From Pelagibius litoralis (GTDB lineage Bacteria > Pseudomonadota > Alphaproteobacteria > Kiloniellales > Kiloniellaceae): DNA of 64,000 bases. Positions 1 through 64,000 of this stretch are shown piece by piece. The notes beneath the pieces are model-generated. The model had not been told where the DNA came from. It ran no database searches and saw only the letters and a list, made by a program, of their open reading frames with translations. Within the stretch, counting starts at the first letter, position 1. The number at the start of each line of letters is the position of its first letter. The DNA lies in assembly GCF_011683915.1 (NCBI RefSeq), contig NZ_JAAQPH010000015.1, positions 1 to 64,000 of the forward strand. Reading direction: 5' to 3'. The position numbers and the translations under genes were made by a program.

Positions 1-196
1 CTGGGCCTTCACCCTCACCGCCACCGCCTGCAATCTTGTGCGAATACCAAAGCTCCTGGCCCAAACATGAGACCAACGCTCCACCAAAGCGCCGATCACC
101 CGGGATAGACCAGCACCCAAAACCACCCTCATAGGGGGCTGACCTCAAACCAAGGCCCAAAACCCTATACGTCAGACTTTTTCAGCAGCCTGCTAG
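1..196 (+). mobile_element. Right end of an insertion sequence, cut by the window edge
   Basis: The first 196 bases look like the 3' end of an insertion sequence. They hold the C-terminus of a DDE transposase followed by about 100 noncoding bases ending in AGACTTTTTCAGCAGCCTGC (174-193), which resembles the terminal repeat of IS5/IS1182-like elements. The left end lies outside the window, so the inverted repeat cannot be confirmed. Confidence 0.55.
2..70 (+). pseudogene. DDE transposase, C-terminal fragment
   Basis: The reading frame enters from the left edge and ends at TGA (68-70). The 22 visible residues include AFTLTATACNLVRIPKLLA, which resembles the conserved last helix of IS5/IS1182-type DDE transposases. 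Only the C-terminus is inside the window, so it cannot be decided whether the gene is intact upstream. The family call rests on this short tail alone. Confidence 0.6.
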
Positions 197-363
197 GAGG
201 AGTACTCTAGTGCCACCGGATGAGGGTATTCGGTCCTGCCACTGATCCATCCTAGGAAGCAGTTAACCAAGTGCCGATCTAAATCAACCTGCTCCTACGT
301 GTCTAATCGTGGGCAACTTTGATGTCGATGGGGGATATGTCGCAAGCGGGGCAGTGTTAGAGT

Positions 364-465
364 GAGCTTGCCCCCAACGTCGGACCGGCTTGAGGCCGAA
401 CTTCCCGTTCTTCTGAGCTTGCCCCCAACGTTGGACCGGCCTGAGGCCGAACTTCCCGTTCTTCA
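364..465. repeat. 51-bp direct tandem duplication (two copies)
   Basis: Copy 1 (364-414) and copy 2 (415-465) both begin GAGCTTGCCCCCAACG and differ at only a few positions. The repeat lies between the two transposase remnants and has no gene of its own. The duplication probably arose by slippage or a failed transposition in this debris zone. Confidence 0.85.
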
Positions 466-489
466 GACCATCGGACGGCTGGGTCGTCC

Positions 490-654
490 GATGAACTTCT
501 CAATGGCAAAGTCTTCTAAAGCCCTCAAGAGGCGCAAATCCTGAACGAACAATGGTGAAAACACTACATCATGAAAAGACCGCAGAGTGCTCCAGGTTGC
601 CGCCCGTCGGCCCAGGGAACCATCGTCCCGACGAACCGCAGGCCGATCATGCAC
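490..654 (+). pseudogene. Decayed IS3-family transposase, C-terminal end
   Basis: Read in the frame starting at 490, the sequence gives DELLNGKVF, stop, SPQEAQILNEQW, stop, KHYIMKRPQSAPGCRP and then TIVPTNRRPIMH. This matches the C-terminal end of IS3-group integrase-type transposases, whose consensus there is close to NEQWRKHYNTKRPHSALGYRPPAPE. Two in-frame stop codons and no upstream remainder show that it is dead. Recognisable similarity ends near 654, and the frame closes at a TGA at 706-708. Confidence 0.75.
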
Positions 655-774
655 GATACTCAAACTGGGCCATTTAGATGGAGCTGGTCATGGTCATGTG
701 GCAAATGACAAAGGCACAAATGATCCGCCTGCAGGCGTTTCGGGACGTCTTCGTGTTGGGCGTTCCGCCGCTGC

Positions 775-1833
775 TCAGGTGATGCCACCACGCGCGGCGA
801 CGGTAAACTTCTCAACCCTGCCCGCTTCGCTCTTAATCCATACGAAGTCCACCATGTTGCTGACGACGCAGGCGTGGTTCGGCACGATGTGGATGCGCTG
901 TCCGACGTGCAACTTTTTGCCGCCGGCCCAGGCCAGTATTCCATGTTCCTCACTCAGGGCCGAAACTTCCACGTCGTCGTGGCCCAGAACCTGGCCGTAA
1001 CCCCTCAAACCGATGAGGTCCGAGGTGAGGGTCTTTGATCCGGCGTCGATGATCGCCCGGCCCGTTGCCGGCAAGCTGACCACAGTCGCCAGAACCGTGA
1101 GCGCGCAGTCTTCCCAACTGCGTACTCCGTGCTGCACAAGGGAGCGGTCATTGTAGATGTAGGTGCCGATCCTGTATTCGGTGACGCCCTCGACCTCGCC
1201 GGACGTCCACATGTCCGGGGAGCCGCCGCTGGAGACGACCGGACAGTCAAGGCCGACCGCCGCCAGGAGCCGCTTTGCCTCGGCCATGAAGGCTTGAACC
1301 TGCGCGCCACCGCCGACTGCGGGGTAGGTCATCAGGCCGGCGAAGGCGAGGCCCGGGCTGCTGGAGATCGCCTGAGCAAGGGTCACGGCCTCTTCGGGAG
1401 ACGCAACCCCGCACCTATGGGCGCCGCTGTCACACTCCACCATGACCGGCAGGGCACGCGGCGCATCGGCAAAGGCAGCGGAAAGACCCTCGATCACCAC
1501 AGGATTGTCGGCGGTGACGCAGACTTTGCCCAGCCGCTCAGCCAGCCGCCGCAGCCGGGCAAGCTTCGCGGAACCCAGGATATTGTACGTTATCAGAATG
1601 TCGTCCAGACCGTGGTCGGCCATGACCTCGGCCTCGCTGAGCTTCTGGCAGGTGATCCCCACCGCGCCCGCAGCGATCTGCGCCTTGGCGAAGTGCGGCA
1701 GCTTGTGAGTCTTGATATGCGGGCGAAGCGAAAGCCCATGCTGATTACAATGGGCCTGGTACTGTTCGATGTTGCGCCGCGCAACCGCTTCGTCGATTAC
1801 AACGGCGGGCGTTTCGATGTCGTCGACTTTCAT
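775..1833 (-). CDS. D-threonine aldolase / D-serine dehydratase-like PLP enzyme
   Basis: This 352-residue protein belongs to the fold-type III (alanine racemase-like) PLP enzymes of the DSD1/D-threonine aldolase family. The N-terminus DIETPAVVIDEAVARRNI and the lysine segment RPHIKTHKLP, where PLP is expected to bind, are typical. The C-terminal PNHACVVSNM supplies the His/Cys metal site of this family. Such enzymes cleave or dehydrate D-beta-hydroxy amino acids. Its start overlaps the stop of the upstream M81 gene by 4 bases (ATGA), so it is the last gene of the peptide-transporter operon. The role in D-amino acid release from imported peptides is inferred. The exact substrate is unknown. 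Confidence 0.85.
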   Translation of the reverse strand: MKVDDIETPAVVIDEAVARRNIEQYQAHCNQHGLSLRPHIKTHKLPHFAKAQIAAGAVGITCQKLSEAEVMADHGLDDILITYNILGSAKLARLRRLAERLGKVCVTADNPVVIEGLSAAFADAPRALPVMVECDSGAHRCGVASPEEAVTLAQAISSSPGLAFAGLMTYPAVGGGAQVQAFMAEAKRLLAAVGLDCPVVSSGGSPDMWTSGEVEGVTEYRIGTYIYNDRSLVQHGVRSWEDCALTVLATVVSLPATGRAIIDAGSKTLTSDLIGLRGYGQVLGHDDVEVSALSEEHGILAWAGGKKLHVGQRIHIVPNHACVVSNMVDFVWIKSEAGRVEKFTVAARGGIT

Positions 1834-3320
1834 GAAGCTCTCTTTTTATCGGGAAGATCATGCGGGTTTGACGTGCGCGGCCATATCCGGCGGGTCAGAT
1901 TGCGGTAGTCGTTGGTCGCCGGGTCACTCGGATAGGGGCCCTCCACAGAAACGTAGAGAATCTCTGACGCAATGCGCGAAAACGCGTCCTGGAAATGGTT
2001 GGTCGACTTCACCACCAGAATCTTCATTGCGAGAGGATCGATACCCAGATTCAAAAAAACATCCGGACTGAAGACCTGAGAGCGGACCGTGGAGAGTATC
2101 ACCTGGATACCCGCAACCTCGATCCAGACGGAATCGCCAAGTGGTACGATACTCGTTCCAAATCGCTGTGCGGCATCGGCAACGGTCTTGTGGACTATGA
2201 CATCGGCATCGATGGGCTCCCCCGCATCGCCGGACATCTTGCCCCCGAAGCGCAACCGCAACCGCGCCCCTTCGCCGGCGGAAAAACAAGTGCGCACGGC
2301 AATGGGGTCCCAGATCGAAGCCAGGGCCGCGCCGCCGATCCGACGTTCCATCAACGCCCTCAGGACAATCGTCGAATCACCGGCCACGCCGCCGCCGGGA
2401 TTGTCCCAGATATCAGCAATCACCACCGGGCCGGCATCGGCGCGTTGCGCCTGATCGAGCGCCGTCTCCACGGTCAGAAATTCGGGCCGGGCCTTGCCGC
2501 GATAGCCGAACAGTTCCATGCCGAGCCGCTCCGCCAGCCGGCCGCCCTCCGCCGCGGCATCATCGGTTATGACCACGATCTTGGTTCCGAGATCCGGTAC
2601 GTCACCTGCCATGAAGCCATGGATGACCGAGATGGAAAGGACACTGCGCTCCTTTTCCAGTCCGAGCATCCGTTCGACGAAGCCGCGCATCGGCTCCCGG
2701 TCGGTCGGCAGGATATCAATCATCTTGCAGTCGAACACCGACATGACAGGCTTGATGTCCCCCCCTACGGCGCGCTGCACGAGGTCCACCAGCTTCTCCG
2801 CTGCAACGACGAAGTCGGTATGAGGAAACTCCTTGAAGGCGACGAGCAAGTCGGCGTTTTCGACACACAAGGCCGAAAGATGGCTATGCGGGTCAAGCGT
2901 CGCACCGATAACGGCCTCCGGACCGACGAGATCACGGATCGCTGCCAACAGCTCGCCTTCACAGTCGAGACAGTCCTGCGCCACCATGGCGCCGTGCAGG
3001 CCCAGAAGCACGGCGTCCACCGGTAAGGCCGCCCGCAGCTCGTCGAGCAACTGATCGCGCAGAAATTCCCAGGCCTGTTGATTGATGATGCCACCGGGCT
3101 CGGCCCAGGCCGCCGTACCTTCAATCAACGCCCAGCCATACTGCGCAGCTCTGGCCCTGGCCACCGGGAACACCGCACTGCACAGCGTCGGGGTTTTGGG
3201 ATGCTCGCCCGGCGCTGCGTAGAAGCTGTCCTTGAAATCGCGCAGATCCGTGCGAAGAGGCGAAAAGGTATTGGTCTCCGTGGCGATCGAGGCGACGAAA
3301 ACGCGACGGGGCTTATTCAT
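1830..3320 (-). CDS. M81 family metallopeptidase (MlrC-like)
   Basis: About 496 residues, starting at the ATG at 3320 (RVFVASIATETNTFSP follows), preceded by a purine-rich AAGCAGGCGA. The frame stays open upstream to 3362, but that extension lies inside the ATPase gene. M81 proteins are named after MlrC, which finishes linearised microcystin breakdown; most homologues sit next to peptide transporters and have no proven substrate. The N-terminal domain carries the probable zinc motif TLDPHSHLS and the conserved LLGLHGAMV. The downstream domain contains ADIWDNPGGG. The gene overlaps the upstream ATPase by 8 bases and the downstream PLP enzyme by 4, so all three are probably translationally coupled. 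Confidence 0.88.
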   Translation of the reverse strand: MNKPRRVFVASIATETNTFSPLRTDLRDFKDSFYAAPGEHPKTPTLCSAVFPVARARAAQYGWALIEGTAAWAEPGGIINQQAWEFLRDQLLDELRAALPVDAVLLGLHGAMVAQDCLDCEGELLAAIRDLVGPEAVIGATLDPHSHLSALCVENADLLVAFKEFPHTDFVVAAEKLVDLVQRAVGGDIKPVMSVFDCKMIDILPTDREPMRGFVERMLGLEKERSVLSISVIHGFMAGDVPDLGTKIVVITDDAAAEGGRLAERLGMELFGYRGKARPEFLTVETALDQAQRADAGPVVIADIWDNPGGGVAGDSTIVLRALMERRIGGAALASIWDPIAVRTCFSAGEGARLRLRFGGKMSGDAGEPIDADVIVHKTVADAAQRFGTSIVPLGDSVWIEVAGIQVILSTVRSQVFSPDVFLNLGIDPLAMKILVVKSTNHFQDAFSRIASEILYVSVEGPYPSDPATNDYRNLTRRIWPRTSNPHDLPDKKRAS

Positions 3321-4314
3321 TCGCCTGCTTTCCCGGCAAAGCCGCAATGTTGTGGCACGCACTGCGGTGGTTATCGCTCAGCGCTACGTATTCGGGGGCC
3401 TCGACGCTGCAGCGCTGCGTGGCGAAGGGGCAGCGCGGATGAAAACTGCAACCCGGCGGCGGGGCTGCGGCACTGGCCGGTTCGCCCAGGGCTTTGGCGC
3501 GGCGGCCCGCCCGCGAGGGGTCGGGGCGTGGAATCGAATCGAGTAGCAGCCGCGTGTAGGGGTGCGAGGGCCTGGCGAAGATCTCCGCCTTGGGGCCGGT
3601 CTCAACGATGCGGCCCAGATACATCACCGCCACCCTGTCGCTGATGTGACGTACGACCCCGAGATCGTGGGAAATGAACAGCATCGCCACGCTGCTCTTG
3701 CGCTGAATTTCCTTGATCAGGTTCAGCACCTGCGCCTGGATCGATACGTCGAGGGCCGAGACCGGTTCATCGGCGATCACCAAACGTGGCGAGAGGATCA
3801 TGACCCGGGCGATGGCGATCCGCTGGCGCTGGCCGCCGCTGAACTGGTGCGGGTGACGCGACATGACTTTGGGATCGAGCCCGACCAGCGCCAGGATCTC
3901 CGCGATCCGCGCGCGCGCGTCCCTGGCCGTTGCTGCAAGACCATGAATGCGCAACGGCTCAGCCAAGGTCTGTTCGATTGTCAGGCGTGGATTCAGGGAG
4001 GCGAAGGGGTCCTGAAAGATCATCTGAATCTGCCCGCGCAGAGGCCGGAAAGCCGCCTGACTTAGCCGCAGGATGTCCTGTCCCTCCAACAAGGCTTCGC
4101 CGCTGGTCGATGGTTCCAGGCGCGTAAGGGTGCGGCCGACCGTGGATTTGCCACAGCCGGATTCACCGACCAGGCCCAGGACCTCTCCCGCCTGAATCTC
4201 GAAAGACACCCCATCGACGGCTTTCAGCGCGGCCGCGCGGGGGCCGAATGGCCAGGAACGGCCGGCTTGGAAATGGGTCTTCAGATCGCGTACGGCCAGC
4301 AGGGGTGCCGTCAT
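3313..4314 (-). CDS. Peptide ABC transporter ATP-binding protein (DppF/OppF type)
   Basis: This 333-residue ATPase shows Walker [12 protein letters not shown], signature [13 protein letters not shown], Walker [13 protein letters not shown] and the switch histidine in [10 protein letters not shown]. The C-terminal oligopeptide/dipeptide extension with clustered cysteines ([15 protein letters not shown]) is characteristic of DppF/OppF. It would pair with the preceding DppD-type ATPase to power import of peptides or similar compounds. Its start overlaps the stop of the preceding ATPase gene (ATGA), and its own stop overlaps the M81 gene. Confidence 0.93.
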
Positions 4315-5294
4315 GGTGCCGCCTCATCAGGGAAATGGCAGAGGACGAAGTGGTCCTCGGGATAGGTTGCGGTGACGGGCGTTTCCAATGTGCAGCGCGA
4401 AGCGGCGTAGGGGCAACGCGGATGAAAAGCGCAGCCGCCGATCTGCTCATCGATCCTCGGTACCCTCCCGGCGATCGCCGGCAAGGTCTCGCAGTCTGCG
4501 TCCGCATCGGGAATCGAAGCCATCAGACCGCGTGTGTAGGGATGGCGCGCCTCGGCGAACAATCCGGCGGCTGAGGCGCTTTCGACGACCCGGCCGCGAT
4601 ACATGACGGCGATGGTCTGGCAGGTTTCGGCGATGACACCCAGGTCATGAGAGATCAGCACCACCGCCATCCCGGTACGCGCCTGCAGGTCGGCCAGCAG
4701 ATCGAGGATCTGCGCCTGCACGGTGACGTCCAGCGCTGTGGTCGGCTCGTCGGCAATCAGCAGGCCGGGGTCACAGGCAATCGCCATGGCGATCATCACC
4801 CTTTGGCGCATGCCGCCGGACAGCTGATGCGGGTAGCTTTTGAGCCGCTCCTCCGGGGCGGGAATGCGCACCAGGGCGAGCAGTTCGGCCGCGCGCGCCA
4901 GGGCGGCACGGCGGCTCATGGTGCGGTGCTGACGCAAGACCTCGACGATCTGGTCGCCGATGCGGTAGACCGGGTTGAGGCTCGTCATCGGCTCCTGAAA
5001 GATCATCGCCATCTGATCGCCCATGATGGCGCGCCGCTCGGCCGCCGGGAGCCGGGTCAATTCACGGCCTGCAAACCAGATTTCACCAGCGGTTATGCGA
5101 ACCTGGCTTCCCTCCAGCAAACCCATGATGGCCAGGGACGTCAGGCTTTTGCCGCAGCCGGACTCACCAACGATACCAAGCGTCCGGCCGGCCTCCACCG
5201 CAAAGGAAACATCCTCAACGACAGGCAGCAGTGCACCGCCGCTGGCCACGGCAATGCAGAGGTTCCGGACTTCGAGCAGCGCCACCTCCGTCAC
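4311..5294 (-). CDS. Peptide ABC transporter ATP-binding protein (DppD/OppD type)
   Basis: A 327-residue ATPase with Walker [12 protein letters not shown], signature [14 protein letters not shown], Walker [13 protein letters not shown] and H-loop LISHDLGVI. It ends in the family-specific region [16 protein letters not shown]. It is the partner of the DppF-type subunit immediately downstream. It overlaps the DppC-type permease gene upstream by 4 bases, so the permease and ATPase cistrons are tightly coupled. Confidence 0.93.
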
Positions 5295-6139
5295 ACCCCC
5301 GCGATATCATCTTTGAACCGCGGATCGATGCTGTCGCGCAGCGCATCGCCCACAAGGTTCATGGAGAAGACCGAAAAAATGATCAGAATGCCGGGAAAGA
5401 TCAGCAGCCAGGGCGCACGGGTCACGTAAATGCGCGACTCCGATAGCATGTTGCCCCAGCTCGGGATTTCGGGCGGCAGGCCCAACCCAAGGAAATCGAG
5501 AGCGGCGGCTTGAAGCTGGGCGAAGGCGAAGATGAAACTCGCCTGTACCAGCAAGGGCGATATCAGGTTCGGCAGGATGTGACGGAACAGTACACTGCAA
5601 TGCCCCGCACCGGAGCAAACCGCCGCCTCGACAAAGACCTCGTTCTTCAGCTTCAGCGTCATGCCGAAGAGAATCCGCGCCGTTGTCGTCGTATAGACGA
5701 TACCGATCACGATGATGGTATTCGCGACACTGCGCTCCAGCAACGTCATGAGAACCAGCGCCAGCAGCAGCGCCGGGAAGGCCATCAGCACATCGATCAT
5801 CCGCATCAGTACATGGCCGAGGCGGGTGAAGTAGGCCGACAGCATGCCGATCAGGCTGCCGGCGGTGAGAGAGACGACGACCGTGCCGAGGCCGATAATC
5901 AGCGCCATGCGGGCGCCGTAGATGCAGCGCGACAGTGTGTCCCGCCCGAAATTGTCGGTCCCGAACCAGTAACTTTCGCCAGGCTCCGACAAGCGGTCGA
6001 CCGGCGCGATGGCCAAGGGGTCGAAGGGCGCGAGCAGCGGCGCGGCAAGGGCGCAGATCAGAATGAAGGTCAGCCAGACGAGGCCAAGGAATGCGAGGCG
6101 CCGGCCGCTATAGGGGTTGAAGAGCGCGAGAGCGTTCAT
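5291..6139 (-). CDS. Peptide ABC transporter permease (DppC type)
   Basis: A 282-residue inner-membrane permease of the binding-protein-dependent type. It has a first membrane segment near residues 15-38 and then a periplasmic loop with the family motif YWFGTDNFGRDTLSRC. The EAA-type cytoplasmic loop (VEAAVCSGAGHCSVLFRHIL) contacts the ATPases. It forms the channel with the DppB-type permease encoded just upstream, with a 4-base overlap. Confidence 0.92.
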   Translation of the reverse strand: MNALALFNPYSGRRLAFLGLVWLTFILICALAAPLLAPFDPLAIAPVDRLSEPGESYWFGTDNFGRDTLSRCIYGARMALIIGLGTVVVSLTAGSLIGMLSAYFTRLGHVLMRMIDVLMAFPALLLALVLMTLLERSVANTIIVIGIVYTTTTARILFGMTLKLKNEVFVEAAVCSGAGHCSVLFRHILPNLISPLLVQASFIFAFAQLQAAALDFLGLGLPPEIPSWGNMLSESRIYVTRAPWLLIFPGILIIFSVFSMNLVGDALRDSIDPRFKDDIAGV

Positions 6140-7083
6140 TTCAAAGATACCCTCGGGTCCAGCCAGCCATAGGCCAGATCGACCAGCAGGTTGGTGACCA
6201 TATAGAGAATCACGATGACGAGGATCACCCCCTGGATGACCGGGTAGTCACGGCGCAGGATCGACTGCACCACCAGCCGCCCGACGCCCGGCAGGGAAAA
6301 GACGGTTTCGGTCACCACGGCCTCGGACACCAGCGCGGCAAAGGTAAAGCCAAAAGCCGCGGCGACGGCGATCAGGGCGTTGCGAAAAACATGGGCATAG
6401 GCGACCCGCAGGGGGTGCAGGCCTTTGGCCCGGGCGGTGCGCACGTGGTCCTCGCGCTGCACATCGAGCATCGACGCCCGCACGAGCCGAATGATCAGCG
6501 CCGCATTGGGGGCGGCCAGTGTCAGGCTCGGCAACAGAAGGTAACGCAGATTGGTCAGGCCGCCCTCGTCGGAGATGGACGGAAACCCCGAACTTGGCAG
6601 CCAGCCGAGGGTCACCGAGAAAATCAGAATGAGATAGAGACCGAGCCAGAATGTCGGGATCGAAGCGGCGAACATCGCCCCACCGGAGCTGACCTGGTCG
6701 ATCCAGGAGCCGTGTTTGGTCGCCGAAACGACACCAATGGGGACGCCGAAGATCACGATCCAGAACATCGTCATGACCGCCAGCAGAATGCTCGTCTCGG
6801 CGCCATCGGCGATGACCGACAGGACGGGCGCCTGGAAGAAAATGGAGGTGCCCAGGTCGCCTTGCAGAAAGTTCCCGAGCCAGAGAACGAACTGCGTATA
6901 AAGCGGCTTGTCGAGGCCCATTTCCCGGGTCAGTTGGGCGACATCCTCGGGGGTGGCCGTATCGCCCAACAGAACCGCGGCGGGATCGCCGGGGATCAGG
7001 TGGATGAATATGAACACCAGTAGGGAAGCGGCCAGCAGTGTCGGAATCAGGACGAAAATTCGTTTGATGGCGTAGGCCAGCAT
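6136..7083 (-). CDS. Peptide ABC transporter permease (DppB type)
   Basis: A 315-residue permease beginning MLAYAIKRIFVLIPTLLAA, the usual DppB/OppB opening, with about six membrane segments. The early segment IHLIPGDPAAVLLG and the late loop YPVIQGVILVIV are typical of the family. It is the first cistron after the binding protein, 100 bases downstream of it and behind a hairpin (7134-7159) that should lower its expression relative to the binding protein. Confidence 0.92.
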   Translation of the reverse strand: MLAYAIKRIFVLIPTLLAASLLVFIFIHLIPGDPAAVLLGDTATPEDVAQLTREMGLDKPLYTQFVLWLGNFLQGDLGTSIFFQAPVLSVIADGAETSILLAVMTMFWIVIFGVPIGVVSATKHGSWIDQVSSGGAMFAASIPTFWLGLYLILIFSVTLGWLPSSGFPSISDEGGLTNLRYLLLPSLTLAAPNAALIIRLVRASMLDVQREDHVRTARAKGLHPLRVAYAHVFRNALIAVAAAFGFTFAALVSEAVVTETVFSLPGVGRLVVQSILRRDYPVIQGVILVIVILYMVTNLLVDLAYGWLDPRVSLK

Positions 7084-7133
7084 TGCGGTAGCTCGGTCTT
7101 GATCTTCTACGGTCTGGGCAGCAGCGGCGGCTC

Positions 7134-7159
7134 TCCCTCCCGCAGGCTCGCGGGAGGGA
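7134..7159 (-). promoter_or_regulatory. Intercistronic hairpin after the peptide-binding-protein gene
   Basis: A perfect 10-bp inverted repeat, TCCCTCCCGC and GCGGGAGGGA, is separated by 6 bases. It lies between the binding protein and the first permease and has no T-tract on the operon strand. It probably stabilises the upstream message or attenuates transcription so that the binding protein is made in excess. Confidence 0.7.
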
Positions 7160-7183
7160 TCACCTTAGCGGAAAACCTTGCGC

Positions 7184-8725
7184 TTAGTTGTCCACGTTCC
7201 AGAAATGCGGCCAGATCAAGGTTGAAGAGGCCAGGCCGGTCAGCTTGGGCGAGGCGATGTTGTAGGTATAGACATCGCCGGTCTTCATCGTCGGCACCTG
7301 TTCGTAGATCGCGCTCTGAATCTGCGACCAGATCTTCTGGCGTTCAGCTTCGTCGGCGGTGCCGGTGAACTTTGCTTTCAGGCCCGCCTTTTCGGCGGTG
7401 GCCCACCAGCCGGGGTAGTTGTCGTTCATCACCGAAATGAGGATCGGATCCGGCACAAACCCGTGATGGGTGAAGAACAGGTCCCACTGGTCGGGCTGTG
7501 CGCGTTTTTTGATCAGTGTTGCCCAGTCGTAGACCTGCAGGTCTATGTTGAAGCCGGCCTGCGCCAATTGCTTGGTGAAGACCACCGCCTGATCGTAGTG
7601 AAAGGCGTAGTTGGTGGAGACCATGAACTTGATCGGTTCGCCTTTGTAGCCCGCCTTTACGGCCATTTCCTTGGCGCCGGCCGTGTCGCCGCGGCTGAAA
7701 TTGTCCGCCCCGGCGTCGCTGTACCAGACATTGCCCTCGGGCAGGAACGAGCCGTTGGCCCGCCAGAGTTTCTCCGGGCCGATCGACACCTGCAGGGCAG
7801 GGACCTTGTCCAGGGCCGCCTGAATGGCGCGCCGCAGGGCATAGTTCTCTTTCAGCGGGCCTTCCTTGGAGTTCATGAAGATCAAGCCGAAAATCGGCCC
7901 GCCGTTGAGGATGGTTTTCACGTTCGGGTCGGCATCGAGATCGGCAAACAGGTCGCCTGGAATGCTTTCGGCATAGTCATAGTCGCCGGCCTTCAATCCG
8001 CTGACACGGGTGCCGACGTCGGGCACGGGAATGAAGCGGATCTTATCGAAGTGTGCGGTCCTCGCACCGGCATAACCGTCCGGCGCCGCCTCGATGGACG
8101 CGTAGCCATCATGGCGGACCAGTTCGACGTGGCGGTTCGCCTTCCACTCGCTGAACTTATAGGGGCCGGTTCCGATGTAGTTTTCCGGGGCGATCGGTTC
8201 CTTGCCGGCAGCAGCGGCAACCGAAGCCGGATAGATCGCCGGACCGCCGTTGATGAAAGCCAGCAGGTTTTTCCAGGGACCGAAAGGCGCCTTCAGCTTG
8301 ATCGTGATTTCGTGGTCGCCGGAGGCTTCGATGCCGGTCACATTGGAATACAGCAGGCCGCCGCGCGAACCGTGCTCGCCCCAACGGTTGAGGGACGCCA
8401 GGACATCCCCGGCAACCATCTCCTGACCGTTATGGAACTTCACGCCTTTGCGCAGGGAGATGACGATGGTCTTGCCGTCATCCTCCAGCTTTTCATCGGC
8501 GGCCAGAAGGCCGACCGGCGCGTTGGCGCTGTTGAAGGTATAGAGCCCTTCGAACATATGGTGGGCGATAGTCGTGGCCAGATCGGAGGTCACCACATGC
8601 TGATCCAGGCTGGGCGGTTCGCCCACGGTCGCATAGCGCAGAGTTCCGCCGGCCCATGCCGAGTTCGCCAATACCAGGGCCGCGCAGCCCGCCATGGCGG
8701 ATTTCCACCAGAGACTGATTTTCAT
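7184..8725 (-). CDS. Peptide/nickel-type ABC transporter substrate-binding protein (SBP family 5)
   Basis: A 513-residue periplasmic receptor. It starts with a Sec signal peptide (about residues 1-25, cleaving after NSAWA) and continues GGTLRYATVGEPPSLD, the family-5 opening. The segment FHNGQEMVAGDVLASLNRW is the SBP family 5 signature region. The start is preceded by a good AGGGAGGATC ribosome site. It is the first gene of the minus-strand operon SBP-permease-permease-ATPase-ATPase-M81-PLP enzyme. The ligand is likely a peptide or D-amino-acid-containing compound, judged only from the enzymes at the operon's end. Confidence 0.92.
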   Translation of the reverse strand: MKISLWWKSAMAGCAALVLANSAWAGGTLRYATVGEPPSLDQHVVTSDLATTIAHHMFEGLYTFNSANAPVGLLAADEKLEDDGKTIVISLRKGVKFHNGQEMVAGDVLASLNRWGEHGSRGGLLYSNVTGIEASGDHEITIKLKAPFGPWKNLLAFINGGPAIYPASVAAAAGKEPIAPENYIGTGPYKFSEWKANRHVELVRHDGYASIEAAPDGYAGARTAHFDKIRFIPVPDVGTRVSGLKAGDYDYAESIPGDLFADLDADPNVKTILNGGPIFGLIFMNSKEGPLKENYALRRAIQAALDKVPALQVSIGPEKLWRANGSFLPEGNVWYSDAGADNFSRGDTAGAKEMAVKAGYKGEPIKFMVSTNYAFHYDQAVVFTKQLAQAGFNIDLQVYDWATLIKKRAQPDQWDLFFTHHGFVPDPILISVMNDNYPGWWATAEKAGLKAKFTGTADEAERQKIWSQIQSAIYEQVPTMKTGDVYTYNIASPKLTGLASSTLIWPHFWNVDN

Positions 8726-8904
8726 TGTTTGATCCTCCCTTATTGCAGCCCGTATCGCAGTCTGCCGTCGTTTTAGGTTCTTATGGGTTATGCATGAAAG
8801 AAAATTACATAATTATCTGTTTCGGTCAATTCCTATTTGCAAATCATGGGAAATACGGGGTAAATAATGAAAATTTCTTACACAATTGGACCCTAGGAGA
8901 CCCC
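8726..8904. promoter_or_regulatory. Divergent AT-rich promoter region of the peptide operon and ridA-rpiR
   Basis: These 179 bases separate two divergent units and are markedly AT-rich compared with the genes. They contain a perfect palindrome ATTTGCAAAT (8835-8844) and a GAAA-A-TTTC palindrome (8869-8877), both possible sites for the neighbouring RpiR-type regulator. An open frame crosses this region in phase with the RidA gene, but it lacks family similarity and a ribosome site. Confidence 0.55.
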
Positions 8905-9306
8905 ATGCTCGATCAAGCCACAGGCATCACGCGTTTCGAGGCGGCGGATCCGGCTGCCGGCGGCCAGCGGCGACCTTTTGCAAAAGCCGTGCGCGCCGGC
9001 GACTTCATCTATATTTCAGGGCAGGTGCCGGCTGAGAAAGGCGAGATTGTTGCCGGCGGAATTGTTCTCCAGACCGAAAAGGTCATGGAAAACATTGTCG
9101 GCGTTCTGAAGCTTGCGGGATGCGGGCTTGAACATGTGATAAAGGTGAATGTCTGGTTGGACGACCCGCGTGATTTCTCCAGCTTCAACGGAGTTTTCGA
9201 GAAGTACTTCATCGATCACCCCCCGGCGCGCTCAACCGTTCAGTCAGCCCTGATGGTGGATGCCAAGGTCGAGATGGATGTTATTGCCTATAAACCGGAG
9301 CCATGA
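8905..9306 (+). CDS. RidA family protein (enamine/imine deaminase-like)
   Basis: 133 residues, using the ATG at 8905 behind AGGAGA (8895-8900). RidA proteins hydrolyse reactive enamine/imine intermediates that PLP enzymes release from amino acids such as serine or threonine. The core IYISGQVPAEKGEIVAGGI and the C-terminal HPPARSTVQSALMVDAKVEM are typical, including the conserved arginine of the substrate pocket. It overlaps the following regulator by 4 bases. It stands divergent to an operon that ends in a PLP-dependent D-amino-acid enzyme, which makes a clean-up role for that enzyme's products plausible. Confidence 0.92.
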   Translation: MLDQATGITRFEAADPAAGGQRRPFAKAVRAGDFIYISGQVPAEKGEIVAGGIVLQTEKVMENIVGVLKLAGCGLEHVIKVNVWLDDPRDFSSFNGVFEKYFIDHPPARSTVQSALMVDAKVEMDVIAYKPEP

Positions 9307-10208
9307 ACCCAGAGGGCCCTCCACCATCGATGTCTAAAGTTGTCGATATCATTTCTCAGATGAGAAAACTCGAAGGGTCTTTCCCCAAGCGGGAACAGAA
9401 AGTTGCCGACTATGTTCTCGGCAATCTTGAAAGAGTCGTCTATCTGCGTCTGAACGAAATCGCCGAGGCCTCGGGTGTTTCCGACGCCACGGTCAATCGG
9501 TTTTGCCAGACGCTCGGTTGTGCCGGGTTCAAGGATTTCCGGATCTCCATCGCACAGAACGTTGCCGTCAGCCTGCAGTACCTGGGCGGACCGAGTGACG
9601 AGCTCTCGCCCAAGGACCAACTGGTAACCCAGGTTTTCGGTGCACTGATCGATACCCTCAACCTCGCGCGTAACCAGCTTGATACCGGGCCCCTGCAGGC
9701 CGCGATCAAAGCCATGGCGGCGGCGAACCGGGTTGCGTTCTATGGCGTTGGCGGCAGCTCGGCCAACGTGGCACGGGAAGGCGCCAATCGCCTGTTCCGC
9801 CTGGGTATCCCGGCCGAAGCCCACTCCGACGGTTACCTGCAGAGAATGCTGGCCTCGACCCTGGACGAGGGGGACGTCTTGTTCACCGTTTCCTCCAGCG
9901 GTTCGCCGGCGGAGCTGCTCGACAGCGTGGCCATCGCCCAGCAATACGGCGCCCAGACCATCAGTTTGACCAAGACCGCTTCCGATCTGGCGCGTGCAAC
10001 GCAGATCTCGATCGAAGTCGACCTTCCTGAAGATCAGGATATCTTCAAGCCGACGTCATCGCGCCTGGTGTTCATAGCGATCATCGACGTACTGGCCACC
10101 GGGATCGCAAGGGCTCGCTCGGAGATCGTCAAAGAGAAGCTGCGGCGCATCCGATCGTCACTAGCCCCATTGTCAAAAGACGTTGGACCCAAGCCGGTCG
10201 GCGATTGA
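9303..10208 (+). CDS. MurR/RpiR family transcriptional regulator
   Basis: 301 residues with the RpiR layout. An N-terminal helix-turn-helix (about residues 15-85, with LNEIAEASGVSDATVNRFCQ) is followed by a SIS sugar-isomerase domain (about 125-265, with FYGVGGSSANVAREGANRLF and FTVSSSGSPAELLD). The SIS domain usually binds a phosphosugar, but in amino-acid or peptide clusters it may bind another effector. Its ATG overlaps the ridA stop. It most likely controls the divergent peptide-transporter operon and its own unit through the 8726-8904 region. Confidence 0.92.
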   Translation: MNPEGPPPSMSKVVDIISQMRKLEGSFPKREQKVADYVLGNLERVVYLRLNEIAEASGVSDATVNRFCQTLGCAGFKDFRISIAQNVAVSLQYLGGPSDELSPKDQLVTQVFGALIDTLNLARNQLDTGPLQAAIKAMAAANRVAFYGVGGSSANVAREGANRLFRLGIPAEAHSDGYLQRMLASTLDEGDVLFTVSSSGSPAELLDSVAIAQQYGAQTISLTKTASDLARATQISIEVDLPEDQDIFKPTSSRLVFIAIIDVLATGIARARSEIVKEKLRRIRSSLAPLSKDVGPKPVGD

Positions 10209-10298
10209 CGGCGCTGCAGGGCACCCGGCAAAGCCAACTCTATCTTGGAGAACACGGCGCAAATTCAGTATGGCTTGAAGGCTGAGAACGTGAAGAAA

Positions 10299-10319
10299 AG
10301 ACTCCACAGGAGCCTTTTT
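10299..10319 (+). terminator. Probable intrinsic terminator of ridA-rpiR
   Basis: AGACTCC, a 3-base loop and GGAGCCT form a 7-pair stem with one mismatch, followed by TTTT. It lies about 90 bases after the regulator's stop. The remainder of 10209-10435 holds nothing else that I recognise. Confidence 0.55.
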
Positions 10320-10435
10320 AGGGTGAAGGGCGGGCACAGGCGAGGAGCCGGAGCGCAGTCTGCGTAGCGGCAAACCCTAAACTCGAAGCCAAACTGGTTG
10401 ACGCTTTCGACCCGCCAATGAAAACGTCCTCGGTT

Positions 10436-12025
10436 CTATATAGAGGCGCGCAGCACGCAGTCGATGATCGAACCGTCACGGTACTCAACGAGTGCGGCGA
10501 TGGGCCCTTCGGGCACATAGGGAGCCTTGTTGGCTTGAGAACGGGCGGCCTCGATCAACGCGTCGATGCCGGCAATCGGCAGGCCGGCATCTTGCAGTCT
10601 TGCGGCAAGGTCCGGGCGACGCGGGTTGACGGCCAGGCCGGCCTCGGTGACCAAAAGGTCGACGTCGCGTCCGGGTGTCGTGATGCAGCTGACGGCCTCG
10701 ACGATCTTCGGATAGCCACCGCCGGTCAGGCGCGTGGCGGCCACGGCAAGTTTTGCCCCCGCGGCAGTGTCCGGATGTCCGCCGCCGCCGCCGATAATCT
10801 GGCCGTTGCCGCCAAGTGTGACGTTTACGTTGAAGCTGCGGTCAACCTCGGCGGCGCCGAGCAGCATTAGGCTGAGGCGGTCCACGACCGGATTTGGGTG
10901 CAATGGGCTGGCGTACTCGGCCGCGGATATGGCGCGATGCCACCCATCTTCGCGGTAGGAACGGGCGGCGTCGGTGTCGAAGCACTGCACGTCCAGGATC
11001 TCGCGAAACGGCACATCCCGTGCCAGGGCCACATGGGAACCGGTGATGCCACCGCAGATGAAGCCGCCGACGGCCCCATTGCGGCGCATCTCGGCTCCGA
11101 TCTCCTGCGTCGCCGCCAATGGAACGCCGCCGGCGCCGGTCTGAAAGGAGAAGCCGTCGACCATCAACCCAGAGGCGGCGACGGCCCTTACGGCCAGGGA
11201 GACAATTCGCCTGCCGACCGGGTCGCTTGCTGGATGGGTCGCGCCCGACATGATGCCCGCAGGGTCGCCGATGGTGTCCACGGCTACGACATGGTCGACC
11301 CGCTCGGCGGCGATGTCGGCGATCTCAAGCCGCTCTGTACTGACTTCCTCGGCCACCACAACCACTCGGTGCGCATAGTCGGCATCGACCATGGGATAGC
11401 CGAGAGGCCCGCAGGCCGCCCGCCCCAGGGCGCCACTGGCGCCGCCATAGACATCCGCCACCGGGGCCGCGACGAAGGCGACATCGATGGCAAGCCGGCG
11501 GCTGGCGATCGCCCGCGACCGGCCGCCGTGGGTCTGAAAAACTGCGGGGCAGCCAAGTGTACCCGCGACGATCTCCCGGGCGACCGGGCCGATGGCATAG
11601 TCCGTCCAGATCCCGTTGACCAGGCCGCTGCGGATATGTTCGACCAGGGGGGCATGCACGGGGAAAAGAGAGCTCATCGCGATTCTCAGGCCGCTTAGCC
11701 CACGGACTGCGGCAATCTCCAGCACCGCGTTGAGGACCGCATCGCCATTGCGCAGGTGATGGTGGAACGACAGTGTTGCGCCATCAGCGATTTCGCAGGC
11801 ATCGAAAGCAGCATGCAGATCCTTCAGCATCTTCTTGCGCAGCGGCCGCGGCGCCTCTGGCGCCGACAGGGTTTCGCGGGGCTGCCGATTGTCGTCGCTG
11901 TAGCGCCAGAGCGCGCCGTAGCCGGTCAGTTCATCCGGCAATTCGGCCAGACGCGGGTTCTCCGGTCGCTGTGTTGTTGCGGACCCGCGGGCCCTCTCGC
12001 CGGGAGGTGTCACCGATGTGCTCAC
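10436..12025 (-). CDS. citF: Citrate lyase alpha subunit homologue (CitF, CoA-transferase type)
   Basis: A 529-residue member of the CitF family, close to the usual length of about 510. CitF moves an acetyl carrier from the acyl-carrier subunit to citrate, acting as a CoA-transferase-like subunit. Recognisable stretches are LSFHHHLRNGDAVLNAVL, FQTHGGRSRAI and IIGGGGGHPDTAAG, followed by GRDVDLLVTEAGLAVNPRR. No citD, citE, citC, citX or citG is seen in the window, so it cannot form a standard citrate lyase from local genes. It may act as a stand-alone transferase for a related hydroxy acid. It follows the cupin-like gene with a 4-base overlap, and a LysR operator precedes the pair. Confidence 0.88.
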   Translation of the reverse strand: MSTSVTPPGERARGSATTQRPENPRLAELPDELTGYGALWRYSDDNRQPRETLSAPEAPRPLRKKMLKDLHAAFDACEIADGATLSFHHHLRNGDAVLNAVLEIAAVRGLSGLRIAMSSLFPVHAPLVEHIRSGLVNGIWTDYAIGPVAREIVAGTLGCPAVFQTHGGRSRAIASRRLAIDVAFVAAPVADVYGGASGALGRAACGPLGYPMVDADYAHRVVVVAEEVSTERLEIADIAAERVDHVVAVDTIGDPAGIMSGATHPASDPVGRRIVSLAVRAVAASGLMVDGFSFQTGAGGVPLAATQEIGAEMRRNGAVGGFICGGITGSHVALARDVPFREILDVQCFDTDAARSYREDGWHRAISAAEYASPLHPNPVVDRLSLMLLGAAEVDRSFNVNVTLGGNGQIIGGGGGHPDTAAGAKLAVAATRLTGGGYPKIVEAVSCITTPGRDVDLLVTEAGLAVNPRRPDLAARLQDAGLPIAGIDALIEAARSQANKAPYVPEGPIAALVEYRDGSIIDCVLRASI

Positions 12026-12621
12026 AGCCTGTCGTCATCTGCCGGGAGAGGCACTGGACGAGGAGGGGGAAGAAGCGTGGTCGCAATCCCGAAAAGGCGT
12101 AACAGCACCGCCTGCCAGTCGCCCACGACCTCTATTGCAACTGCTTGGCCGACCGGAAAGCCAAGACTCTGGCCGGGCGCCAGCCGACGGTGTGTTACGT
12201 CCCGGCCGTCCACCCAGTGCAAGCAAACCATTCCCTTCAACGGCACGAAGACCGACCAGGTGTCGTAGGCAAGCGCCGGGGTCGTCTTCTGCCGGCGATC
12301 GAAAACTTTGACATTCAGCTCGAAGGTGCCGTCGTCGTCGCACCAGAGCCGGCACTCTCCCGGTGGATATAGAGGCAAAGCCGGGTCTTCGGCCACCGCA
12401 GCTCGCCAATTCCCGGTATGGTCGCTGACGATCGTGCCAAGATGCTGAAGGCTGTCAGGCGAGACCCCCGACCGACGCAGTAGCGCCGCAGACTGCTGTG
12501 CGATGAGACGCCCGACACGGGGCGCATCTTCTCCTTCGGCAAACAACAGCCCTGCGCTGAGCTCCACATCCGGCAAGGCGTCTTTCGGACGCTGCTGTCT
12601 TCCTGAAGAAACCCGCACCAT
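12022..12621 (-). CDS. Cupin-fold / cysteine-dioxygenase-like protein of unknown function
   Basis: About 199 residues from the ATG at 12621, which has AGGTG five bases upstream; an upstream in-frame ATG at 12681 lacks a good ribosome site. The segments LWCDDDGTFELNVKVFDR, AYDTWSVFVPLKGMVCLHW and RLAPGQSLGFPVGQAVAIEV give a beta-barrel pattern like the cysteine dioxygenase/cupin group. The first-motif histidines are missing (TPALAYDTWSVF, where HxH would be expected), so a catalytic iron site is doubtful. It is co-transcribed with citF by a 4-base overlap. The function is not recognised; a binding or structural role for the CitF-like enzyme is possible. Confidence 0.6.
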   Translation of the reverse strand: MVRVSSGRQQRPKDALPDVELSAGLLFAEGEDAPRVGRLIAQQSAALLRRSGVSPDSLQHLGTIVSDHTGNWRAAVAEDPALPLYPPGECRLWCDDDGTFELNVKVFDRRQKTTPALAYDTWSVFVPLKGMVCLHWVDGRDVTHRRLAPGQSLGFPVGQAVAIEVVGDWQAVLLRLFGIATTLLPPPRPVPLPADDDRL

Positions 12622-12703
12622 GGCACACCTATTCCGCGAAGCTCTGCGGCAACACTGCGATAGCGCGGGGGGCAATGCCAAATAGCGCCTTCCTTGACGG
12701 GCA

Positions 12704-12718
12704 ATAGGTTTTTTCTAT
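12704..12718. promoter_or_regulatory. LysR-type operator, copy 1 (T-N11-A)
   Basis: ATAGGTTTTTTCTAT is an interrupted palindrome with the T-N11-A core typical of LysR regulators. It lies 26 bases before the lysR start and 82 bases before the cupin-like gene on the other strand. Copy 2 at 13692-13706 agrees at 13 of 15 positions, and similarity continues beyond the box (CTATARCGKTG). Confidence 0.75.
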
Positions 12719-12744
12719 AGCGTTGCGGTAATGGAGGCCGCGCG

Positions 12745-13695
12745 GTGGACATAAAGCAACTTCGCTACTTTGTGGCGATTGCCGAAGAGGGCTCTCTCTC
12801 AGCGGCGGCCGGACGGATTGGCATCGCGCAACCCTCGCTGTCCCAGCATGTGAAAAATCTGGAGCAGCAGTTGGGAATCGACCTGCTGGCGCGCTCGCCG
12901 CGTGGGGTGACGCTGACCCAGTCGGGTGTGATTCTGCTCTCTCATGCGCGTCGGATCCTCGCGGCTGTGGAACAGGCATCGGAGGATGTGCGGGCCTCCG
13001 GCCTGGAGCCGCGCGGGGAAGTCAGCTTTGGACTTCCGAGTTCGGTTTCGATGGTGCTTTCCGTTCCTCTGGCAGAAACGGTGCGCCTTGAACTGCCGGA
13101 AGTGAGGCTGCGGGCAATCGAGGCCATGAGCGGCTTCATCCAGGGCTGGCTGGAGGAAGGCTCCATCGATCTGGGCATTCTCTACGATGTCAGTGCGTTG
13201 AAACACATGCAGATCCGGCCACTTATAACCGAAGAGCTGTTTTTCTTCTCGGCGCCGGATCATTGGCCTTTCAAATCGTCGCCGGACCGGCCGGTGCCTC
13301 TGGCCGAGGTGGCCAAGCTGGACCTCATCCTGCCGTCGCGAAGTCACGGCCTAAGGGCGATGATCGACCGTTTCGCCCGTGCCAATGGGATCGATCTTCG
13401 GGTCTCGATCGAAATGGATGCGCTGACTCAGATAAAGACTCTTGTTGCGCGCGCCAGCGGCTATACGATTCTAGCGCCGGCGGCGGCACAAGACCTCGTC
13501 GCGCGCGGAGAACTTGTCGCGGCTCGCATCGACGAACCCGTGATGCGCCGCCCGGTTTACTTGGTGCGCAGTCCCGATGCGACGGTCACCCGCGCCAGCC
13601 AGGAAGTTGAGCGCCTGACGCTGCAGGTCATTCAGGACCTGACTTCGCGAAACATATGGCGCGGCTATGCGATCAACGAGGAGACCCGGGTATAG
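12745..13695 (+). CDS. LysR family transcriptional regulator
   Basis: 316 residues, with a GTG start at 12745 behind GGAGG (12733-12737). The N-terminal winged helix-turn-helix is clear (DIKQLRYFVAIAEEGSLSAA, then GIAQPSLSQHVKNLEQQLGI), followed by a LysR substrate-binding domain from about residue 90. It resembles the Nac/CbbR-like branch. It sits divergent to citF and upstream of the branched-chain-type importer operon. Matching operators at both ends of the gene suggest that it controls both transcription units and itself, with a carboxylic acid or similar inducer. The inducer is unknown. Confidence 0.93.
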   Translation: MDIKQLRYFVAIAEEGSLSAAAGRIGIAQPSLSQHVKNLEQQLGIDLLARSPRGVTLTQSGVILLSHARRILAAVEQASEDVRASGLEPRGEVSFGLPSSVSMVLSVPLAETVRLELPEVRLRAIEAMSGFIQGWLEEGSIDLGILYDVSALKHMQIRPLITEELFFFSAPDHWPFKSSPDRPVPLAEVAKLDLILPSRSHGLRAMIDRFARANGIDLRVSIEMDALTQIKTLVARASGYTILAPAAAQDLVARGELVAARIDEPVMRRPVYLVRSPDATVTRASQEVERLTLQVIQDLTSRNIWRGYAINEETRV

Positions 13696-13706
13696 GTGTT
13701 TCCTAT
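13692..13706. promoter_or_regulatory. LysR-type operator, copy 2 (T-N11-A)
   Basis: ATAGGTGTTTCCTAT is a near-perfect palindrome (ATAGG-N5-CCTAT) overlapping the lysR stop codon and lying 108 bases before the importer's first gene. It matches copy 1 at 13 of 15 positions. Confidence 0.75.
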
Positions 13707-13814
13707 AACGGTGATCCAAAAAACGTCTTTGCAGGTAGGCCGGTCGGCGGTTCATTGTGAGGTCACGGCGCTTGGCAAATGGCGCTCAAAGAACAAATGG
13801 GGAGGATGTTTTCG

Positions 13815-15119
13815 ATGAAAATGAAGCTACTTTGCGGTGTCGCGGGTGCGCTGACGCTGGCGCTTTCGTCCGTCGTCTTGGCGGCGGACAAGCCTGACCA
13901 GCTGCAGGTCGGCGTCACGGCCTTCCTTTCCGGTCCGGCTTCAGTTTTCGGTGAGCCGGCCAAGGCCGCCGCCGAGATGATGGTGGCCGAGATGAATGCC
14001 AGCGGCGGTATCGGCGGCGTGCCCCTGAAGACCTACTTCGTCGACGAAGGGGCCGGCGGTGAGGCGGTGCTGGCGGAATACCGGCGCCTGGTTCAGGACG
14101 TGGAGGTCGATGCGATGTTCGCTTCCATTTCCTCCGGCAACTGCAACAAGATCGCGCCGCTGGCCGAGGATCTGAAGGTTCTCAACTTCATGTGGGATTG
14201 CGGCACCCAGCGGATTTTCGAAGAGAACAGCTATCGCTACGTCTTCCGCACCCAGGGCCATGCGACGCCTGAGATGCTGAGTTCGGTGCTCTATCTTTTG
14301 AAGACCAAGCCGGACTTCAAATCCATCGCCGTGGTGAACCAGGACTACGCCTGGGGCCGTGAAAGCTGGAAGATGTTCTCGGCCGCCCTGAAGGCCATGA
14401 AGCCGGACGTTCAGATTGTTGCCGAATTCTTTCCCAAGTTCGGAGCCCCGGATTTCTCCACCGAGATCTCGCGTCTTCAGGCGCTGAGGCCGGACGTCAT
14501 CGTCTCGACTTCCTGGGGCGGCGATCTCGACACCTTTGTCCGCCAGGCCGCGCAGCGCGGCCTGACCAACACCTCCACTCTGGTGCTGCCGCTGGCCGAA
14601 AGCTCGCTGGAGCGGCTCGGTAAAGCGTTGCCGGCCGGTCATATTGTCGGGACCCGGGGTGATCACTACTTCCTGCATCCGGAAAGAAAGTCCGATCTTG
14701 CCTTCTCCGGCTTCGTCGAGGCGTTCAAGGAGAAGACCGGCGCCTATCCGATCTATCCGGTCTTTCACATGAGCCAGGCCCTCAACGCTCTGAAGGCCGC
14801 CTACGAGAAGGCCATTGCGGAAAACGGCGGCGATTGGCCCGAACGTGAGCAGGTCGTTGACGCGATGGCCGGGCTGAGTTTTGCCGGCCTTGGGCGTGAG
14901 GTGCGAATTCGTGAGGACAACCAGGGCATCGAGGATCAGCTCCTCGGCACCACGATCCACGTCGACGGCCACGAATTCGCCGTCCTAGATAACATGATGA
15001 TGTTCGACGGCGACGAGTTGACCACACCGGTCGGCCAAGAGTCGGTTTCCTGGCTGGAGCAGCTGACCCCTGAGTTTGTTGGCAAGGTCAAGGTCGAAGC
15101 CTTCTCGCACGGTTCTTGA
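13815..15119 (+). CDS. Branched-chain-amino-acid-type ABC transporter substrate-binding protein
   Basis: 434 residues from the ATG at 13815, preceded by GGGGAGG at the right distance; earlier in-frame ATGs lack a site. A Sec signal peptide (MKMKLLCGVAGALTLALSS, cleaving near VLAA) precedes a type 1 periplasmic-binding domain (QVGVTAFLSGPASVFGEPAK). The family (LivJ/UrtA/amide receptors) binds amino acids, amides and aromatic or carboxylic acids. It is the first gene of an eight-gene operon and is preceded by LysR operator copy 2. Confidence 0.92.
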   Translation: MKMKLLCGVAGALTLALSSVVLAADKPDQLQVGVTAFLSGPASVFGEPAKAAAEMMVAEMNASGGIGGVPLKTYFVDEGAGGEAVLAEYRRLVQDVEVDAMFASISSGNCNKIAPLAEDLKVLNFMWDCGTQRIFEENSYRYVFRTQGHATPEMLSSVLYLLKTKPDFKSIAVVNQDYAWGRESWKMFSAALKAMKPDVQIVAEFFPKFGAPDFSTEISRLQALRPDVIVSTSWGGDLDTFVRQAAQRGLTNTSTLVLPLAESSLERLGKALPAGHIVGTRGDHYFLHPERKSDLAFSGFVEAFKEKTGAYPIYPVFHMSQALNALKAAYEKAIAENGGDWPEREQVVDAMAGLSFAGLGREVRIREDNQGIEDQLLGTTIHVDGHEFAVLDNMMMFDGDELTTPVGQESVSWLEQLTPEFVGKVKVEAFSHGS

Positions 15120-15132
15120 AGCTTCCTCCCGG

Positions 15133-15158
15133 TAGGGGCCGCATCAGGGCGGCCCCTA
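15133..15158 (+). promoter_or_regulatory. Hairpin between substrate-binding protein and permease
   Basis: TAGGGGCCGC, six loop bases and GCGGCCCCTA form a perfect 10-bp stem just after the binding-protein stop. There is no T-tract, so it is more likely a message-stabilising or attenuating structure than a full terminator. Confidence 0.7.
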
Positions 15159-15189
15159 TCACATTTCGCCGTCCAGGGGACCCGCGTCG

Positions 15190-16095
15190 ATGAACCTCCA
15201 ACTCATAGCATTGGCCGTATTTGATGGTGTCGCCTATGCCGCCCTGGTCTTTATGGTGGCGGTCGGGCTGACGCTGATCTTCGGTGTGCTGCGCATCCTC
15301 AACGTGGCGCATGGGTCGTTCTACGCCATCGGCGCCTATGTCGTCGCCTCGGTGGGTGGGGCGATCTTTGCGGCCGGCTGGTCGCCATGGCTTGCCTTTC
15401 CGCTGATGCTGATCGCCGCCGCCGTGGTCGGGATCGTGCTGGGCGGCCTGATCGAACGGCTGCTGCTCAGGCGTATCTACGACAAGGAAGAGGCCCTGCA
15501 GATCCTGGTAACCTTCGCAGTTTTCATGATCCTGGAGGACGTGCAGCGTTTGGTCTGGGGCGTGCAACCCTATTTCGAGGCCACTGCCCTGCAAAGCCTC
15601 GGCAATATTCAGGTCTTCGGGGTCTACTACACGGTCTATCAACTTATCCTGCTACCCCTGGTGGCCTTGGCGGTCCTTGCCGGGCTGCGCCTGTTTCTGC
15701 GGCATACGCTCTCGGGCCGCTTGATCCTTGCCGTGACCGAGGACCGGGAGGCGGCCACGGCCATCGGGATCGACACGGACAAGATTTATCTCATGACCTT
15801 TATGCTGGGCGCGGCGCTGGCGGCCTTCGGCGGTGCCCTGGCCTCGGCGACGACTTCTGTGCTTCCGGGTATTGGCGCCGACATGATCGTGCTGAGTTTT
15901 GCGGTGGCCGCGACCGCCGGCCTCGGCCAGATCGAGGGCGCGGCTTTAGCGGCCCTGCTGATCGGTCTCGGCCGCAGTTTCGCTGTTTATCTGATGCCTG
16001 AACTGGAGGTTCTGATCCCCTACCTTATCATGCTGCTTGTCCTTCTGTGGCGCCCTGAAGGTCTCTTTGGCGTCACCCAGACGCGCAAGATCTGA
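15190..16095 (+). CDS. Branched-chain-type ABC transporter permease (LivH family)
   Basis: A 301-residue integral membrane protein with about eight hydrophobic segments. The LivH family opening FDGVAYAALVFMVAVGLTLI and the stretch LRILNVAHGSFYAIGAY are clear. It forms the translocation channel with the LivM-type protein encoded next. It is separated from the binding protein by 70 bases with a hairpin. Confidence 0.93.
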   Translation: MNLQLIALAVFDGVAYAALVFMVAVGLTLIFGVLRILNVAHGSFYAIGAYVVASVGGAIFAAGWSPWLAFPLMLIAAAVVGIVLGGLIERLLLRRIYDKEEALQILVTFAVFMILEDVQRLVWGVQPYFEATALQSLGNIQVFGVYYTVYQLILLPLVALAVLAGLRLFLRHTLSGRLILAVTEDREAATAIGIDTDKIYLMTFMLGAALAAFGGALASATTSVLPGIGADMIVLSFAVAATAGLGQIEGAALAALLIGLGRSFAVYLMPELEVLIPYLIMLLVLLWRPEGLFGVTQTRKI

Positions 16096-16117
16096 GGCTG
16101 TGGTGAGGCAGAAAACC

Positions 16118-17119
16118 ATGACCTTCATGTCCCTCGTCCCCCGGTTGGCAATACCGCTGTTGTTGATTGCCGTTGCGTTGCTGCCGTTCTTGGCGCCCTG
16201 GTCCAAGGTGATGCTGACTCTTGCGTTGGCCAAGGGGCTGGCGGTTCTGGGAATTGTCGTTCTGCTCCACGCTGGCCAGGTCAGTTTTGGGCATGCGCTG
16301 TTCTTTGCCGTGGCTGCCTACAGCGCGGCTTTCCTCGGACAGGCTTTTGGCGGCGGTGAACTCGTGTCGATGGTGCTGATCGGTGTCGCCTCTGCTGTGG
16401 TGGTGGGGCTGCTGGTCGGGCTTTTTGTCGTGCGTTACCGCTACATATTTTTCGGTATGCTCAACCTTGCCTTCTCCATGATTGTCTTTTCGGTGCTTGA
16501 GAAATTCTATCACTACACCGGCGGGTCCGACGGTCTGCAGGTGGCGCGCCCCTTGGTCCTCGGCATCGAGATGGAGCGGCCGGCTTTCGAGTCACTGCTG
16601 TTCTACGGCGGGCTGGTTATCGCGGTGATCGTCGCCTGGGCGGTGCATCGTTACTTTGATTCGCCGATCGGACACATGTTGAAGACCATCAAGACCAACG
16701 AGACCCGTCTTGAGTATCTCGGCGTCTCGGCCAGGCGGGTTTTGCTGGTCGGCTATCTCGTTTCTGCCGCGCTTTGCGGGCTCGGCGGTGTCTTGATGGC
16801 GGTGGCGCAGGGCATCGTGACGCCGGAGTACGCCTGGTGGATACGCTCAGGCGAGCTTGTGTTTATTGCTATCCTGGGCGGCGCCGGTTCGGTTTCCGGC
16901 GCCTTCGTCGGGGCGCTGGTCTATGAGGTCGTGCGAACCTACGCCTCGGCCTTTGCCGGCGATGTCTGGCAGATGATCCTCGGCTTCTTCCTGCTGGGTA
17001 TCATCCTCTACGCCCCACGCGGTCTGATTGGTGTTTATGGCAGCTTCATGGGGCGGATCGGGAGCAACACCGCCTCCGGAAAAGAGGCCAAGCGGCGTGC
17101 CATGGAGGCGGCGGAATGA
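16118..17119 (+). CDS. Branched-chain-type ABC transporter permease (LivM family)
   Basis: 333 residues using the ATG at 16118 (GTGAGG upstream); the open frame extends back into livH but without homology. Family motifs include VVLLHAGQVSFGHALFFAVA and IRSGELVFIAILGGAGSVSG, with about nine membrane segments. It is the second channel subunit and overlaps the ATPase gene by 4 bases. Confidence 0.92.
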   Translation: MTFMSLVPRLAIPLLLIAVALLPFLAPWSKVMLTLALAKGLAVLGIVVLLHAGQVSFGHALFFAVAAYSAAFLGQAFGGGELVSMVLIGVASAVVVGLLVGLFVVRYRYIFFGMLNLAFSMIVFSVLEKFYHYTGGSDGLQVARPLVLGIEMERPAFESLLFYGGLVIAVIVAWAVHRYFDSPIGHMLKTIKTNETRLEYLGVSARRVLLVGYLVSAALCGLGGVLMAVAQGIVTPEYAWWIRSGELVFIAILGGAGSVSGAFVGALVYEVVRTYASAFAGDVWQMILGFFLLGIILYAPRGLIGVYGSFMGRIGSNTASGKEAKRRAMEAAE

Positions 17120-17862
17120 CGGCGCTGCTCGAAGCAAAGGGCCTTGAAATCCACTTTGGCGGGGTGGTGGCGGCCAGCGATGTCAACCTGCAAATCCATG
17201 AAGGAAAGAACCTTGCGATCATCGGTCCGAACGGAGCCGGCAAGACCACCTTTCTGAACATCTGTACCGGCTATCTGAAGCCGAGCGCCGGCCAGGTGTT
17301 CTTCAACGGCAAGGGGATAACCCGGAAGTCGCCCCGCGAGATCACCCGCCTGGGCGTCGCCAGGGCTTTTCAGATCCCGCAACTCTTCGGGGAGCACACG
17401 GCGCTGGAAAACCTTCTGATCGCCGCCGCTGCGCGCGAGCGGCGCTGGGCGCCCTTTACCCGTCTCGGTCAGATCCCCGAGCGTGCGGAGATGATGCACC
17501 TCCTGGAGATGGTGAACTGCGTCCATGTTGCGGACCGCCCGGTCGAAGAACTGCCGGAAGGCCAGCGCAAGTTGATCGATATTGCCGTAGCGCTGGCCCT
17601 GAAGCCGAAGCTTCTGTTCATGGACGAGCCAACGTCGGGTGTCGCCTCGTCGGAAAAGTTCGCTGTGCTCGACATCGTTGCCAAGGCATTGACGGAATCA
17701 AAAGTGACCTCGGTGTTCGTCGAGCACGACATGGGCATCGTCGAGCGCTTTGCCGACGAGGTGGCGGTCTGGAACCGGGGCGAAGTGCTTCATCGCGGTA
17801 TGCCCGATGACATTCTGAGCCACGCCGATGTGGTGCGCGACGTGATCGGCGAGGAGATCTGA
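17116..17862 (+). CDS. Branched-chain-type ABC transporter ATP-binding protein (LivG family)
   Basis: A 248-residue ATPase with Walker A GPNGAGKTTF, Walker B LLFMDEPTSGV and H-loop VFVEHDMGIV. The signature is altered to ELPEGQRKLIDIAVAL rather than LSGGQ, a variation common in LivG/UrtD-type subunits. It begins with an ATGA overlap with the LivM gene and is paired with the LivF-type ATPase next. Confidence 0.92.
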   Translation: MTALLEAKGLEIHFGGVVAASDVNLQIHEGKNLAIIGPNGAGKTTFLNICTGYLKPSAGQVFFNGKGITRKSPREITRLGVARAFQIPQLFGEHTALENLLIAAAARERRWAPFTRLGQIPERAEMMHLLEMVNCVHVADRPVEELPEGQRKLIDIAVALALKPKLLFMDEPTSGVASSEKFAVLDIVAKALTESKVTSVFVEHDMGIVERFADEVAVWNRGEVLHRGMPDDILSHADVVRDVIGEEI

Positions 17863-17863
17863 G

Positions 17864-18541
17864 ATGCTTGAGTTTGAGAACGTCACTGTCTCTTTGGCCG
17901 GCGTGCGCGTCCTTAGGAACGTCAGCTTCAAGATCGATGCCTCAGAGACGGTCGCCCTGATCGGGGCGAATGGCGCCGGCAAGACCACCGCTCTCCGGAC
18001 GATTATGGGTTTTACCGATGTTTCCGGCGAGATTCGCTTCGGCGAAATGGCATTGACCGCTGTGGCGCCGGCAAAGCGCCCCCGTCTGGGTATCGGTTAC
18101 GCCCCGGAAGACCGCCGGCTGTTTTCCGCTTTCACGGTGGAAGACAATATTCTGATGCCGGGTCAGGTGGCGAAGCTTACGCCGGGCGAGTTGCGCAGGC
18201 GTTTGGATCTCATCTACGAGATCCTTCCCGAGTTGCGGGAACTGGCGGCGCGTCCCGCCGGCTCGGTATCCGGCGGCCAGGGCAAGATGGTCGCATTGGG
18301 CCGGGCCCTGATGATCGGCCGCAAGCTGATCATGCTCGATGAACCTTTCCAGGGTCTGGCACCGGCCTTGGCCCGGCGCTACGCCGAGGCGCTACGCCGG
18401 CTGCGCGATACCGACAGTGAAGTCACCCTGATCATTACGGAATCCAATCCCGGCCTTCTCAAGAACTTCGCCGACCGTGCTCTGGTGATCGACCGCGGCG
18501 AAGTTCGGGCGGGATCGTTGAACGCGGAGGAGGCGGCATGA
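17864..18541 (+). CDS. Branched-chain-type ABC transporter ATP-binding protein (LivF family)
   Basis: A 225-residue ATPase with Walker A GANGAGKTTALR, signature VSGGQGKMVALGRALM and Walker B LIMLDEPFQGL. The H-loop is changed: LIITESNPGLL stands where a histidine is usual (TEQN-type sequences are common in LivF). It overlaps the aldehyde dehydrogenase start by 4 bases, tying import directly to the catabolic enzymes. Confidence 0.92.
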   Translation: MLEFENVTVSLAGVRVLRNVSFKIDASETVALIGANGAGKTTALRTIMGFTDVSGEIRFGEMALTAVAPAKRPRLGIGYAPEDRRLFSAFTVEDNILMPGQVAKLTPGELRRRLDLIYEILPELRELAARPAGSVSGGQGKMVALGRALMIGRKLIMLDEPFQGLAPALARRYAEALRRLRDTDSEVTLIITESNPGLLKNFADRALVIDRGEVRAGSLNAEEAA

Positions 18542-19986
18542 ACGTCCAGACCCCTGTTAACGCAGCCAAAGGCTGCCTGATCGCCAACCGTTGGGTCTCG
18601 ACGGCGGCCACTATCCCCGTGGTCAGCCCTTCCGATGGTCAGCGCTTTACCGAGATCGCCGATGGTGGTGCCGCGGAGGTCGAGGCTGGCATCGCCGCAG
18701 CGCGCAAGGCCTTCGACGGCGGAGACTGGTCCAAACTAACGGCGACGGAGCGTGGACGCCTGTTGAGCAAGCTGGGCGAAGCGGTGACCCTGCATGGCGA
18801 AGAGCTGGCCACTCTGGAGGCCAGGGACACGGGCAAGCCGTTGTCGCAGGCGCGTGCCGACATGGTCGCCTGCGCCCGCTACTTCGAGTATTACGGCGGG
18901 GCGGCGGACAAGCTCCACGGCGAAACCATTCCCTTCCTGTCGGGCTATCAGGTTCAAGCCTGGTACGAGCCTTATGGCGTGACCGGTCATATCATTCCCT
19001 GGAACTACCCGGCGCAGATGTTCGGGCGCTCCCTGGCGCCGGCCCTTGCCATGGGTAACGCCACGGTTCTGAAGCCGGCGGAAGAGGCCTCGCTGACGCC
19101 GTTGCGTCTCGCGGAATTGGCCGTCGAGGTCGGCTTTCCTCCAGGGGCGATCAACGTCATCACCGGTCGTGGGGAAACCGCGGGGGCGGCGCTGGCCGCC
19201 GCGCGGCAGGTCGACTTTCTCTCCTTCACCGGTTCGCCGGAGGTGGGCGTCCTGATCCAGACCGCTGCGGCGCGTAACCACATCGGTTGCACCCTTGAAC
19301 TCGGCGGCAAGTCGCCGCAGATCGTCTTCGACGACGCCGATCTCGACAAGGCGCTGCCGGTGCTGGTCGGCGCCATCGTCCAGAATGGAGGGCAGACCTG
19401 TTCTGCAGGTTCTCGCGCCCTGATCCAGCGCTCTATCTGGGACAGGACGATCGACCTGATCAAGGGCCGGTTCGCCACTTTGACAGCCGCTTCCTCGGAA
19501 GAGGACGGCGATCTCGGCGCCCTGATCTCCGAGACCCAGAAGGCAAGGGTTGAAGGCTTCATAGCCGAAGCCGAGGCGCCGCTGATTGCCCGTGGTCAGG
19601 TTTCGGCCTCGGCCCCTGATGGTGGCTTTTACGTAGCACCGGCGCTCTATGGCCCGGTAGCCGAGCAGGATGCCTTGGCACGCGAGGAGGTCTTCGGCCC
19701 GGTCCTGTCACTGATTCCCTTCGAGGACGAGGCCGATGCAGTCCGTATCGCCAACGATACCGACTACGGCCTGGTCGCCGGAGTCTGGAGTGAGAACGGC
19801 GCCCGGCAGATGCGCATGGCCAAGGCTTTGCGTTGCGGTCAGGTTTTCCTCAACGGCTATGGCGCCGGCGGTGGCATCGAGTTGCCCTTCGGCGGCGTGC
19901 GCAAATCCGGCCACGGGCGGGAGAAAGGTTTTGCCGCGCTCTATGAATTCTCTCAACTGAAGACGGTGGTACAGAACCATGGATGA
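18538..19986 (+). CDS. Aldehyde dehydrogenase family protein
   Basis: 482 residues, typical of the NAD(P)-dependent aldehyde dehydrogenase superfamily. The catalytic Cys288 lies in NGGQTCSAGSRAL and the general base Glu254 in LELGGKSPQIVF. The cofactor-binding region has PWNYPAQM and TGSPEVG, and the C-terminus has LPFGGVRKSGHGRE. It would oxidise an aldehyde from the imported substrate to the acid; betaine-aldehyde or gamma-aminobutyraldehyde-type dehydrogenases are close in pattern, but the substrate is not identifiable. It overlaps the livF gene before it and the SDR gene after it. Confidence 0.93.
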   Translation: MNVQTPVNAAKGCLIANRWVSTAATIPVVSPSDGQRFTEIADGGAAEVEAGIAAARKAFDGGDWSKLTATERGRLLSKLGEAVTLHGEELATLEARDTGKPLSQARADMVACARYFEYYGGAADKLHGETIPFLSGYQVQAWYEPYGVTGHIIPWNYPAQMFGRSLAPALAMGNATVLKPAEEASLTPLRLAELAVEVGFPPGAINVITGRGETAGAALAAARQVDFLSFTGSPEVGVLIQTAAARNHIGCTLELGGKSPQIVFDDADLDKALPVLVGAIVQNGGQTCSAGSRALIQRSIWDRTIDLIKGRFATLTAASSEEDGDLGALISETQKARVEGFIAEAEAPLIARGQVSASAPDGGFYVAPALYGPVAEQDALAREEVFGPVLSLIPFEDEADAVRIANDTDYGLVAGVWSENGARQMRMAKALRCGQVFLNGYGAGGGIELPFGGVRKSGHGREKGFAALYEFSQLKTVVQNHG

Positions 19987-20770
19987 CGTTGCCGCCCAAT
20001 CCTTGTCGACCGCAAGCCTGGGGCGCCTGGCAGGTAAGGTTGCTGTTGTCACCGGCGCTGCCTCGGGCTTCGGGCGCGCCATCGCTAGGCGTTTCGTGGA
20101 GGAGGGCGCGCAGGTTGCCATCCTCGACCTCAACGGCGAAGGCGCGGCGATGGTCGCCGGCGAAATCGGCGACCCGGCCCTTCCTGTCACCTGTGACGTT
20201 GCCGAAGGCGACCAGGTCGCGGCGGCGGCTGCAAAGGTGATTGAGGCTTTCGGCCGGGTGGATATTCTGGTGAACAATGCCGGCTGGTCGCACCGCAACC
20301 AACCGCTGCTGGAGGTGGACGAAGACACCTTCCAGAAGGTCTTCGACATCAACGTGAAATCCATCTTCCATTTCACCAAGGCCCTGGTTCCGCATTGGCG
20401 GGAGATTGGCAGCGGTGTCATGGTCAATGTCGGTTCGACCGCCGGCATCCGGCCAAGGCCGGGATTGACCTGGTACAATGCCTCCAAGGGGGCGGTGAAC
20501 CTGATGACCCGTTCGCTGGCGGTAGAACTCGCGCCGGATCGCATCCGGGTTTGCGGCCTTGCCCCGGTGATGGGCGCGACGGCCCTGTTGGAGACCTTCA
20601 TGGGCATGCCGGACACGCCGGAAAATCGCGCCAGGTTCATCTCGACAATCCCTCTTGGCAGGCTCTGTGAGCCCGAGGACATGGCCAACGCCGCGCTCTA
20701 TCTTGCCTCCGGCGAGGCGGAGTTCATCACCGGTGTCATTCTAGAGGTGGACGGTGGACGCACCATCTGA
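19979..20770 (+). CDS. Short-chain dehydrogenase/reductase (SDR)
   Basis: A 263-residue classical SDR. The nucleotide motif is [14 protein letters not shown], the structural NNAG is in LVNNAGWSH, and the catalytic region reads VGSTAG then [10 protein letters not shown] (Ser-Tyr-Lys). It overlaps the aldehyde dehydrogenase by 8 bases and the hydratase by 17, so it is deep within one operon. It probably interconverts a hydroxy and a keto intermediate. Cofactor preference and substrate are not visible. Confidence 0.92.
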
Positions 20771-22376
20771 ACACGACGCGCAGGCGGCTTTCCCCCGCCT
20801 GTTCCAGCGCGGCCCCGACGGCACCGATTACCGCCTCGTCAGCCGCAAGGGCGTGGAGGTGCAGAATCTGGGTGGGCGGCGTTTCATTCTGATCGACCCC
20901 GCATCTGTGGCGCGGCTGGCCGAGGAGGCCTTCGCCGATATCTCCCACCTGCTGCGGCCCGGGCATCTGGCACAACTGCGCAGTATCCTCGACGACCCGG
21001 AAGCCTCGCCGAACGACCGCCTGGTGGCGCGCGAGCTGTTGAAGAACGCCGTGATCGCCTCGGCGCGTCAGTTTCCCAGTTGCCAGGACACCGGCACGGC
21101 GATTGTGGTGGCGAAAAAGGGGCAGGAGGTTCTGGTCGACGGCGATCTGCATGACGCGCTCTGTCAGGGCATCGCGCGGACCTGGGAGACCCGCAACCTG
21201 CGTTTCAGCCAGATGGCCCCTGTCACCATGTTCGAGGAGCAGAACACCGGCAACAACCTGCCCGCTCAGATCGAAATTGAGGCGGTCGACGGCGACGCCC
21301 TGGAATTTCTCTTCATCGCCAAAGGCGGCGGGTCGGCCAACAAGACCTTTCTGTTTCAGGAAACCCGGCGGGTACTGGAGCCGGAGCGCCTGCTTGCCTT
21401 TCTCGACGAAAAGATCCGCACGCTCGGTACGGCGGCCTGTCCGCCCTATCATCTGGCGCTGGTGATCGGCGGGCTCTCCGCCGAGCAGACCCTGAAGACG
21501 GTGAAGCTTGCATCGACCCGTGAACTGGACGGCCTGCCGACCAGCGGCGATGCTTCGGGCCGCGCCTTCCGTGATGTCGAGATGGAGCGCAAAGTCCTCG
21601 ACCTGACCCGCAACCTGGGGATCGGCGCCCAGTTCGGCGGCAAGTACTTCTGTCATGATGTACGGGTCATTCGCCTGCCGCGCCACGGTGGCAGCCTGCC
21701 CATCGGCATGGGGGTGAGCTGTTCCGCCGACCGCCAGGCGAAGGGTAGGATCGACGCCGAGGGCGTTTGGCTCGAACGCCTGGAGACCGATCCCGCGCGA
21801 TTTCTGCCGGAAGCCGATTTCACTTCGGCGACCCCGACGGTAATCGACCTTGACCAGCCCATGGACGCGATCCGCGCGGCACTGTCGAAGCTGCCGGTCG
21901 CAGCGCCGATTTTACTCAATGGTACCCTGATCGTCGCCCGGGATCTGGTGCACGCGGAACTCTCCAAGCGCCTTGCCGCCGGAGAAGGCCTGCCCGCCTA
22001 TATGAAGGATCACCCGATTTACTACGCCGGCCCGGCCAAGACGCCGGAAGGCTTTGCCTCCGGGTCCTTCGGGCCGACCACCGCCGCGCGAATGGACGCT
22101 TATGTGGCCGAGTTCCAGGCCGCCGGAGGCAGCCTGGTCACGGTCGCCAAGGGCAACCGCGCGCGCGACGTCGTTCGGGCCTGCAAGGTCCACGGCGGTT
22201 TTTATCTCGGCTCCATCGGCGGTGCCGCCGCGGTGCTCGGCCGTGACGTGATCGACTCTGTGGAAGTACTTGATTTCGCCGAGTTCGGCATGGAAGCGGT
22301 GTGGCGCATCCGCGTCCGCGACTTCCCTGCCTTTGTTGTGATCGATGACAAGGGAGGGGACTTCTTCGCCGCGTAA
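20754..22376 (+). CDS. Class I fumarate hydratase family protein (fumarase/mesaconase-like)
   Basis: 540 residues with a GTG start at 20754 (GAGG at 20744-20747), the length of E. coli FumA. These are [4Fe-4S] hydratases with alpha and beta domains on one chain. The three cluster cysteines appear as Cys110 (FPSCQDTGT), Cys229 (GTAACPPYH) and Cys323 ([10 protein letters not shown]). The beta domain shows [19 protein letters not shown]. Known members hydrate fumarate, mesaconate or tartrate. A catabolic operon with a CitF-like transferase nearby makes a methylated or hydroxylated C4-C5 acid plausible, but housekeeping fumarase cannot be excluded. Confidence 0.9.
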
Positions 22377-22391
22377 CCCTTGAAAGAAGAG

Positions 22392-22434
22392 CGGCTGCAC
22401 CGGGATCCTAGCGAAACGAACCCCGATGCAGCCG
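22392..22434 (+). promoter_or_regulatory. Hairpin after the hydratase gene
   Basis: CGGCTGCA and TGCAGCCG pair perfectly around an interior that continues CGGG/CCCG. The structure starts 16 bases after the hydratase stop and has no T-tract. It may partly end or process the operon before the GMC gene. Confidence 0.5.
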
Positions 22435-22482
22435 GCAGAAGCAGGAGCCGGGTCCGGCAAGACCAGAGCTCCCAGGAAAACA

Positions 22483-22507
22483 CGGCGGACGTCAAAAGAG
22501 TCCGCCG
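22483..22507 (+). promoter_or_regulatory. Hairpin just upstream of the GMC oxidoreductase ribosome site
   Basis: CGGCGGAC and GTCCGCCG form a perfect 8-bp stem with a 9-base loop, ending 6 bases before the GGAGGGA ribosome site. Placed there, it could influence translation of the GMC gene. Confidence 0.5.
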
Positions 22508-22526
22508 CGAACCGGAGGGAAGTGTG

Positions 22527-24248
22527 ATGACTGATTGCAGAAATGGCAAGGATCGTGCGCTTGAAATCTCAGTCGATCTCTATCGTAAAGGCCGCCTGAG
22601 CCGCCGTGACTTCATGCGTAGGGCGATGGCAACGGGGGTCACTGCCGGTATGGCCGGCGCCCTGGCAAATGGCTGGTCGCCTCAGGCCTTTGCCGCCTCC
22701 ACCATTACGACGCCCAAACCGGCGCGCACCTTCGACTACATCGTCATCGGCTCCGGTTCGGCCGGGTCCGTGGTTGCGGCGCGACTGGCGGGTTCCAGCG
22801 ATGCTTCGGTCCTGCTGCTGGAGGCCGGCGGCGACGATACGGTTCCGGAAGTCCACAATCCCCAACTCTGGGCTGCCTCGTTGGGCACCCGGGCGACCAA
22901 GTTCTTCAACACTTTGCCGCAGCATAACGCGGACGGGCGCAGCCATGCCTGGCCGCGGGGCAACATTCTCGGCGGCACCTCGGCGCTGAATGCCATGATC
23001 TTTGCCCGCGGGCATCGCTCGGATTACGACTCCTGGGCCTATGCCGGCAACTACGGCTGGTCCTATGACGAGGTGCTGCCATTCTTCAAGGCCATGGAGA
23101 CCTGGGAAGGTGGGGCCTCCGACTACCGGGGCGATGCGGGGCCGATCTACATCTCCAGTCCGGCGACCGACAAGCGCCACGAGGGTGCGCAGGCCTTTAT
23201 GGATGCCTGCGGCAACCTCGGATTCAAGGAGACGCCGGACTTCAATGCGGAGCGCATGGAGGGGCAGGCCTGGGTCAACTTCAACATCAAAGACTTCAAG
23301 CGCCAGTCATCGGCCACGGCCTTCCTGCGGCCGGCCATGGAGCGCCAGAACCTGATGGTGCTGACCGACGCACCGGCGGTCAAGCTGGTGGTGGAGAAAG
23401 GACGCTGCAAGGGCGTGACTTATCTTCATGGCGGCGTTCCCCACACGGTCTATGCCGACCGCGAGGTGGTTCTTTCCGCCGGTGCCGTCGACAGCCCGCG
23501 GTTGCTGATGCTCTCGGGCATCGGGCCGGCGGAGGACCTGAGCGAGATTGGTATTGCGCCGGTCGTTGACCTGCCGGTCGGTCAGGGGTTGCAGGACCAC
23601 ATCCTGGGTGCCGGCGTGAACTACGAGGCCAAGGGCCCGGTACCGCTCAGCCACTACAACCACTCGGAAGTCTATATGTGGGAGCGTTCGGACAGCCGCC
23701 TGCCGGCGCCGGATACCATCGCGCTCTACGTTTCCGTACCTTTCGCTTCGACCGGCCACCAACTCAATTACGAGCACGGCTATTGCATCCTCTCCGGGGT
23801 TGCCCGGCCGCACTCCCGCGGGCATGTGAAGCTCGCTTCCGCCGACCCCTCGGTGCCGCCGATTGTCGACCCGAACTACCTGGCCGAGGAGCAGGACTGG
23901 AAGGCCTATCGTTTCGCGGCGGAACTGTGCCGCGAGATCGGTGCCGACAAGGCCTATGAACCCTTCCGCAAGGCCGAGGTGCTGCCGGGCGGCGGCGAGT
24001 TGAACGACGCCCAGTGGCGGGAATTTCTGGCCAAGTCGCTGAACACCTACTTCCATCCCACCTCGACCTGTCGCATGGGGGTCGATGAGGAAGCGGTGGT
24101 CGATCCGGAACTGCGGGTCTACGGGGTCGAGAATCTCAGGGTGGCGGATGCCTCGGTGATGCCGTCGATCACGACCTCCAACACCAACGCCCCGTCGACG
24201 ATGATCGGCTGGAAGTGCGCCGAGATGATGGGCGCAGCCGCAAGCTGA
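22527..24248 (+). CDS. GMC family FAD-dependent oxidoreductase, Tat-exported
   Basis: 573 residues from the ATG at 22527 behind GGAGGGA. The N-terminus carries a twin-arginine signal (RLSRRDFMRRAMATG, then a hydrophobic stretch ending near AFAAS). The FAD dinucleotide motif is IVIGSGSAGSVVAARL, and the GMC signature region is WPRGNILGGTSALNAM. The C-terminal substrate domain ends TSTCRMG...VADASVMPS. Such enzymes oxidise alcohols (choline, glucose and polyethylene glycol dehydrogenases are relatives). Export suggests periplasmic alcohol oxidation. It lies next to a molybdenum hydroxylase pair that could take the resulting aldehyde further. No partner cytochrome is encoded nearby. Confidence 0.92.
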   Translation: MTDCRNGKDRALEISVDLYRKGRLSRRDFMRRAMATGVTAGMAGALANGWSPQAFAASTITTPKPARTFDYIVIGSGSAGSVVAARLAGSSDASVLLLEAGGDDTVPEVHNPQLWAASLGTRATKFFNTLPQHNADGRSHAWPRGNILGGTSALNAMIFARGHRSDYDSWAYAGNYGWSYDEVLPFFKAMETWEGGASDYRGDAGPIYISSPATDKRHEGAQAFMDACGNLGFKETPDFNAERMEGQAWVNFNIKDFKRQSSATAFLRPAMERQNLMVLTDAPAVKLVVEKGRCKGVTYLHGGVPHTVYADREVVLSAGAVDSPRLLMLSGIGPAEDLSEIGIAPVVDLPVGQGLQDHILGAGVNYEAKGPVPLSHYNHSEVYMWERSDSRLPAPDTIALYVSVPFASTGHQLNYEHGYCILSGVARPHSRGHVKLASADPSVPPIVDPNYLAEEQDWKAYRFAAELCREIGADKAYEPFRKAEVLPGGGELNDAQWREFLAKSLNTYFHPTSTCRMGVDEEAVVDPELRVYGVENLRVADASVMPSITTSNTNAPSTMIGWKCAEMMGAAAS

Positions 24249-24310
24249 CCCAGTTGCGCCCGGGCCTGCGGTGACGCAAGGCCGATCACCACTCAACTCA
24301 GGAGGATGTC

Positions 24311-24763
24311 ATGAGCGTCTCTCTCAAGGTAAACGGCGTCGATCACGAACTTGATGCCGATGAACAAACTCCGCTGCTCTGGGCCCTGCGCGATGTGCTT
24401 GGGCTGACCGGCACGAAGTTCGGTTGCGGTATTGCCGCCTGTGGCGCCTGCACCGTGCATGTGGACGGTAAAGCCCTGCGTTCCTGCGTCGTGCCCATCG
24501 CCTCCGTCGTCGGGGCGGAGATCACCACCATCGAGGGCCTGTCGGAAGCATCGGACCATCCGCTTCAGGAAGCCTGGCGGTCCGGCGAAGTGCCGCAATG
24601 CGGCTATTGCCAGTCCGGCATGCTGATGGCGGCGTCGGCCCTGCTGGCGAAAACGCCCGATCCGACGGATCAGGACATCGACAACGCCATGACCAATATC
24701 TGCCGCTGCGGCACCTATCCGCGCATTCGCGCGGCGATCCGCCAAGCGGCAAAGAACGCATAG
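24311..24763 (+). CDS. (2Fe-2S) subunit of a molybdenum aldehyde/isoquinoline oxidoreductase
   Basis: A 150-residue small subunit with the two-cluster pattern of the xanthine dehydrogenase family. The plant-ferredoxin-type cluster is in [17 protein letters not shown], and the second helical cluster is in [12 protein letters not shown] with [13 protein letters not shown]. It passes electrons from the molybdopterin subunit encoded next. No signal peptide is present, as usual for IorA-type subunits that are exported by riding with the Tat-bearing large subunit. The ribosome site is AGGAGG. Confidence 0.93.
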
Positions 24764-24777
24764 AGCGGGAGGCAGAG

Positions 24778-26943
24778 ATGACAACGATCGAAACGTCACG
24801 GCGTGGTTTCGTCAAGGGTGCGGCGCTTGCCGCCGGCTCTCTGGTGCTGGGCTTCGGGCTTCCGGCCTTTAACAAGGCCGCCAAGGCAGCCAGCGGCGGC
24901 ACCCTGAATGCCTGGCTCGAAATCACCGGCGATGGCCGGGTGCGGATTGCCCAGCCGCAGGCGGAGATGGGGCAGGGGATCTGGACCTCCATGGCCCAGA
25001 TGATTGCCGAGGAGCTGGAAGTCGACTGGGCGCAGGTGGAGATATTCTCGCCCGTTGCCGCCCCGGATTTCGCTCATCCCTTCTATGGCTTTCAAACCAC
25101 GGCGGAAAGCTTTTCCATCCGGGCGTTTTGGAAACCGGCGCGAACGGTCGGCGCCCAGGCACGGGAGATGCTGAAGATGGCGGCCGGCGAGATTTGGGGT
25201 GTCTACCCCGGCGGTCTGCAGGCCGAAGCCGGGCATATCGTAAACCCCCTGACCGGGCAGAAAGCGCCCTATGCGGCCCTCGTCGTCCAGGCCGCCAAGT
25301 ACAGCCCGCCGGAAAACATCCAGCTAAAGCGGCCGGACCAGTGGAAGATCATCGGCAAGTCGATTGCCCGGGCCGATACGCCGGACAAGGTCAACGGCTC
25401 GGCGGTTTACGGCATCGATGTGAAGATGGCCGGCCTGCTGACGGCGGTGCCGTTGTTTCCGCCTTCCTTCACCGGCAAGGTGAAGTCGGTGGACGACAGC
25501 GCCGCCTTGAAGGTGAAGGGTGTGCGCCAGGTTGTGGCCCTTGAAGATGCGGTCTATGTCCTCGCCGAGGGATATTGGTCGGCGCGTCAGGGGCGCGAGG
25601 CCCTGACGGTCGACTGGGACCTGGGCGAGGGCGGTGACTTTTCCACTGACGAGGCCTTCGCGGCCTTCCGCAAGGCCGCGGCGGAAGGGCAGGGCGCCGT
25701 CGTCGAAGAGCGCGGCGATACGGTTACTGCCCTGGCCGGTGCGGCAAAGGTCGTCGACGTGACCCTTGAAGCGCCCTATCTTGCGCATGCGACCATGGAG
25801 CCCATGAACGCGACGGCGCACTATACGCCTGCGAAGCTAACAATCTGGGTTCCAACACAGGCGCAGGGGCTGATGGGTTTTGTCGCCGGTGCCGTCGGCC
25901 TGGAAGCCGGGCAGGTCGAATGCCATACGACCTTCCTCGGTTGCGGCCTCGGCCGCCGCTTCGAGATCGACCTGCCGATCCACGCAGCCCTGGTGTCGAA
26001 AGCCGCCGGTGTGCCGGTGAAGGTGCTGTGGTCGCGAGAAGACGACACCCGCCGCGACTTCTATCGGCCCGGCGCCGTCGCACGGTTGCGCGCGGGTGTC
26101 GACAGCAAGGGCAAAATCGTCGGCATGCTGGCCGACATCAGCGGGTCGTCGATCCTGGCGCGGGCGGTACCTTCCCTCGCCAAGGGCGATATCGATCACA
26201 CCAATGTCGATGGCATCGCCGAGGCGACTACGCCGGCCGGTGTGCCGGTGCATCGCCAGTACGATTTCGGCGCCACTGCCAGGGTGGCTTATGCCATGGT
26301 GAACTCGCCGATACCCGTTGGTTTCTGGCGCTCAGTAGCGCATTCCCAGAATGCCTGGTTTATGGAAGCATTCGTGAATGAACTGGCCGCCGACCTTGAA
26401 CAGGATCCGGTGGCGCTCCGGTTGTCATTGATGAAGTCCGAGCGCAACCGGACGGTCCTGAAACGGCTCGGTGAAAGGGCCAACTGGGGAAATCCGGCCG
26501 CCGGCAACGTTCAGGGCCTCGCCATCCATGAGGCCTTTGGCACGGTGCTCGGCCACGTCATCGAGATTGCGATGAACAAGAGGACGTTGAAACTTGTCAA
26601 AGTAACGTCGGTCGTCGACGTCGGTTGGGCCGTCAATCCGGACACCGTGGAGGCGCAAGTCACTTCCGGTGCCATCACCGGGCTGACGGCAGCTCTCTGG
26701 GGCGAAGTCACCATGACCAAAGGGGAGATCGATCAGGGCAACTTCGACAGCTACCGGATGCTGAAGCTCGCGCAGACGCCTGTATTCGATGTCGAGATTC
26801 TGCAGCTCGGCGGCGAAATCGGTGGCATCGGCGAACCCGGCACGCCGCCCGTTGCACCGGCGTTGGCCCACGCTGTGTTCAACGCGACAGGTGAACGCAT
26901 TCGCAAACTGCCCCTGGCTGCCTTGGGCTTCGATCTGATGTAG
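24778..26943 (+). CDS. Molybdopterin-binding subunit of an isoquinoline 1-oxidoreductase/aldehyde dehydrogenase, Tat-exported
   Basis: 721 residues from the ATG at 24778 (GGGAGG upstream). A twin-arginine signal TSRRGFVKGAALAAG precedes a hydrophobic run ending near KAAS. The molybdopterin-binding pattern is visible in QPQAEMGQGIWTSMAQMIAE, TFLGCGLGRRFEID and the C-terminal GEPGTPPVAPALAHAVF, which carries the catalytic glutamate. The family hydroxylates N-heterocycles or oxidises aldehydes in the periplasm. The IorA-type subunit is 14 bases upstream. The usual cytochrome c subunit gene is not present. Confidence 0.92.
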   Translation: MTTIETSRRGFVKGAALAAGSLVLGFGLPAFNKAAKAASGGTLNAWLEITGDGRVRIAQPQAEMGQGIWTSMAQMIAEELEVDWAQVEIFSPVAAPDFAHPFYGFQTTAESFSIRAFWKPARTVGAQAREMLKMAAGEIWGVYPGGLQAEAGHIVNPLTGQKAPYAALVVQAAKYSPPENIQLKRPDQWKIIGKSIARADTPDKVNGSAVYGIDVKMAGLLTAVPLFPPSFTGKVKSVDDSAALKVKGVRQVVALEDAVYVLAEGYWSARQGREALTVDWDLGEGGDFSTDEAFAAFRKAAAEGQGAVVEERGDTVTALAGAAKVVDVTLEAPYLAHATMEPMNATAHYTPAKLTIWVPTQAQGLMGFVAGAVGLEAGQVECHTTFLGCGLGRRFEIDLPIHAALVSKAAGVPVKVLWSREDDTRRDFYRPGAVARLRAGVDSKGKIVGMLADISGSSILARAVPSLAKGDIDHTNVDGIAEATTPAGVPVHRQYDFGATARVAYAMVNSPIPVGFWRSVAHSQNAWFMEAFVNELAADLEQDPVALRLSLMKSERNRTVLKRLGERANWGNPAAGNVQGLAIHEAFGTVLGHVIEIAMNKRTLKLVKVTSVVDVGWAVNPDTVEAQVTSGAITGLTAALWGEVTMTKGEIDQGNFDSYRMLKLAQTPVFDVEILQLGGEIGGIGEPGTPPVAPALAHAVFNATGERIRKLPLAALGFDLM

Positions 26944-27476
26944 AGACCACAACGAGGCTGGAGATGCGAAGCGATCGCCAAACAATCCCCAGTCACACTG
27001 ATGAATCGTGACGGCACAACCCGTCTGCCGATGTGAAAACGCCGAAGAGTCCGGTAGTTGGCCTTTGTGCCATGCTCTTTGTTATGCAGTGCTGAAACCT
27101 TCTTCCATCAATCTGGCGTTTTGATATCGATTCGATCGGAGGCCGCCTGTATTACTGTTCACAAAGCCGACTGTCTTGTGAGCGATCGACAAACGACCGC
27201 ATTCTGATCCGCAATCGGGCCTATCCACAGCCGCGGCCCGGAAGCGGGCATTGACCGCTGATCCTGGCCACCGGAATTGGCTGAGCTTCCGGCGGGTCTG
27301 GACATGGGTCGTCCGCCTGCACCGGCTATCCCGGCTGCGCCAACAATCATTGGTGCCCGTTCTGTCTTTCACAGGTTCCGCATGCAGGGTTTGCAATCGC
27401 GTCCCTCGCGCGATCCTGTTGACAGGAATTTGTATATAATTAATAAAAACAATAATTCATTGAAGGGACAACGGGA
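26944..27476. other. Intergenic region without a recognised gene, AT-rich at its right end
   Basis: These 533 bases hold only short open frames with no recognisable similarity. Composition shifts sharply near 27425, where an AT-rich block precedes the reductase gene. No convincing terminator with a T-tract was found after the molybdopterin subunit. Confidence 0.6.
27419..27446 (+). promoter_or_regulatory. Candidate promoter and GntR operator of the sugar-acid module
   Basis: A consensus TTGACA (27419-27424) is followed 16 bases later by TAATAA (27441-27446). A TATAAT at 27435-27440 is too close to TTGACA to pair with it. The motif TTGTATATAATT inside this block resembles AATTGTATAATT upstream of the GntR gene (30558-30569), so both may be bound by that regulator. 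Confidence 0.5.
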
Positions 27477-28604
27477 ATGATCAAGACCCCGATCCTGCAG
27501 TTCGGCACCAGCCGATTCCTGCAGGCGCATGTCGATCTGTTCGTATCGGAAGCCCTGAAAAAATCCGAGGCCGCCGGGCCCATCACCGTTGTTCAGACTT
27601 CGGGAGATCCGGCCCGCGCGAGGCGGCTGAAGGCGCTGGCCCTGCCGGCGGGCTTTCCTGTCCGGGTGGAGGGGCTCCGCGACGGCAAGCCGGAGACCTA
27701 CAGCAAGCAGATCACCTCCGTGTGCCGCACGCTGTCCACCGCGACGGACTGGGCGGCAGTGGTGAGGGCGGCGGTGGAAGAGGCCGAGTTCATTATCTCC
27801 AATACCGGCGACAAGGGTTTCCTGCCGAACGACTCCGATGACGCACCGGATTTCGTTCAGGCCATGTCGTATCCGGCGAAGCTGACGCAGCTCCTGCTCG
27901 CGCGGTTTCGCGTCAACGCCAAGCCCCTTCAGGTCATGCCGACGGAGTTGATTGCCGGAAACGGCGATGCACTGCGTTGCCGGACCCTCGAACTTGCGGC
28001 GGCTTTCGGCGACGATTTTGTCGGCTATCTGCAGACCGATGTGGTCTGGGTCAATTCCCTGGTCGACCGGATCGTCTCCAAACCGCTGGAACCGGCAGGC
28101 GCGGTTGCCGAACCCTATGCTCTCTGGGCAATCGAAGATCAGCCGGGGCTCAAGCTGCCCTGCCGGCACGCGGCGATCAAGGTCGTGGCCGACCTCGGCG
28201 CCATCGAGGCGCTGAAACTCTATATCCTGAATCTGGGGCACAGCTACCTGGCGGACCGCTGGCTTAAGGCGGGCAGCCCGGAAGGCGCCACGGTTCGTGA
28301 GGCGATGGCAAGCCCCGAAACACGCGGCCGCTTGGAAGCTCTCTACCGGGATGAGGTGCTGCCGGGCTTCGCCGCGGCCGGCATGGGCGGTGAAGCCGGG
28401 ACCTACCTGGCGGCCACCCTGGACCGCTTCGCCAACCCCTACCTCGAACACCGTTTGAGCGACATTGCTCAAAACCACGATGCAAAGATCGAGCGGCGCA
28501 TCGCGGCCTTTGTGAACTGGGCCCGTAAAAGCGGCGACAAAGGCGATAAGCCTGTACTGACTGCCTTGATGGAGGCGCCCGCCGTAGTCGGGCAGGACGC
28601 TTGA
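27477..28604 (+). CDS. Mannitol dehydrogenase / tagaturonate-fructuronate reductase family protein
   Basis: 375 residues, shorter than E. coli UxaB (about 480) but with the same order. The N-terminal Rossmann region has ILQFGTSRFLQAHVDLFV and ISNTGDKGF. The C-terminal helical domain has PCRHAAIKVVADLGAIEALK and LNLGHSYLADRWL, with the catalytic-type lysine in AIKV. The family reduces ketouronates or ketoses with NAD(P)H. Together with the zinc dehydrogenase and sugar importer downstream, it may epimerise an aldonate or uronate through a keto intermediate. The true substrate is unknown. Confidence 0.88.
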   Translation: MIKTPILQFGTSRFLQAHVDLFVSEALKKSEAAGPITVVQTSGDPARARRLKALALPAGFPVRVEGLRDGKPETYSKQITSVCRTLSTATDWAAVVRAAVEEAEFIISNTGDKGFLPNDSDDAPDFVQAMSYPAKLTQLLLARFRVNAKPLQVMPTELIAGNGDALRCRTLELAAAFGDDFVGYLQTDVVWVNSLVDRIVSKPLEPAGAVAEPYALWAIEDQPGLKLPCRHAAIKVVADLGAIEALKLYILNLGHSYLADRWLKAGSPEGATVREAMASPETRGRLEALYRDEVLPGFAAAGMGGEAGTYLAATLDRFANPYLEHRLSDIAQNHDAKIERRIAAFVNWARKSGDKGDKPVLTALMEAPAVVGQDA

Positions 28605-28605
28605 A

Positions 28606-29571
28606 ATGCGCTGCAAACGGATCGGCACCACGGACCTGAAGGTGACCGAGGTTTCTCTTGGCTGCGGCAGCATCGGCAACCTCTATCGTGAAGTCAGCGA
28701 TGGCGCCGCGGAGGAACTGCTGCACTACGCCTGGGGCCGTGGCATCCGCTACTTCGATACCGCCCCGCGCTACGGCAGCGGACGTTCGGAACAGCGGCTG
28801 GGGCGTTTTCTGCGGGGCAAAGACCGCGACAGCTATGTGGTCTCCACCAAGGTGGGCCGTGTCCTGACGCCGGGAAAGCAGCTTGCCGAAGCGAATGGCT
28901 TCGTGAACCCGCTGCCCAACGATGTCCACTACGACTATTCGGGCGATGGGATCGAGGCAAGCTTCGAACAGAGTTGCGATGCCTTGGGCGGCGAGCGCAT
29001 CGACATCCTTTATGTGCACGACATTGGCGTTGACACTCATGGCGACGAGAACGGCCGGCACATGGACGCTCTCCTGGGAAGCGGCCTCGGCAAGTTGCAT
29101 GACCTAAAGGTGAAGGGCCGCATTCAGGCCTTCGGCCTTGGCGTGAACGAGAACGCGGTCTGCCTGGAGGTGATGCGGCATTCCAAGATCGATGTCGTTC
29201 TTCTGGCCGGTCGTCTGACCCTGCTGGACCGCTCTGCCGAGGCGGCGCTGGTCGGGGCTTGTGCCGAGGCCGGGACGAGTCTGGTGCTGGGCGGGGTTTT
29301 CAATTCCGGGATTCTGGCGACCGGCGCGGTGGAGGGCGCCACCTACGACTATGGCCCGGCCCCGCGGGACGTGCTGGACCGGGTCGATGCGCTGCAGACA
29401 AAAGCGGAGGGCTGCGGCCTGACTTTGGCGACGGCTGCGCTGCACTATGCGGCCCGGCACCCGGCGGCGGCCTCGGTCCTCATCGGCACCGGCAAAGCCG
29501 CCACGCTTGCCAGGAACATGGATGCCCTGGAAACGCCCTGCCCGGAAGGATTCACGGCACTTTTCGCATAG
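28606..29571 (+). CDS. Aldo/keto reductase (aldose 1-dehydrogenase-like)
   Basis: A 321-residue TIM-barrel aldo/keto reductase. The catalytic Asp-Tyr region is YFDTAPRYGSGRSEQRLG, the lysine lies in VVSTKVGRVL and the histidine in LYVHDIG. The overall pattern matches D-threo-aldose 1-dehydrogenase/L-fucose dehydrogenase and pyridoxal 4-dehydrogenase. It starts one base after the stop of the reductase, so it is co-transcribed. It likely oxidises an aldose to the lactone as an entry step. Its stop codon lies inside a short tandem repeat. Confidence 0.9.
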   Translation: MRCKRIGTTDLKVTEVSLGCGSIGNLYREVSDGAAEELLHYAWGRGIRYFDTAPRYGSGRSEQRLGRFLRGKDRDSYVVSTKVGRVLTPGKQLAEANGFVNPLPNDVHYDYSGDGIEASFEQSCDALGGERIDILYVHDIGVDTHGDENGRHMDALLGSGLGKLHDLKVKGRIQAFGLGVNENAVCLEVMRHSKIDVVLLAGRLTLLDRSAEAALVGACAEAGTSLVLGGVFNSGILATGAVEGATYDYGPAPRDVLDRVDALQTKAEGCGLTLATAALHYAARHPAAASVLIGTGKAATLARNMDALETPCPEGFTALFA

Positions 29572-29597
29572 CAGACTGGGTCGCATAGCAGGTTGGG
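29564..29597. repeat. 17-bp tandem repeat spanning the aldo/keto reductase stop codon
   Basis: TCGCATAGCAGACTGGG (29564-29580) is followed directly by TCGCATAGCAGGTTGGG, with two mismatches. The first copy contains the TAG stop of the aldo/keto reductase, and the second repeats it downstream. Confidence 0.8.
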
Positions 29598-29609
29598 GAC
29601 CTGGCCGGA

Positions 29610-30512
29610 TCAGGAGAAATTATGGTCTTTCAACGACCTCAGCAGGGTCAGCTTTGAGGTTTCGAGGTGGCTGAGTGCCGCCCTCTCGGCGATCTTCGGG
29701 TCACCGCTTCTCAGCCCGTCGATATAGGCCAGATGCTCCTTGATGGCATCTTCGTTGCGTTGGCGCTCGTCGGATTTGTTCCACTGAAAGTGATAGTGGA
29801 AAATCAGCGAGATGACCCGCTGGAATTCGAAAACGAAGCGGTTCGAAAAAGCGGTGTTGATGGTCGTATGAAAAGCCTCGTCCAGGCGTGAGAAGTCCTG
29901 GAAGTTTGTGTCGATCCGCGCCAAGAGGTCCAGGTGCTGTTGCTCGAGGGTCTTCAGCGCCTCCCAGATGGGATCGTCCTTGGGGCGCCTCACCAACTGC
30001 TTGATTGCGTGAAGCTCCAGCACGCTGCGGAAATCGGACAGCTCGACCGCGAAGTCCCGGGTGAAGCCGCGCAGAATCCAACCGCCACGCTCACGCCTCT
30101 CGACCAGCCCGAAACGGGCGAGGCCGGCGAGAAATTCCTGCAGGGTATGGGGCGCGACCGAAAACTGTTTCGATAGCTGGGTGATGTTCAGCACGGTTTC
30201 CGGCGGCACGTCGAAGCGCAGCACCCATTCCAGGAAACTGACCTCAAGCTCCTCGATCGAGGCCAACTCTTCGCGTTTGCTCAGCCGGTCGGCCCGGGTT
30301 GCGCGCCGCAACACCGCCTTATCCCGTCCGTCCCAACGGATGATGGCTTTGTCGTGAACGCCCTGCAGGGCCGCGCGCACTACGGTTCGACTGACGCCAA
30401 GCTCGTCGGCCAGGGCGACCTCGGATGGCAGCGAGTCGCCGACCTTCCTTGTATTGCAAATATCCAGGAGGCTGTTGAAAGCCGCCCTGAATCGAACATC
30501 CGTGCGCGCCAT
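29610..30512 (-). CDS. GntR family (FCD) regulator with two winged-helix domains
   Basis: 300 residues. A GntR winged helix (about 1-75, with SLPSEVALADELGVSRTVVR) is followed by what looks like a second winged helix (about 95-155, with ITQLSKQFSVAPHTLQEFL). An FCD ligand domain (about 160-295, with SRLDEAFHTTIN and HLAYIDGLRSGD) follows. Ordinary FCD regulators have only the first DNA-binding domain. It is convergent with the aldo/keto reductase and divergent from the ribose-type importer. It probably represses both arms of the sugar module. A homologous double-domain regulator lies at the other end of the module. Confidence 0.88.
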   Translation of the reverse strand: MARTDVRFRAAFNSLLDICNTRKVGDSLPSEVALADELGVSRTVVRAALQGVHDKAIIRWDGRDKAVLRRATRADRLSKREELASIEELEVSFLEWVLRFDVPPETVLNITQLSKQFSVAPHTLQEFLAGLARFGLVERRERGGWILRGFTRDFAVELSDFRSVLELHAIKQLVRRPKDDPIWEALKTLEQQHLDLLARIDTNFQDFSRLDEAFHTTINTAFSNRFVFEFQRVISLIFHYHFQWNKSDERQRNEDAIKEHLAYIDGLRSGDPKIAERAALSHLETSKLTLLRSLKDHNFS

Positions 30513-30557
30513 TCTATGAAACCTCCGCCTCCGGCCCTGTGTCGCTCGCCATCGCCG

Positions 30558-30584
30558 AATTGTATAATTGTTTATTTAAATAAA
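30558..30584. promoter_or_regulatory. Candidate operator between the GntR gene and the sugar importer
   Basis: AATTGTATAATT (30558-30569) adjoins a perfect 14-base palindrome TTTATTTAAATAAA (30571-30584) in the AT-rich divergent region. A possible -35 element TTGACC (30591-30596) for the importer follows on the plus strand. The first part resembles the motif upstream of the reductase at 27431. Confidence 0.5.
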
Positions 30585-30699
30585 AAACTATTGACCTTCA
30601 CGAAGGACGGCCCACAATGTTTTTTTTACAGTAAGAGTCTGTTCTAAAGACAGATAACAATAAGAGCCCGGTTTTAAGGGCGCGGCGGGGGAAACCAGC

Positions 30700-31719
30700 T
30701 TGGCCGAGGTATTAAGCGGCACGACAGGACATCGGCGCAGGGCCCTTTCGGCGGGCGCGCTTCACAAGTTGTCGGCGCTTCTCACCCTGGCGGCACTGAT
30801 CGTTGTCTTTTCCTTCGGCAATGATGCTTTTTTCTCGGTGAACAATGGGCTGACCGTGCTGTTGCAGACGGCGGTGATCGGCCTGCTCGGCATCGGCATG
30901 ACCGTGGTCATCATTACCGGCGGTATCGACTTGAGCGTCGGCTCGGTCCTCGCCCTGGCAGGGGTTGTGGCGGGCCTCCTGGTCAAGGCCGGGATTCCCG
31001 TTGTTCCCGCGATGATGCTGGGGGTGGCCAGCGGAACCCTCTGCGGTCTGGTCAACGGCTTTGTCATCACCAGGATGCGCATTACGCCCTTTGTCGCCAC
31101 CCTGGGCATGATGATGATTGCCCGTGGGATCGCGCTGCAGGTAACGGGCGCGGCGCCCATCTCCCGCCTGGGCGAGGCCTTTGGCGTGCTGGGCAACGGG
31201 GCGCTGTTTCGAATTCTGGAAATGGGCGATAACGGATTCCCGCGGGTGATATTTCCCGGCATCCCCTATCCCGCGATCCTGCTGCTCGTCATGGCGCTGG
31301 CCGGGGCCTACCTGCTGAGACAGCGCCAGGTCGGCCGGCACATCTATGCCGTCGGCTCCAATGAAGAGGCGGCGCGTCTCGCCGGGGTCAACGTGGCGCG
31401 CACGAAGATCGAGGCCTATGCCATGTCCGGCACCCTGGCCGGTCTGTCCGGCGTGGTGCTGATGTCGCGGCTTGTGACCGCGCAGCCCAATGAAGGCGTC
31501 ATGTATGAACTGGACGCCATCGCGGCGGCGGTCATCGGTGGCGCCTCCTTGATGGGCGGCGTGGGCAATATCTCCGGAACGATGATCGGCGCCTTCATCA
31601 TCGGGGTTTTGAGGAACGGCCTGAACATGGCCGGCGTGTCTTCTTTCATTCAGCAAATTCTGATCGGTGTCGTCGTCATCGCGGCGGTTTACATCGATCA
31701 GGTTCGGAATCGGCGATAG
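30700..31719 (+). CDS. Ribose-type sugar ABC transporter permease (RbsC family)
   Basis: 339 residues with a TTG start at 30700, preceded by GCGGGGGA. It has about eight to ten membrane segments and family motifs IGMTVVIITGGIDLSVGSVL and YAVGSNEEAARLAGVNV. It is the channel of a carbohydrate importer with the binding protein and single ATPase that follow. The order permease-SBP-ATPase is unusual, since the ATPase often comes first in such operons. Confidence 0.92.
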   Translation: MAEVLSGTTGHRRRALSAGALHKLSALLTLAALIVVFSFGNDAFFSVNNGLTVLLQTAVIGLLGIGMTVVIITGGIDLSVGSVLALAGVVAGLLVKAGIPVVPAMMLGVASGTLCGLVNGFVITRMRITPFVATLGMMMIARGIALQVTGAAPISRLGEAFGVLGNGALFRILEMGDNGFPRVIFPGIPYPAILLLVMALAGAYLLRQRQVGRHIYAVGSNEEAARLAGVNVARTKIEAYAMSGTLAGLSGVVLMSRLVTAQPNEGVMYELDAIAAAVIGGASLMGGVGNISGTMIGAFIIGVLRNGLNMAGVSSFIQQILIGVVVIAAVYIDQVRNRR

Positions 31720-31795
31720 GTGCCGAGCTTAGGTGGAACTGAGCGTTAGTAAAAATGAACAATCAAGGGTCTGAATTCCAACTCGGGAGGAACTT

Positions 31796-32737
31796 ATGAA
31801 AAAGCTACTTTTAGCCGCCGTTGCCGCCAGTGTGATGAGCCTGTCGCCGGTGGCGTCCATGGCCGGTGAGATTGCCGTGATCGTGAAGACCACCAACTCC
31901 AATTTCTGGCAGAACGTCAACAAGGGCGCTTCCGCTGCCATCAAGGGGCAGAGCGATCACACGATGACGTTCAACGGCCCGGCTGCAGAATCCGCCATTG
32001 CGGCGCAGGTCGGCATGGTCGAAGACGCGATAAACCGCGGCGTCGCCGGGATCGTGCTGGCGCCCTCCGACCCCGATGCCCTGACGCCTGTCGTCAAGCG
32101 CGCCTACGAAGCCGGCATTCCCGTGACCATCATCGATTCGGGTCTGGGCGACGGTGCCGAGAAGTATTATCAGGCCTTCCTGTCGACCGACAACAAGGCC
32201 GCCGGCCAGCTGGCCGCCAAGATGATGATCGAGTCAGTCGGCAAGGACGGCAAGATCGCCGTGATGTCCTACGTTGCGGGTGTCGGCTCGGAAATCGGCC
32301 GCGTCGGCGGCTTTGTGGACTACATCAAGGCCAACTCCAACCTTGAGATTGTCGGTCCGTATTATTCCCAGTCGCAGATGGCGACCGCTTTGAACCAGAC
32401 CACCGATGTGCTGGCCGCCAATGGCGACCTGAAGGGCATCTTCGGCGCCAATGAGCCGACGGCGGTGGGCATGGGCCGCGCCCTTGTCCAGGCCGGCAAG
32501 GCCGGCAAGCTGACGGCGATCGGTTTCGACGGTAACGGCGACCTGCAGGATTTCGTGCGGAACGGCACCCTGGAGGCCACGGCGGTCCAGGGCTCGTTCC
32601 AGATGGGTGAGCTGGGTGTGAAGGCTGTGATCGACCTGCTGTCCGGCAGCAAGGTCGAGCCTTTCATCGATACCGGTGTTGTCATGGTGACGAAAGAGAA
32701 CATCGACAGCGACACCGCGCAGAACGTTCTCTACTAA
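31796..32737 (+). CDS. Sugar ABC transporter substrate-binding protein (RbsB-like)
   Basis: 313 residues with a clear Sec signal peptide (MKKLLLAAVAASVMSLSP, cleaving near SMAG) and GGGAGGAAC before the start. The periplasmic-binding domain opens IAVIVKTTNSNFWQNVNKGA and carries the DPDALTPVVKRAYEAGIPV stretch of pentose/hexose receptors. It delivers a sugar or polyol to the permease encoded upstream. A strong hairpin with T residues follows its stop. Confidence 0.92.
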   Translation: MKKLLLAAVAASVMSLSPVASMAGEIAVIVKTTNSNFWQNVNKGASAAIKGQSDHTMTFNGPAAESAIAAQVGMVEDAINRGVAGIVLAPSDPDALTPVVKRAYEAGIPVTIIDSGLGDGAEKYYQAFLSTDNKAAGQLAAKMMIESVGKDGKIAVMSYVAGVGSEIGRVGGFVDYIKANSNLEIVGPYYSQSQMATALNQTTDVLAANGDLKGIFGANEPTAVGMGRALVQAGKAGKLTAIGFDGNGDLQDFVRNGTLEATAVQGSFQMGELGVKAVIDLLSGSKVEPFIDTGVVMVTKENIDSDTAQNVLY

Positions 32738-32749
32738 TCCCTGTTGCAC

Positions 32750-32786
32750 TGGGGCAGAGGGTTTCCGGCTCTCTGCCCCAACTTTT
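32750..32786 (+). terminator. Hairpin/partial terminator after the sugar-binding protein
   Basis: TGGGGCAGAG and CTCTGCCCCA form a perfect 10-bp stem with an 11-base loop, followed by ACTTTT. The ATPase gene starts 22 bases later, so this is more likely an attenuator that favours binding-protein message than a complete stop. Confidence 0.65.
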
Positions 32787-32808
32787 CCCCCTGGCTTCGG
32801 AGCCATCG

Positions 32809-33621
32809 ATGACAGCTGTGGGTCAGCCCGGCATCCCTGCTGCCACGACACCTCTGGCGGAGACGCCATTGGTGGAAATGGTCGGTATCGAAAAGCACTT
32901 CGGTGGCGTGATTGCCGTCGATCACGTGTCGATCGACCTACGCGCCGGCGAAGTCGTTGGCGTCCTGGGCCACAACGGTGCGGGCAAGTCCTGCCTCATG
33001 CGCATCCTTTCCGGCGCTATGGAGCCGTCGGAAGGCCGCATCAGGGTCGGCGGCAACGACGTGACCATCGCCTCGCCCAGCGATGCACGCGCGCTGGGCA
33101 TCGAAACCATCTATCAGACCCTGGCTCTGGCCGATCATCTCGATGCGCCGGCCAACCTCTTCATGGGGCGGGAGTTGAAGACGCGCTTCGGCAATCTCGA
33201 CGACAAGCGCATGCTCCGCGAGGCCCGGCAGGTGATCCAGCGCCTGAACCCGAATTTCAAGAACCTCAGCGATCCGGTTTCCAAACTGTCCGGCGGTCAG
33301 CGGCAGGTTATCGCCATCGCCCGGGCCATCTATTTCAACGTGAAGATTCTCATCATGGACGAGCCGACCGCGGCGCTCGGCCCCTCCGAAACGGCGATGG
33401 TGGCGGAGCTGATCAAGCGCTTGAGCGCCGAGGGAATCGGGATCTTTCTGGTTAGCCATGACATGCACGACGTCTTTGATCTCTGCGACCGTGTGGTTGT
33501 CATGAACAAGGGGCGCAACGTGGGCGCATATCCCATCGATCACGTTTCGAAGGACGACGTGCTGAGTCTGATTGTCAAAGGCTCTCTACCGGATGAATGG
33601 TTGCCCCGTTCATCAGCGTGA
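32809..33621 (+). CDS. Sugar ABC transporter ATP-binding protein, single-domain (RbsA half)
   Basis: 270 residues with one nucleotide-binding domain, whereas RbsA/MglA usually have two fused. Walker A is GHNGAGKSCLM, signature LSGGQRQVIAIARAI, Walker B ILIMDEPTAALG and H-loop FLVSHDMHDV. The single domain would have to homodimerise. Single-domain forms accompany FrcA/YtfR-like carbohydrate systems in alphaproteobacteria. It is flanked by the binding protein and a zinc dehydrogenase in the same orientation. Confidence 0.92.
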   Translation: MTAVGQPGIPAATTPLAETPLVEMVGIEKHFGGVIAVDHVSIDLRAGEVVGVLGHNGAGKSCLMRILSGAMEPSEGRIRVGGNDVTIASPSDARALGIETIYQTLALADHLDAPANLFMGRELKTRFGNLDDKRMLREARQVIQRLNPNFKNLSDPVSKLSGGQRQVIAIARAIYFNVKILIMDEPTAALGPSETAMVAELIKRLSAEGIGIFLVSHDMHDVFDLCDRVVVMNKGRNVGAYPIDHVSKDDVLSLIVKGSLPDEWLPRSSA

Positions 33622-33657
33622 ATGCCCGGATCGACAGTTTATAAGCAAGGTGGAAGA

Positions 33658-34665
33658 ATGAGTGAGATGATGAAGTGCGGGGTCTGCGTCACGCCGGGGC
33701 AGTTCGAGATTATCACGGCGGAGAAACCGGAAACCGCGCCGGAAGGCTGGGTGCTGCTGGACAACTGCGCGGTCGGCATCTGCGGCACCGACTATCACAT
33801 CTTCGAGGGCAAGCACCCCTTTCTGAACTACCCCCGCGTCATCGGGCACGAGTTGAGCGGCACGGTCGCTGAGGATGCGCATGGCTGGTCGAAGGGCGAC
33901 CTTGTCGTTATCAACCCCTATGTCGCCTGTGGGACCTGTCGGGCCTGCCGCCGCGGCAAGCCGAACTGCTGTTACAACATCGAGGTGTTCGGCGTGCACC
34001 GTGACGGCGGCCTCTGCGACAGGCTGGCCGTGCCCGCGGGCAATCTCTATTCGGCGGAGGGACTGACCAAGGTTGAAGCGGCCATGGTCGAGTTTCTGGC
34101 CATCGGCGCCCATGCGGTGCGGCGGTCGGAGATTGCCGCCGACGACCGGGTTCTGGTCACCGGCGCCGGGCCGATCGGCATCGGCACAGCCCTTTTCGCC
34201 CAGCTGCAGGGGGCGGAGGTGCACCTGCTGGACAAAAGCAGGACCCGTCTGGACTTCGTCTCAAGCAAGTTGAATGTCGCCAATTGCCACCTGGTCGGTG
34301 AGGGTCTGCTGACCGGCGACCTGGCAGAGGGTTTCGATACGGTCTTCGACGCGACGGGCAGCGTTGCCGCCATCCAGGCCGGCTTCGCGCTGGTTGCCCA
34401 TGGCGGCAGCTACGTTCTGGTGAGCGTGGTCAAAGACGACATCACTTTCGCCGATCCGGAATTCCACAAGCGAGAGATGCGTCTGATCGGCAGCCGCAAT
34501 GCGCTGAAAGTGGACTTCGAGAGCGTTATCGAAGCTCTCCGGACCAGGAAGATCGACGGCTCGAAACTCTGCTCGGAACAGCTCAGCCTGGAAGACCTGG
34601 CCATACGCCTGCCCGAACTCGCCAGCAACCGCGATACCCTGATCAAGGCCGTCGTCACTTTGTGA
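33658..34665 (+). CDS. Zinc-dependent alcohol dehydrogenase (polyol/aldonate type)
   Basis: 335 residues from the ATG at 33658 behind AAGGTGGAAGA. The catalytic zinc ligands are in CAVGICGTDYHIFEG and RVIGHELSG, the structural zinc cysteines in ACGTCRACRRGKPNCC, and the nucleotide fold in VLVTGAGPIGIGTA. Relatives are L-galactonate and L-idonate 5-dehydrogenases and sorbitol dehydrogenase. With the tagaturonate-reductase-like enzyme upstream it could make an oxidise-then-reduce epimerisation, as LgoD (YjjN) and UxaB do for L-galactonate in E. coli. That pairing is inferred. Confidence 0.9.
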   Translation: MSEMMKCGVCVTPGQFEIITAEKPETAPEGWVLLDNCAVGICGTDYHIFEGKHPFLNYPRVIGHELSGTVAEDAHGWSKGDLVVINPYVACGTCRACRRGKPNCCYNIEVFGVHRDGGLCDRLAVPAGNLYSAEGLTKVEAAMVEFLAIGAHAVRRSEIAADDRVLVTGAGPIGIGTALFAQLQGAEVHLLDKSRTRLDFVSSKLNVANCHLVGEGLLTGDLAEGFDTVFDATGSVAAIQAGFALVAHGGSYVLVSVVKDDITFADPEFHKREMRLIGSRNALKVDFESVIEALRTRKIDGSKLCSEQLSLEDLAIRLPELASNRDTLIKAVVTL

Positions 34666-34721
34666 CACCAGAAAAGCCGTCACCCTTTGACGTCAGGACC
34701 GCGGTGATGCCGGACAGCGGA

Positions 34722-35720
34722 TCAACGGGTCTTGACGAGGAAGGGCGAGAACTGTGGGGCGGGAACGACCGAGAAGACCTTGAGGCGGGCGAGCGTGCGT
34801 TTCTGCGCTGATTCCAGGTGGGCGACCAGGGCCGCCGCGGCGGCGTCGACCGATTCCTTTATCAGCAGCTCAAGCACCAGGCGGTGTTCGGAGAGCGTCG
34901 CGCTTTCATCCGCCAGGCCAAGGTACTGTTGAAAAGTCTGGGCCGTCGCAAGCGGTAGCTGGTTCTGACGGATAATCGATGTCATGCGCTTGTTGTCGAT
35001 CTTCATCAGGCACTCGACATGCAAAAAGCGGTCGAACTGATGCAGCAGCTCGGGCGTCAGGTTGGTGTGGTCGAGTTCCAGCGTCAGCATGTGATCGCGC
35101 ATGTTGGTCAGAACGGCCCGGTCCAGGTGCGGCGCGGCACTGGCCAGGGCGGCCGGCTCCAGCAGTTTGCGGATTTCGTACATCTCTTTCATGGCCGCCG
35201 CGGTCAGCGGACCGGCAATCCAGCGGGAGCTGGAGCTCTTTTGCACCAGGCCACGCTCATGAAGCCGACCGAGAACGTCCCGGGCGACCGTGCGGCTGAC
35301 CTGAAACAGGCTTGCGAGCCGCGCTTCGTGGATACGGTAGCGTCCGAAGGCCGCGGCCGTGGCGACCTCCCGCTCGATTCTGCCGTAGATACGTTGCCAC
35401 GATGATCGTGACTTCATCGCCTCGTCGATGTCCCCCGGCAGAGTCAGCCCGGACTGGCGGATGTCCATCCGAATGGGGACGGTGTTGCCGCCGGTCTTGG
35501 AAACAACATAGCCCCGACCCTCAAACCGGAGGATCCGTTGCTCCTCGTTGAGCATCTGCAGGGCCTTTTGGACCGGGGCACGACTGGTGCCGAAAAACTC
35601 GGCGATCGGTCCTTCAAGCAGGACCAGCCCCTCCGGAAGCTCGTCGGCTTCCAGATGATCGCGCAGCACACGGTAGACGAGCTCATAGAGTCTTTCCGGT
35701 GCTTTCGGATCGGTGTTCAT
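34722..35720 (-). CDS. GntR family (FCD) regulator with two winged-helix domains
   Basis: 332 residues using the ATG at 35720 (AGGTAAG upstream); the frame stays open to 35867, but that part has no similarity. An N-terminal winged helix (about 10-75, with IAEFFGTSRAPVQKALQML) is followed by a second (about 95-165, with HEARLASLFQVSRTVARDVL). An FCD-type helical domain reaches the end. It is convergent with the zinc dehydrogenase and faces the polyamine-type transporter array across a 492-base gap with two TTGCATGC sites, so it more likely controls that array than the sugar genes. Confidence 0.87.
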   Translation of the reverse strand: MNTDPKAPERLYELVYRVLRDHLEADELPEGLVLLEGPIAEFFGTSRAPVQKALQMLNEEQRILRFEGRGYVVSKTGGNTVPIRMDIRQSGLTLPGDIDEAMKSRSSWQRIYGRIEREVATAAAFGRYRIHEARLASLFQVSRTVARDVLGRLHERGLVQKSSSSRWIAGPLTAAAMKEMYEIRKLLEPAALASAAPHLDRAVLTNMRDHMLTLELDHTNLTPELLHQFDRFLHVECLMKIDNKRMTSIIRQNQLPLATAQTFQQYLGLADESATLSEHRLVLELLIKESVDAAAAALVAHLESAQKRTLARLKVFSVVPAPQFSPFLVKTR

Positions 35721-35845
35721 CGAAGCGCTTACCTGGCGGGCTGGCCGCAGCCGGCCGGTTGCCGCAGGTCGCCCGGTGTTGGCGAACGGGTGATGGTCGG
35801 CTGTGCCGGTGTCGGGAGGGCTTGATTCACAGAGAGTTAGGCATG

Positions 35846-35898
35846 GCTGGCAAAGGGATTCGAACACACTCTAGTGCCGGTGTTTCGAACCTGCCAGC
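35846..35898. repeat. Long imperfect palindrome around TTCGAA
   Basis: GCTGGCA (35846-35852) pairs with TGCCAGC (35892-35898). Inside them GATTCGAACAC faces GTGTTTCGAACC, centred on ACTCTAGT. At a glance it mimics a tRNA T-arm plus CCA on the minus strand, but the stems do not fit a cloverleaf. Confidence 0.6.
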
Positions 35899-35941
35899 AC
35901 CCCGGGGCCGTACAGTCGGTATTTGATCCTAAAATCGAAGA

Positions 35942-35951
35942 TTGCATGCGA
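35942..35951. promoter_or_regulatory. Candidate GntR operator, copy 1
   Basis: TTGCATGCGA, near-palindromic, is in the gap facing the GntR regulator. It matches copy 2 at 36086 in the extended form ATTGCATGCRAARRYC. Confidence 0.5.
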
Positions 35952-36085
35952 AGACCATTTTTCATCTTGATGGATCGATCTTTGTCGAAAGAATATTCCT
36001 AATATTCTGATGTTTACGAATGAATGGGTCTATTTATGGGGAGTACACTAATATTACCAAACCTCTGACTCTTGAGAAAAGATTA

Positions 36086-36095
36086 TTGCATGCAA
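36086..36095. promoter_or_regulatory. Candidate GntR operator, copy 2
   Basis: TTGCATGCAA is a perfect 10-base palindrome 144 bases after copy 1 and about 130 bases before the first open frame of the transporter array, a likely place for repression by the neighbouring FCD regulator. Confidence 0.5.
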
Positions 36096-36212
36096 AAGTC
36101 ATTTCGGATACTTTTTTGAAAATGCACAACCGCTGAGGCCGTCAAGGCCACGCGGAACGGGGATGACGCTGTCCAGCAACGCGTTATCAGCGAAAAAATC
36201 AGGGGGGCTGGC

Positions 36213-36341
36213 GTGAAAATCGAAACTCACGATCTTTCCGTTGTTCCCTGGAGCAGGGGATGGGGGCTGCGCCCGGTGGCCGGCCATGACCATGCTGCGA
36301 CCCGCATCAGTGCCTGCGCCTTTGGGTGGTCCGCCGCATGA
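36213..36341 (+). CDS. Small 42-residue ORF coupled to the ABC ATPase gene
   Basis: A GTG start at 36213 follows AGGGGGG (36201-36207) at good spacing. The frame runs 42 codons (MKIETHDLSVVPWSRGWG...) and ends TGA overlapping the ATPase ATG (ATGA, 36338-36341). The strong ribosome site and exact overlap suggest that it is translated and couples to the ATPase. The sequence resembles nothing I know and has no membrane segment. It could be a leader peptide, a small subunit or the last piece of a longer lost gene. Confidence 0.5.
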   Translation: MKIETHDLSVVPWSRGWGLRPVAGHDHAATRISACAFGWSAA

Positions 36342-37411
36342 CCGCCATCCTCGAACTGAAGAACGTCACCAAGCGCTACGGCGGCGACACCGCCCTCGAC
36401 GGTTTGTCTGTTACGCTGGAAGCCAATGAGTACATTTCACTTCTTGGTCCGAGCGGATCCGGGAAGTCGACTCTTTTGAGGGTCATTGCCGGCTTCGAGA
36501 AGCCCGATGCCGGCGAGGTGCTTCTGGAAGGGCGTTCCTTGGCCCAGGTGCCTGCCTACCGGCGGGGTATCGGCTTTGTGTCGCAGGGTTTCGCCCTCTT
36601 TCCGCATCTCTCGGTTTTTGAGAACGTGGCTTTCGGGTTGCGCAATCGCGAAGACGATCCCTTGCAGGACGCCGCAGAGCTTCGTCGCAGGGTCGATGAG
36701 ATGCTGGCGCTGGTCGGGCTTTCCGATCTGGGTGAACGTGGCATCGACCAGATTTCCGGCGGCCAGAAGCAACGGGTCGCCCTGGCGCGGACCCTGGTCG
36801 CCGACCCCAAGATTATCCTGCTCGATGAACCTCTCGGTGCCTTGGATGCCAACCTGCGGGCGCGCATGCGTGTCGAGCTCAGGCGGATTCGCCAGCAGCT
36901 TGGAATCACCTTCATGCATGTGACGGGTAACGAAGAAGAGGCGCTGGCGATGGGTGACAGGGTGGCCGTGCTCGACAGCGGCCGCCTGGCTCAGATCTCC
37001 GATCCCGATTCCGTCTATAACCGGCCGCAGTCTGCCCGCGTGGCGAAATTTCTCAACTGTTACAACATGTTCGAGGGGCGCCGTGATGAAGGGGGCGCTT
37101 TTCACGCCGGGGTCAGCAGCTTTGCCTGTTCGCCCGGTGCCGCAGCAGCAGGCGTGTATTGCGTGCGCTTCGACAAGATCAGGGTGGTTCCACTGCAAGG
37201 CCTGTCGGAAGACGGCGGCACCGGCGTCCGGGCGACTTTTATCACCAGCGAGTATGCGGGGCCGCGCATTACCTATTTCTTCCGCGGGGCTGACGGAAAG
37301 GTGCTTGAGGTGGAGTACCACCTGAGCCATCGGCGCCCCGATGAGTTCGCGGTCGGTGGCGACTACTGGCTGTCGTGGTCGCCCGACGAAGCGCTTGTGT
37401 ATTTCCAATGA
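36338..37411 (+). CDS. Polyamine-type ABC transporter ATP-binding protein with degenerate H-loop
   Basis: 357 residues from the ATG at 36338. Walker A is GPSGSGKSTLL, signature ISGGQKQRVALARTL and Walker B IILLDEPLGALD, as in PotA. Where PotA/MalK proteins read VTHDQEEAL, this one reads VTGNEEEAL, so the switch histidine is glycine. A C-terminal TOBE-like regulatory region follows (about 240-357). The second ATPase of the array, at 42208, keeps the histidine, so the two may form an asymmetric pair. It is the first full-length gene of the importer operon. Confidence 0.9.
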   Translation: MTAILELKNVTKRYGGDTALDGLSVTLEANEYISLLGPSGSGKSTLLRVIAGFEKPDAGEVLLEGRSLAQVPAYRRGIGFVSQGFALFPHLSVFENVAFGLRNREDDPLQDAAELRRRVDEMLALVGLSDLGERGIDQISGGQKQRVALARTLVADPKIILLDEPLGALDANLRARMRVELRRIRQQLGITFMHVTGNEEEALAMGDRVAVLDSGRLAQISDPDSVYNRPQSARVAKFLNCYNMFEGRRDEGGAFHAGVSSFACSPGAAAAGVYCVRFDKIRVVPLQGLSEDGGTGVRATFITSEYAGPRITYFFRGADGKVLEVEYHLSHRRPDEFAVGGDYWLSWSPDEALVYFQ

Positions 37412-37426
37412 GAGACTTCAAGGCTG

Positions 37427-38362
37427 ATGATGGACGCTAGCCGCGGTAACGATGTCCTGCCCGAAAGCGCAACGGCTGAAGAGGGTGTGAAGACAGAGTC
37501 CGGGGGCGGCGATTCCTCGGCACGCCGGATTACGGCGATGCTCATCGCGCCGGGAACGATCTGGATGCTGCTGTTTCTGGTCGTACCCATGCTGATGATG
37601 GTCTACGTCAGTTTCTGGACCCAGAAGACCTTCAGCATCGAACCGACCCTGACCGTGAAGAGCTGGGTTGCCTTCTTCTCCAGCGAGACCTATTTCGCCG
37701 CCCTGTTGAGAACGATCAAGATCTGGCTGATCGTGCTGGCGACGACTTTTGCGCTGGGTTATCCGACAGCGCTCTTCATCGGTCTCTTCATCAAGAACAA
37801 GACGGTCCAGACCATTGTCCTGGTGCTCTGCGTGGTACCCTTCTGGACCTCGTTCCTGATCCGTGTTCTGGCCTGGCGCCCCATGCTCGGCAAGGAAGGG
37901 GCGGTGAACATCGTTCTGGAGAAACTGGGTCTGATCGCCGAACCCATCGAGGTTCTGCTCTTCACCGAATTCAGCGTCGTCGTCGGTATGACCCAGATCT
38001 ACGTGGTCTTCATGGTCGGTCCGATCGCCTTCATGCTTTCGCGCATCGACCCCAGTCTGATTGAGGCCGCGCGCGATCTTGGCGCCGGCACCTGGCGTAT
38101 CTTCCGGACGATCATCTTTCCGCTCAGCTTGCCTGGGGTGGTGGTCGGGGCGATCTTCGTTTCGGTCATGGTCCTGGGCGAGTTTGCCACCTCGGCCGCG
38201 CTGTCGGGGCGCAAGGTCAATCTTCTGGGCAACATTATCGTGACCCAGGTGGGCTCCCTGAAGTGGGCCTTTGCCGCCGTCGCCGGTGTGATCCTCACTG
38301 CCGTCATGGCTATCGTCGTAGCGGTCCTGCTGCGCTTTGTGGATCTGAGGAAGGAGCTCTAG
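37427..38362 (+). CDS. Polyamine-type ABC transporter permease (PotB family)
   Basis: 311 residues with a long hydrophilic N-terminus (about 40 residues) and then six membrane segments. The EAA loop LIEAARDLGAGTWRIFRTII contacts the ATPases, and WTSFLIRVLAWRPMLG is a PotB/PotH hallmark. It begins 15 bases after the ATPase stop and forms the channel with the next protein. Confidence 0.92.
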   Translation: MMDASRGNDVLPESATAEEGVKTESGGGDSSARRITAMLIAPGTIWMLLFLVVPMLMMVYVSFWTQKTFSIEPTLTVKSWVAFFSSETYFAALLRTIKIWLIVLATTFALGYPTALFIGLFIKNKTVQTIVLVLCVVPFWTSFLIRVLAWRPMLGKEGAVNIVLEKLGLIAEPIEVLLFTEFSVVVGMTQIYVVFMVGPIAFMLSRIDPSLIEAARDLGAGTWRIFRTIIFPLSLPGVVVGAIFVSVMVLGEFATSAALSGRKVNLLGNIIVTQVGSLKWAFAAVAGVILTAVMAIVVAVLLRFVDLRKEL

Positions 38363-38365
38363 TCC

Positions 38366-39217
38366 ATGGAGAACCGCCCCTTCCTCCGCTCCGCCCTGGC
38401 GTTCTACACCGCCCTTTTTATCGGCTTTCTCTATGCGCCCTTCGTGGTGCTCGGGATCCTCAGCTTTCAGGCCGGGCCCGAAGGCGGGCCGCAGTTTCCG
38501 ATCACCGAGTGGTCGACTTACTGGTATGAGCATATCTTCGGGCTGACGCCGCCTTCGCGCATCGCCCCCCTGCCGATCGGCGAGGCGATGATCCGGTCGT
38601 TGACCCTGGCCTTTATGACCATGGTGACCTCGACCGTGCTCGGCACCATGACCGCCCAGGCTTTCCGCCGCCGCTTCAAGGGTTCCGGCTTCGTCTTCTA
38701 TCTGGTCGTGCTGGGTATGATCGTTCCCGGCGTTCTGGTCGGCCTCGGCCTGGCGCTGGTGGCCAACAACCTGGGCATCTCCCGCGCCTGGTGGGGCACC
38801 GCCTACGTGGCCCATGTTCTCTACACCTTTCCTTTTGCCTTCCTCGTCATGCTGGCGATCTTCAACCGTTTTGACAGATCGGTGGAGGAGGCGGCCTGGA
38901 GCCTTGGTGTGACGCCGATGCGCACCTTCAGAAAGGTCACCTTCCCGCTGATCTTTCCCGGCGTCCTCAGTTCCATGCTGTTTGCCTTCACGCTCAGTTA
39001 CGACGAGTTTCCGCGCACGCTTTTTGCCGCGGGCGCGGATCTGACCCTGCCGCTGGCGATCTACGGCACCTTCTCCGTTGAAATCCATCCGAACATCTTT
39101 GCCTTCGGTGTTCTGACGACGCTGTTCTCCTTCTCCATTCTCGCCGTCTACGGAATCCTGATGTCGCTTTCGGTGCGGCGCGCGAAGAAGGCCGCCATTC
39201 AGGAAGATATCCAATGA
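38366..39217 (+). CDS. Polyamine-type ABC transporter permease (PotC family)
   Basis: A 283-residue permease with six predicted membrane segments and the EAA loop VEEAAWSLGVTPMRTFRKVT. LSYDEFPRTLFAAG is the PotC-type segment near the C-terminus. AAGGAGCT precedes the start, and the gene overlaps the SDR gene by 4 bases. With the PotB-like subunit it makes the importer channel. Confidence 0.92.
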   Translation: MENRPFLRSALAFYTALFIGFLYAPFVVLGILSFQAGPEGGPQFPITEWSTYWYEHIFGLTPPSRIAPLPIGEAMIRSLTLAFMTMVTSTVLGTMTAQAFRRRFKGSGFVFYLVVLGMIVPGVLVGLGLALVANNLGISRAWWGTAYVAHVLYTFPFAFLVMLAIFNRFDRSVEEAAWSLGVTPMRTFRKVTFPLIFPGVLSSMLFAFTLSYDEFPRTLFAAGADLTLPLAIYGTFSVEIHPNIFAFGVLTTLFSFSILAVYGILMSLSVRRAKKAAIQEDIQ

Positions 39218-39960
39218 GGCCGCTGGAAGATCATGTCGCTGTGGTGACCGGTGCCGGCAACGGTATCGGCGAGGCCATCGCCCGGCGCTTGGTCGATGCC
39301 GGCGCCAAGGTCGTCGTCAACGATCTGCAGGCGGCGGCGGCTGAAAAGGTGGCTGCGGCCATAACCGCCGATGGCGGCGCTGCGACGGCCGTCGCGGGCG
39401 ACGTTTCCGCGCCCGAAGATGTGTCCAGGATCTTCGAGCATTGTACCGAGGCATTCGGCGACTGCAGCCTGCTTGTCAATAACGCCGGCATTGTCCAGCA
39501 GTCGCTTTTTGAGGACCTCTCCATCGAGGACTGGGACCGCATGATTGCCGTCCACCTGCGCGGCACCTTTCTCTGCGCCCGGGCCGTGATCGCCCCGATG
39601 CTGCAGCAGGGCGAGGGGGTGATCGTCAACATCGCCTCCCAGCTCGGGCAGATCGGCGGTGTCGAGCTGGTGCACTACAGCGCTGCCAAGGCGGGGATCA
39701 TCGGCCTCACCAAGGCGCTGGCGCGCGAGGTCAGCAAGCGCGGCGTGCGCGTCAACGCGGTGGCGCCGGGTCCGATCAATACCGATCTGGTGCGCAACCT
39801 TTCGGACGATTGGCGCCAGGCGAAGGCCGGGGAATTACCCCTTGGTCATTTCGGGGAGCCGCAGGACGTTGCCGACACGGTGGCCTTTCTGGCGTCGCCG
39901 GCGGCGCGGATATACGTCGGGCAGACACTGGGCCCGAACTCCGGGGACGTGATGCTTTAG
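39214..39960 (+). CDS. Short-chain dehydrogenase/reductase (FabG-like), first of two
   Basis: A 248-residue classical SDR with cofactor motif TGAGNGIGEAIARR, NNAG in LLVNNAGIVQ and catalytic residues in NIASQLGQIG and HYSAAKAGIIG. ATGA overlap with the permease shows coupling to the importer. The substrate is unknown; oxidation or reduction of a hydroxyl group on the imported compound is likely. It is related to, but clearly different from, the SDR that follows. Confidence 0.92.
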   Translation: MRPLEDHVAVVTGAGNGIGEAIARRLVDAGAKVVVNDLQAAAAEKVAAAITADGGAATAVAGDVSAPEDVSRIFEHCTEAFGDCSLLVNNAGIVQQSLFEDLSIEDWDRMIAVHLRGTFLCARAVIAPMLQQGEGVIVNIASQLGQIGGVELVHYSAAKAGIIGLTKALAREVSKRGVRVNAVAPGPINTDLVRNLSDDWRQAKAGELPLGHFGEPQDVADTVAFLASPAARIYVGQTLGPNSGDVML

Positions 39961-40028
39961 GGCGTAGTGTTTTCGGATGCAGGGCTCTCGGTCAGGGGCC
40001 GGGAACGCAGGAACAGGAAACAGGGTTG

Positions 40029-40799
40029 ATGAAGGCGATGGCAGATCAAGGGAGCGTACTCATCACCGGCGGCGGCATCGGCATCGGGCGCGCGACCGCC
40101 CTCGCTTTCGCCGATGCGGGCTACCACGTTATCGTGACCGACGTCCTCGACAAGCAGGGCGAGGCGGTTGTGGCGGAAATCAATGCCGGCGGCGGGGCTG
40201 CGCGCTTTCAGCATCTGGACGTCACCGACAGCAAAAACACCGACGCCGTGGTGGCCGATGCCGAAGCGCAGTTCGGTGCGCTCGATGTGGTGGTCGCCAA
40301 TGCCGGCATTGCCCACAGGGTTCCCCTGGCGCAGATGTCCGATGAGAAGTGGGACCACACCTTCGACGTCGACTTGAAAGGCATCATGCGCGTCGCGCGT
40401 GCCGCCGTACCGGCGATGCGGGCCAAGGGAAGCGGGGCCATCGTCGCGCTCTCCTCGATCATGGGGGTCGCCTACGGCTGGGACGAACACGTCCACTACT
40501 CCGCCGCCAAGTCAGGCGTTGTCGGGCTGGTGCGCGGCCTGGCGGTCGAACTGGCGCGGGACGGAATCCGGGTCAACGGCATTGCGCCGGGCTACATCCG
40601 CACCGCCCAGGCGCTTTCGGAAGAACATTCACTCGGGCCGGCCGGCCTGGAAAAGGCGGCCGAGTTCATCCCGATTGGCCGGGTTGGAGAACCCGATGAT
40701 ATTGCCGACGTCGCCGTTTTCTTGGCGTCGCATGCTGCCCGCTACATGACCGGGCAGACAGTTGTGGTCGATGGCGGCCTTCTTGTGGGGAGGTATTGA
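40029..40799 (+). CDS. Short-chain dehydrogenase/reductase (FabG-like), second of two
   Basis: About 256 residues; the ATG at 40029 is chosen, and an alternative at 40038 would be only slightly shorter. The motif is ITGGGIGIGRATALAF, with VANAG in VVVANAGIAH and catalytic residues in ALSSIMG and HYSAAKSGVVG. The longer open frame upstream has no homology. It lies between the first SDR and the binding protein of the same importer. Confidence 0.9.
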   Translation: MKAMADQGSVLITGGGIGIGRATALAFADAGYHVIVTDVLDKQGEAVVAEINAGGGAARFQHLDVTDSKNTDAVVADAEAQFGALDVVVANAGIAHRVPLAQMSDEKWDHTFDVDLKGIMRVARAAVPAMRAKGSGAIVALSSIMGVAYGWDEHVHYSAAKSGVVGLVRGLAVELARDGIRVNGIAPGYIRTAQALSEEHSLGPAGLEKAAEFIPIGRVGEPDDIADVAVFLASHAARYMTGQTVVVDGGLLVGRY

Positions 40800-40864
40800 T
40801 ACGCAGGAAGACTGTTTGGGCCATCAACCATTCGAACGAGAGTCATTGAAGGGAGACACTACAG

Positions 40865-42112
40865 ATGTCTGTGAAAAATCAGCACTCTCGCCGCGATGTT
40901 CTGTCTGCGGCGTTGAAGGGAACGGTTGCTACCACGGCGTTGGCTCTGGGCGGCGGAACGCCGTTCCTGAACTCGCGCAAAGCTTACGCGGCGGCTGCCG
41001 ATATTTCGAAGCAGCAGTTGCGGACCATCGGCCTGTCGGTGACGGTGCAGGAACGCATCCTCGACGATTTCAGGAACAAGTCCGGTGTCGGCGGCACCAC
41101 GGGAACGGCGGCGACTTTCCCCGACGCCCAGACCAAGATTCTGTCCGGCTCCAAGGATTTCGATTGCTGGGAAACCATTGGCGAGCGTCTGCCCGCGGTG
41201 GTGATGACCAACAATGTCGATCCGGTATCGACGTCGGATCTGAAGAACTGGGGCAATATCCGCGACACCTTCACCAAGGTGGATTCCAAGTGGGAGAAGA
41301 GGGCGCAGATCACCGGCCAGATCTGGGCCGACGATGCCCAGACCAAGCTCTATATGGTGCCGACGGTCTATAACTATGACTCGATCGGTTACAACCCTTC
41401 TGTGGTCAGCGACGAAGAGGCCAATACCTGGACCGCCATCTTCGACAAGAAGTGGAAGGGGCGCTCCGGCCTCAATACCGATCCCCTGATCGCCCTGGGT
41501 CAGGCCGTTCTGGCGATGAACAGCCTGGGTATGTCCGACGTGAAGAACCCCGGCAACCCGAACCAGGCGGAGATCGATGAGGCGATGAAGTTCCTCATCT
41601 CGAAGAAGAAGGAAGGCCAGTTCCGAGCGCTTTGGGGCGATTTCGGCGAGCTGGTGAACCTTCTGGCTTCTGGCGAGATGGTGGTCTGCGATGCTTGGCA
41701 ACCGGCGGTGATGGCGGTCAAGGCACAGGGCACGCCCTGCCGCTATGCGGTGCCGAAGGAAGGCTACCGCGCCTGGTCTATCGGTATCACCCCGATCGCC
41801 GGCACCCCCAACAAGGGTGCGGTCAACGCCTATGCGGATTACTGGTTGTCCGGGCCGCCGGCGATCACCGTTTCCGAGCAGGGCTACTACTCACCGACGA
41901 CCAACGTGAAGGATGCGATGGATCCCGACCGCTATGCCTTCTGGTACGAAGGCGCTCCATGGAAGGGTGCGCCCTCGCGCGGCATCGTCGAAGGCGATCT
42001 GCGTGACGGCGGATCCCTGGCCGAGCGTGCTTCCACCGTCGCCTACTGGCACCAGTGGCCTGACGAGTACGACTACGTCATTGCGAAGTGGGACGAGTTC
42101 CTCAACGCCTGA
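40865..42112 (+). CDS. Polyamine-type ABC substrate-binding protein, Tat-exported
   Basis: 415 residues with a twin-arginine signal (HSRRDVLSAALKGTVATTAL) ending near AYAAA. The mature part fits SBP family 1 (PotD/PotF-like), with MVPTVYNYDSIGYNP and CRYAVPKEGYRAW. It presumably serves the PotB/PotC-like permeases upstream. A paralogue without any signal is found at 60320. The ligand may be a small nitrogen compound rather than a polyamine, given the amidases and hydantoinases that follow. A 13-pair hairpin follows the gene. Confidence 0.9.
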   Translation: MSVKNQHSRRDVLSAALKGTVATTALALGGGTPFLNSRKAYAAAADISKQQLRTIGLSVTVQERILDDFRNKSGVGGTTGTAATFPDAQTKILSGSKDFDCWETIGERLPAVVMTNNVDPVSTSDLKNWGNIRDTFTKVDSKWEKRAQITGQIWADDAQTKLYMVPTVYNYDSIGYNPSVVSDEEANTWTAIFDKKWKGRSGLNTDPLIALGQAVLAMNSLGMSDVKNPGNPNQAEIDEAMKFLISKKKEGQFRALWGDFGELVNLLASGEMVVCDAWQPAVMAVKAQGTPCRYAVPKEGYRAWSIGITPIAGTPNKGAVNAYADYWLSGPPAITVSEQGYYSPTTNVKDAMDPDRYAFWYEGAPWKGAPSRGIVEGDLRDGGSLAERASTVAYWHQWPDEYDYVIAKWDEFLNA

Positions 42113-42143
42113 GGATTCTTTCCGCCGACTGAGCGAAGGGATT

Positions 42144-42172
42144 GGGCCGGGGCATCTTGGATGCTTCGGTCC
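42144..42172 (+). promoter_or_regulatory. Hairpin after the Tat-exported substrate-binding protein
   Basis: GGGCCGGGGCATC, a 3-base loop and GATGCTTCGGTCC form 13 pairs (three of them G-T). It separates the binding protein from the second ATPase, like the hairpins after the other three binding-protein genes. Confidence 0.65.
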
Positions 42173-42207
42173 AGCCCGGCGCTGCGATTACTGGAGGCAG
42201 ACTGTTC

Positions 42208-43317
42208 GTGGCATACGATCTGGAACTGATCGGCGTCGAGAAGGTTTACGACAACGGCACGCTGGCCGTTCGGAACTTCGATCTTCAAGTCGAAAAAGGC
42301 GAATTCATATCCTTCGTCGGGCCCTCCGGCTGCGGCAAGACGACGACGCTGCGCATGATCGCGGGTTTCGAATCGATCACCTCCGGCGAGGTGCGCATCC
42401 GTGGCGAACGCATCAACGAATTGCCGGCGGAACGGCGCCCGACATCGACGATTTTCCAGAACTACGCGCTTTTTCCGCATATGACCGTGCGCCAGAACAT
42501 CGAATACGGCTTGGCGGTAAAAGGCCTGCCGGCCGCCGCGCGGCACGAGAAGGCCGACAGCATCATGAGCAAGCTGGAACTGCTCGACGTCGCGGAGCGT
42601 CGCCACGAGGGCCTCTCCGGCGGTCAGCGCCAGCGCATCGCCCTGGCGAGGGGCCTGGTGGTGGAGCCCGACATTCTTTTGCTGGACGAGCCGCTGGGCT
42701 CCCTCGACGCAAACCTGCGCAAATCGATCCAGAACGAACTGAAGCTTCTTCAGCGCAATCTCGGCATCACTTTCGTCTTCGTCACCCATGCCCAGTCAGA
42801 GGCCCTGGTGCTGTCGGACCGGGTCATCGTGATGAACCGGGGCGAGGTGGAGCAGATCAGCGGACCCTACGAACTCTATACAAGACCGGAGACGAGCTTC
42901 GTCGCTCAGTTCATCGGGCGGAACACCAACATCCCCGGCCGCCTTCGGGGCCGGGACGGTGGCCAGGCCGTTGTCGATACCGCATATGGGGCGCTGAAGG
43001 GCCACCTCAACGACGGTTCGCTGGGTGAGGGCGCGGAGATCATCGCGGTGGTGCCGTCGGAAGCCATCGATGTGCATCCGCTGACGGCCGACCGCAACGC
43101 CCTGGCCGAACAGTACCGGGGCAATGTGATCGAGGGTCTGGTGGAGACCGCCGACGTCGTCGGTCATACCGTGTCCTATGTGATCAGGCTGCCGGATGGC
43201 CGGGAAGTGATGGTCGAGAGCCATACGGAGAAGTACCGCGAGGCCTTCGAGGCGGGTTCGTCCCAGGTCTATCTGTCGTGGCTGCCGAACGAGGCGACGG
43301 TGATCGCCGCCGCCTGA
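42208..43317 (+). CDS. Polyamine-type ABC transporter ATP-binding protein with intact H-loop
   Basis: 369 residues using the GTG at 42208 (GGAGGC nine bases upstream); a frame opening at 42142 would read through the hairpin. Walker A is GPSGCGKTTTLR, signature [15 protein letters not shown], Walker B ILLLDEPLGSLD and H-loop FVTHAQSEAL with the histidine present. A TOBE-like C-terminal region follows. It is the second ATPase of one importer that has only one pair of permeases, so it either pairs with the 36338 ATPase or replaces it. Confidence 0.91.
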   Translation: MAYDLELIGVEKVYDNGTLAVRNFDLQVEKGEFISFVGPSGCGKTTTLRMIAGFESITSGEVRIRGERINELPAERRPTSTIFQNYALFPHMTVRQNIEYGLAVKGLPAAARHEKADSIMSKLELLDVAERRHEGLSGGQRQRIALARGLVVEPDILLLDEPLGSLDANLRKSIQNELKLLQRNLGITFVFVTHAQSEALVLSDRVIVMNRGEVEQISGPYELYTRPETSFVAQFIGRNTNIPGRLRGRDGGQAVVDTAYGALKGHLNDGSLGEGAEIIAVVPSEAIDVHPLTADRNALAEQYRGNVIEGLVETADVVGHTVSYVIRLPDGREVMVESHTEKYREAFEAGSSQVYLSWLPNEATVIAAA

Positions 43318-43352
43318 TCATTGGCGGCCAAGGATTGAAGGAGGGGTAAGGG

Positions 43353-44723
43353 ATGATCGATGCAGAGACACTGTCGCGGGCTACGGCGGCGGGCATCGGT
43401 CGTCTGATCGCGGGCGGGGTCACCGATCCGGTCGAGGTCGCCGAGTACTTTCTCGGCCGGGCGACGGAGGCGAAAGAACAGAATGTCTTTCTCTGCGTCA
43501 CCGCGGCACGCGCCAAGCGGGAGGCTGAGGCCAGCCTGAAGCGGTACCGGGACGGCCGGGCGCTGGGGCCGCTCGACGGGGTGCCGCTGTCCTGGAAGGA
43601 CCTGTTCGACGTCGCCGGCAGCCCGACAACCGCAGGCTCCGCGTTGCTGCGCGACACTGCGGCGGTTCAGCAGGACGCCCCGGTGGTCGCCAATGCCGCG
43701 GCGGCCGGCATGATCTGTCTTGGAAAGGTCAATCTGACCGAGTTCGCCTACTCGGGTCTCGGTCTCAACCCGCATTACGGGACGCCCGCCAATCCCCATG
43801 ATCAGGCGGTCGCGCGGGCACCGGGCGGTTCGAGCTCGGGTTCTGCGGTTTCGGTCGCCTGCGGGGCAAATCCCTGCTCGATCGGCACGGATACCGGTGG
43901 ATCGGTGCGCATACCCGCCGCCTTCAACGGCCTCGTCGGCTACAAGACCTCCGAACGCCGGGTCGACAAGTCTGCGGTTTTCCCGCTTTCCGACACGCTC
44001 GACACCGTGGGGCCGCTCACCCGCTCGGTCGAGGATGCGGTGCTGCTGGACATGGCCCTGCGGGGGGCGGTCGCCAGTGCTGTGCGCCGGGCGGATCTCT
44101 CAAGCCTGCGTCTGGTCGTGCCCGAAAGCGTGGCCTTCGACGGTATCGAAGACGCGGTCGCGGCGAACTTCGAACGCTGCATCGACCGCCTGTCGGCGGT
44201 CGGCGCCAGCGTGGAGCGCCGCCGGTTTACTCTGTTCGAGGAAGTTGAAGCGGTGACGGCGGAACACGGCTCGCTCACCGCTGCCGAGGCCTACTTCGTG
44301 CACCGTGGAAGAGTCGATGGCGCCGACTGCGCCAAGGTCGACCGCCGTGTCGTCGCCCGGATCCTGGGCGGAAAGCGCATGTCGTCCCATGATCTGATCA
44401 GCGTTCTCCGCCAGCGAAGCCGCCTCATTGCCGCCTTCGGCCGGGAACTCGATGGCGCTTTACTGGCGATGCCGACGGTCGCGCATACCGCGCCCGAGAT
44501 CGGCCCTCTGGAGGCGGACGACGAGCTTTTCCACGAGGTGAACCTGAAGACGCTGCGCAACACCATGCTGGGGAATTTCCTTGCCACCTGTGGCCTTGCC
44601 CTGCCTTCCGGCTGCGATGCCAAGGGCTTGCCGACCAGCATTCTGTTCTCGGCGCCGGGCGGTTGCGACGAGAAGCTGTTGTCCGACGGACTGGCGATCG
44701 AAAGCGCGCTGTCAGAGGTCTGA
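43353..44723 (+). CDS. Amidase signature family hydrolase
   Basis: 456 residues with the complete Ser-cisSer-Lys triad. Lys82 lies in PLSWKDLFDVAG, the glycine-serine loop is GGSSSGSAVSVACG, and the nucleophile serine is in GTDTGGSVRIPAA. The family includes GatA, allophanate hydrolase (AtzF/DUR1 N-domain) and linear amide hydrolases. It lacks the C-terminal allophanate hydrolase domain. It probably hydrolyses an open-chain amide produced by the cyclic-amide enzymes downstream. GAGGGGTAAGG precedes the start. Confidence 0.92.
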   Translation: MIDAETLSRATAAGIGRLIAGGVTDPVEVAEYFLGRATEAKEQNVFLCVTAARAKREAEASLKRYRDGRALGPLDGVPLSWKDLFDVAGSPTTAGSALLRDTAAVQQDAPVVANAAAAGMICLGKVNLTEFAYSGLGLNPHYGTPANPHDQAVARAPGGSSSGSAVSVACGANPCSIGTDTGGSVRIPAAFNGLVGYKTSERRVDKSAVFPLSDTLDTVGPLTRSVEDAVLLDMALRGAVASAVRRADLSSLRLVVPESVAFDGIEDAVAANFERCIDRLSAVGASVERRRFTLFEEVEAVTAEHGSLTAAEAYFVHRGRVDGADCAKVDRRVVARILGGKRMSSHDLISVLRQRSRLIAAFGRELDGALLAMPTVAHTAPEIGPLEADDELFHEVNLKTLRNTMLGNFLATCGLALPSGCDAKGLPTSILFSAPGGCDEKLLSDGLAIESALSEV

Positions 44724-44773
44724 CGCCGGGCGTTTCCTTCTGAAGCGGCAGACTGACCGCAGGAGATGAAGTG

Positions 44774-46873
44774 ATGGAGGCTGAGAGAGAAGTGACCAAG
44801 ATTGGCGTCGATGTCGGCGGGACGTTTACCGACCTGGTCCTCGAAACTACCAAGGATGGCGCGAGCCGGGTGCACGTCCACAAGGTTTCCAGCACGCCGG
44901 AGGACCAATCCAAGGGTGTGTTGCGTGGCATCAAGGAGATCTGCCAGGCGGCACAGGTCGAACCGGGCGACGTAAAGCTTGTTGTGCATGGAACCACGAT
45001 CGCTACCAATATCACGCTCGAGCACAACGGTGCCGAGGTTGGCATGCTGACAACGCGGGGTTTCCGCGACATCCTGCATATCGCCCGTCACAAGCGGCCG
45101 CACAATTTCTCGATGCAGTTCGATGTTCCCTGGCAGTCGAAGCCGCTGATCAAACGGCGTAACCGAATCCCGATATCGGAACGGATTCTGCCGCCCTCCG
45201 GCGCGGTGGATACACCACTCAATGAACAGGAGGTTCGCGAGGCGGCTGAGTTGTTCAAGAAACGCGGTCTGACCGCAGTGGTCGTCGCGTTTCTTTTCTC
45301 CTTTCTGAACAACCAGCATGAGCGCCGGGCAAAGGAGATCATCCAGGAAGTGCTTCCCGACGCTTATGTCTGCTGTTCCTCTGAAGTGGTCGATGTCATT
45401 CGCGAGTACGAGCGCTTTTCCACCACCGCCATGAACGCCTATGTCGGGCCGCGGACCTCCCGCTATCTGCGAAACCTGGAGCGTAGCCTGAAGGAAGCAG
45501 GCTTCAACGCCGCGCTGCGGATCATGCAGTCGAACGGTGGGATCGGCACGACCCAGACCTGCTCCGAAAAGGCGGTGACGATCCTGATGTCCGGTCCGGC
45601 CGGCGGAGTTATCGCGGGCCGCTGGGCCGGGGGGATGTCAGGGGTCGACAACCTCATCACCGTTGACATCGGGGGCACTTCTGCCGACATCAGCACGATC
45701 CCGGCCGGCGAAATCAAGATCATGAACCCGCGCGATACCTACGTTGGCGACTATCCGGTCCTGGCACCGATGATCGATCTGGCGACGATCGGCGCTGGGG
45801 GAGGGTCCATCGCCTACCTCGACGAAGGCGGCGCCTTTCGGGTGGGTCCGCGTTCGGCCGGGGCCGATCCCGGGCCGGTCTGCTATGCCAAGGGCGGTAA
45901 GGAGCCGACGGTTACCGATGCGCAGGTCGTTCTCGGCCGCCTCGATGCCGACAAGCTGCTGGGCGGCGACCTGAAAGTCGATCCTGACCTGGCGCGCCAG
46001 GCAATTGACGGGAAACTGGCCAGACCCATGGGCCTGTCGGTCGAAGAGGCAGCCCTCGGTATCATAAGGATCGTCAACAACAACATGGCCCTGGCGATCC
46101 GCGCCAACTCGGTCGCCCGTGGCTTCGATCCGCGCGACTTCGCTCTCATGCCGTTCGGTGGTGCGGGCCCGCTGCACGGTGTCGCCCTGGCGCGCATCGT
46201 CTCCGCCAACGAAGTCATCGTGCCGCCCGCGCCGGGTATCACGGCCGCTGTCGGGCTGCTGGTGACTGACATGCAGTACGAGTTCACCCGCTCGGTTCTC
46301 GCCATTCTCAACGAAGCCGATCAAAAGACGCTGGATAATATCAACGTCCATGCGGAGAAGCTCGAACAGCTTTGCCGCGAGCGGCTGGTGGCCGACGGCG
46401 TACCGCCGGAGGAGCATCGCTTCGTCAGGATCGCCGAGTGCCGTTATCAGGGGCAGGGCTTCGAACTGCGCGCGGAAATGCCGGGCGGTCCTGTGACCTT
46501 GGAGAACAAGGACATCGTGATGGAGAACTTCCATCGCCAGCACAAGCAGGACTACGGCTATGCCTTCGAAGGATCGCTGGTCGAGGTCGTGACGCTGCGC
46601 GTCATCGGCGTTGCGGATGTCGAGAGCCTCGAATGGCCGAGACTCGGAAAAGCCAACGGCACCGGGATCGACAGCGCCTACCTCTTCAGCCGGCCAACGA
46701 CCTTCGATGACGGCCAGACGCTGGAGACGCCACGATACGACCGCGGAAAGCTCTTGGCCGGCCATGAGATACCAGGGCCGGGGATCATCATCCAGCATAA
46801 CTCGACCACTCTGGTGCCACCAGGGTGTACGGCCCGGGTTCTGGAGTCCGGCAACATGCATGTATCCGTCTAA
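44774..46873 (+). CDS. hyuA: Hydantoinase/oxoprolinase subunit A (ATP-dependent), first pair
   Basis: A 699-residue HyuA-type subunit. The ASKHA ATP-binding fold opens IGVDVGGTFTDLVLE, and a later phosphate-binding region is VDIGGTSADISTI. GAGGGSIAYLDEG and GPRSAGADPGPVCY are family hallmarks. Members open lactams, hydantoins or 5-oxoproline with ATP, or carboxylate ketones (acetone or acetophenone carboxylases). The partner subunit B follows 21 bases later. The ATG at 44774 is preferred to the GTG at 44771 by spacing to AGGAG. Confidence 0.93.
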   Translation: MEAEREVTKIGVDVGGTFTDLVLETTKDGASRVHVHKVSSTPEDQSKGVLRGIKEICQAAQVEPGDVKLVVHGTTIATNITLEHNGAEVGMLTTRGFRDILHIARHKRPHNFSMQFDVPWQSKPLIKRRNRIPISERILPPSGAVDTPLNEQEVREAAELFKKRGLTAVVVAFLFSFLNNQHERRAKEIIQEVLPDAYVCCSSEVVDVIREYERFSTTAMNAYVGPRTSRYLRNLERSLKEAGFNAALRIMQSNGGIGTTQTCSEKAVTILMSGPAGGVIAGRWAGGMSGVDNLITVDIGGTSADISTIPAGEIKIMNPRDTYVGDYPVLAPMIDLATIGAGGGSIAYLDEGGAFRVGPRSAGADPGPVCYAKGGKEPTVTDAQVVLGRLDADKLLGGDLKVDPDLARQAIDGKLARPMGLSVEEAALGIIRIVNNNMALAIRANSVARGFDPRDFALMPFGGAGPLHGVALARIVSANEVIVPPAPGITAAVGLLVTDMQYEFTRSVLAILNEADQKTLDNINVHAEKLEQLCRERLVADGVPPEEHRFVRIAECRYQGQGFELRAEMPGGPVTLENKDIVMENFHRQHKQDYGYAFEGSLVEVVTLRVIGVADVESLEWPRLGKANGTGIDSAYLFSRPTTFDDGQTLETPRYDRGKLLAGHEIPGPGIIIQHNSTTLVPPGCTARVLESGNMHVSV

Positions 46874-46894
46874 TTTCCGGTTGGAGAGCGAAAC

Positions 46895-48664
46895 ATGATC
46901 AGTAAGGAAGTGGATCCCATCACCCTACAGGTGATCGCCGGTGCCTTCGATACCATCGCCCAGGAGATGGGGCATGTGCTCTATCGCATGTCGTTCTCCT
47001 CGATCATCCGGGAGTCGCAGGACCTCGGCGCGGGTTTGTTCGACGCCGACTTCAACACGCTTTGCGAGTCGGATTCGACGCCACTGCACATCGGCTCGAT
47101 TCCGGGTTACCTGCGCGGCATCCAGGATTCTCTGCAGGGCGGCACGTGGCACGAGGGTGATATCGTCATCCACAATCATCCTTATTACGGGGCAAGCCAT
47201 TCCCCGGATATTGCCGTGGTGATGCCGATCTTCTGGCAGGGCGAGCTGGTCGGCTTTTCCGCCAACACCGCCCATCATGTCGACATCGGCTCGGCGACCC
47301 CCGGCCTCATCATCGATATTCCCGACGTTTTTGCCGAGGGCATGCTGTTCGCCGGGATCAAGCTCTACGAGAAGGGCAAACGAAACGACGCGATCTGGCA
47401 GTTCATCGGCCACAACAGCCGCATGCCCAAGCAGTTGCAGGACGATATCGAGGCACAGATCGCCTCGGTCAAGCTCGGCGCTCGGCGCTTCATCGAACTG
47501 ATCGAAAATTACGGTAAGGAGACGGTTCTGACCGCTTCCGGCCAGTTGATGGATTATTCGGAACGCATCCTGCGCAGCAGGATCGCTGAGATCCCCGACG
47601 GAGAATACTACGCCGACGGTTTCATGGACGATGATGGGCGCAACCGAGATATTCGCCTGCCGGTCAAGGTCTGCGTCCGCATCAGCGGTGACTCGGTCGA
47701 GGTCGACCTGACGGGCTCCGCCGATCAGGTTCCGACCGGCTTTAACGTCCCCTTCGAGGGCTCGACCAAGGTCGCCTGTTTCTTCGCTTTCCGGGCGCTG
47801 CTTCTGGATACCGCAACCTCTGAGGAATACGTTCCACAGAACGAGGGGTCGTTCCGTCCGATCAAGGTGATCGCGCCGAAAGGATCGATCTTCAATCCCG
47901 AATTCCCGGCGGCGGCCGAAGCCCGCTTCACCCAGTGCAACCGCGTCATCGACCTCATCGTGAAGGCGCTCTCGCCGGTGCTGCCGGATCGGGTCACAGC
48001 CGGCAATTCCGCCAGCCTTTCCTTCGTTGCCTATTCGGGAATCCGGCCGAGCGGCGACTACTGGGTCTTCCTGGAGGTCAACGAGGGTGCCTATGGCGGG
48101 CGACCGCGCTCCGACGGGCCCGATGCCATCGACAATCTGATGTGCAACACCCGCAACAATCCGATCGAGGATCTCGGCATGCATCTGCCGATGATCTGCG
48201 ACCGCTACGAGCTGCGCGATGATGTCATGCCGGGCGCCGGCAGGTACCGCGGCGGTATCGGAGTGGTCAAGGCACAGCGGCTGCTGACCGACGGATCGAT
48301 CACCCATGAGAACGAGCGCCATCTTGATACGCCTTGGGGAGCCTTTGGCGGGATGCCGGGGGCGGTCGGCAAGGTCGAGCTTTACAACACCTTGGAAGAC
48401 AGAGGGATAGAGCAGCTGCCGGCCAAGTTCTCCGGCGTGTCGGTGAAAGCCGGTGATGTGATGGCCTTCTACGCGCCTTGCGGCGGCGGCTTCGGTGATC
48501 CGCTGGAGCGCTCGCCCGAGCAGGTGCGCGAGGACGTGCTGGATGGCTTTTGCACGCTGGAGTACGCCCACCAGGCTTATGGCGTGGTGATCACCGGCGA
48601 TGAGGAGGTCGATCTTGCGGCGACCGATGAACTGCGAACGCAAATGCGGCACAAGGTTGCTTGA
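46895..48664 (+). CDS. hyuB: Hydantoinase subunit B, first pair
   Basis: A 589-residue HyuB-type subunit, beginning with DPITLQVIAGAFDTIAQEMG. It carries the family segments FSSIIRESQDLGAGLFDAD and HIGSIPGYLRG, then GDIVIHNHPYYGASHSPDI, which includes probable metal ligands. The C-terminal region FYAPCGGGFGDPLERSPEQV is typical. It completes the ATP-dependent ring-opening or carboxylating enzyme with the A subunit upstream. Confidence 0.93.
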   Translation: MISKEVDPITLQVIAGAFDTIAQEMGHVLYRMSFSSIIRESQDLGAGLFDADFNTLCESDSTPLHIGSIPGYLRGIQDSLQGGTWHEGDIVIHNHPYYGASHSPDIAVVMPIFWQGELVGFSANTAHHVDIGSATPGLIIDIPDVFAEGMLFAGIKLYEKGKRNDAIWQFIGHNSRMPKQLQDDIEAQIASVKLGARRFIELIENYGKETVLTASGQLMDYSERILRSRIAEIPDGEYYADGFMDDDGRNRDIRLPVKVCVRISGDSVEVDLTGSADQVPTGFNVPFEGSTKVACFFAFRALLLDTATSEEYVPQNEGSFRPIKVIAPKGSIFNPEFPAAAEARFTQCNRVIDLIVKALSPVLPDRVTAGNSASLSFVAYSGIRPSGDYWVFLEVNEGAYGGRPRSDGPDAIDNLMCNTRNNPIEDLGMHLPMICDRYELRDDVMPGAGRYRGGIGVVKAQRLLTDGSITHENERHLDTPWGAFGGMPGAVGKVELYNTLEDRGIEQLPAKFSGVSVKAGDVMAFYAPCGGGFGDPLERSPEQVREDVLDGFCTLEYAHQAYGVVITGDEEVDLAATDELRTQMRHKVA

Positions 48665-48709
48665 AGACCGTATGGCCGATCGAATGAGTCTTAAGAACAG
48701 GAAAAGCTG

Positions 48710-49441
48710 ATGGCACTGGATATCAACTGCGACATGGGCGAGAGCTTCGGGCTCTACAAGATGGGCGATGACGAGGGCATCATGCCCTTCATAACCGTGG
48801 CCAACGTCGCCTGCGGGTTTCACGCCTCCGACCCCACGGTGATGCGCCAGACCGTGCGCCTTGCGAAAGCCAACAGCGTGCGGGTGGGGGCGCATCCCTC
48901 CCTGCCCGATCTGCAGGGTTTCGGGCGCCGCGAGATGAAAATGCGCCCCGAAGAGCTGACCGCCTGCATCCTTTATCAGGTCGGTGCGCTGAAGGCCTTT
49001 CTCGATGCCGAGGGCATGGCGCTGAACCACATCAAGCCGCATGGTTCCCTCTACGGCATGGCGGCCCGCGACAAGGCGGTGGCGGAAGCCATCTGCGATG
49101 CGGTTTCCGTTTATGGCGTTCCTGTTTACGGCCTGGCCGGTACCCAGCAGGAAGAGGTCTGCCGGGCGCGCGATATGACCTTCCTGGCCGAATACTTCGC
49201 GGACCTTGGCTACGGCAAGGACGGCGGCCTGATCATCACCCGCGAACACGAGGCCGTTGACCCCGCAGACTCCGCGGCCCGCTGCCTGCGTGCGGTAAAG
49301 GAAGGCCGTGTGGCAAGTGTCGAAGGCAACGACATTCCGGTGCGCGCGGAGACGGTCTGCGTCCATTCCGACACACCTAATGCGGTCGAGGTCGCGCAGG
49401 CGGTGCGCGGCGTGCTCGATCCGTTCATCAAGGCCGCATGA
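48710..49441 (+). CDS. pxpA: LamB/YcsF family protein, 5-oxoprolinase subunit A type (PxpA)
   Basis: 243 residues, matching PxpA/YbgL/YcsF proteins. The start DINCDMGESFGLYKMGDDE, then NVACGFHASDP, VGAHPSLPDLQGFGRR and HIKPHGSLYGMAA are the family's metal-binding and catalytic segments. With PxpB and PxpC it hydrolyses 5-oxoproline using ATP in E. coli and Bacillus. Here it is separated from pxpB and pxpC by a biotin carrier protein and a biotin carboxylase, which suggests a carboxylation-linked version of the enzyme. Confidence 0.93.
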   Translation: MALDINCDMGESFGLYKMGDDEGIMPFITVANVACGFHASDPTVMRQTVRLAKANSVRVGAHPSLPDLQGFGRREMKMRPEELTACILYQVGALKAFLDAEGMALNHIKPHGSLYGMAARDKAVAEAICDAVSVYGVPVYGLAGTQQEEVCRARDMTFLAEYFADLGYGKDGGLIITREHEAVDPADSAARCLRAVKEGRVASVEGNDIPVRAETVCVHSDTPNAVEVAQAVRGVLDPFIKAA

Positions 49442-49481
49442 TGGCGCAGCAACTCCGATCAGCCGATACAGGGACATGACG

Positions 49482-49718
49482 ATGAAGCAAATACTCTCCC
49501 CACTGCCCGGTACGTTCTATCGCAAGCCCTCACCGGAGGCGCCGGCCTACAAGTCGGAGGGCGACAGCGTCGCCGTGGGCGATGTCGTCGGCCTGATCGA
49601 GGTGATGAAGTCGTTTCACGAGGTGAAGTCGGAGGCGGAAGGAAAGATCAAGGCTTTCGCGATCGAGAACGAAGATCCGGTGACAGCGGGGCAGGTCCTG
49701 GCCGAGCTCGAGGACTGA
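49482..49718 (+). CDS. Short biotin carboxyl carrier protein (BCCP)
   Basis: 78 residues from the ATG at 49482, essentially a lone biotinyl domain. The biotin-accepting lysine is Lys43 in LIEVMKSFHEVKS (the usual motif is AMKM). Half of the typical N-terminal AccB linker is missing. It carries carboxybiotin between the biotin carboxylase encoded next and a carboxyltransferase, presumably PxpB/PxpC. The longer frame upstream lies over pxpA and is not real. Confidence 0.9.
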   Translation: MKQILSPLPGTFYRKPSPEAPAYKSEGDSVAVGDVVGLIEVMKSFHEVKSEAEGKIKAFAIENEDPVTAGQVLAELED

Positions 49719-49743
49719 GCGTGACAGGGCCGAGTGGACCGAA

Positions 49744-51120
49744 ATGAATATAAAGACGCTTCTTATCGCCAACCGCGGGGAGATCGCCGTTCGGATCATC
49801 CGGGCGGCGCGGGAGCTGGGTATCCGTAGCGTCCAGGTCTACAGCGATGCCGATGCCGACTCCCTGGCGGTGAAAATGGCCGATGAAGCGGTGAATATCG
49901 GCCCGCCCCAGGCCGCCAAGTCGTATCTCAATGCGGCAGCCCTTCTGGAGGCGGCGGCCAAGACTGGCGCCGACGCGGTTCATCCCGGTTATGGCTTCTT
50001 CTCCGAGAATGCGGACTTCGCCGATGCGGTTGCGGCCGCGGGCCTGGTCTTCATCGGCCCCTCTGGCGACACCATCCGCCTGATGGGCGACAAGGTTGCC
50101 GCGCGCACGACGGCAGCCGCTGCCGGTGTACCCACGGTGCCGGGCAGCGACGGGCGCATCGACGACCTGGACGAAGCGCGGCGGCTGGTCGAAGAGATCG
50201 GCTTTCCGGTCATGATCAAGGCCGCCGCCGGCGGCGGTGGCCGGGGCATCCGCATTGTCGACGATCTGGCGGCCTTCGATCAAATGGCGCCGCAGGCCCG
50301 GGCGGAAGCGCAGGCCGCTTTCGGTGACGGCGGTATCTACGTCGAAAAGGTCATCCGGGACGCGCGCCATATCGAGGTTCAGGTGCTGGGTGACGGCGCG
50401 AACGTCATCCATTGCTACGAGCGCGAGTGCTCGCTGCAGCGCCGCCGCCAGAAGGTCTGGGAGGAAGCGCCGGCTGCCGCCCTGCCGCAGGCTGCCCGCG
50501 AAGCGCTCTGCGCCGCGGCGGTGCAGCTCGCTTCCGCCGTCGACTACCGCGGGGCCGGCACGGTTGAGTTCCTCTACGACGATGCCAGCGGCGGCTTCTA
50601 CTTTATCGAGATGAATACCCGTATTCAGGTCGAGCACCCGGTGACGGAGTTTGTCACCGCTATCGACCTGGTGAGGGAGATGATCCGGGTTGCGGCGGGA
50701 GAACCCCTTTCCCTGCGCCAGGAGGCGGTCCGCCTGCGCGGCCATGCGATCGAAGTCAGGATCAACGCCGAGGATCCGTCGAAGGGTTTCATGCCCTTTC
50801 CCGGCACGGTCGGGACCTTGGCGGTGCCCGGCGGGCCGGGCGTGCGCTTCGACAGCATGCTCTACAGCGGCTATGCCATTCCGCCCTTCTACGACTCCCT
50901 GCTCGGCAAGCTGATTGTCCATGACGACACGCGCGAAGCCGCCATCGAGCGCTTGCGCCGCGCCCTCAGGGAACTCGATCTCGGTGCCCTGAAAACGACG
51001 AAACCTCTATTCGTCGCACTGGCTGAAGACGAAGACGTGCGGCGCGGCGCCTTTCACACGCGCTGGCTGGAGCACTGGCTGGAAGAAAACGCAGATCGCC
51101 TTGCAGGAACGGGAGAGTGA
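49744..51120 (+). CDS. Biotin carboxylase (AccC family)
   Basis: A 458-residue ATP-grasp enzyme that loads CO2 from bicarbonate onto biotin. The N-terminal LLIANRGEIAVRIIRAARE, HPGYGFFSENADFA, the glycine-rich AAAGGGGRGIRIV and the ECSLQRRRQKVWEEAPA loop are canonical, as is NTRIQVEHPVTEF. It is a second, catabolic-type copy in an operon rather than beside accB/accD of fatty acid synthesis. It follows the BCCP by 25 bases. Confidence 0.93.
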   Translation: MNIKTLLIANRGEIAVRIIRAARELGIRSVQVYSDADADSLAVKMADEAVNIGPPQAAKSYLNAAALLEAAAKTGADAVHPGYGFFSENADFADAVAAAGLVFIGPSGDTIRLMGDKVAARTTAAAAGVPTVPGSDGRIDDLDEARRLVEEIGFPVMIKAAAGGGGRGIRIVDDLAAFDQMAPQARAEAQAAFGDGGIYVEKVIRDARHIEVQVLGDGANVIHCYERECSLQRRRQKVWEEAPAAALPQAAREALCAAAVQLASAVDYRGAGTVEFLYDDASGGFYFIEMNTRIQVEHPVTEFVTAIDLVREMIRVAAGEPLSLRQEAVRLRGHAIEVRINAEDPSKGFMPFPGTVGTLAVPGGPGVRFDSMLYSGYAIPPFYDSLLGKLIVHDDTREAAIERLRRALRELDLGALKTTKPLFVALAEDEDVRRGAFHTRWLEHWLEENADRLAGTGE

Positions 51121-51127
51121 TGGAACG

Positions 51128-52003
51128 ATGAAAACCAGATACACCTTCGGAGGAGACGAGCACATCTTCGTCGAGATGGACGAAGAGATGTCGCTCGATG
51201 CGTTCTTCAAAAGCCTTTCCATGACCAATGCGGTACGCGCCGCGCAGATCGACGGCGTAACCGAGGTCTGCCCGGCCAATGCCAGCTTTCAGGTCAAGTT
51301 CGATCCCGACCGGATCAAGCCGGACGATATGTTGACCGAGCTGAAGGCCCTGGAAAAAGTTGCCGAGAAAGCCGAGAAGCGCCTGAACACCCGCATCATT
51401 GAGATCCCGGTGTTCTATCAGGATCCCTGGACCCATGAGACGCTGATGCGCTTTCGCGAGCGCCATCAGGACCCGGAGGGAACGGATCTGGATTATGCGG
51501 CGCGGATCAACGGCTATGACAGCGCCGCCGATTTCATCACCGCTCACCACTCCTCACCCTGGTTCGTGTCGATGGTCGGTTTCGTGGCGGGTCTGCCGTT
51601 CCTCTATCAGCTTGTGGAGCGGGCGCGTCAGCTCGAGGTACCGAAGTATCTGCGCCCGCGTACCGACACACCCAAGCAGACCGTGGGTTACGGCGGCTGT
51701 TTCTCCTGCATCTACTCGGTGCGGGGGGCCGGCGGGTACCAGATGTTCGGCATCACGCCGATGACCATATATGACCCGGCCCAGGCGACTTCATACCTGC
51801 GCGACTTCATGGTGTTCTTCAGTCCCGGCGACATCGTGAAATGGAAACCGATCGACCGGGCGGAGTACGACGCGACCCTGGCCGATGTCGAGGCCAACCG
51901 CTACGAGCCCCTCATCAAGGAAGTCGCCTTCGATCTCAACGCCTTCAACGCGGATATCGACGGCTACAACGCAAAACTGATGGAGGCCCTCCATGGCGTT
52001 TAA
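51128..52003 (+). CDS. pxpB: 5-oxoprolinase subunit B-like / KipI family (PxpB)
   Basis: 291 residues from the ATG at 51128. It is a carboxyltransferase-domain subunit (KipI/YbgJ type), homologous to half of the carboxyltransferase of urea carboxylase. TPKQTVGYGGCFSCIYSVRG and MTIYDPAQATSYLRDF mark the family. It overlaps pxpC by 11 bases. With PxpC, BCCP and biotin carboxylase it gives all the parts of urea carboxylase on separate chains. Confidence 0.9.
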   Translation: MKTRYTFGGDEHIFVEMDEEMSLDAFFKSLSMTNAVRAAQIDGVTEVCPANASFQVKFDPDRIKPDDMLTELKALEKVAEKAEKRLNTRIIEIPVFYQDPWTHETLMRFRERHQDPEGTDLDYAARINGYDSAADFITAHHSSPWFVSMVGFVAGLPFLYQLVERARQLEVPKYLRPRTDTPKQTVGYGGCFSCIYSVRGAGGYQMFGITPMTIYDPAQATSYLRDFMVFFSPGDIVKWKPIDRAEYDATLADVEANRYEPLIKEVAFDLNAFNADIDGYNAKLMEALHGV

Positions 52004-52964
52004 AGTCATCAATCCGGGCCTTTTGAGCACCGTCCAGGATCTCGGCCGCCCTGGGTATTTCCATCTGGGCATTCCGATCTCCGGGGCGATGGATCGCTTT
52101 GCGCTTCGTGCGGCCAACCTTCTGGTCGGCAACGATGAGGGCGCAGCGGCACTGGAATGCGTTTTCCTGGGTCCGCAGCTTGAATTCGAGATCGATGCGA
52201 CGGTTGCCGTTACCGGGGCCGATATGCCGGTTCGTGTGGACGGCGAGGAGAAGCCGGGTTGGACGGCGTTCAAGGTGCGTGCCGGTCAGTTGCTGACCTT
52301 CGATTATTTGAAGACCGGCGCGCGCATCTATATCGCCATCTCCGGCGGAATCGCCACGCCGCTCGCGCTGGGCAGCCGCTCCACCTATCCGATCGGTGCG
52401 CTTGGCGGTGTTGAAGGCCGCCCCCTGGCGATCGGTGACATCGTGCCCCTGGGTGAGGGCGGCGGCGCAGCGGAGGGGCGCAGCATTCCCGAAGGCTTGC
52501 GCCGCATGCCGGGCGCGCCTGCGGCACTCAGGGTGCTGCCGGGGCTGTACTGGCGTTTGATCACCGAGCAGTCCGGGCGCGACTTCTTCGACGACGAATG
52601 GAAAGTGGCGCCGGAGGCGGACCGTATGGGCTATCGCTTCCGGGGTGGCCGGCCGATCCAGTTCGAGGAGCGCGAGCAGCCCTTCGGCGCCGGTTCGGAC
52701 CCCTCCAATATCGTCGACGGTTGCTATCCCTACGGCTCCATACAGGTGCCGGGGGGAACGGAACCGATTGTCCTGCACCGCGATGCGGTTTCGGGCGGCG
52801 GTTACTTCACGCTGGGTGCGGTGATCTCGGCGGACATGGATTTCATCGGCCAGCTGCAGCCGCACACGGCGACGCGCTTTGTCCGGGTCGATATGGCGGC
52901 GGCCCTGGAAGCACGAAAGGAGCGGCGGTTGCTGCTCGAGAAGGTTCGGGCGGCGCTGAGCTAG
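51993..52964 (+). CDS. pxpC: 5-oxoprolinase subunit C-like / KipA family carboxyltransferase (PxpC)
   Basis: A 323-residue partner of PxpB. FKVINPGLLSTVQDLGRPGY and GISGAMDRFALRAANLLVGN-like segments (here ISGAMDRFALRAANLLVGN) open the family domain. FEIDATVAVTGADMPV and the C-terminal GGGYFTLGAVISADMD complete it. KipA domains bind the substrate urea or amide in biotin-dependent amidolyases and 5-oxoproline in PxpC. Its start lies inside pxpB. Confidence 0.92.
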   Translation: MAFKVINPGLLSTVQDLGRPGYFHLGIPISGAMDRFALRAANLLVGNDEGAAALECVFLGPQLEFEIDATVAVTGADMPVRVDGEEKPGWTAFKVRAGQLLTFDYLKTGARIYIAISGGIATPLALGSRSTYPIGALGGVEGRPLAIGDIVPLGEGGGAAEGRSIPEGLRRMPGAPAALRVLPGLYWRLITEQSGRDFFDDEWKVAPEADRMGYRFRGGRPIQFEEREQPFGAGSDPSNIVDGCYPYGSIQVPGGTEPIVLHRDAVSGGGYFTLGAVISADMDFIGQLQPHTATRFVRVDMAAALEARKERRLLLEKVRAALS

Positions 52965-52991
52965 CCCGGAAAGAATGAGGAGCGAATAGAA

Positions 52992-53582
52992 ATGCACTCT
53001 GTTCTGGTTTCGGCCCTCTGGCCGCAAAGGAACGACTCTCTGGTCTTCAAGTTGACTGCGGTCATCGCCGGGTCCCTGTTGCTCGCCCTGTCGAGCAAGC
53101 TGCAGGTGCCGTTCTGGCCGGTACCGATGACCATGCAGACGCTGGTGGTGCTGACCATCGGGATGGCTTTGGGCCCACGCCTCGCTCTCGCCACGCTGGG
53201 TCTCTACCTCCTCCAGGGCGCTGTTGGCCTGCCGGTCTTTGCGGGAACGCCGGAGAAGGGGCTGGGTCTCGCCTATATGACCGGCCCGACCGGCGGTTAT
53301 CTTGCCGGTTTCGTTATTGCGGCGGTGCTGGTGGGCAAGCTCGCCGAGCGCCGATGGGACAGGCATCCGCTTACCACGGCGGCGGCGATGCTGGCGGGCA
53401 TGGCGGTGATCTATGCCCTCGGTGCCGCCTGGCTCGCGGGTTTCATCGGGATCGAGAAGGCCGTGCAGTTTGGCGTGCTGCCTTTCCTTCTGGCGGACGC
53501 CGTGAAGATCATGCTGGCGACGGCGCTCATACCCCTGGCATGGCGGGCCGTGCGCCGTTTCTCGGGAGGTGGCCATGCTTGA
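52992..53582 (+). CDS. bioY: Biotin transporter BioY
   Basis: A 196-residue membrane protein with about six segments, the substrate-binding S component of biotin ECF transporters. LQVPFWPVPMTMQTLVVLTI and GLPVFAGTPEKGLGLAYMTG, with GPTGGYLAGF, are the BioY motifs. No ATPase or T-component genes are adjacent, so it acts alone or with remote partners. Its place directly after the biotin-dependent subunits indicates that the operon secures its own cofactor. Confidence 0.92.
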   Translation: MHSVLVSALWPQRNDSLVFKLTAVIAGSLLLALSSKLQVPFWPVPMTMQTLVVLTIGMALGPRLALATLGLYLLQGAVGLPVFAGTPEKGLGLAYMTGPTGGYLAGFVIAAVLVGKLAERRWDRHPLTTAAAMLAGMAVIYALGAAWLAGFIGIEKAVQFGVLPFLLADAVKIMLATALIPLAWRAVRRFSGGGHA

Positions 53583-53868
53583 GGAGCGCCCCCGGGCCAG
53601 GCCCACGGTTCAGGTCGACGACGACAGCGTCAAGGTTACGGAGTGGCGCTTCCCGCCCGGTGCGGCCACCGGCTATCACCGGCACGAGATGGACTACGTC
53701 GTGGTGCCGATGACCACCGGCAACCTGCTGTTGAAGGGCCCTGAGGGCGAGTCGACGGCCAAGCTCACCGCCGGCCAATCCTACGCCCGCTCTGCCGGCG
53801 TCGAACATGACGTCATCAACGCCAACGAATACGACTTCGTTTTCGTCGAAGTCGAGATCAAGAAATAA
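53575..53868 (+). CDS. Small cupin domain protein
   Basis: 97 residues from the ATG at 53575 (GGAGG six bases upstream), overlapping the bioY stop by 8 bases. A single cupin barrel: motif 1 in [17 protein letters not shown] gives two histidines and a glutamate, and motif 2 supplies a histidine in [10 protein letters not shown]. It probably holds a metal ion. Comparable small cupins accompany many amidohydrolase clusters, where they act as isomerases or regulators. No specific activity is recognisable. Confidence 0.85.
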
Positions 53869-53884
53869 CAAGGAGATCAGACAG

Positions 53885-54805
53885 ATGGCCAAGGAAATTC
53901 TCTGCGCGTTCGGTGTCGATGTCGATGCTGTTGCCGGCTGGCTCGGATCCTACGGGGGCGAGGACTCGCCCGATGACATCTCCCGGGGCCTGTTCTCGGG
54001 CGAAGTCGGGTCCATGCGCCTGCTTGAGCTTTTCGACCGCCTGAACATCAAGACGACCTGGTTCATCCCCGGCCACTCGGTGGAGACCTTTCCCAAAGAG
54101 ATGAAGGCTGTGGTGCAGGCCGGCCATGAGGTCGGAATGCACGGCTATTCCCACGAGAATCCCATCGCCATGACGCCGGAGCAGGAAGAGGCGGTGATGG
54201 ACAAGTGCATCGACGTGATCACCAAACTCTCCGGCAAGCGACCCACCGGCTATGTGGCGCCCTGGTGGGAGTTCAGCCCCGTCAGTAACGAATTGCTGCT
54301 GAAGAAGGGCATTAAGTACGACCACAGTCTGATGCACAATGACTTCTCACCCTACTATGTACGGGTCGGGGACAGCTGGACGAAGATCGACTACTCGAAA
54401 AAACCTAAGGACTGGATGAAACCGCTGGTCCGCGGCACGGAAACCGATCTCATCGAGATCCCCGCGAACTGGTACCTCGACGATCTGCCACCGATGATGT
54501 TCATCAAAAAGGCGCCGAACAGCCATGGCTTCGTCAATCCGCGTCATCTTGAGGAAATGTGGCGCGACCAGTTCGACTGGGTCTATCGCGAGATGGACTA
54601 TGGGGTGTTCACCATGACCATCCATCCGGACGTGTCGGGCCGCCCGCAGGTTCTGATGATGCTGGAGCGTCTCTACAACTACATCATTCGCCATCCGGGC
54701 GTGAAGTTCCTGACCTTCGACGAGATCGCCGATGATTTCGCCCGCCGCTCCCCGCGCAAGAAAAGGGGTAAGGCAGCGGCGAAGGGCCGGGGCAGAAAGA
54801 AATAG
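53885..54805 (+). CDS. NodB-fold polysaccharide deacetylase family protein (PuuE/HP0310-like)
   Basis: 306 residues from the ATG at 53885 behind AAGGAG. Metal ligands fit Asp14 in [11 protein letters not shown] and His86/His90 in [11 protein letters not shown]. The whole sequence strongly resembles H. pylori HP0310 ([20 protein letters not shown] and VAPWWEFSP are shared as I remember that protein). That protein and the PuuE allantoinases act on small cyclic amide bonds rather than chitin. The C-terminal tail is lysine- and arginine-rich. In this cluster it is likely a cyclic imidase or allantoinase-like hydrolase. Confidence 0.88.
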
Positions 54806-54891
54806 CAGGCCGTCTGTCTGCAGGCGGTCGGGGAGGCCTCCGCCTCTCCGGCTGCGCCTGCGGATTACCAAGCGGGAAAGCAACCTTAGCC

Positions 54892-55224
54892 ATGTGCAGC
54901 CTATGCGGACTTCTGGGAGAGGATCACTGGACCGACATGTCGGCCAGCCCGGAAACCTTTGGCGGGCAGAGCGCCGTCAGGCCGCGGCGGCAGGAACGCT
55001 TTCGCCGGGTGAAACTGATCAACGAGATCCTGAAGATCTATGCCCTGCGCCTCGATGACTGGCAGGGCCAATCGTTCATTCTGAGCAGCCGCACCGGCAA
55101 AACCGAAATCGTCGACAACCTGATGGCGGTCTGGCCGGCGGCGGAGCAGATGATCGGGCGCCCGCTCGATCCGACGGACCCGGCGGTTCTGGCACGCCTT
55201 CGCAACCAGACGGCGGGGCAGTAA
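54892..55224 (+). CDS. Small conserved protein with an N-terminal CxxC
   Basis: 110 residues opening MCSLCGLLGEDHW, where a CxxC could hold zinc or another metal. The remainder includes RRVKLINEILKIYALRLDDW and TGKTEIVDNLMAVWPAAEQM, mostly helical. I do not know a named function. It is 3 bases from a CobW-type GTPase, and the pair could act together in metal delivery to a nearby enzyme. The ribosome site is weak (GGGAAAG). Confidence 0.75.
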   Translation: MCSLCGLLGEDHWTDMSASPETFGGQSAVRPRRQERFRRVKLINEILKIYALRLDDWQGQSFILSSRTGKTEIVDNLMAVWPAAEQMIGRPLDPTDPAVLARLRNQTAGQ

Positions 55225-55227
55225 GCG

Positions 55228-56292
55228 ATGACCGGCGCGTCTGATCATATTCCGGTCAACATCATCACCGGCTTTCTGGGCAGCGGGAAAACCACGCTGC
55301 TGCAGCGCCTGCTGACCTCCGACGCCTTTGCCGATACGGCCGTTCTGATCAACGAATTCGGCGAAATCGGCTTGGATCACCACCTTCTTGAGGAAATCGA
55401 CGAGAACACCCTGCTGCTGCAGAGCGGTTGCATCTGCTGCACCATCAGGGGGGATCTGAAAGACGCGATCCGCGATCTTTACTCACGCCGGGAATGCGGT
55501 GAGATTCCAGCCTTTCGGCGCCTGGTGATCGAAACCACGGGCCTGGCCGATCCGGCGCCGATTTTGTCGACCATCACCTCGGAAAGCGTGATCCGTCATC
55601 ACTTCCGCCTTGGCAATGTGATCGCCACGGTCGATGCGGTGAACGCCCGGCTGCACTTGCGCCGGCAGCCGGAATCGGTGAAGCAGATCGCGGTCGCCGA
55701 CCGGATCGTCCTGACCAAGACCGACCTGGCCAAGCCGGGCAAAGTGAAGAAGGCCCGCGAGGCGATCAGGCGGATCAACCCCATGGTGCCGGTGATCGAG
55801 GCCGCTGACGGCCCGGTCGATCCCGCCCTGCTGTTGGCCCAGGACGTTCATGACGAAAATCACAAGCTACGGGAAATAGAGCTTTGGCTTGAGGCGAGCC
55901 GGCATGACGAGGGCGATGATCGTGGCAAGCCGCATCGTCATGACGTGAACCGTCACGACAAGCGGATTACGGCATTCGCCCTGACTTTCGACAAACCGAT
56001 GGATTGGACCGCCTTCGGCATCTGGCTGACCATGCTCCTGCAAAGCAGGGGCGAGGACGTGCTGCGGGTGAAGGGCATACTCAATGTCGTGGGGGTGGCC
56101 ACGCCGGTGGTGATTCACGGCGTTCAGCATATCGTGCATTCCCCTGTGCACATGAAGAACTGGCCGGACGACGACAGGCGGTCGCGCATCGTCTTCATCG
56201 TCCGGGATATCGCCAAGGCGGAGATCGCCGATTCGCTCTCCGCCTTCAACGCTTTGGCAGGCGATCTCGATAGAAAAAACGACGCGGCGTAA
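55228..56292 (+). CDS. CobW family G3E GTPase, putative metallochaperone
   Basis: 354 residues with Walker A GFLGSGKTTLL, the CobW metal motif SGCICCTIRGDL (Cys68, Cys70, Cys71) and the guanine site VLTKTDLA. A histidine/aspartate-rich stretch near residues 222-245 (RHDEGDDRGKPHRHD) and a C-terminal CobW domain follow. Members insert zinc, iron or cobalt into partner enzymes. Its position between the deacetylase and hydantoinase genes suggests service to a metal-dependent hydrolase of this cluster. Confidence 0.92.
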   Translation: MTGASDHIPVNIITGFLGSGKTTLLQRLLTSDAFADTAVLINEFGEIGLDHHLLEEIDENTLLLQSGCICCTIRGDLKDAIRDLYSRRECGEIPAFRRLVIETTGLADPAPILSTITSESVIRHHFRLGNVIATVDAVNARLHLRRQPESVKQIAVADRIVLTKTDLAKPGKVKKAREAIRRINPMVPVIEAADGPVDPALLLAQDVHDENHKLREIELWLEASRHDEGDDRGKPHRHDVNRHDKRITAFALTFDKPMDWTAFGIWLTMLLQSRGEDVLRVKGILNVVGVATPVVIHGVQHIVHSPVHMKNWPDDDRRSRIVFIVRDIAKAEIADSLSAFNALAGDLDRKNDAA

Positions 56293-56340
56293 ACCCCGGC
56301 GACGGCATTCGCGCCGGGATGAACTTTCAGGAGCAAGATC

Positions 56341-58101
56341 ATGGCGAAGAAAGTCGACCCGATTACACTATCAGTGGTTCGTGGCGTTCTGGAGACGACA
56401 CAGCGCGAGATGACCGTGGCGCTGGAAAACACCGCAAGGTCGAGCGTCTTCAATCTGGCGCACGACTATTCCAATGCGATCTTCAATCACGTCCCGGAGA
56501 TGATCATGCAGGGGCAGGATATTCCCATCCACCTCGGCTCGCTGATCCCGGCGATGAAATGCGTTGCCGGCTACTTCGGTGACGACATCCACCCCGGCGA
56601 CGTGCTGATGCACAACGATCCGGCCTACATGGGCTCGCACATGATCGACACCTGCATGTACAAGCCGGTGTTCTACAAGGGCGAGCTGGTTTTCTGGGCC
56701 GTCTGCAAGGGCCATCTTACCGATATCGGCGGCCCGGTACCCGCGGGCTACAACCCGGATGCCAAGGAGCTCTATGCGGAGGGCCTGCGGATTCCCCCGG
56801 TCAAGATTTTCGACAAGGGTGTGAAACGCTACGACGTGATGAACATGATCCTGACGAACCTGCGGGCGCGCCGGGACCAGGAAGGCGACTTCAACGCGCA
56901 GCTGGGTGCCGTGCAGGTCGGTGAGCGCAACCTCATCGCCCTGCTCGACAAGTACGGCCTGGAGGAAGTGCGCGCCTGTATCGACGAGCTGATGGGCATG
57001 GCGGACCGCCAGATGCGGACGCTGATGAAAAAAGTGCCGGACGGGACCTATAGCGGAACGGCCATCGTCGAAGACGCCGGCCATGGACTCGGCGACATGG
57101 AGATCACCGCGACGGTGACCATCGAGGATGACAACTGCCACATCAAGATCGATAGCCCGCCCCAGGTGCCCTACTTCATCAATTCCTACGAGGGCAATTC
57201 CTATTCCGGCGTTTATCTGGGTGTGATGATGTTCGCGCAGCTGCCGCCGCCCTATAACGAGGGCCTCTACCGCTGCGTATCGGTCGACATGGGCCCCAAG
57301 GGCACCCTTTGCAACGCAAAGGAACCGGCACCCCACATGAACTGTACGACGACCCCGATGGAAACCCTGACCGATGCGGTTCGCCTGGCCTTCGAGCAGG
57401 CGGTGCCGGATCTCGTCTCGGCCTCCTGGGGCCATGCCAACGGCTGCAACATCGCCGGTTGGGACACCCGCCACGATGAGGAGTACGTCACCATGGTGCT
57501 GGCCTCCATCATCTCCGGGGCCGGTGCCACGCCGCAGCAGGACGGCTGGCACGCCTGCGGGCCGGAGTGCTGCTTCGGGGCGCTGACCTCCGGCGATGTC
57601 GAGCTGCTCGAATACTCCTACCCCATCATCATTCACCGCTACAGCCTGATGACCGATTCTGGGGGTGCCGGCAAATATCGCGGCGGCTCCGGCACCTGTT
57701 GGGAGGTCGAGCCGATCGACAAACCGATGACCTTCATAACCTTCGGCGAGGGGCGGCGTATTCCAGCCGTCGGCGCGGCGGGGGCGAAGTCTCAGATGAC
57801 CGAACCCAAGGTCGGGCGCATCGAGATCAGCCGCGAAGACAGGGTCGATCTGATCAAGACCAACGTCATTGAGACGATCAATCCGGGCGAGCGGGCGGCC
57901 AACATGAACCCGGGCGGCGGCGGCTACGGCAATCCCTTTGAGCGGCCGGTCGAGAAGGTTCTGCACGACGTGAAAAACCAGCTCGTGTCGATCGAAGGCG
58001 CGCGCCAGGACTACGGCGTCGTCATCAAGGATGCGGAAGGGCTTGAGATCGACCGGGCGGCGACCGACAGCCTGCGGGCCGATCTGGTGGCGGCGCAATG
58101 A
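56341..58101 (+). CDS. hyuB: Hydantoinase subunit B, second pair
   Basis: A 586-residue HyuB-type subunit. It opens VDPITLSVVRGVLETTQREM and has GDVLMHNDPAYMGSHMIDTC, a conserved metal-ligand segment, and GGAGKYRGGSGTCWEVEP. It differs substantially from the first HyuB (46895). In this pair B precedes A, the reverse of the first pair, which argues for separate recruitment rather than recent duplication. Confidence 0.93.
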   Translation: MAKKVDPITLSVVRGVLETTQREMTVALENTARSSVFNLAHDYSNAIFNHVPEMIMQGQDIPIHLGSLIPAMKCVAGYFGDDIHPGDVLMHNDPAYMGSHMIDTCMYKPVFYKGELVFWAVCKGHLTDIGGPVPAGYNPDAKELYAEGLRIPPVKIFDKGVKRYDVMNMILTNLRARRDQEGDFNAQLGAVQVGERNLIALLDKYGLEEVRACIDELMGMADRQMRTLMKKVPDGTYSGTAIVEDAGHGLGDMEITATVTIEDDNCHIKIDSPPQVPYFINSYEGNSYSGVYLGVMMFAQLPPPYNEGLYRCVSVDMGPKGTLCNAKEPAPHMNCTTTPMETLTDAVRLAFEQAVPDLVSASWGHANGCNIAGWDTRHDEEYVTMVLASIISGAGATPQQDGWHACGPECCFGALTSGDVELLEYSYPIIIHRYSLMTDSGGAGKYRGGSGTCWEVEPIDKPMTFITFGEGRRIPAVGAAGAKSQMTEPKVGRIEISREDRVDLIKTNVIETINPGERAANMNPGGGGYGNPFERPVEKVLHDVKNQLVSIEGARQDYGVVIKDAEGLEIDRAATDSLRADLVAAQ

Positions 58102-58182
58102 CGTTGCACCAGGCAGTTACAACAAAACCGACAGGCAGGGATCAAGGCCCGGGCTGGAATCCGGTAAGGGGAGGGTTTGGTT

Positions 58183-60261
58183 ATGCGTACTAAATATCGT
58201 CTGGGTGTCGATGCGGGCGGCACGTTCACGGACTTCGTGCTGGCCGGTGATGCCGGAAATGTCAGCCTTTTCAAGACCCTGTCCACACCTGAGGATCCGA
58301 CGAAGGCGATTGAGAACGGGCTGTCGCTGATGGCCGAAGGTCTCGGCCTGAAGCAGGAAGAGATCATTTCCCAGTGCGATCTCTGCATCAACGGCACGAC
58401 CGTTGGCCTCAATGCCCTGATCCAGCACAAGGGTGCGAAAACCGGCCTGATCTGCACGGCGGGGCATGAAGACTCCTTGGAGATCCGGCTCGGCCACAAG
58501 GAAGACGGCTATCGCTACGATGCCGAATACCCGCCGGCACAGATGCTGGTGCCGCGCTACCTTCGCCGCGGCGTTCGCGAACGCGTGCTGTCGAACGGCA
58601 GTGTAAGGACCGCACTCGTCGAAGAAGATGTACGGGCGGCCTGTACCCTCTTCCTGGAAGAGGGAGTGGAGGCGGTTGCCATATCCCTGCTGTGGTCGGT
58701 GCTCAATCCGGCGCATGAGCGGCGTGCGGCGGAGATCGTCCGCGAGATGATGCCGGGGAGCTTCCTGACGGTCGGGAGTGAGCTCTACCCCCAGGTCCGC
58801 GAGTACACGCGCACCTCGACGGCGGTGACCAATGCTTATCTCGGGCCGACCCTGAAGCGCTACGTGGACTCGGTGGACCGCTATTTCGCCGATCACGGCG
58901 CCAAGTATCCGGTGCGTTATTTTCAGTCGAATGGCGGCCTTGCCATCGGCGGTGCGATGACCGACCGCTCGGTTTACGCCATCAACTCCGGCCCGGCTTC
59001 TGCGCCGCAGGCGGGGCTCTTCGTCTCCGATCCCTTCGACCAGAAGAACGTCATCACCGTCGATATGGGTGGCACCTCCTTCGACATAACCCTGACCAAG
59101 GACGGCAACACCAACCTCAACAAGAACATCGATTTCCTGCGCTACCGCATCGGGGTGCCGATGATCCAGGTGGAAACTCTGGGGGCCGGCGGCGGCTCGA
59201 TCGGCTGGATCGACGATATGGGGCTTCTGCAGGTGGGACCGCAGAGCGCCGGGGCCGATCCGGGCCCTGTCTGCTACGGCCAGGGAGGTACCGAGCCGAC
59301 CGTCACCGATGCCAACATCGTGCTGGGATACGTCAATCCCGGCGCGCTGCTCGGCGGCCGCATGCAGTTGAACCGTGACAAAGCCTATGCTGCCATAAAG
59401 CAGCGTGTCGCCGATCCCCTGGAGATTTCCGTCGAGCGGGCCGCCTATGGTATCTTCACCATCGTGAACAACAACATGGTCAACGGTATTCGCCGGGTGT
59501 CGGTGGAACGCGGCTTCGATCCGCGCGATTTCGTGCTTGTCGCGGCCGGCGGCGCGGGGGCGGCCCACATCACGGCCCTGGCGCGCGAGATGGGGATCGA
59601 CAGCGTCCTGGTGCCCAAGCTGGCCTCGGGCCTCTGCGCCTTTGGCCAGGTCATATCCGACGTGAAGTACAACTATATGGCCTCGGCACCCCATCGCTTC
59701 GAGGGTGACGCTACGTTCGGGCAGTTGAACGACCTCTTTGCAGAGATTGAAGAGCAGGGGGTCGCCCATCTGGAAGCCGATGGTTTTGCACGTGCCGACA
59801 TCGACGTCAGGCGCAGCATGGATATGCGCTACGTCGGCCAGGTCCATGAATGTACCGTCGATATCGGAAATTTTGATATCACCGGTGAAACCGCCGATCA
59901 GGTGAAGGAGGCTTTTCACCAACGCCATGAGCAGCTCTACACTTATTCCGAACGCCACAATGCGGTGGAGGTGGTAAATATCGAAAGCACGATCTACGGC
60001 CGTGTCGAAAAGCCGAACCCGCCGCATCTGGGCGATGGTGCCGGTGCTGCAGGCGCCCTGAAATCCCAGCGGCCGATGATCTTTTCCAACGATGGCAAGG
60101 CTGTCGACTGTCCGGTGTATGACGGCGAGAGGCTCGGGGCCGGAGACGAAGTCGACGGACCGGCGGTGATCGAGGAGGTTACCACGACGATTGTGATCGA
60201 ACCGCACTGGCAGGCCCTGTTGCATGAGAGCGGTTCCTACGTGCTCAGACGAAAGGCTTGA
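58183..60261 (+). CDS. hyuA: Hydantoinase/oxoprolinase subunit A, second pair
   Basis: 692 residues from the ATG at 58183 (AAGGGGAGG upstream). The ATP-binding start is LGVDAGGTFTDFVLAGD, and later motifs are VDMGGTSFDITLTKDG, GAGGGSIGWIDDMG and GPQSAGADPGPVCY. It is the partner of the B subunit upstream. ATP-dependent ring opening of a hydantoin or lactam, or carboxylation of a ketone, is expected; the two pairs may act on successive substrates or on different ones. Confidence 0.93.
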   Translation: MRTKYRLGVDAGGTFTDFVLAGDAGNVSLFKTLSTPEDPTKAIENGLSLMAEGLGLKQEEIISQCDLCINGTTVGLNALIQHKGAKTGLICTAGHEDSLEIRLGHKEDGYRYDAEYPPAQMLVPRYLRRGVRERVLSNGSVRTALVEEDVRAACTLFLEEGVEAVAISLLWSVLNPAHERRAAEIVREMMPGSFLTVGSELYPQVREYTRTSTAVTNAYLGPTLKRYVDSVDRYFADHGAKYPVRYFQSNGGLAIGGAMTDRSVYAINSGPASAPQAGLFVSDPFDQKNVITVDMGGTSFDITLTKDGNTNLNKNIDFLRYRIGVPMIQVETLGAGGGSIGWIDDMGLLQVGPQSAGADPGPVCYGQGGTEPTVTDANIVLGYVNPGALLGGRMQLNRDKAYAAIKQRVADPLEISVERAAYGIFTIVNNNMVNGIRRVSVERGFDPRDFVLVAAGGAGAAHITALAREMGIDSVLVPKLASGLCAFGQVISDVKYNYMASAPHRFEGDATFGQLNDLFAEIEEQGVAHLEADGFARADIDVRRSMDMRYVGQVHECTVDIGNFDITGETADQVKEAFHQRHEQLYTYSERHNAVEVVNIESTIYGRVEKPNPPHLGDGAGAAGALKSQRPMIFSNDGKAVDCPVYDGERLGAGDEVDGPAVIEEVTTTIVIEPHWQALLHESGSYVLRRKA

Positions 60262-60319
60262 CGATGCAGGCGGTAACCCGGAGCGATCGAAGGCGCGCGC
60301 CTTCTGAGAAGAGGGGCGG

Positions 60320-61573
60320 GTGGTAAAGCCGCGCGAAAAGAGCAAACCGGTAGCGCCGAACGTCCGCACGGCAGGCAAACCGGTCCTTCGGGTGCTGGGG
60401 ACCGGCGTGACGCTGATCGAGCAGGTAAGAGAAAAGGCCGAAGAAGATCTTGGCATCGTACTGGAGTATGAAGCCCTTGATGGTGTAGCGGCGCAGGCAA
60501 AAGGGGTGATGCGGCCGGACTGCTACGACGTCTACGATCAATGGTTTCATAGTGTTGAGCTGTTGTGGCTTTCCGGCGCCATACAACCCATCGATGTCAG
60601 CCGCATCGATCTCTGGAACGAGGTCAACACCCTGGCCAAGGAAGGGCGGCTTACCCCTGAGGCGCGCTTCGGGCATGGCGACAATCCGGTGAACCGGCTG
60701 TATGTCCATCCGGGACGCGGGCTCGGGCCGTCGCCCAACGGCAAGATCAGTATGCTGCCGGGGGCCCATAACGTAGACAGCTTCGGCTACAACCTGGAAG
60801 AAGTGGCGGCCGGCGTTCCTTACGAAACGGAGAGTTGGGGCTGGTTGCTGGACGAGCGCTGGCGCGGCAAGGTCGCGCTGGTCAACGACCCGGCGATCGG
60901 TGTCATCGATGCCGCGCTCGCCGCCGAGGCACAGGGCCTGATGGCGTTCAACGATATCGGAAACATGACGCTGCAGGAGATCGACTGCCTCATCGATATC
61001 CTGCTGGAGAGAAAGAAGACCGGATACTTCAAGGCGTTTTGGAATTCCTTCGCCGAAGCCGACGAGCTTATGGCCCGGCGTGATGTCGCGATAGAAAGCA
61101 TGTGGTCGCCAAGTGTGATGCGACTCAAAGGGCGTGGCATACCGGTTCGCTACGCGGCCCCCAAGCAAGGCTATCGCGCCTGGCAGGGCGGGATGTGCAT
61201 CTCTTCACGCACAGAAGGGCGGACGCTTGAGGCGGTGTACGAATACCTCAACTGGTGGATGTCCGGCTGGGCCGGTGCGATGATGGCGCGGCAGGGATAT
61301 TACTTTTCGGTTCCGGAGCGGATTCGCGAACATCTTTCGGATGACGAGTGGGACTATTGGTACATGGGCAAAGTCGCCGCCTGCGATCTGCCGGGGCCGG
61401 ATGGCAAGGTCGTCGTGCGGGCCGGCGAATCCCGGAACGGTGGGTCCTATTGGCAGCGTTTCGCCAATATCGGTGTCTGGAACTCCATCATGGATGAGCA
61501 TAACTATCTTGTCCGACGCTGGCAGGAACTCACGGCCGGGAATGGCACGTCAGGGTTCCGCCGGAAAGCATAG
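60320..61573 (+). CDS. PotD-like substrate-binding-protein paralogue without signal peptide
   Basis: 417 residues with a GTG start at 60320 behind GAGGGG; an in-frame TGA at 60305-60307 excludes a longer N-terminus. The protein starts MVKPREKSKPV, with no Sec or Tat signal, yet the body matches the binding protein at 40865 (VRYAAPKQGYRAW versus CRYAVPKEGYRAW, and shared HNYLVRRWQEL-type ends). It is therefore a cytoplasmic version of a periplasmic receptor. It could sense or carry the imported compound, or the exported form may have been lost. A 20-codon frame starting at 60264 overlaps its start and may couple translation. Confidence 0.85.
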   Translation: MVKPREKSKPVAPNVRTAGKPVLRVLGTGVTLIEQVREKAEEDLGIVLEYEALDGVAAQAKGVMRPDCYDVYDQWFHSVELLWLSGAIQPIDVSRIDLWNEVNTLAKEGRLTPEARFGHGDNPVNRLYVHPGRGLGPSPNGKISMLPGAHNVDSFGYNLEEVAAGVPYETESWGWLLDERWRGKVALVNDPAIGVIDAALAAEAQGLMAFNDIGNMTLQEIDCLIDILLERKKTGYFKAFWNSFAEADELMARRDVAIESMWSPSVMRLKGRGIPVRYAAPKQGYRAWQGGMCISSRTEGRTLEAVYEYLNWWMSGWAGAMMARQGYYFSVPERIREHLSDDEWDYWYMGKVAACDLPGPDGKVVVRAGESRNGGSYWQRFANIGVWNSIMDEHNYLVRRWQELTAGNGTSGFRRKA

Positions 61574-61638
61574 CCGTTTTTCCAAGTTCCCGATAAAGGG
61601 CTGTTTCCAATCGGCAATATTTGCTGGAATGGTCCCCT

Positions 61639-61700
61639 AGAGCAGATCCCGGTCGGATGGAATCGCCGAAGGCGACCCATCGACCGGGTGAATCTGCTCT
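61639..61700. repeat. Long palindromic repeat, copy type A
   Basis: AGAGCAGAT (61639-61647) pairs with ATCTGCTCT (61692-61700). CCCGGTCG pairs with CGACCGGG inside it, and a small TCGCC-GAA-GGCGA hairpin sits at the tip. The form matches the dispersed intergenic palindromes common in alphaproteobacterial genomes. Confidence 0.75.
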
Positions 61701-61714
61701 AACTGTTTGATGGC

Positions 61715-61774
61715 GATCGGATTCACATGTTTTGGCGCAACCACGAAGTGGTTCCGTCAAAACATGATCCGATC
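61715..61774. repeat. Long palindromic repeat, copy type B
   Basis: GATCGGAT and ATCCGATC form the outer arms, CATGTTTTG and CAAAACATG the middle, and AACCAC-GAA-GTGGTT the tip. It starts 14 bases after the type A palindrome. Together they form a tandem element, probably mobile in the past and now acting as a message 3' end. Confidence 0.75.
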
Positions 61775-61928
61775 TAGACAAGAATGGGGCCGATGGTGGG
61801 GAAGCGCGTTTTCTGCCGGCATTGGACTTGCCTGCCTTCCAGAACCCCGTTTCAAGTTTTGACAGTCAGCCCTGCCCGCGCGTAAGCGGGTGCCGGTACG
61901 TCGTGAGAACCCGAAGAAAGACCTGTTC

Positions 61929-62789
61929 ATGAAGCTATCCCCCCAGAATTCGCCCCCGTCAGATGCGGCGGAACGCCGGTCCATTCGCCCGGTGGTCTGC
62001 TACCCGATAGACAACCTGCCCGCCTTCGACAGCGCGCTTTATGGGCGCGCAAGGCAGGAACTCACCCTGATTCATGAGGTCTTTGTCCAGCCGAGAGACG
62101 CGGCCACGTTCGAGGTGCCGTCGGGGCATTTTTTCAGGATCGTCTGTTCGGATGGCTCACAGGTCGGCGATCTGAACCTGTGGAATGCCAACGACCTTGG
62201 CGAGCGCTTCTTCAGCGGCAAAACCAGGGCCCTGCATGGTACCCATGTGAGTGTCGGGGACAGGCTTTGGAGCAATCTTCCCCATCTGCGTCCCATGGCG
62301 ACAATCACGCAGGATACGCTGGACTGGTATGGATGGGATGGCGATGGCGGCAGCGTGCATGACGTCATCGGCACGCGCTGCGACCCCTACACGAACAAGC
62401 TGCTGAACGGAACCGACTACCATCACTGTTGTCACTCCAACTTCACCAGGGCCTTGGCCGCGAAGACCGGGCTGGCGTTGGACGAGGCCGAGAAGCACGT
62501 CCATGACGTCCTCAATGTCTTCATGTGCACCGGATTTACGGCCGATACCCATCAGTACTTCATGAAGGCCAGTCCGGCACGAACCGGCGACTATCTTGAG
62601 TTCTTTGCTGAGATGGATCTGCTTGGGGCGCTTTCCGCCTGTCCCGGTGGCGACTGCGGTACCAGCCATTCCAGCGAGGAAGCGCGTTGTTTCCCGCTGC
62701 GCGTTGAGGTCTACAAAGCCAAAGCCGAGGCGCTGGCGGGCCTGCCGATGTCGGCGCTGCCGGCCTATTCCGGCAGCCACGGGGTTTGA
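61929..62789 (+). CDS. DUF1989 / urea carboxylase-associated family protein
   Basis: About 286 residues from the ATG at 61929; a GTG at 61890 in frame is an alternative, and neither has a strong ribosome site. The cysteine-bearing segments GTRCDPYTNKLL, YHHCCHSNFTRAL and GGDCGTSHSSEE mark the DUF1989 metal site. Two such proteins together form carboxyguanidine deiminase in guanidine-degrading operons, and others accompany urea carboxylase. Only one is present here. Coming after the split biotin carboxylase genes, it suggests processing of a carboxylated amidine or ureide, but this is inference. Confidence 0.85.
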   Translation: MKLSPQNSPPSDAAERRSIRPVVCYPIDNLPAFDSALYGRARQELTLIHEVFVQPRDAATFEVPSGHFFRIVCSDGSQVGDLNLWNANDLGERFFSGKTRALHGTHVSVGDRLWSNLPHLRPMATITQDTLDWYGWDGDGGSVHDVIGTRCDPYTNKLLNGTDYHHCCHSNFTRALAAKTGLALDEAEKHVHDVLNVFMCTGFTADTHQYFMKASPARTGDYLEFFAEMDLLGALSACPGGDCGTSHSSEEARCFPLRVEVYKAKAEALAGLPMSALPAYSGSHGV

Positions 62790-62817
62790 GCTTGGCCCGG
62801 TCGACGCCGTGGTCGGT

Positions 62818-64000
62818 TCAAAGATCCAGTGCGTCGAGCTGCCTTGCCAGGTCCAGCAGAGGCCAGTCCTGTCCCTTCGGGGCAGCCAGCATGAGGGCGC
62901 CGGGGCGGTCGCCCGGTTGATCCGCCGTCTTGCGCAAAGGCATCGACAGGGCACAGGCGTCAGCAAGATTGAGCAGGGAGGTGTTGCGCAGCATCGCCGC
63001 GTTGCAGCGGTCGAACTCCGCCTCGGTCTCCGCGATGGTCGGGGGCTCGGTCCGCAAGGTGGGGGCGATCAGCGCGTCGTAGCCGGCAAGCGCGGCATCG
63101 AAGCGCCGGACGGTTTCGGCGCGTAACCCATAAGCCTCTTCGATCTCGGCGGTGGACAGGGTTTCGCCAAATCGAATGCGTTTCAGCACTCGAGGGTCGC
63201 CGAGGGTCTCCAGCCTTTCCAGGTCCTGGTTATAAATCCTGTAGGCCTCAACGGGGACGATGATGCGGTTGACGCCGATGGCGTCCTGCAGAAACCCGAG
63301 ATCAAGTTCCTCCAGGCGATGGCCGGCCTTTTCGAGCGCCGCGGCGGCGGCCTCGAAGTGGCGCGCCGTTGCCGTGTCCAGGTCGTTGACGAAGGCGCCC
63401 AGCGGCAGCGCAAGGCGTCTTGCTGCCGGTGCGGGCGTGATCGACGCTTCGCTGGCGCTCATCACCGCATAGGCGCGGACCGTGGTTTCCAGGTCTGCCG
63501 CCAACGGCCCGGCGGTATCGAAGGTGGGGGCCAGCGGATGAATACCTTCGGCCGGCACCGCATCCTGGCTGGGCTTGAACCCATAGAGGCCGTTGACGGC
63601 GGCAGGGATGCGCACCGAACCGCCGGTATCCGTTCCCAGGGCGATGTCGCAGAGGCCGAGCGCGACCGAGAGCGCGCCGCCGGAGGTGGAGCCGCCGGGG
63701 ATGCGGTCCTCGTCGAAGACATTGCCGGGCGTGCCGTGGTGCGGGTTGAGGCCGACGCCGGAGAAGGCGAATTCGCTCATGCTGGTGCGGCCGAAGGGAA
63801 TTCCGCCGGCCGCCTTGATCCGGTCCACGATGGGGCAGTCCTGTGTAGCCGTATCTCTGTCCTGGAGCAGCCGCGAGCCGGCTGTCGTGCGTTGGCTGGC
63901 CTCGTCGTAGAGATCCTTCACCGAAACCAGCAGGCCTTCCAGGGGAAGCCTGCCGCCGGCCTTCGCAGCCAGTTTCTCGACGCGCTCGGCATCGGCCAGG
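62818..64000 (-). CDS. Amidase signature family hydrolase, 5' end beyond the window
   Basis: The last 394 residues of an amidase on the minus strand; the frame is still open at base 64000, so the start lies outside. The lysine region SVKDLYDEAS, the loop PGGSTSGGALSVALG and the nucleophile loop GTDTGGSVRIPAA are intact. It is related to the amidase at 43353 (GVGLNPHHGTPGN versus GLGLNPHYGTPAN). It is convergent with the DUF1989 gene, 28 bases away. The substrate is unknown. Confidence 0.9.
   Translation of the reverse strand, partial: LADAERVEKLAAKAGGRLPLEGLLVSVKDLYDEASQRTTAGSRLLQDRDTATQDCPIVDRIKAAGGIPFGRTSMSEFAFSGVGLNPHHGTPGNVFDEDRIPGGSTSGGALSVALGLCDIALGTDTGGSVRIPAAVNGLYGFKPSQDAVPAEGIHPLAPTFDTAGPLAADLETTVRAYAVMSASEASITPAPAARRLALPLGAFVNDLDTATARHFEAAAAALEKAGHRLEELDLGFLQDAIGVNRIIVPVEAYRIYNQDLERLETLGDPRVLKRIRFGETLSTAEIEEAYGLRAETVRRFDAALAGYDALIAPTLRTEPPTIAETEAEFDRCNAAMLRNTSLLNLADACALSMPLRKTADQPGDRPGALMLAAPKGQDWPLLDLARQLDALDL

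Follow-up and report, generated by a model that had tools for sequence, protein, structure and literature searches.

The window, a stretch of 64,000 nucleotides from a contig of Pelagibius litoralis, contains a run of 23 co-oriented plus-strand genes that extends from position 36341 to 61573 with computed intergenic gaps of no more than 101 bp. An earlier note on this DNA had described an uninterrupted array that included a DUF1989 gene. The contiguous run is real, and the family calls held for the importer, the amidase, both HyuA/HyuB pairs, PxpA, BCCP, the biotin carboxylase (BC), PxpB, PxpC, BioY, the NodB-fold enzyme, the CobW GTPase, and the DUF1989 protein. The inventory had missed two short-chain dehydrogenases (SDR1 and SDR2), a second ABC ATPase (ATP2), a small cupin, a small protein here called HYP, the solute-binding-fold protein SBP2, and a divergent GntR-family regulator. 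The DUF1989 gene (61926..62789) is located 352 bp past SBP2, beyond an inverted repeat, and is probably outside the array. It was absent in three relatives with sequence running well past SBP2 (G006, G035, and G047) and was not found in 87 loci containing a homologue of the proposed imidase gene. Because relatives have no counterpart, its role as part of the array was dropped. The DUF1989 protein closely resembles PDB 3di4, itself deposited as an uncharacterised member of that family. A urea/guanidine theme, also proposed in the note, is unsupported as part of the array.

The 87 imidase loci comprise the best 80 of 566 confirmed genome matches together with 7 plasmid loci, and are a non-random sample because the 80 were chosen by likeness to the query and the plasmid loci were added. 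Three loci with more distant imidase relatives (L088, L090, and L091) and a piece of the window itself (L085) were excluded. Locus counts were initially made without an identity threshold, and thresholds were applied in a recount.

The GntR-family regulator (34722..35867, minus strand; family match) is divergent from the array, and by neighbourhood comparison a homologue is divergent from ATP1 in G035, G047, and G048 and in Rhizobiaceae. ATP1 (36341..37411), an importer ATPase of the Pot class, was assigned by family match and by its conserved place in relatives. The permeases PermA (37427..38362) and PermB (38366..39217) and the ATPase ATP2 (42214..43317) were assigned by family match and neighbourhood comparison, and the solute-binding protein SBP1 (40865..42112) carries a twin-arginine (Tat-type) leader. 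The recount reduced the number of loci with ATP1 from 43 to 34 and with PermA from 39 to 34. The system is a Pot-type ABC importer, but none of its components reached a PotABCD equivalog cut-off in the profile search; the term "polyamine-type" used in the earlier note describes a structural class only.

Two HyuA/HyuB pairs are present. HyuB2 (56341..58101; 1129.4 bits) and HyuA2 (58180..60261; 1260.2 bits) both exceed the equivalog cut-offs of 1000 bits for the caprolactamase beta (CapB) and alpha (CapA) families (NF050156/NF050157). HyuA2 reads DAGGTFTD and DMGGT, matching the phosphate-binding motifs DxGGTxTD and DxGGT given for caprolactamase in passages of PMC8453981. HyuA1 (44774..46873; 599.6 bits), an ATP-dependent lactamase/hydantoinase large subunit, and its partner HyuB1 (46895..48664; 264.8 bits) fall below the same cut-offs. 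Among 58 genomes, including that of the window, 7 have HyuB2, 9 have the imidase gene, and 6 have both; in each of the 6, the two genes are separated by no more than about 5 kb.

The biotin-dependent block encodes, by family match, a PxpA-type LamB/YcsF hydrolase (48710..49441), an 80-residue biotin carrier protein (BCCP; 49476..49718), BC (49744..51120), and the carboxyltransferase subunits PxpB (CT_C_D; 51128..52003) and PxpC (CT_A_B; 51993..52964). The biotinyl-lysine of BCCP is found within VMK(S/T) in 22 of 22 aligned homologues covering the site. BC scored 758.5 bits against NF009471 (cut-off 686) and PxpA passed the NF003814 subfamily cut-off (297.2 bits against 226), while PxpB was below the TIGR00370 cut-off (74.4 against 145.55 bits) and PxpC below that of NF045499 (204.7 against 500 bits). 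The urea carboxylase model TIGR02712 gave 525.1 bits for BC, 222.7 for PxpC, 114.8 for PxpB, and 23.3 for BCCP, and for PxpB and PxpC it outscores the curated 5-oxoprolinase models. The block does not encode a fused urea carboxylase (cut-off 1303.85 bits), BC, the carboxyltransferases, and BCCP being in separate genes. PxpC was also placed in a tree, in which genome G006 is present twice (L098 and L119) and one branch is extreme (L078). A BioY biotin importer gene (52992..53582; Pfam BioY, 136 bits, cut-off 25) follows PxpC. The earlier note had spoken of a self-supplied biotin enzyme; we found BioY beside the Pxp block in 8 of 12 stand-alone block copies fetched from the same order of bacteria, indicating that it is a frequent companion of the block rather than specific to the array.

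The proposed imidase and its associated genes

The NodB-fold enzyme (53885..54805), our candidate cyclic imidase, aligns over residues 1-293 with PDB 3qbu, the Helicobacter pylori protein HP0310 (557 and 524 bits in two comparisons, the latter gapless). Residues D12, D14, H86, H90, W127, W128, and H247 are invariant across four homologues and all seven are present in 3qbu; passages of the HP0310 structure paper assign them to metal binding, catalysis, or the pocket loop (PMC3084791). In the excerpted text of PMC9304392, 3qbu is given as the closest solved homologue of the fungal enzyme HxnM. That text describes HxnM as opening 3-hydroxypiperidine-2,6-dione, based on deletion strains and metabolite profiles, in a step between those of the SDR HxnW and the amidase HxnN. 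The NodB-fold enzyme belongs to the same structural family as the cyclic imidase HxnM.

SDR1 (39214..39960) and SDR2 (40023..40799) were assigned by family match and by recurrence in imidase loci, where homologues of at least 44% identity occur in 62 and 63 of the 87, respectively (64 each before the recount). The amidase-signature amidase (43353..44723), a proposed half-amidase, scored 602 bits against NF004766 (cut-off 559), matches Pfam Amidase, and resembles solved structures of amidases and of fatty acid amide hydrolase. It is present in 61 of the 87 loci, and both SDRs together with an amidase or asparaginase in 56; asparaginase genes occur in 4 of the 26 loci that have no amidase (L010, L012, L046, and L073).

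A small cupin gene (53575..53868) precedes the imidase gene and is conserved in G006, G035, G047, and G050. Following the imidase gene are those for HYP (54892..55224), a 110-residue MCxLCG protein, and a CobW-type GTPase (55228..56292), a proposed metallochaperone assigned by family match; homologues were detected in 77 and 83 of the 87 loci, respectively. HYP also adjoins the imidase in all 3 of 150 phylum genomes carrying either gene. No Pfam family was found for HYP, and its predicted structure, of which the first 30 or so residues are low-confidence, gave no match to PDB folds at an E value of 0.001 or better.

SBP2 (60320..61573) has a solute-binding fold but no recognisable export leader, its N-terminus being short and of low hydrophobicity. 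A recognisable SBP2 is present in 60 of the 87 loci (64 before the identity threshold) and missing in 27, and none was recognisable at either of the two imidase loci that the phylum sample yielded (G075 and G151). A plain hydrophobicity threshold is a poor test for a leader: it was passed by 3 of 33 SBP1 proteins with evident leaders compared to 4 of 62 SBP2 sequences, three of these four being different binding proteins that carry a Tat leader. When twin-arginine and hydrophobicity criteria were combined, a leader was detected in 57 of 59 sequences labelled Tat and in a single one of 66 labelled leaderless; this was L030, in which the signal is within an upstream extension taken as non-coding. 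Labels for five sequences (three leaderless, two Tat) were set by reading their leaders; the only evidence against a Sec leader is that the N-termini are short and weakly hydrophobic. The nearest relatives of SBP2 among those fetched are Tat-type, several being encoded beside hybrid histidine kinases. The leaderless branch has an SH-aLRT value of 71 in a tree that the program flagged for the meeting of long branches and from which L005 and L146 were left out. The association of leader loss with the cluster partly reflects the sampling, because leaderless sequences were fetched by their nearness to an imidase gene. We found no described role for the MCxLCG protein or for a leaderless SBP2 in the open-access literature and family searches made.

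Recurrence of the array and its modules

The array joins three modules that are found apart and repeatedly meet. Module I consists of the importer, SDRs, amidase, NodB-fold enzyme, HYP, CobW, and SBP2; module II is PxpA-BCCP-BC-PxpB-PxpC-BioY; and module III is HyuB2-HyuA2. All 23 genes are present with their order kept in G035 and G047, which belong to a different family of the same order, indicating that the array is more than a chance assembly. The earlier note held that splitting of the block into unrelated operons in relatives would count against its reading, and the comparison gives a mixed answer. We found the block split into separate operons in G017, G025, G048, and G053, but its pieces rejoined in several different orders, which argues for related functions and against chance. 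Combinations of I with II and of I with III recur with differing gene orders, and in G025 a distance of 17 kb separates II from III. In Rhizobiaceae the Pxp block is next to module I; Chthonobacter (L028) and Aureimonas (L073) have it on the opposite flank, and L078 has a diverged version. Modules II and III are optional: across the 87 imidase loci, many of which end at contig edges, PxpC was found in 29, HyuB2 in 5, and BioY in 1. Nine genomes carry imidase as well as PxpC genes, and in four of these (G017, G027, G048, and G053) the two are on different contigs. The core module is also plasmid-borne.

Interpretation and comparison with known systems

The array is likely to be a mosaic locus for the catabolism of small cyclic imides and lactams. 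Its gene content, the recurrence of its modules, the conserved residues, and the lack of a recognisable leader on SBP2 are observed, and every reaction is predicted from enzyme families. The ABC importer, with its Tat-type SBP1, two permeases, and two ATPases, would take up a ring compound. SDR1 and SDR2 would oxidise hydroxyl groups, on the model of the fungal HxnW, which converts a hydroxy-lactam to an imide; the NodB-fold metalloenzyme would open the imide to a half-amide, from which the amidase would release a dicarboxylate and ammonia. CobW and HYP probably serve in metal loading or assembly of the imidase. Three systems may handle lactams that need energy to open: HyuB2-HyuA2 of the caprolactamase family, HyuA1-HyuB1, and the split biotin enzyme. 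In the last of these, BC would charge BCCP-biotin using ATP and bicarbonate, the urea-carboxylase-like PxpB/PxpC pair would carboxylate the ring nitrogen, and PxpA would hydrolyse the activated ring, BioY presumably supplying biotin. SBP2 may bind a ligand in the cytoplasm. The broad scheme put forward previously (uptake, then ring opening driven by ATP or biotin, then deamidation) agrees with the comparative evidence, and the NodB-fold family includes a known imidase; the scheme had left out the predicted oxidative step by the two SDRs. The earlier note did not recognise the combination as a described pathway, and we found no description of it in the literature of the one open-access library searched; the individual enzyme families are known, whereas the combination, HYP, and the leaderless binding protein are apparently undescribed.

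The same gene set would also fit a maleimide or succinimide as the substrate, for instance from tetrapyrrole breakdown. An optional flavin reductase would then act on the double bond and the SDRs on side-chain hydroxyls, with imidase and amidase yielding a C4 diacid. The four amidase-less loci with asparaginase-family genes, which are of the C4 half-amide type, are consistent with this, as are such genes near the more distant imidase relatives in L090 and L091, and we consider this substrate assignment doubtful rather than probable. We think it unlikely that the locus is dedicated to a single defined natural compound, degraded by a bacterial equivalent of the lower fungal hxn pathway, in which a hydroxy-piperidone would give 3-hydroxyglutarimide and, after opening and deamidation, 2-hydroxyglutarate. 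SDR, imidase, and amidase genes are clustered in the array as such a counterpart would have them, and their reaction types coincide with those of HxnW, HxnM, and HxnN in passages of PMC9304392. An HxnT-class flavin oxidoreductase (old yellow enzyme) gene is found inside the cluster in G035/L005 and in L078, and an annotated L-2-hydroxyglutarate oxidase gene lies just beyond the amidase in Shinella (L001), with a homologue in Sinorhizobium RAC02 (L002). However, each of these genes occurs in only 2 of the 87 loci, the best match in the window's own genome to the L078 flavoprotein is 33% identical and on another contig, and the passages of PMC9304392 call the fungal and bacterial nicotinate routes convergent.

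The modules lie apart in relatives and the core is found on plasmids, as would be expected if unrelated nitrogen-scavenging operons had been gathered by gene transfer in one lineage; with the 23-gene order kept in genomes of another family and the modules meeting in different orders, such a chance pile-up is distinctly improbable. Least credible is a carbohydrate or peptidoglycan deacetylase acting in a locus for an N-acetylated amino sugar. The enzyme does match Pfam Polysacc_deac_1, and passages of PMC3688963 describe activity of HP0310 towards acetylated xylan, chitin, and pNP-acetate, as a deacetylase or esterase might show, and this counts against an imidase. Set against this, the usual gene partners are amidase and SDR genes, and the excerpted structure paper (PMC3084791) states that HP0310 did not turn over typical polysaccharide substrates, lacks a polysaccharide groove and signal peptide, and more likely acts on a small molecule.

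The catabolic reading points to a degradative module carried by rhizobia, Pseudomonas, Pantoea, and a Klebsiella plasmid, opens the true substrates of the NodB-fold family containing HP0310 to experiment, and gives the biotin-dependent LamB/YcsF enzyme a likely setting in lactam opening. It also brings to light two recurrent proteins, the leaderless solute-binding protein and the small MCxLCG protein. More speculatively, the locus could represent a widespread, undescribed imide pathway with a cytoplasmic SBP2, HYP and CobW as a metal-delivery pair, and HP0310 as a small-molecule imidase, which if true would explain the H. pylori "peptidoglycan deacetylase" puzzle. As tentatively, SBP2 might derive from a Tat-exported hybrid-histidine-kinase receptor, have lost its leader once, and sense or buffer a pathway intermediate.

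Parts of the array resemble characterised systems. Like CapAB of Pseudomonas jessenii and OplAB of P. putida, HyuA2 and HyuB2 score above the curated cut-offs for CapA and CapB, and the expected motifs are present in HyuA2; these predicted lactamase subunits differ in being encoded inside a proposed imide locus. The array shares with PxpABC 5-oxoprolinase a PxpA that passes its subfamily cut-off and the order PxpA followed by PxpB-PxpC, and differs in the insertion of BCCP and BC and in PxpB and PxpC subunits that score below the 5-oxoprolinase cut-offs and higher with urea carboxylase. Urea carboxylase has the same domain set (BC, CT_A_B, CT_C_D, and BCCP) fused, whereas in the array it is divided among four genes and joined to the PxpA hydrolase. 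With the Aspergillus nidulans hxn genes HxnW, HxnM, and HxnN, the array has in common three reaction classes in one regulon and the structural family of the imidase; the window genome lacks a close flavin reductase, and the bacterial array adds an ABC importer, ATP- and biotin-dependent lactamase-type enzymes, CobW, HYP, and SBP2. HP0310/HpPgdA (PDB 3qbu and 4ly4) is homologous to the NodB-fold enzyme over its full length without gaps and has identical active-site residues; it is annotated as a peptidoglycan deacetylase, whereas the gene context of the window enzyme points to a small cyclic imide.

Gene content of the array and its conservation in relatives

ORF listing, translation and family scans place 23 plus-strand genes in one run at 36341–61573, with intergenic gaps of 101 bp or less. 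In order, these are ATP1, PermA, PermB, SDR1, SDR2, SBP1, ATP2, amidase, HyuA1, HyuB1, PxpA, BCCP, BC, PxpB, PxpC, BioY, cupin, the NodB-fold enzyme (53885–54805, the proposed imidase), HYP (54892–55224), CobW, HyuB2, HyuA2 and SBP2, where SDRs are short-chain dehydrogenases, SBPs are solute-binding proteins and HYP is a 110-residue protein. Family scans also identified a GntR-family gene (34722–35867) that is divergent from the array. The DNA just upstream (30700–34665) carries the genes of a separate ABC transporter of the sugar type, along with a gene resembling those of zinc alcohol dehydrogenases.

We searched 58 genomes around and including that of the window. The imidase gene was found in nine (E 1e-60 or better), PxpC in 25 (1e-40) and HyuB2 in seven (1e-150). 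In fetched neighborhoods, two genomes from another family of the same order (G035 and G047) contain all 23 genes in identical order; in G035, HyuB1 and PxpA are separated by an extra gene, for a flavin oxidoreductase. A membrane transporter gene precedes SBP2 in G035, G047 and G050 (Mem_trans in the G035 copy, L005); G050 has the array as pieces. G006, of the same genus as the window, has the downstream half, on a contig starting within BC, and no BioY match was found there. A flavin oxidoreductase of the old-yellow-enzyme type lies inside the cluster of two relatives (L005, 3509–4771; L078, 8803–9978, the latter copy having been scanned).

The earlier note counted a DUF1989 gene as an array member, which is not supported. 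This gene lies 352 bp beyond the array end with an inverted repeat in between, and it was found neither in the fetched neighborhoods of G006, G035 and G047 nor, by identity thresholds, at any of the 87 imidase loci fetched (the best 80 of 566 confirmed matches plus seven plasmid loci). The SDRs, cupin, HYP, SBP2 and GntR genes were absent from that note's list, and the most unusual parts of the array are ones outside it. Within the SBP2–DUF1989 intergenic stretch (61570–61890) the inverted repeat occupies 61726–61766; a second palindrome-like stretch, seen by eye upstream of it, resembles a dispersed repeat element. A second amidase-signature gene is found on the minus strand at 62818–63921; its family match starts only at about profile position 80, and the gene may be 5'-truncated or shifted.

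Modules and their combinations

The locus is a genuine, conserved mosaic of three modules. Module I comprises the importer, SDR1, SDR2, SBP1, ATP2, amidase, imidase, HYP, CobW and SBP2, module II is PxpA-BCCP-BC-PxpB-PxpC, and module III is HyuB2-HyuA2. Identity thresholds gave the following counts near the 87 imidase loci, all lower bounds owing to contig ends: CobW 83, HYP 77, SDR2 63, SDR1 62, amidase 61, SBP2 60, GntR 60, PermA (ABC permease) 34, PxpC 29, MFS transporter 28, HyuA1-like 9, HyuA2 5, HyuB2 5, cupin 2 and BioY 1. Because a group of loci (e.g. L008, L016, L024, L040, L076) retains imidase, HYP and CobW alone of the set, this trio is the least variable part. The MFS transporter takes the place of the ABC importer in Pseudomonas, Pantoea, Klebsiella, other gammaproteobacteria and one Burkholderia locus (L075).

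Several genomes have module I with GntR and neither of the other modules. Module II also stands alone: in 12 such copies fetched from the same order, BioY follows in eight and a LysR match lies near nine. Modules I and II are joined in Rhizobiaceae and, on the opposite flank, in L028 and L073, I and III in G048 and Sinorhizobium RAC02, and all three in Shinella sumterensis (L004), in Mesorhizobium (L022) and in L078, the last being without SBP2 and having diverged PxpB and PxpC (33 and 38% identity). In G025, 17 kb separate modules II and III. Module pairs meet repeatedly, in differing gene orders. In a PxpC tree of 45 rows, a biased sample made up of sequences picked for their linkage to the imidase or taken from closely related genomes, the imidase-linked label requires three changes, at least two of them forced by strong branches. 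At one locus (L086) insertion sequences flank the core module on both sides, and the plasmid that carries it, from Klebsiella pneumoniae, is mobilizable. The core module is also present in Rhizobium johnstonii 3841 (pRL12, L089).

SBP2 and HYP

SBP1 has a twin-arginine leader and SBP2 does not; in the Pseudomonas rows inspected, SBP2 starts a few residues ahead of the mature core. The SBP2 model (pLDDT 88) has a solute-binding fold nearest PotF/PotD. SBP2 is present at 26 of the 28 loci with an MFS importer, the other two (L068, L072) being short contigs, so at these loci it does not act as receptor for the importer. A recognizable SBP2 is lacking at 27 of the 87 imidase loci, and no leaderless SBP2 was found at those of G075 and G151; a binding protein near the G075 imidase carries a twin-arginine leader.

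A profile search found SBP2-related proteins in 33 of 150 genomes of the phylum, its own included, and we fetched eight of the 23 other high scorers (>500 bits). All eight have twin-arginine leaders and are 51–57% identical to SBP2, and the imidase was not found in their genomes at 1e-80. A tree built from 125 rows, 66 of them leaderless and 59 Tat-bearing, requires one change between the two states (SH-aLRT 71). Homologous kinase-like ORFs occur at six of the eight loci, directly adjacent in the four inspected (L149, L150, L153, L161); the two scanned contain HisKA, HATPase_c and two receiver domains. The Tat-leader binding protein and the hybrid histidine kinase-like gene are an apparent receptor-kinase system. 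A MerR-receiver protein is adjacent in L150 and about 3.5 kb away in L161.

HYP begins with MCxLCG, and 27 sequences keep C2, C5, G6, G9, W13, R33, E35, R39, Q58, T68, G69, W81, D93 and P94. No Pfam or NCBIfam match was found at E 0.001, nor did a PDB search with its model (pLDDT 77) give a match at that threshold. Among the 150 genomes, HYP and the imidase each occur in three, the same three, and the genes adjoin in all of them. A HYP match is missing at 10 of the 87 imidase loci; two of these (L086, L087) have an annotated hypothetical protein in the position of HYP, that of L087 starting MMCGICG. We infer that HYP may act jointly with CobW in metal supply to the imidase.

Lactam-type enzymes and the proposed imidase

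HyuA2 (1260 bits) and HyuB2 (1129 bits) score above the caprolactamase equivalog cut-offs (1000 each); HyuA1 and HyuB1 fall below them. Because PxpB and PxpC do not reach the 5-oxoprolinase cut-offs, and the urea carboxylase model gives them higher scores than the 5-oxoprolinase models do, PxpB, PxpC, BC and BCCP look, by sequence, like a split urea-carboxylase-like enzyme beside a LamB/YcsF hydrolase. No discussion of this biotin arrangement was found in the portions of PMC8453981 and PMC13274462 available to us. A molybdenum-hydroxylase-like gene follows the stand-alone PxpA-BCCP-BC-PxpBC-BioY block in G017, G025 and G048 (L132, L134, L135; the G025 copy, L132, was scanned), which suggests that an N-heterocycle is hydroxylated to a lactam ahead of biotin-dependent opening. 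Cyclic imides and lactams are the most likely substrates of this mosaic locus. The outline put forward earlier, of uptake, ring opening and deamidation, is partly right; the accompanying theme of urea and guanidine is not supported.

The NodB-fold enzyme matches Helicobacter pylori HP0310 (3qbu) without gaps over residues 1–293 (524 bits). The HP0310 structure paper, in the portions available, places D12, D14, H86, H90, H247, W127 and W128 at the metal, in catalysis or in a pocket loop, and all seven are unchanged across four homologues. It also reports that typical polysaccharides were not turned over and that groove and signal peptide are lacking, judging a small-molecule substrate likelier; a later paper, likewise seen in part, describes activity on acetylxylan, chitin and pNP-acetate. 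According to the available portions of PMC9304392, 3qbu is the closest solved homologue of HxnM of Aspergillus nidulans, which is 64% identical to a Pseudomonas putida cyclic imide hydrolase homologue. HxnM is there assigned the opening of 3-hydroxypiperidine-2,6-dione, with the SDR HxnW acting before it and the amidase HxnN after it; both SDRs, together with an amidase or asparaginase, are found at 56 of the 87 imidase loci.
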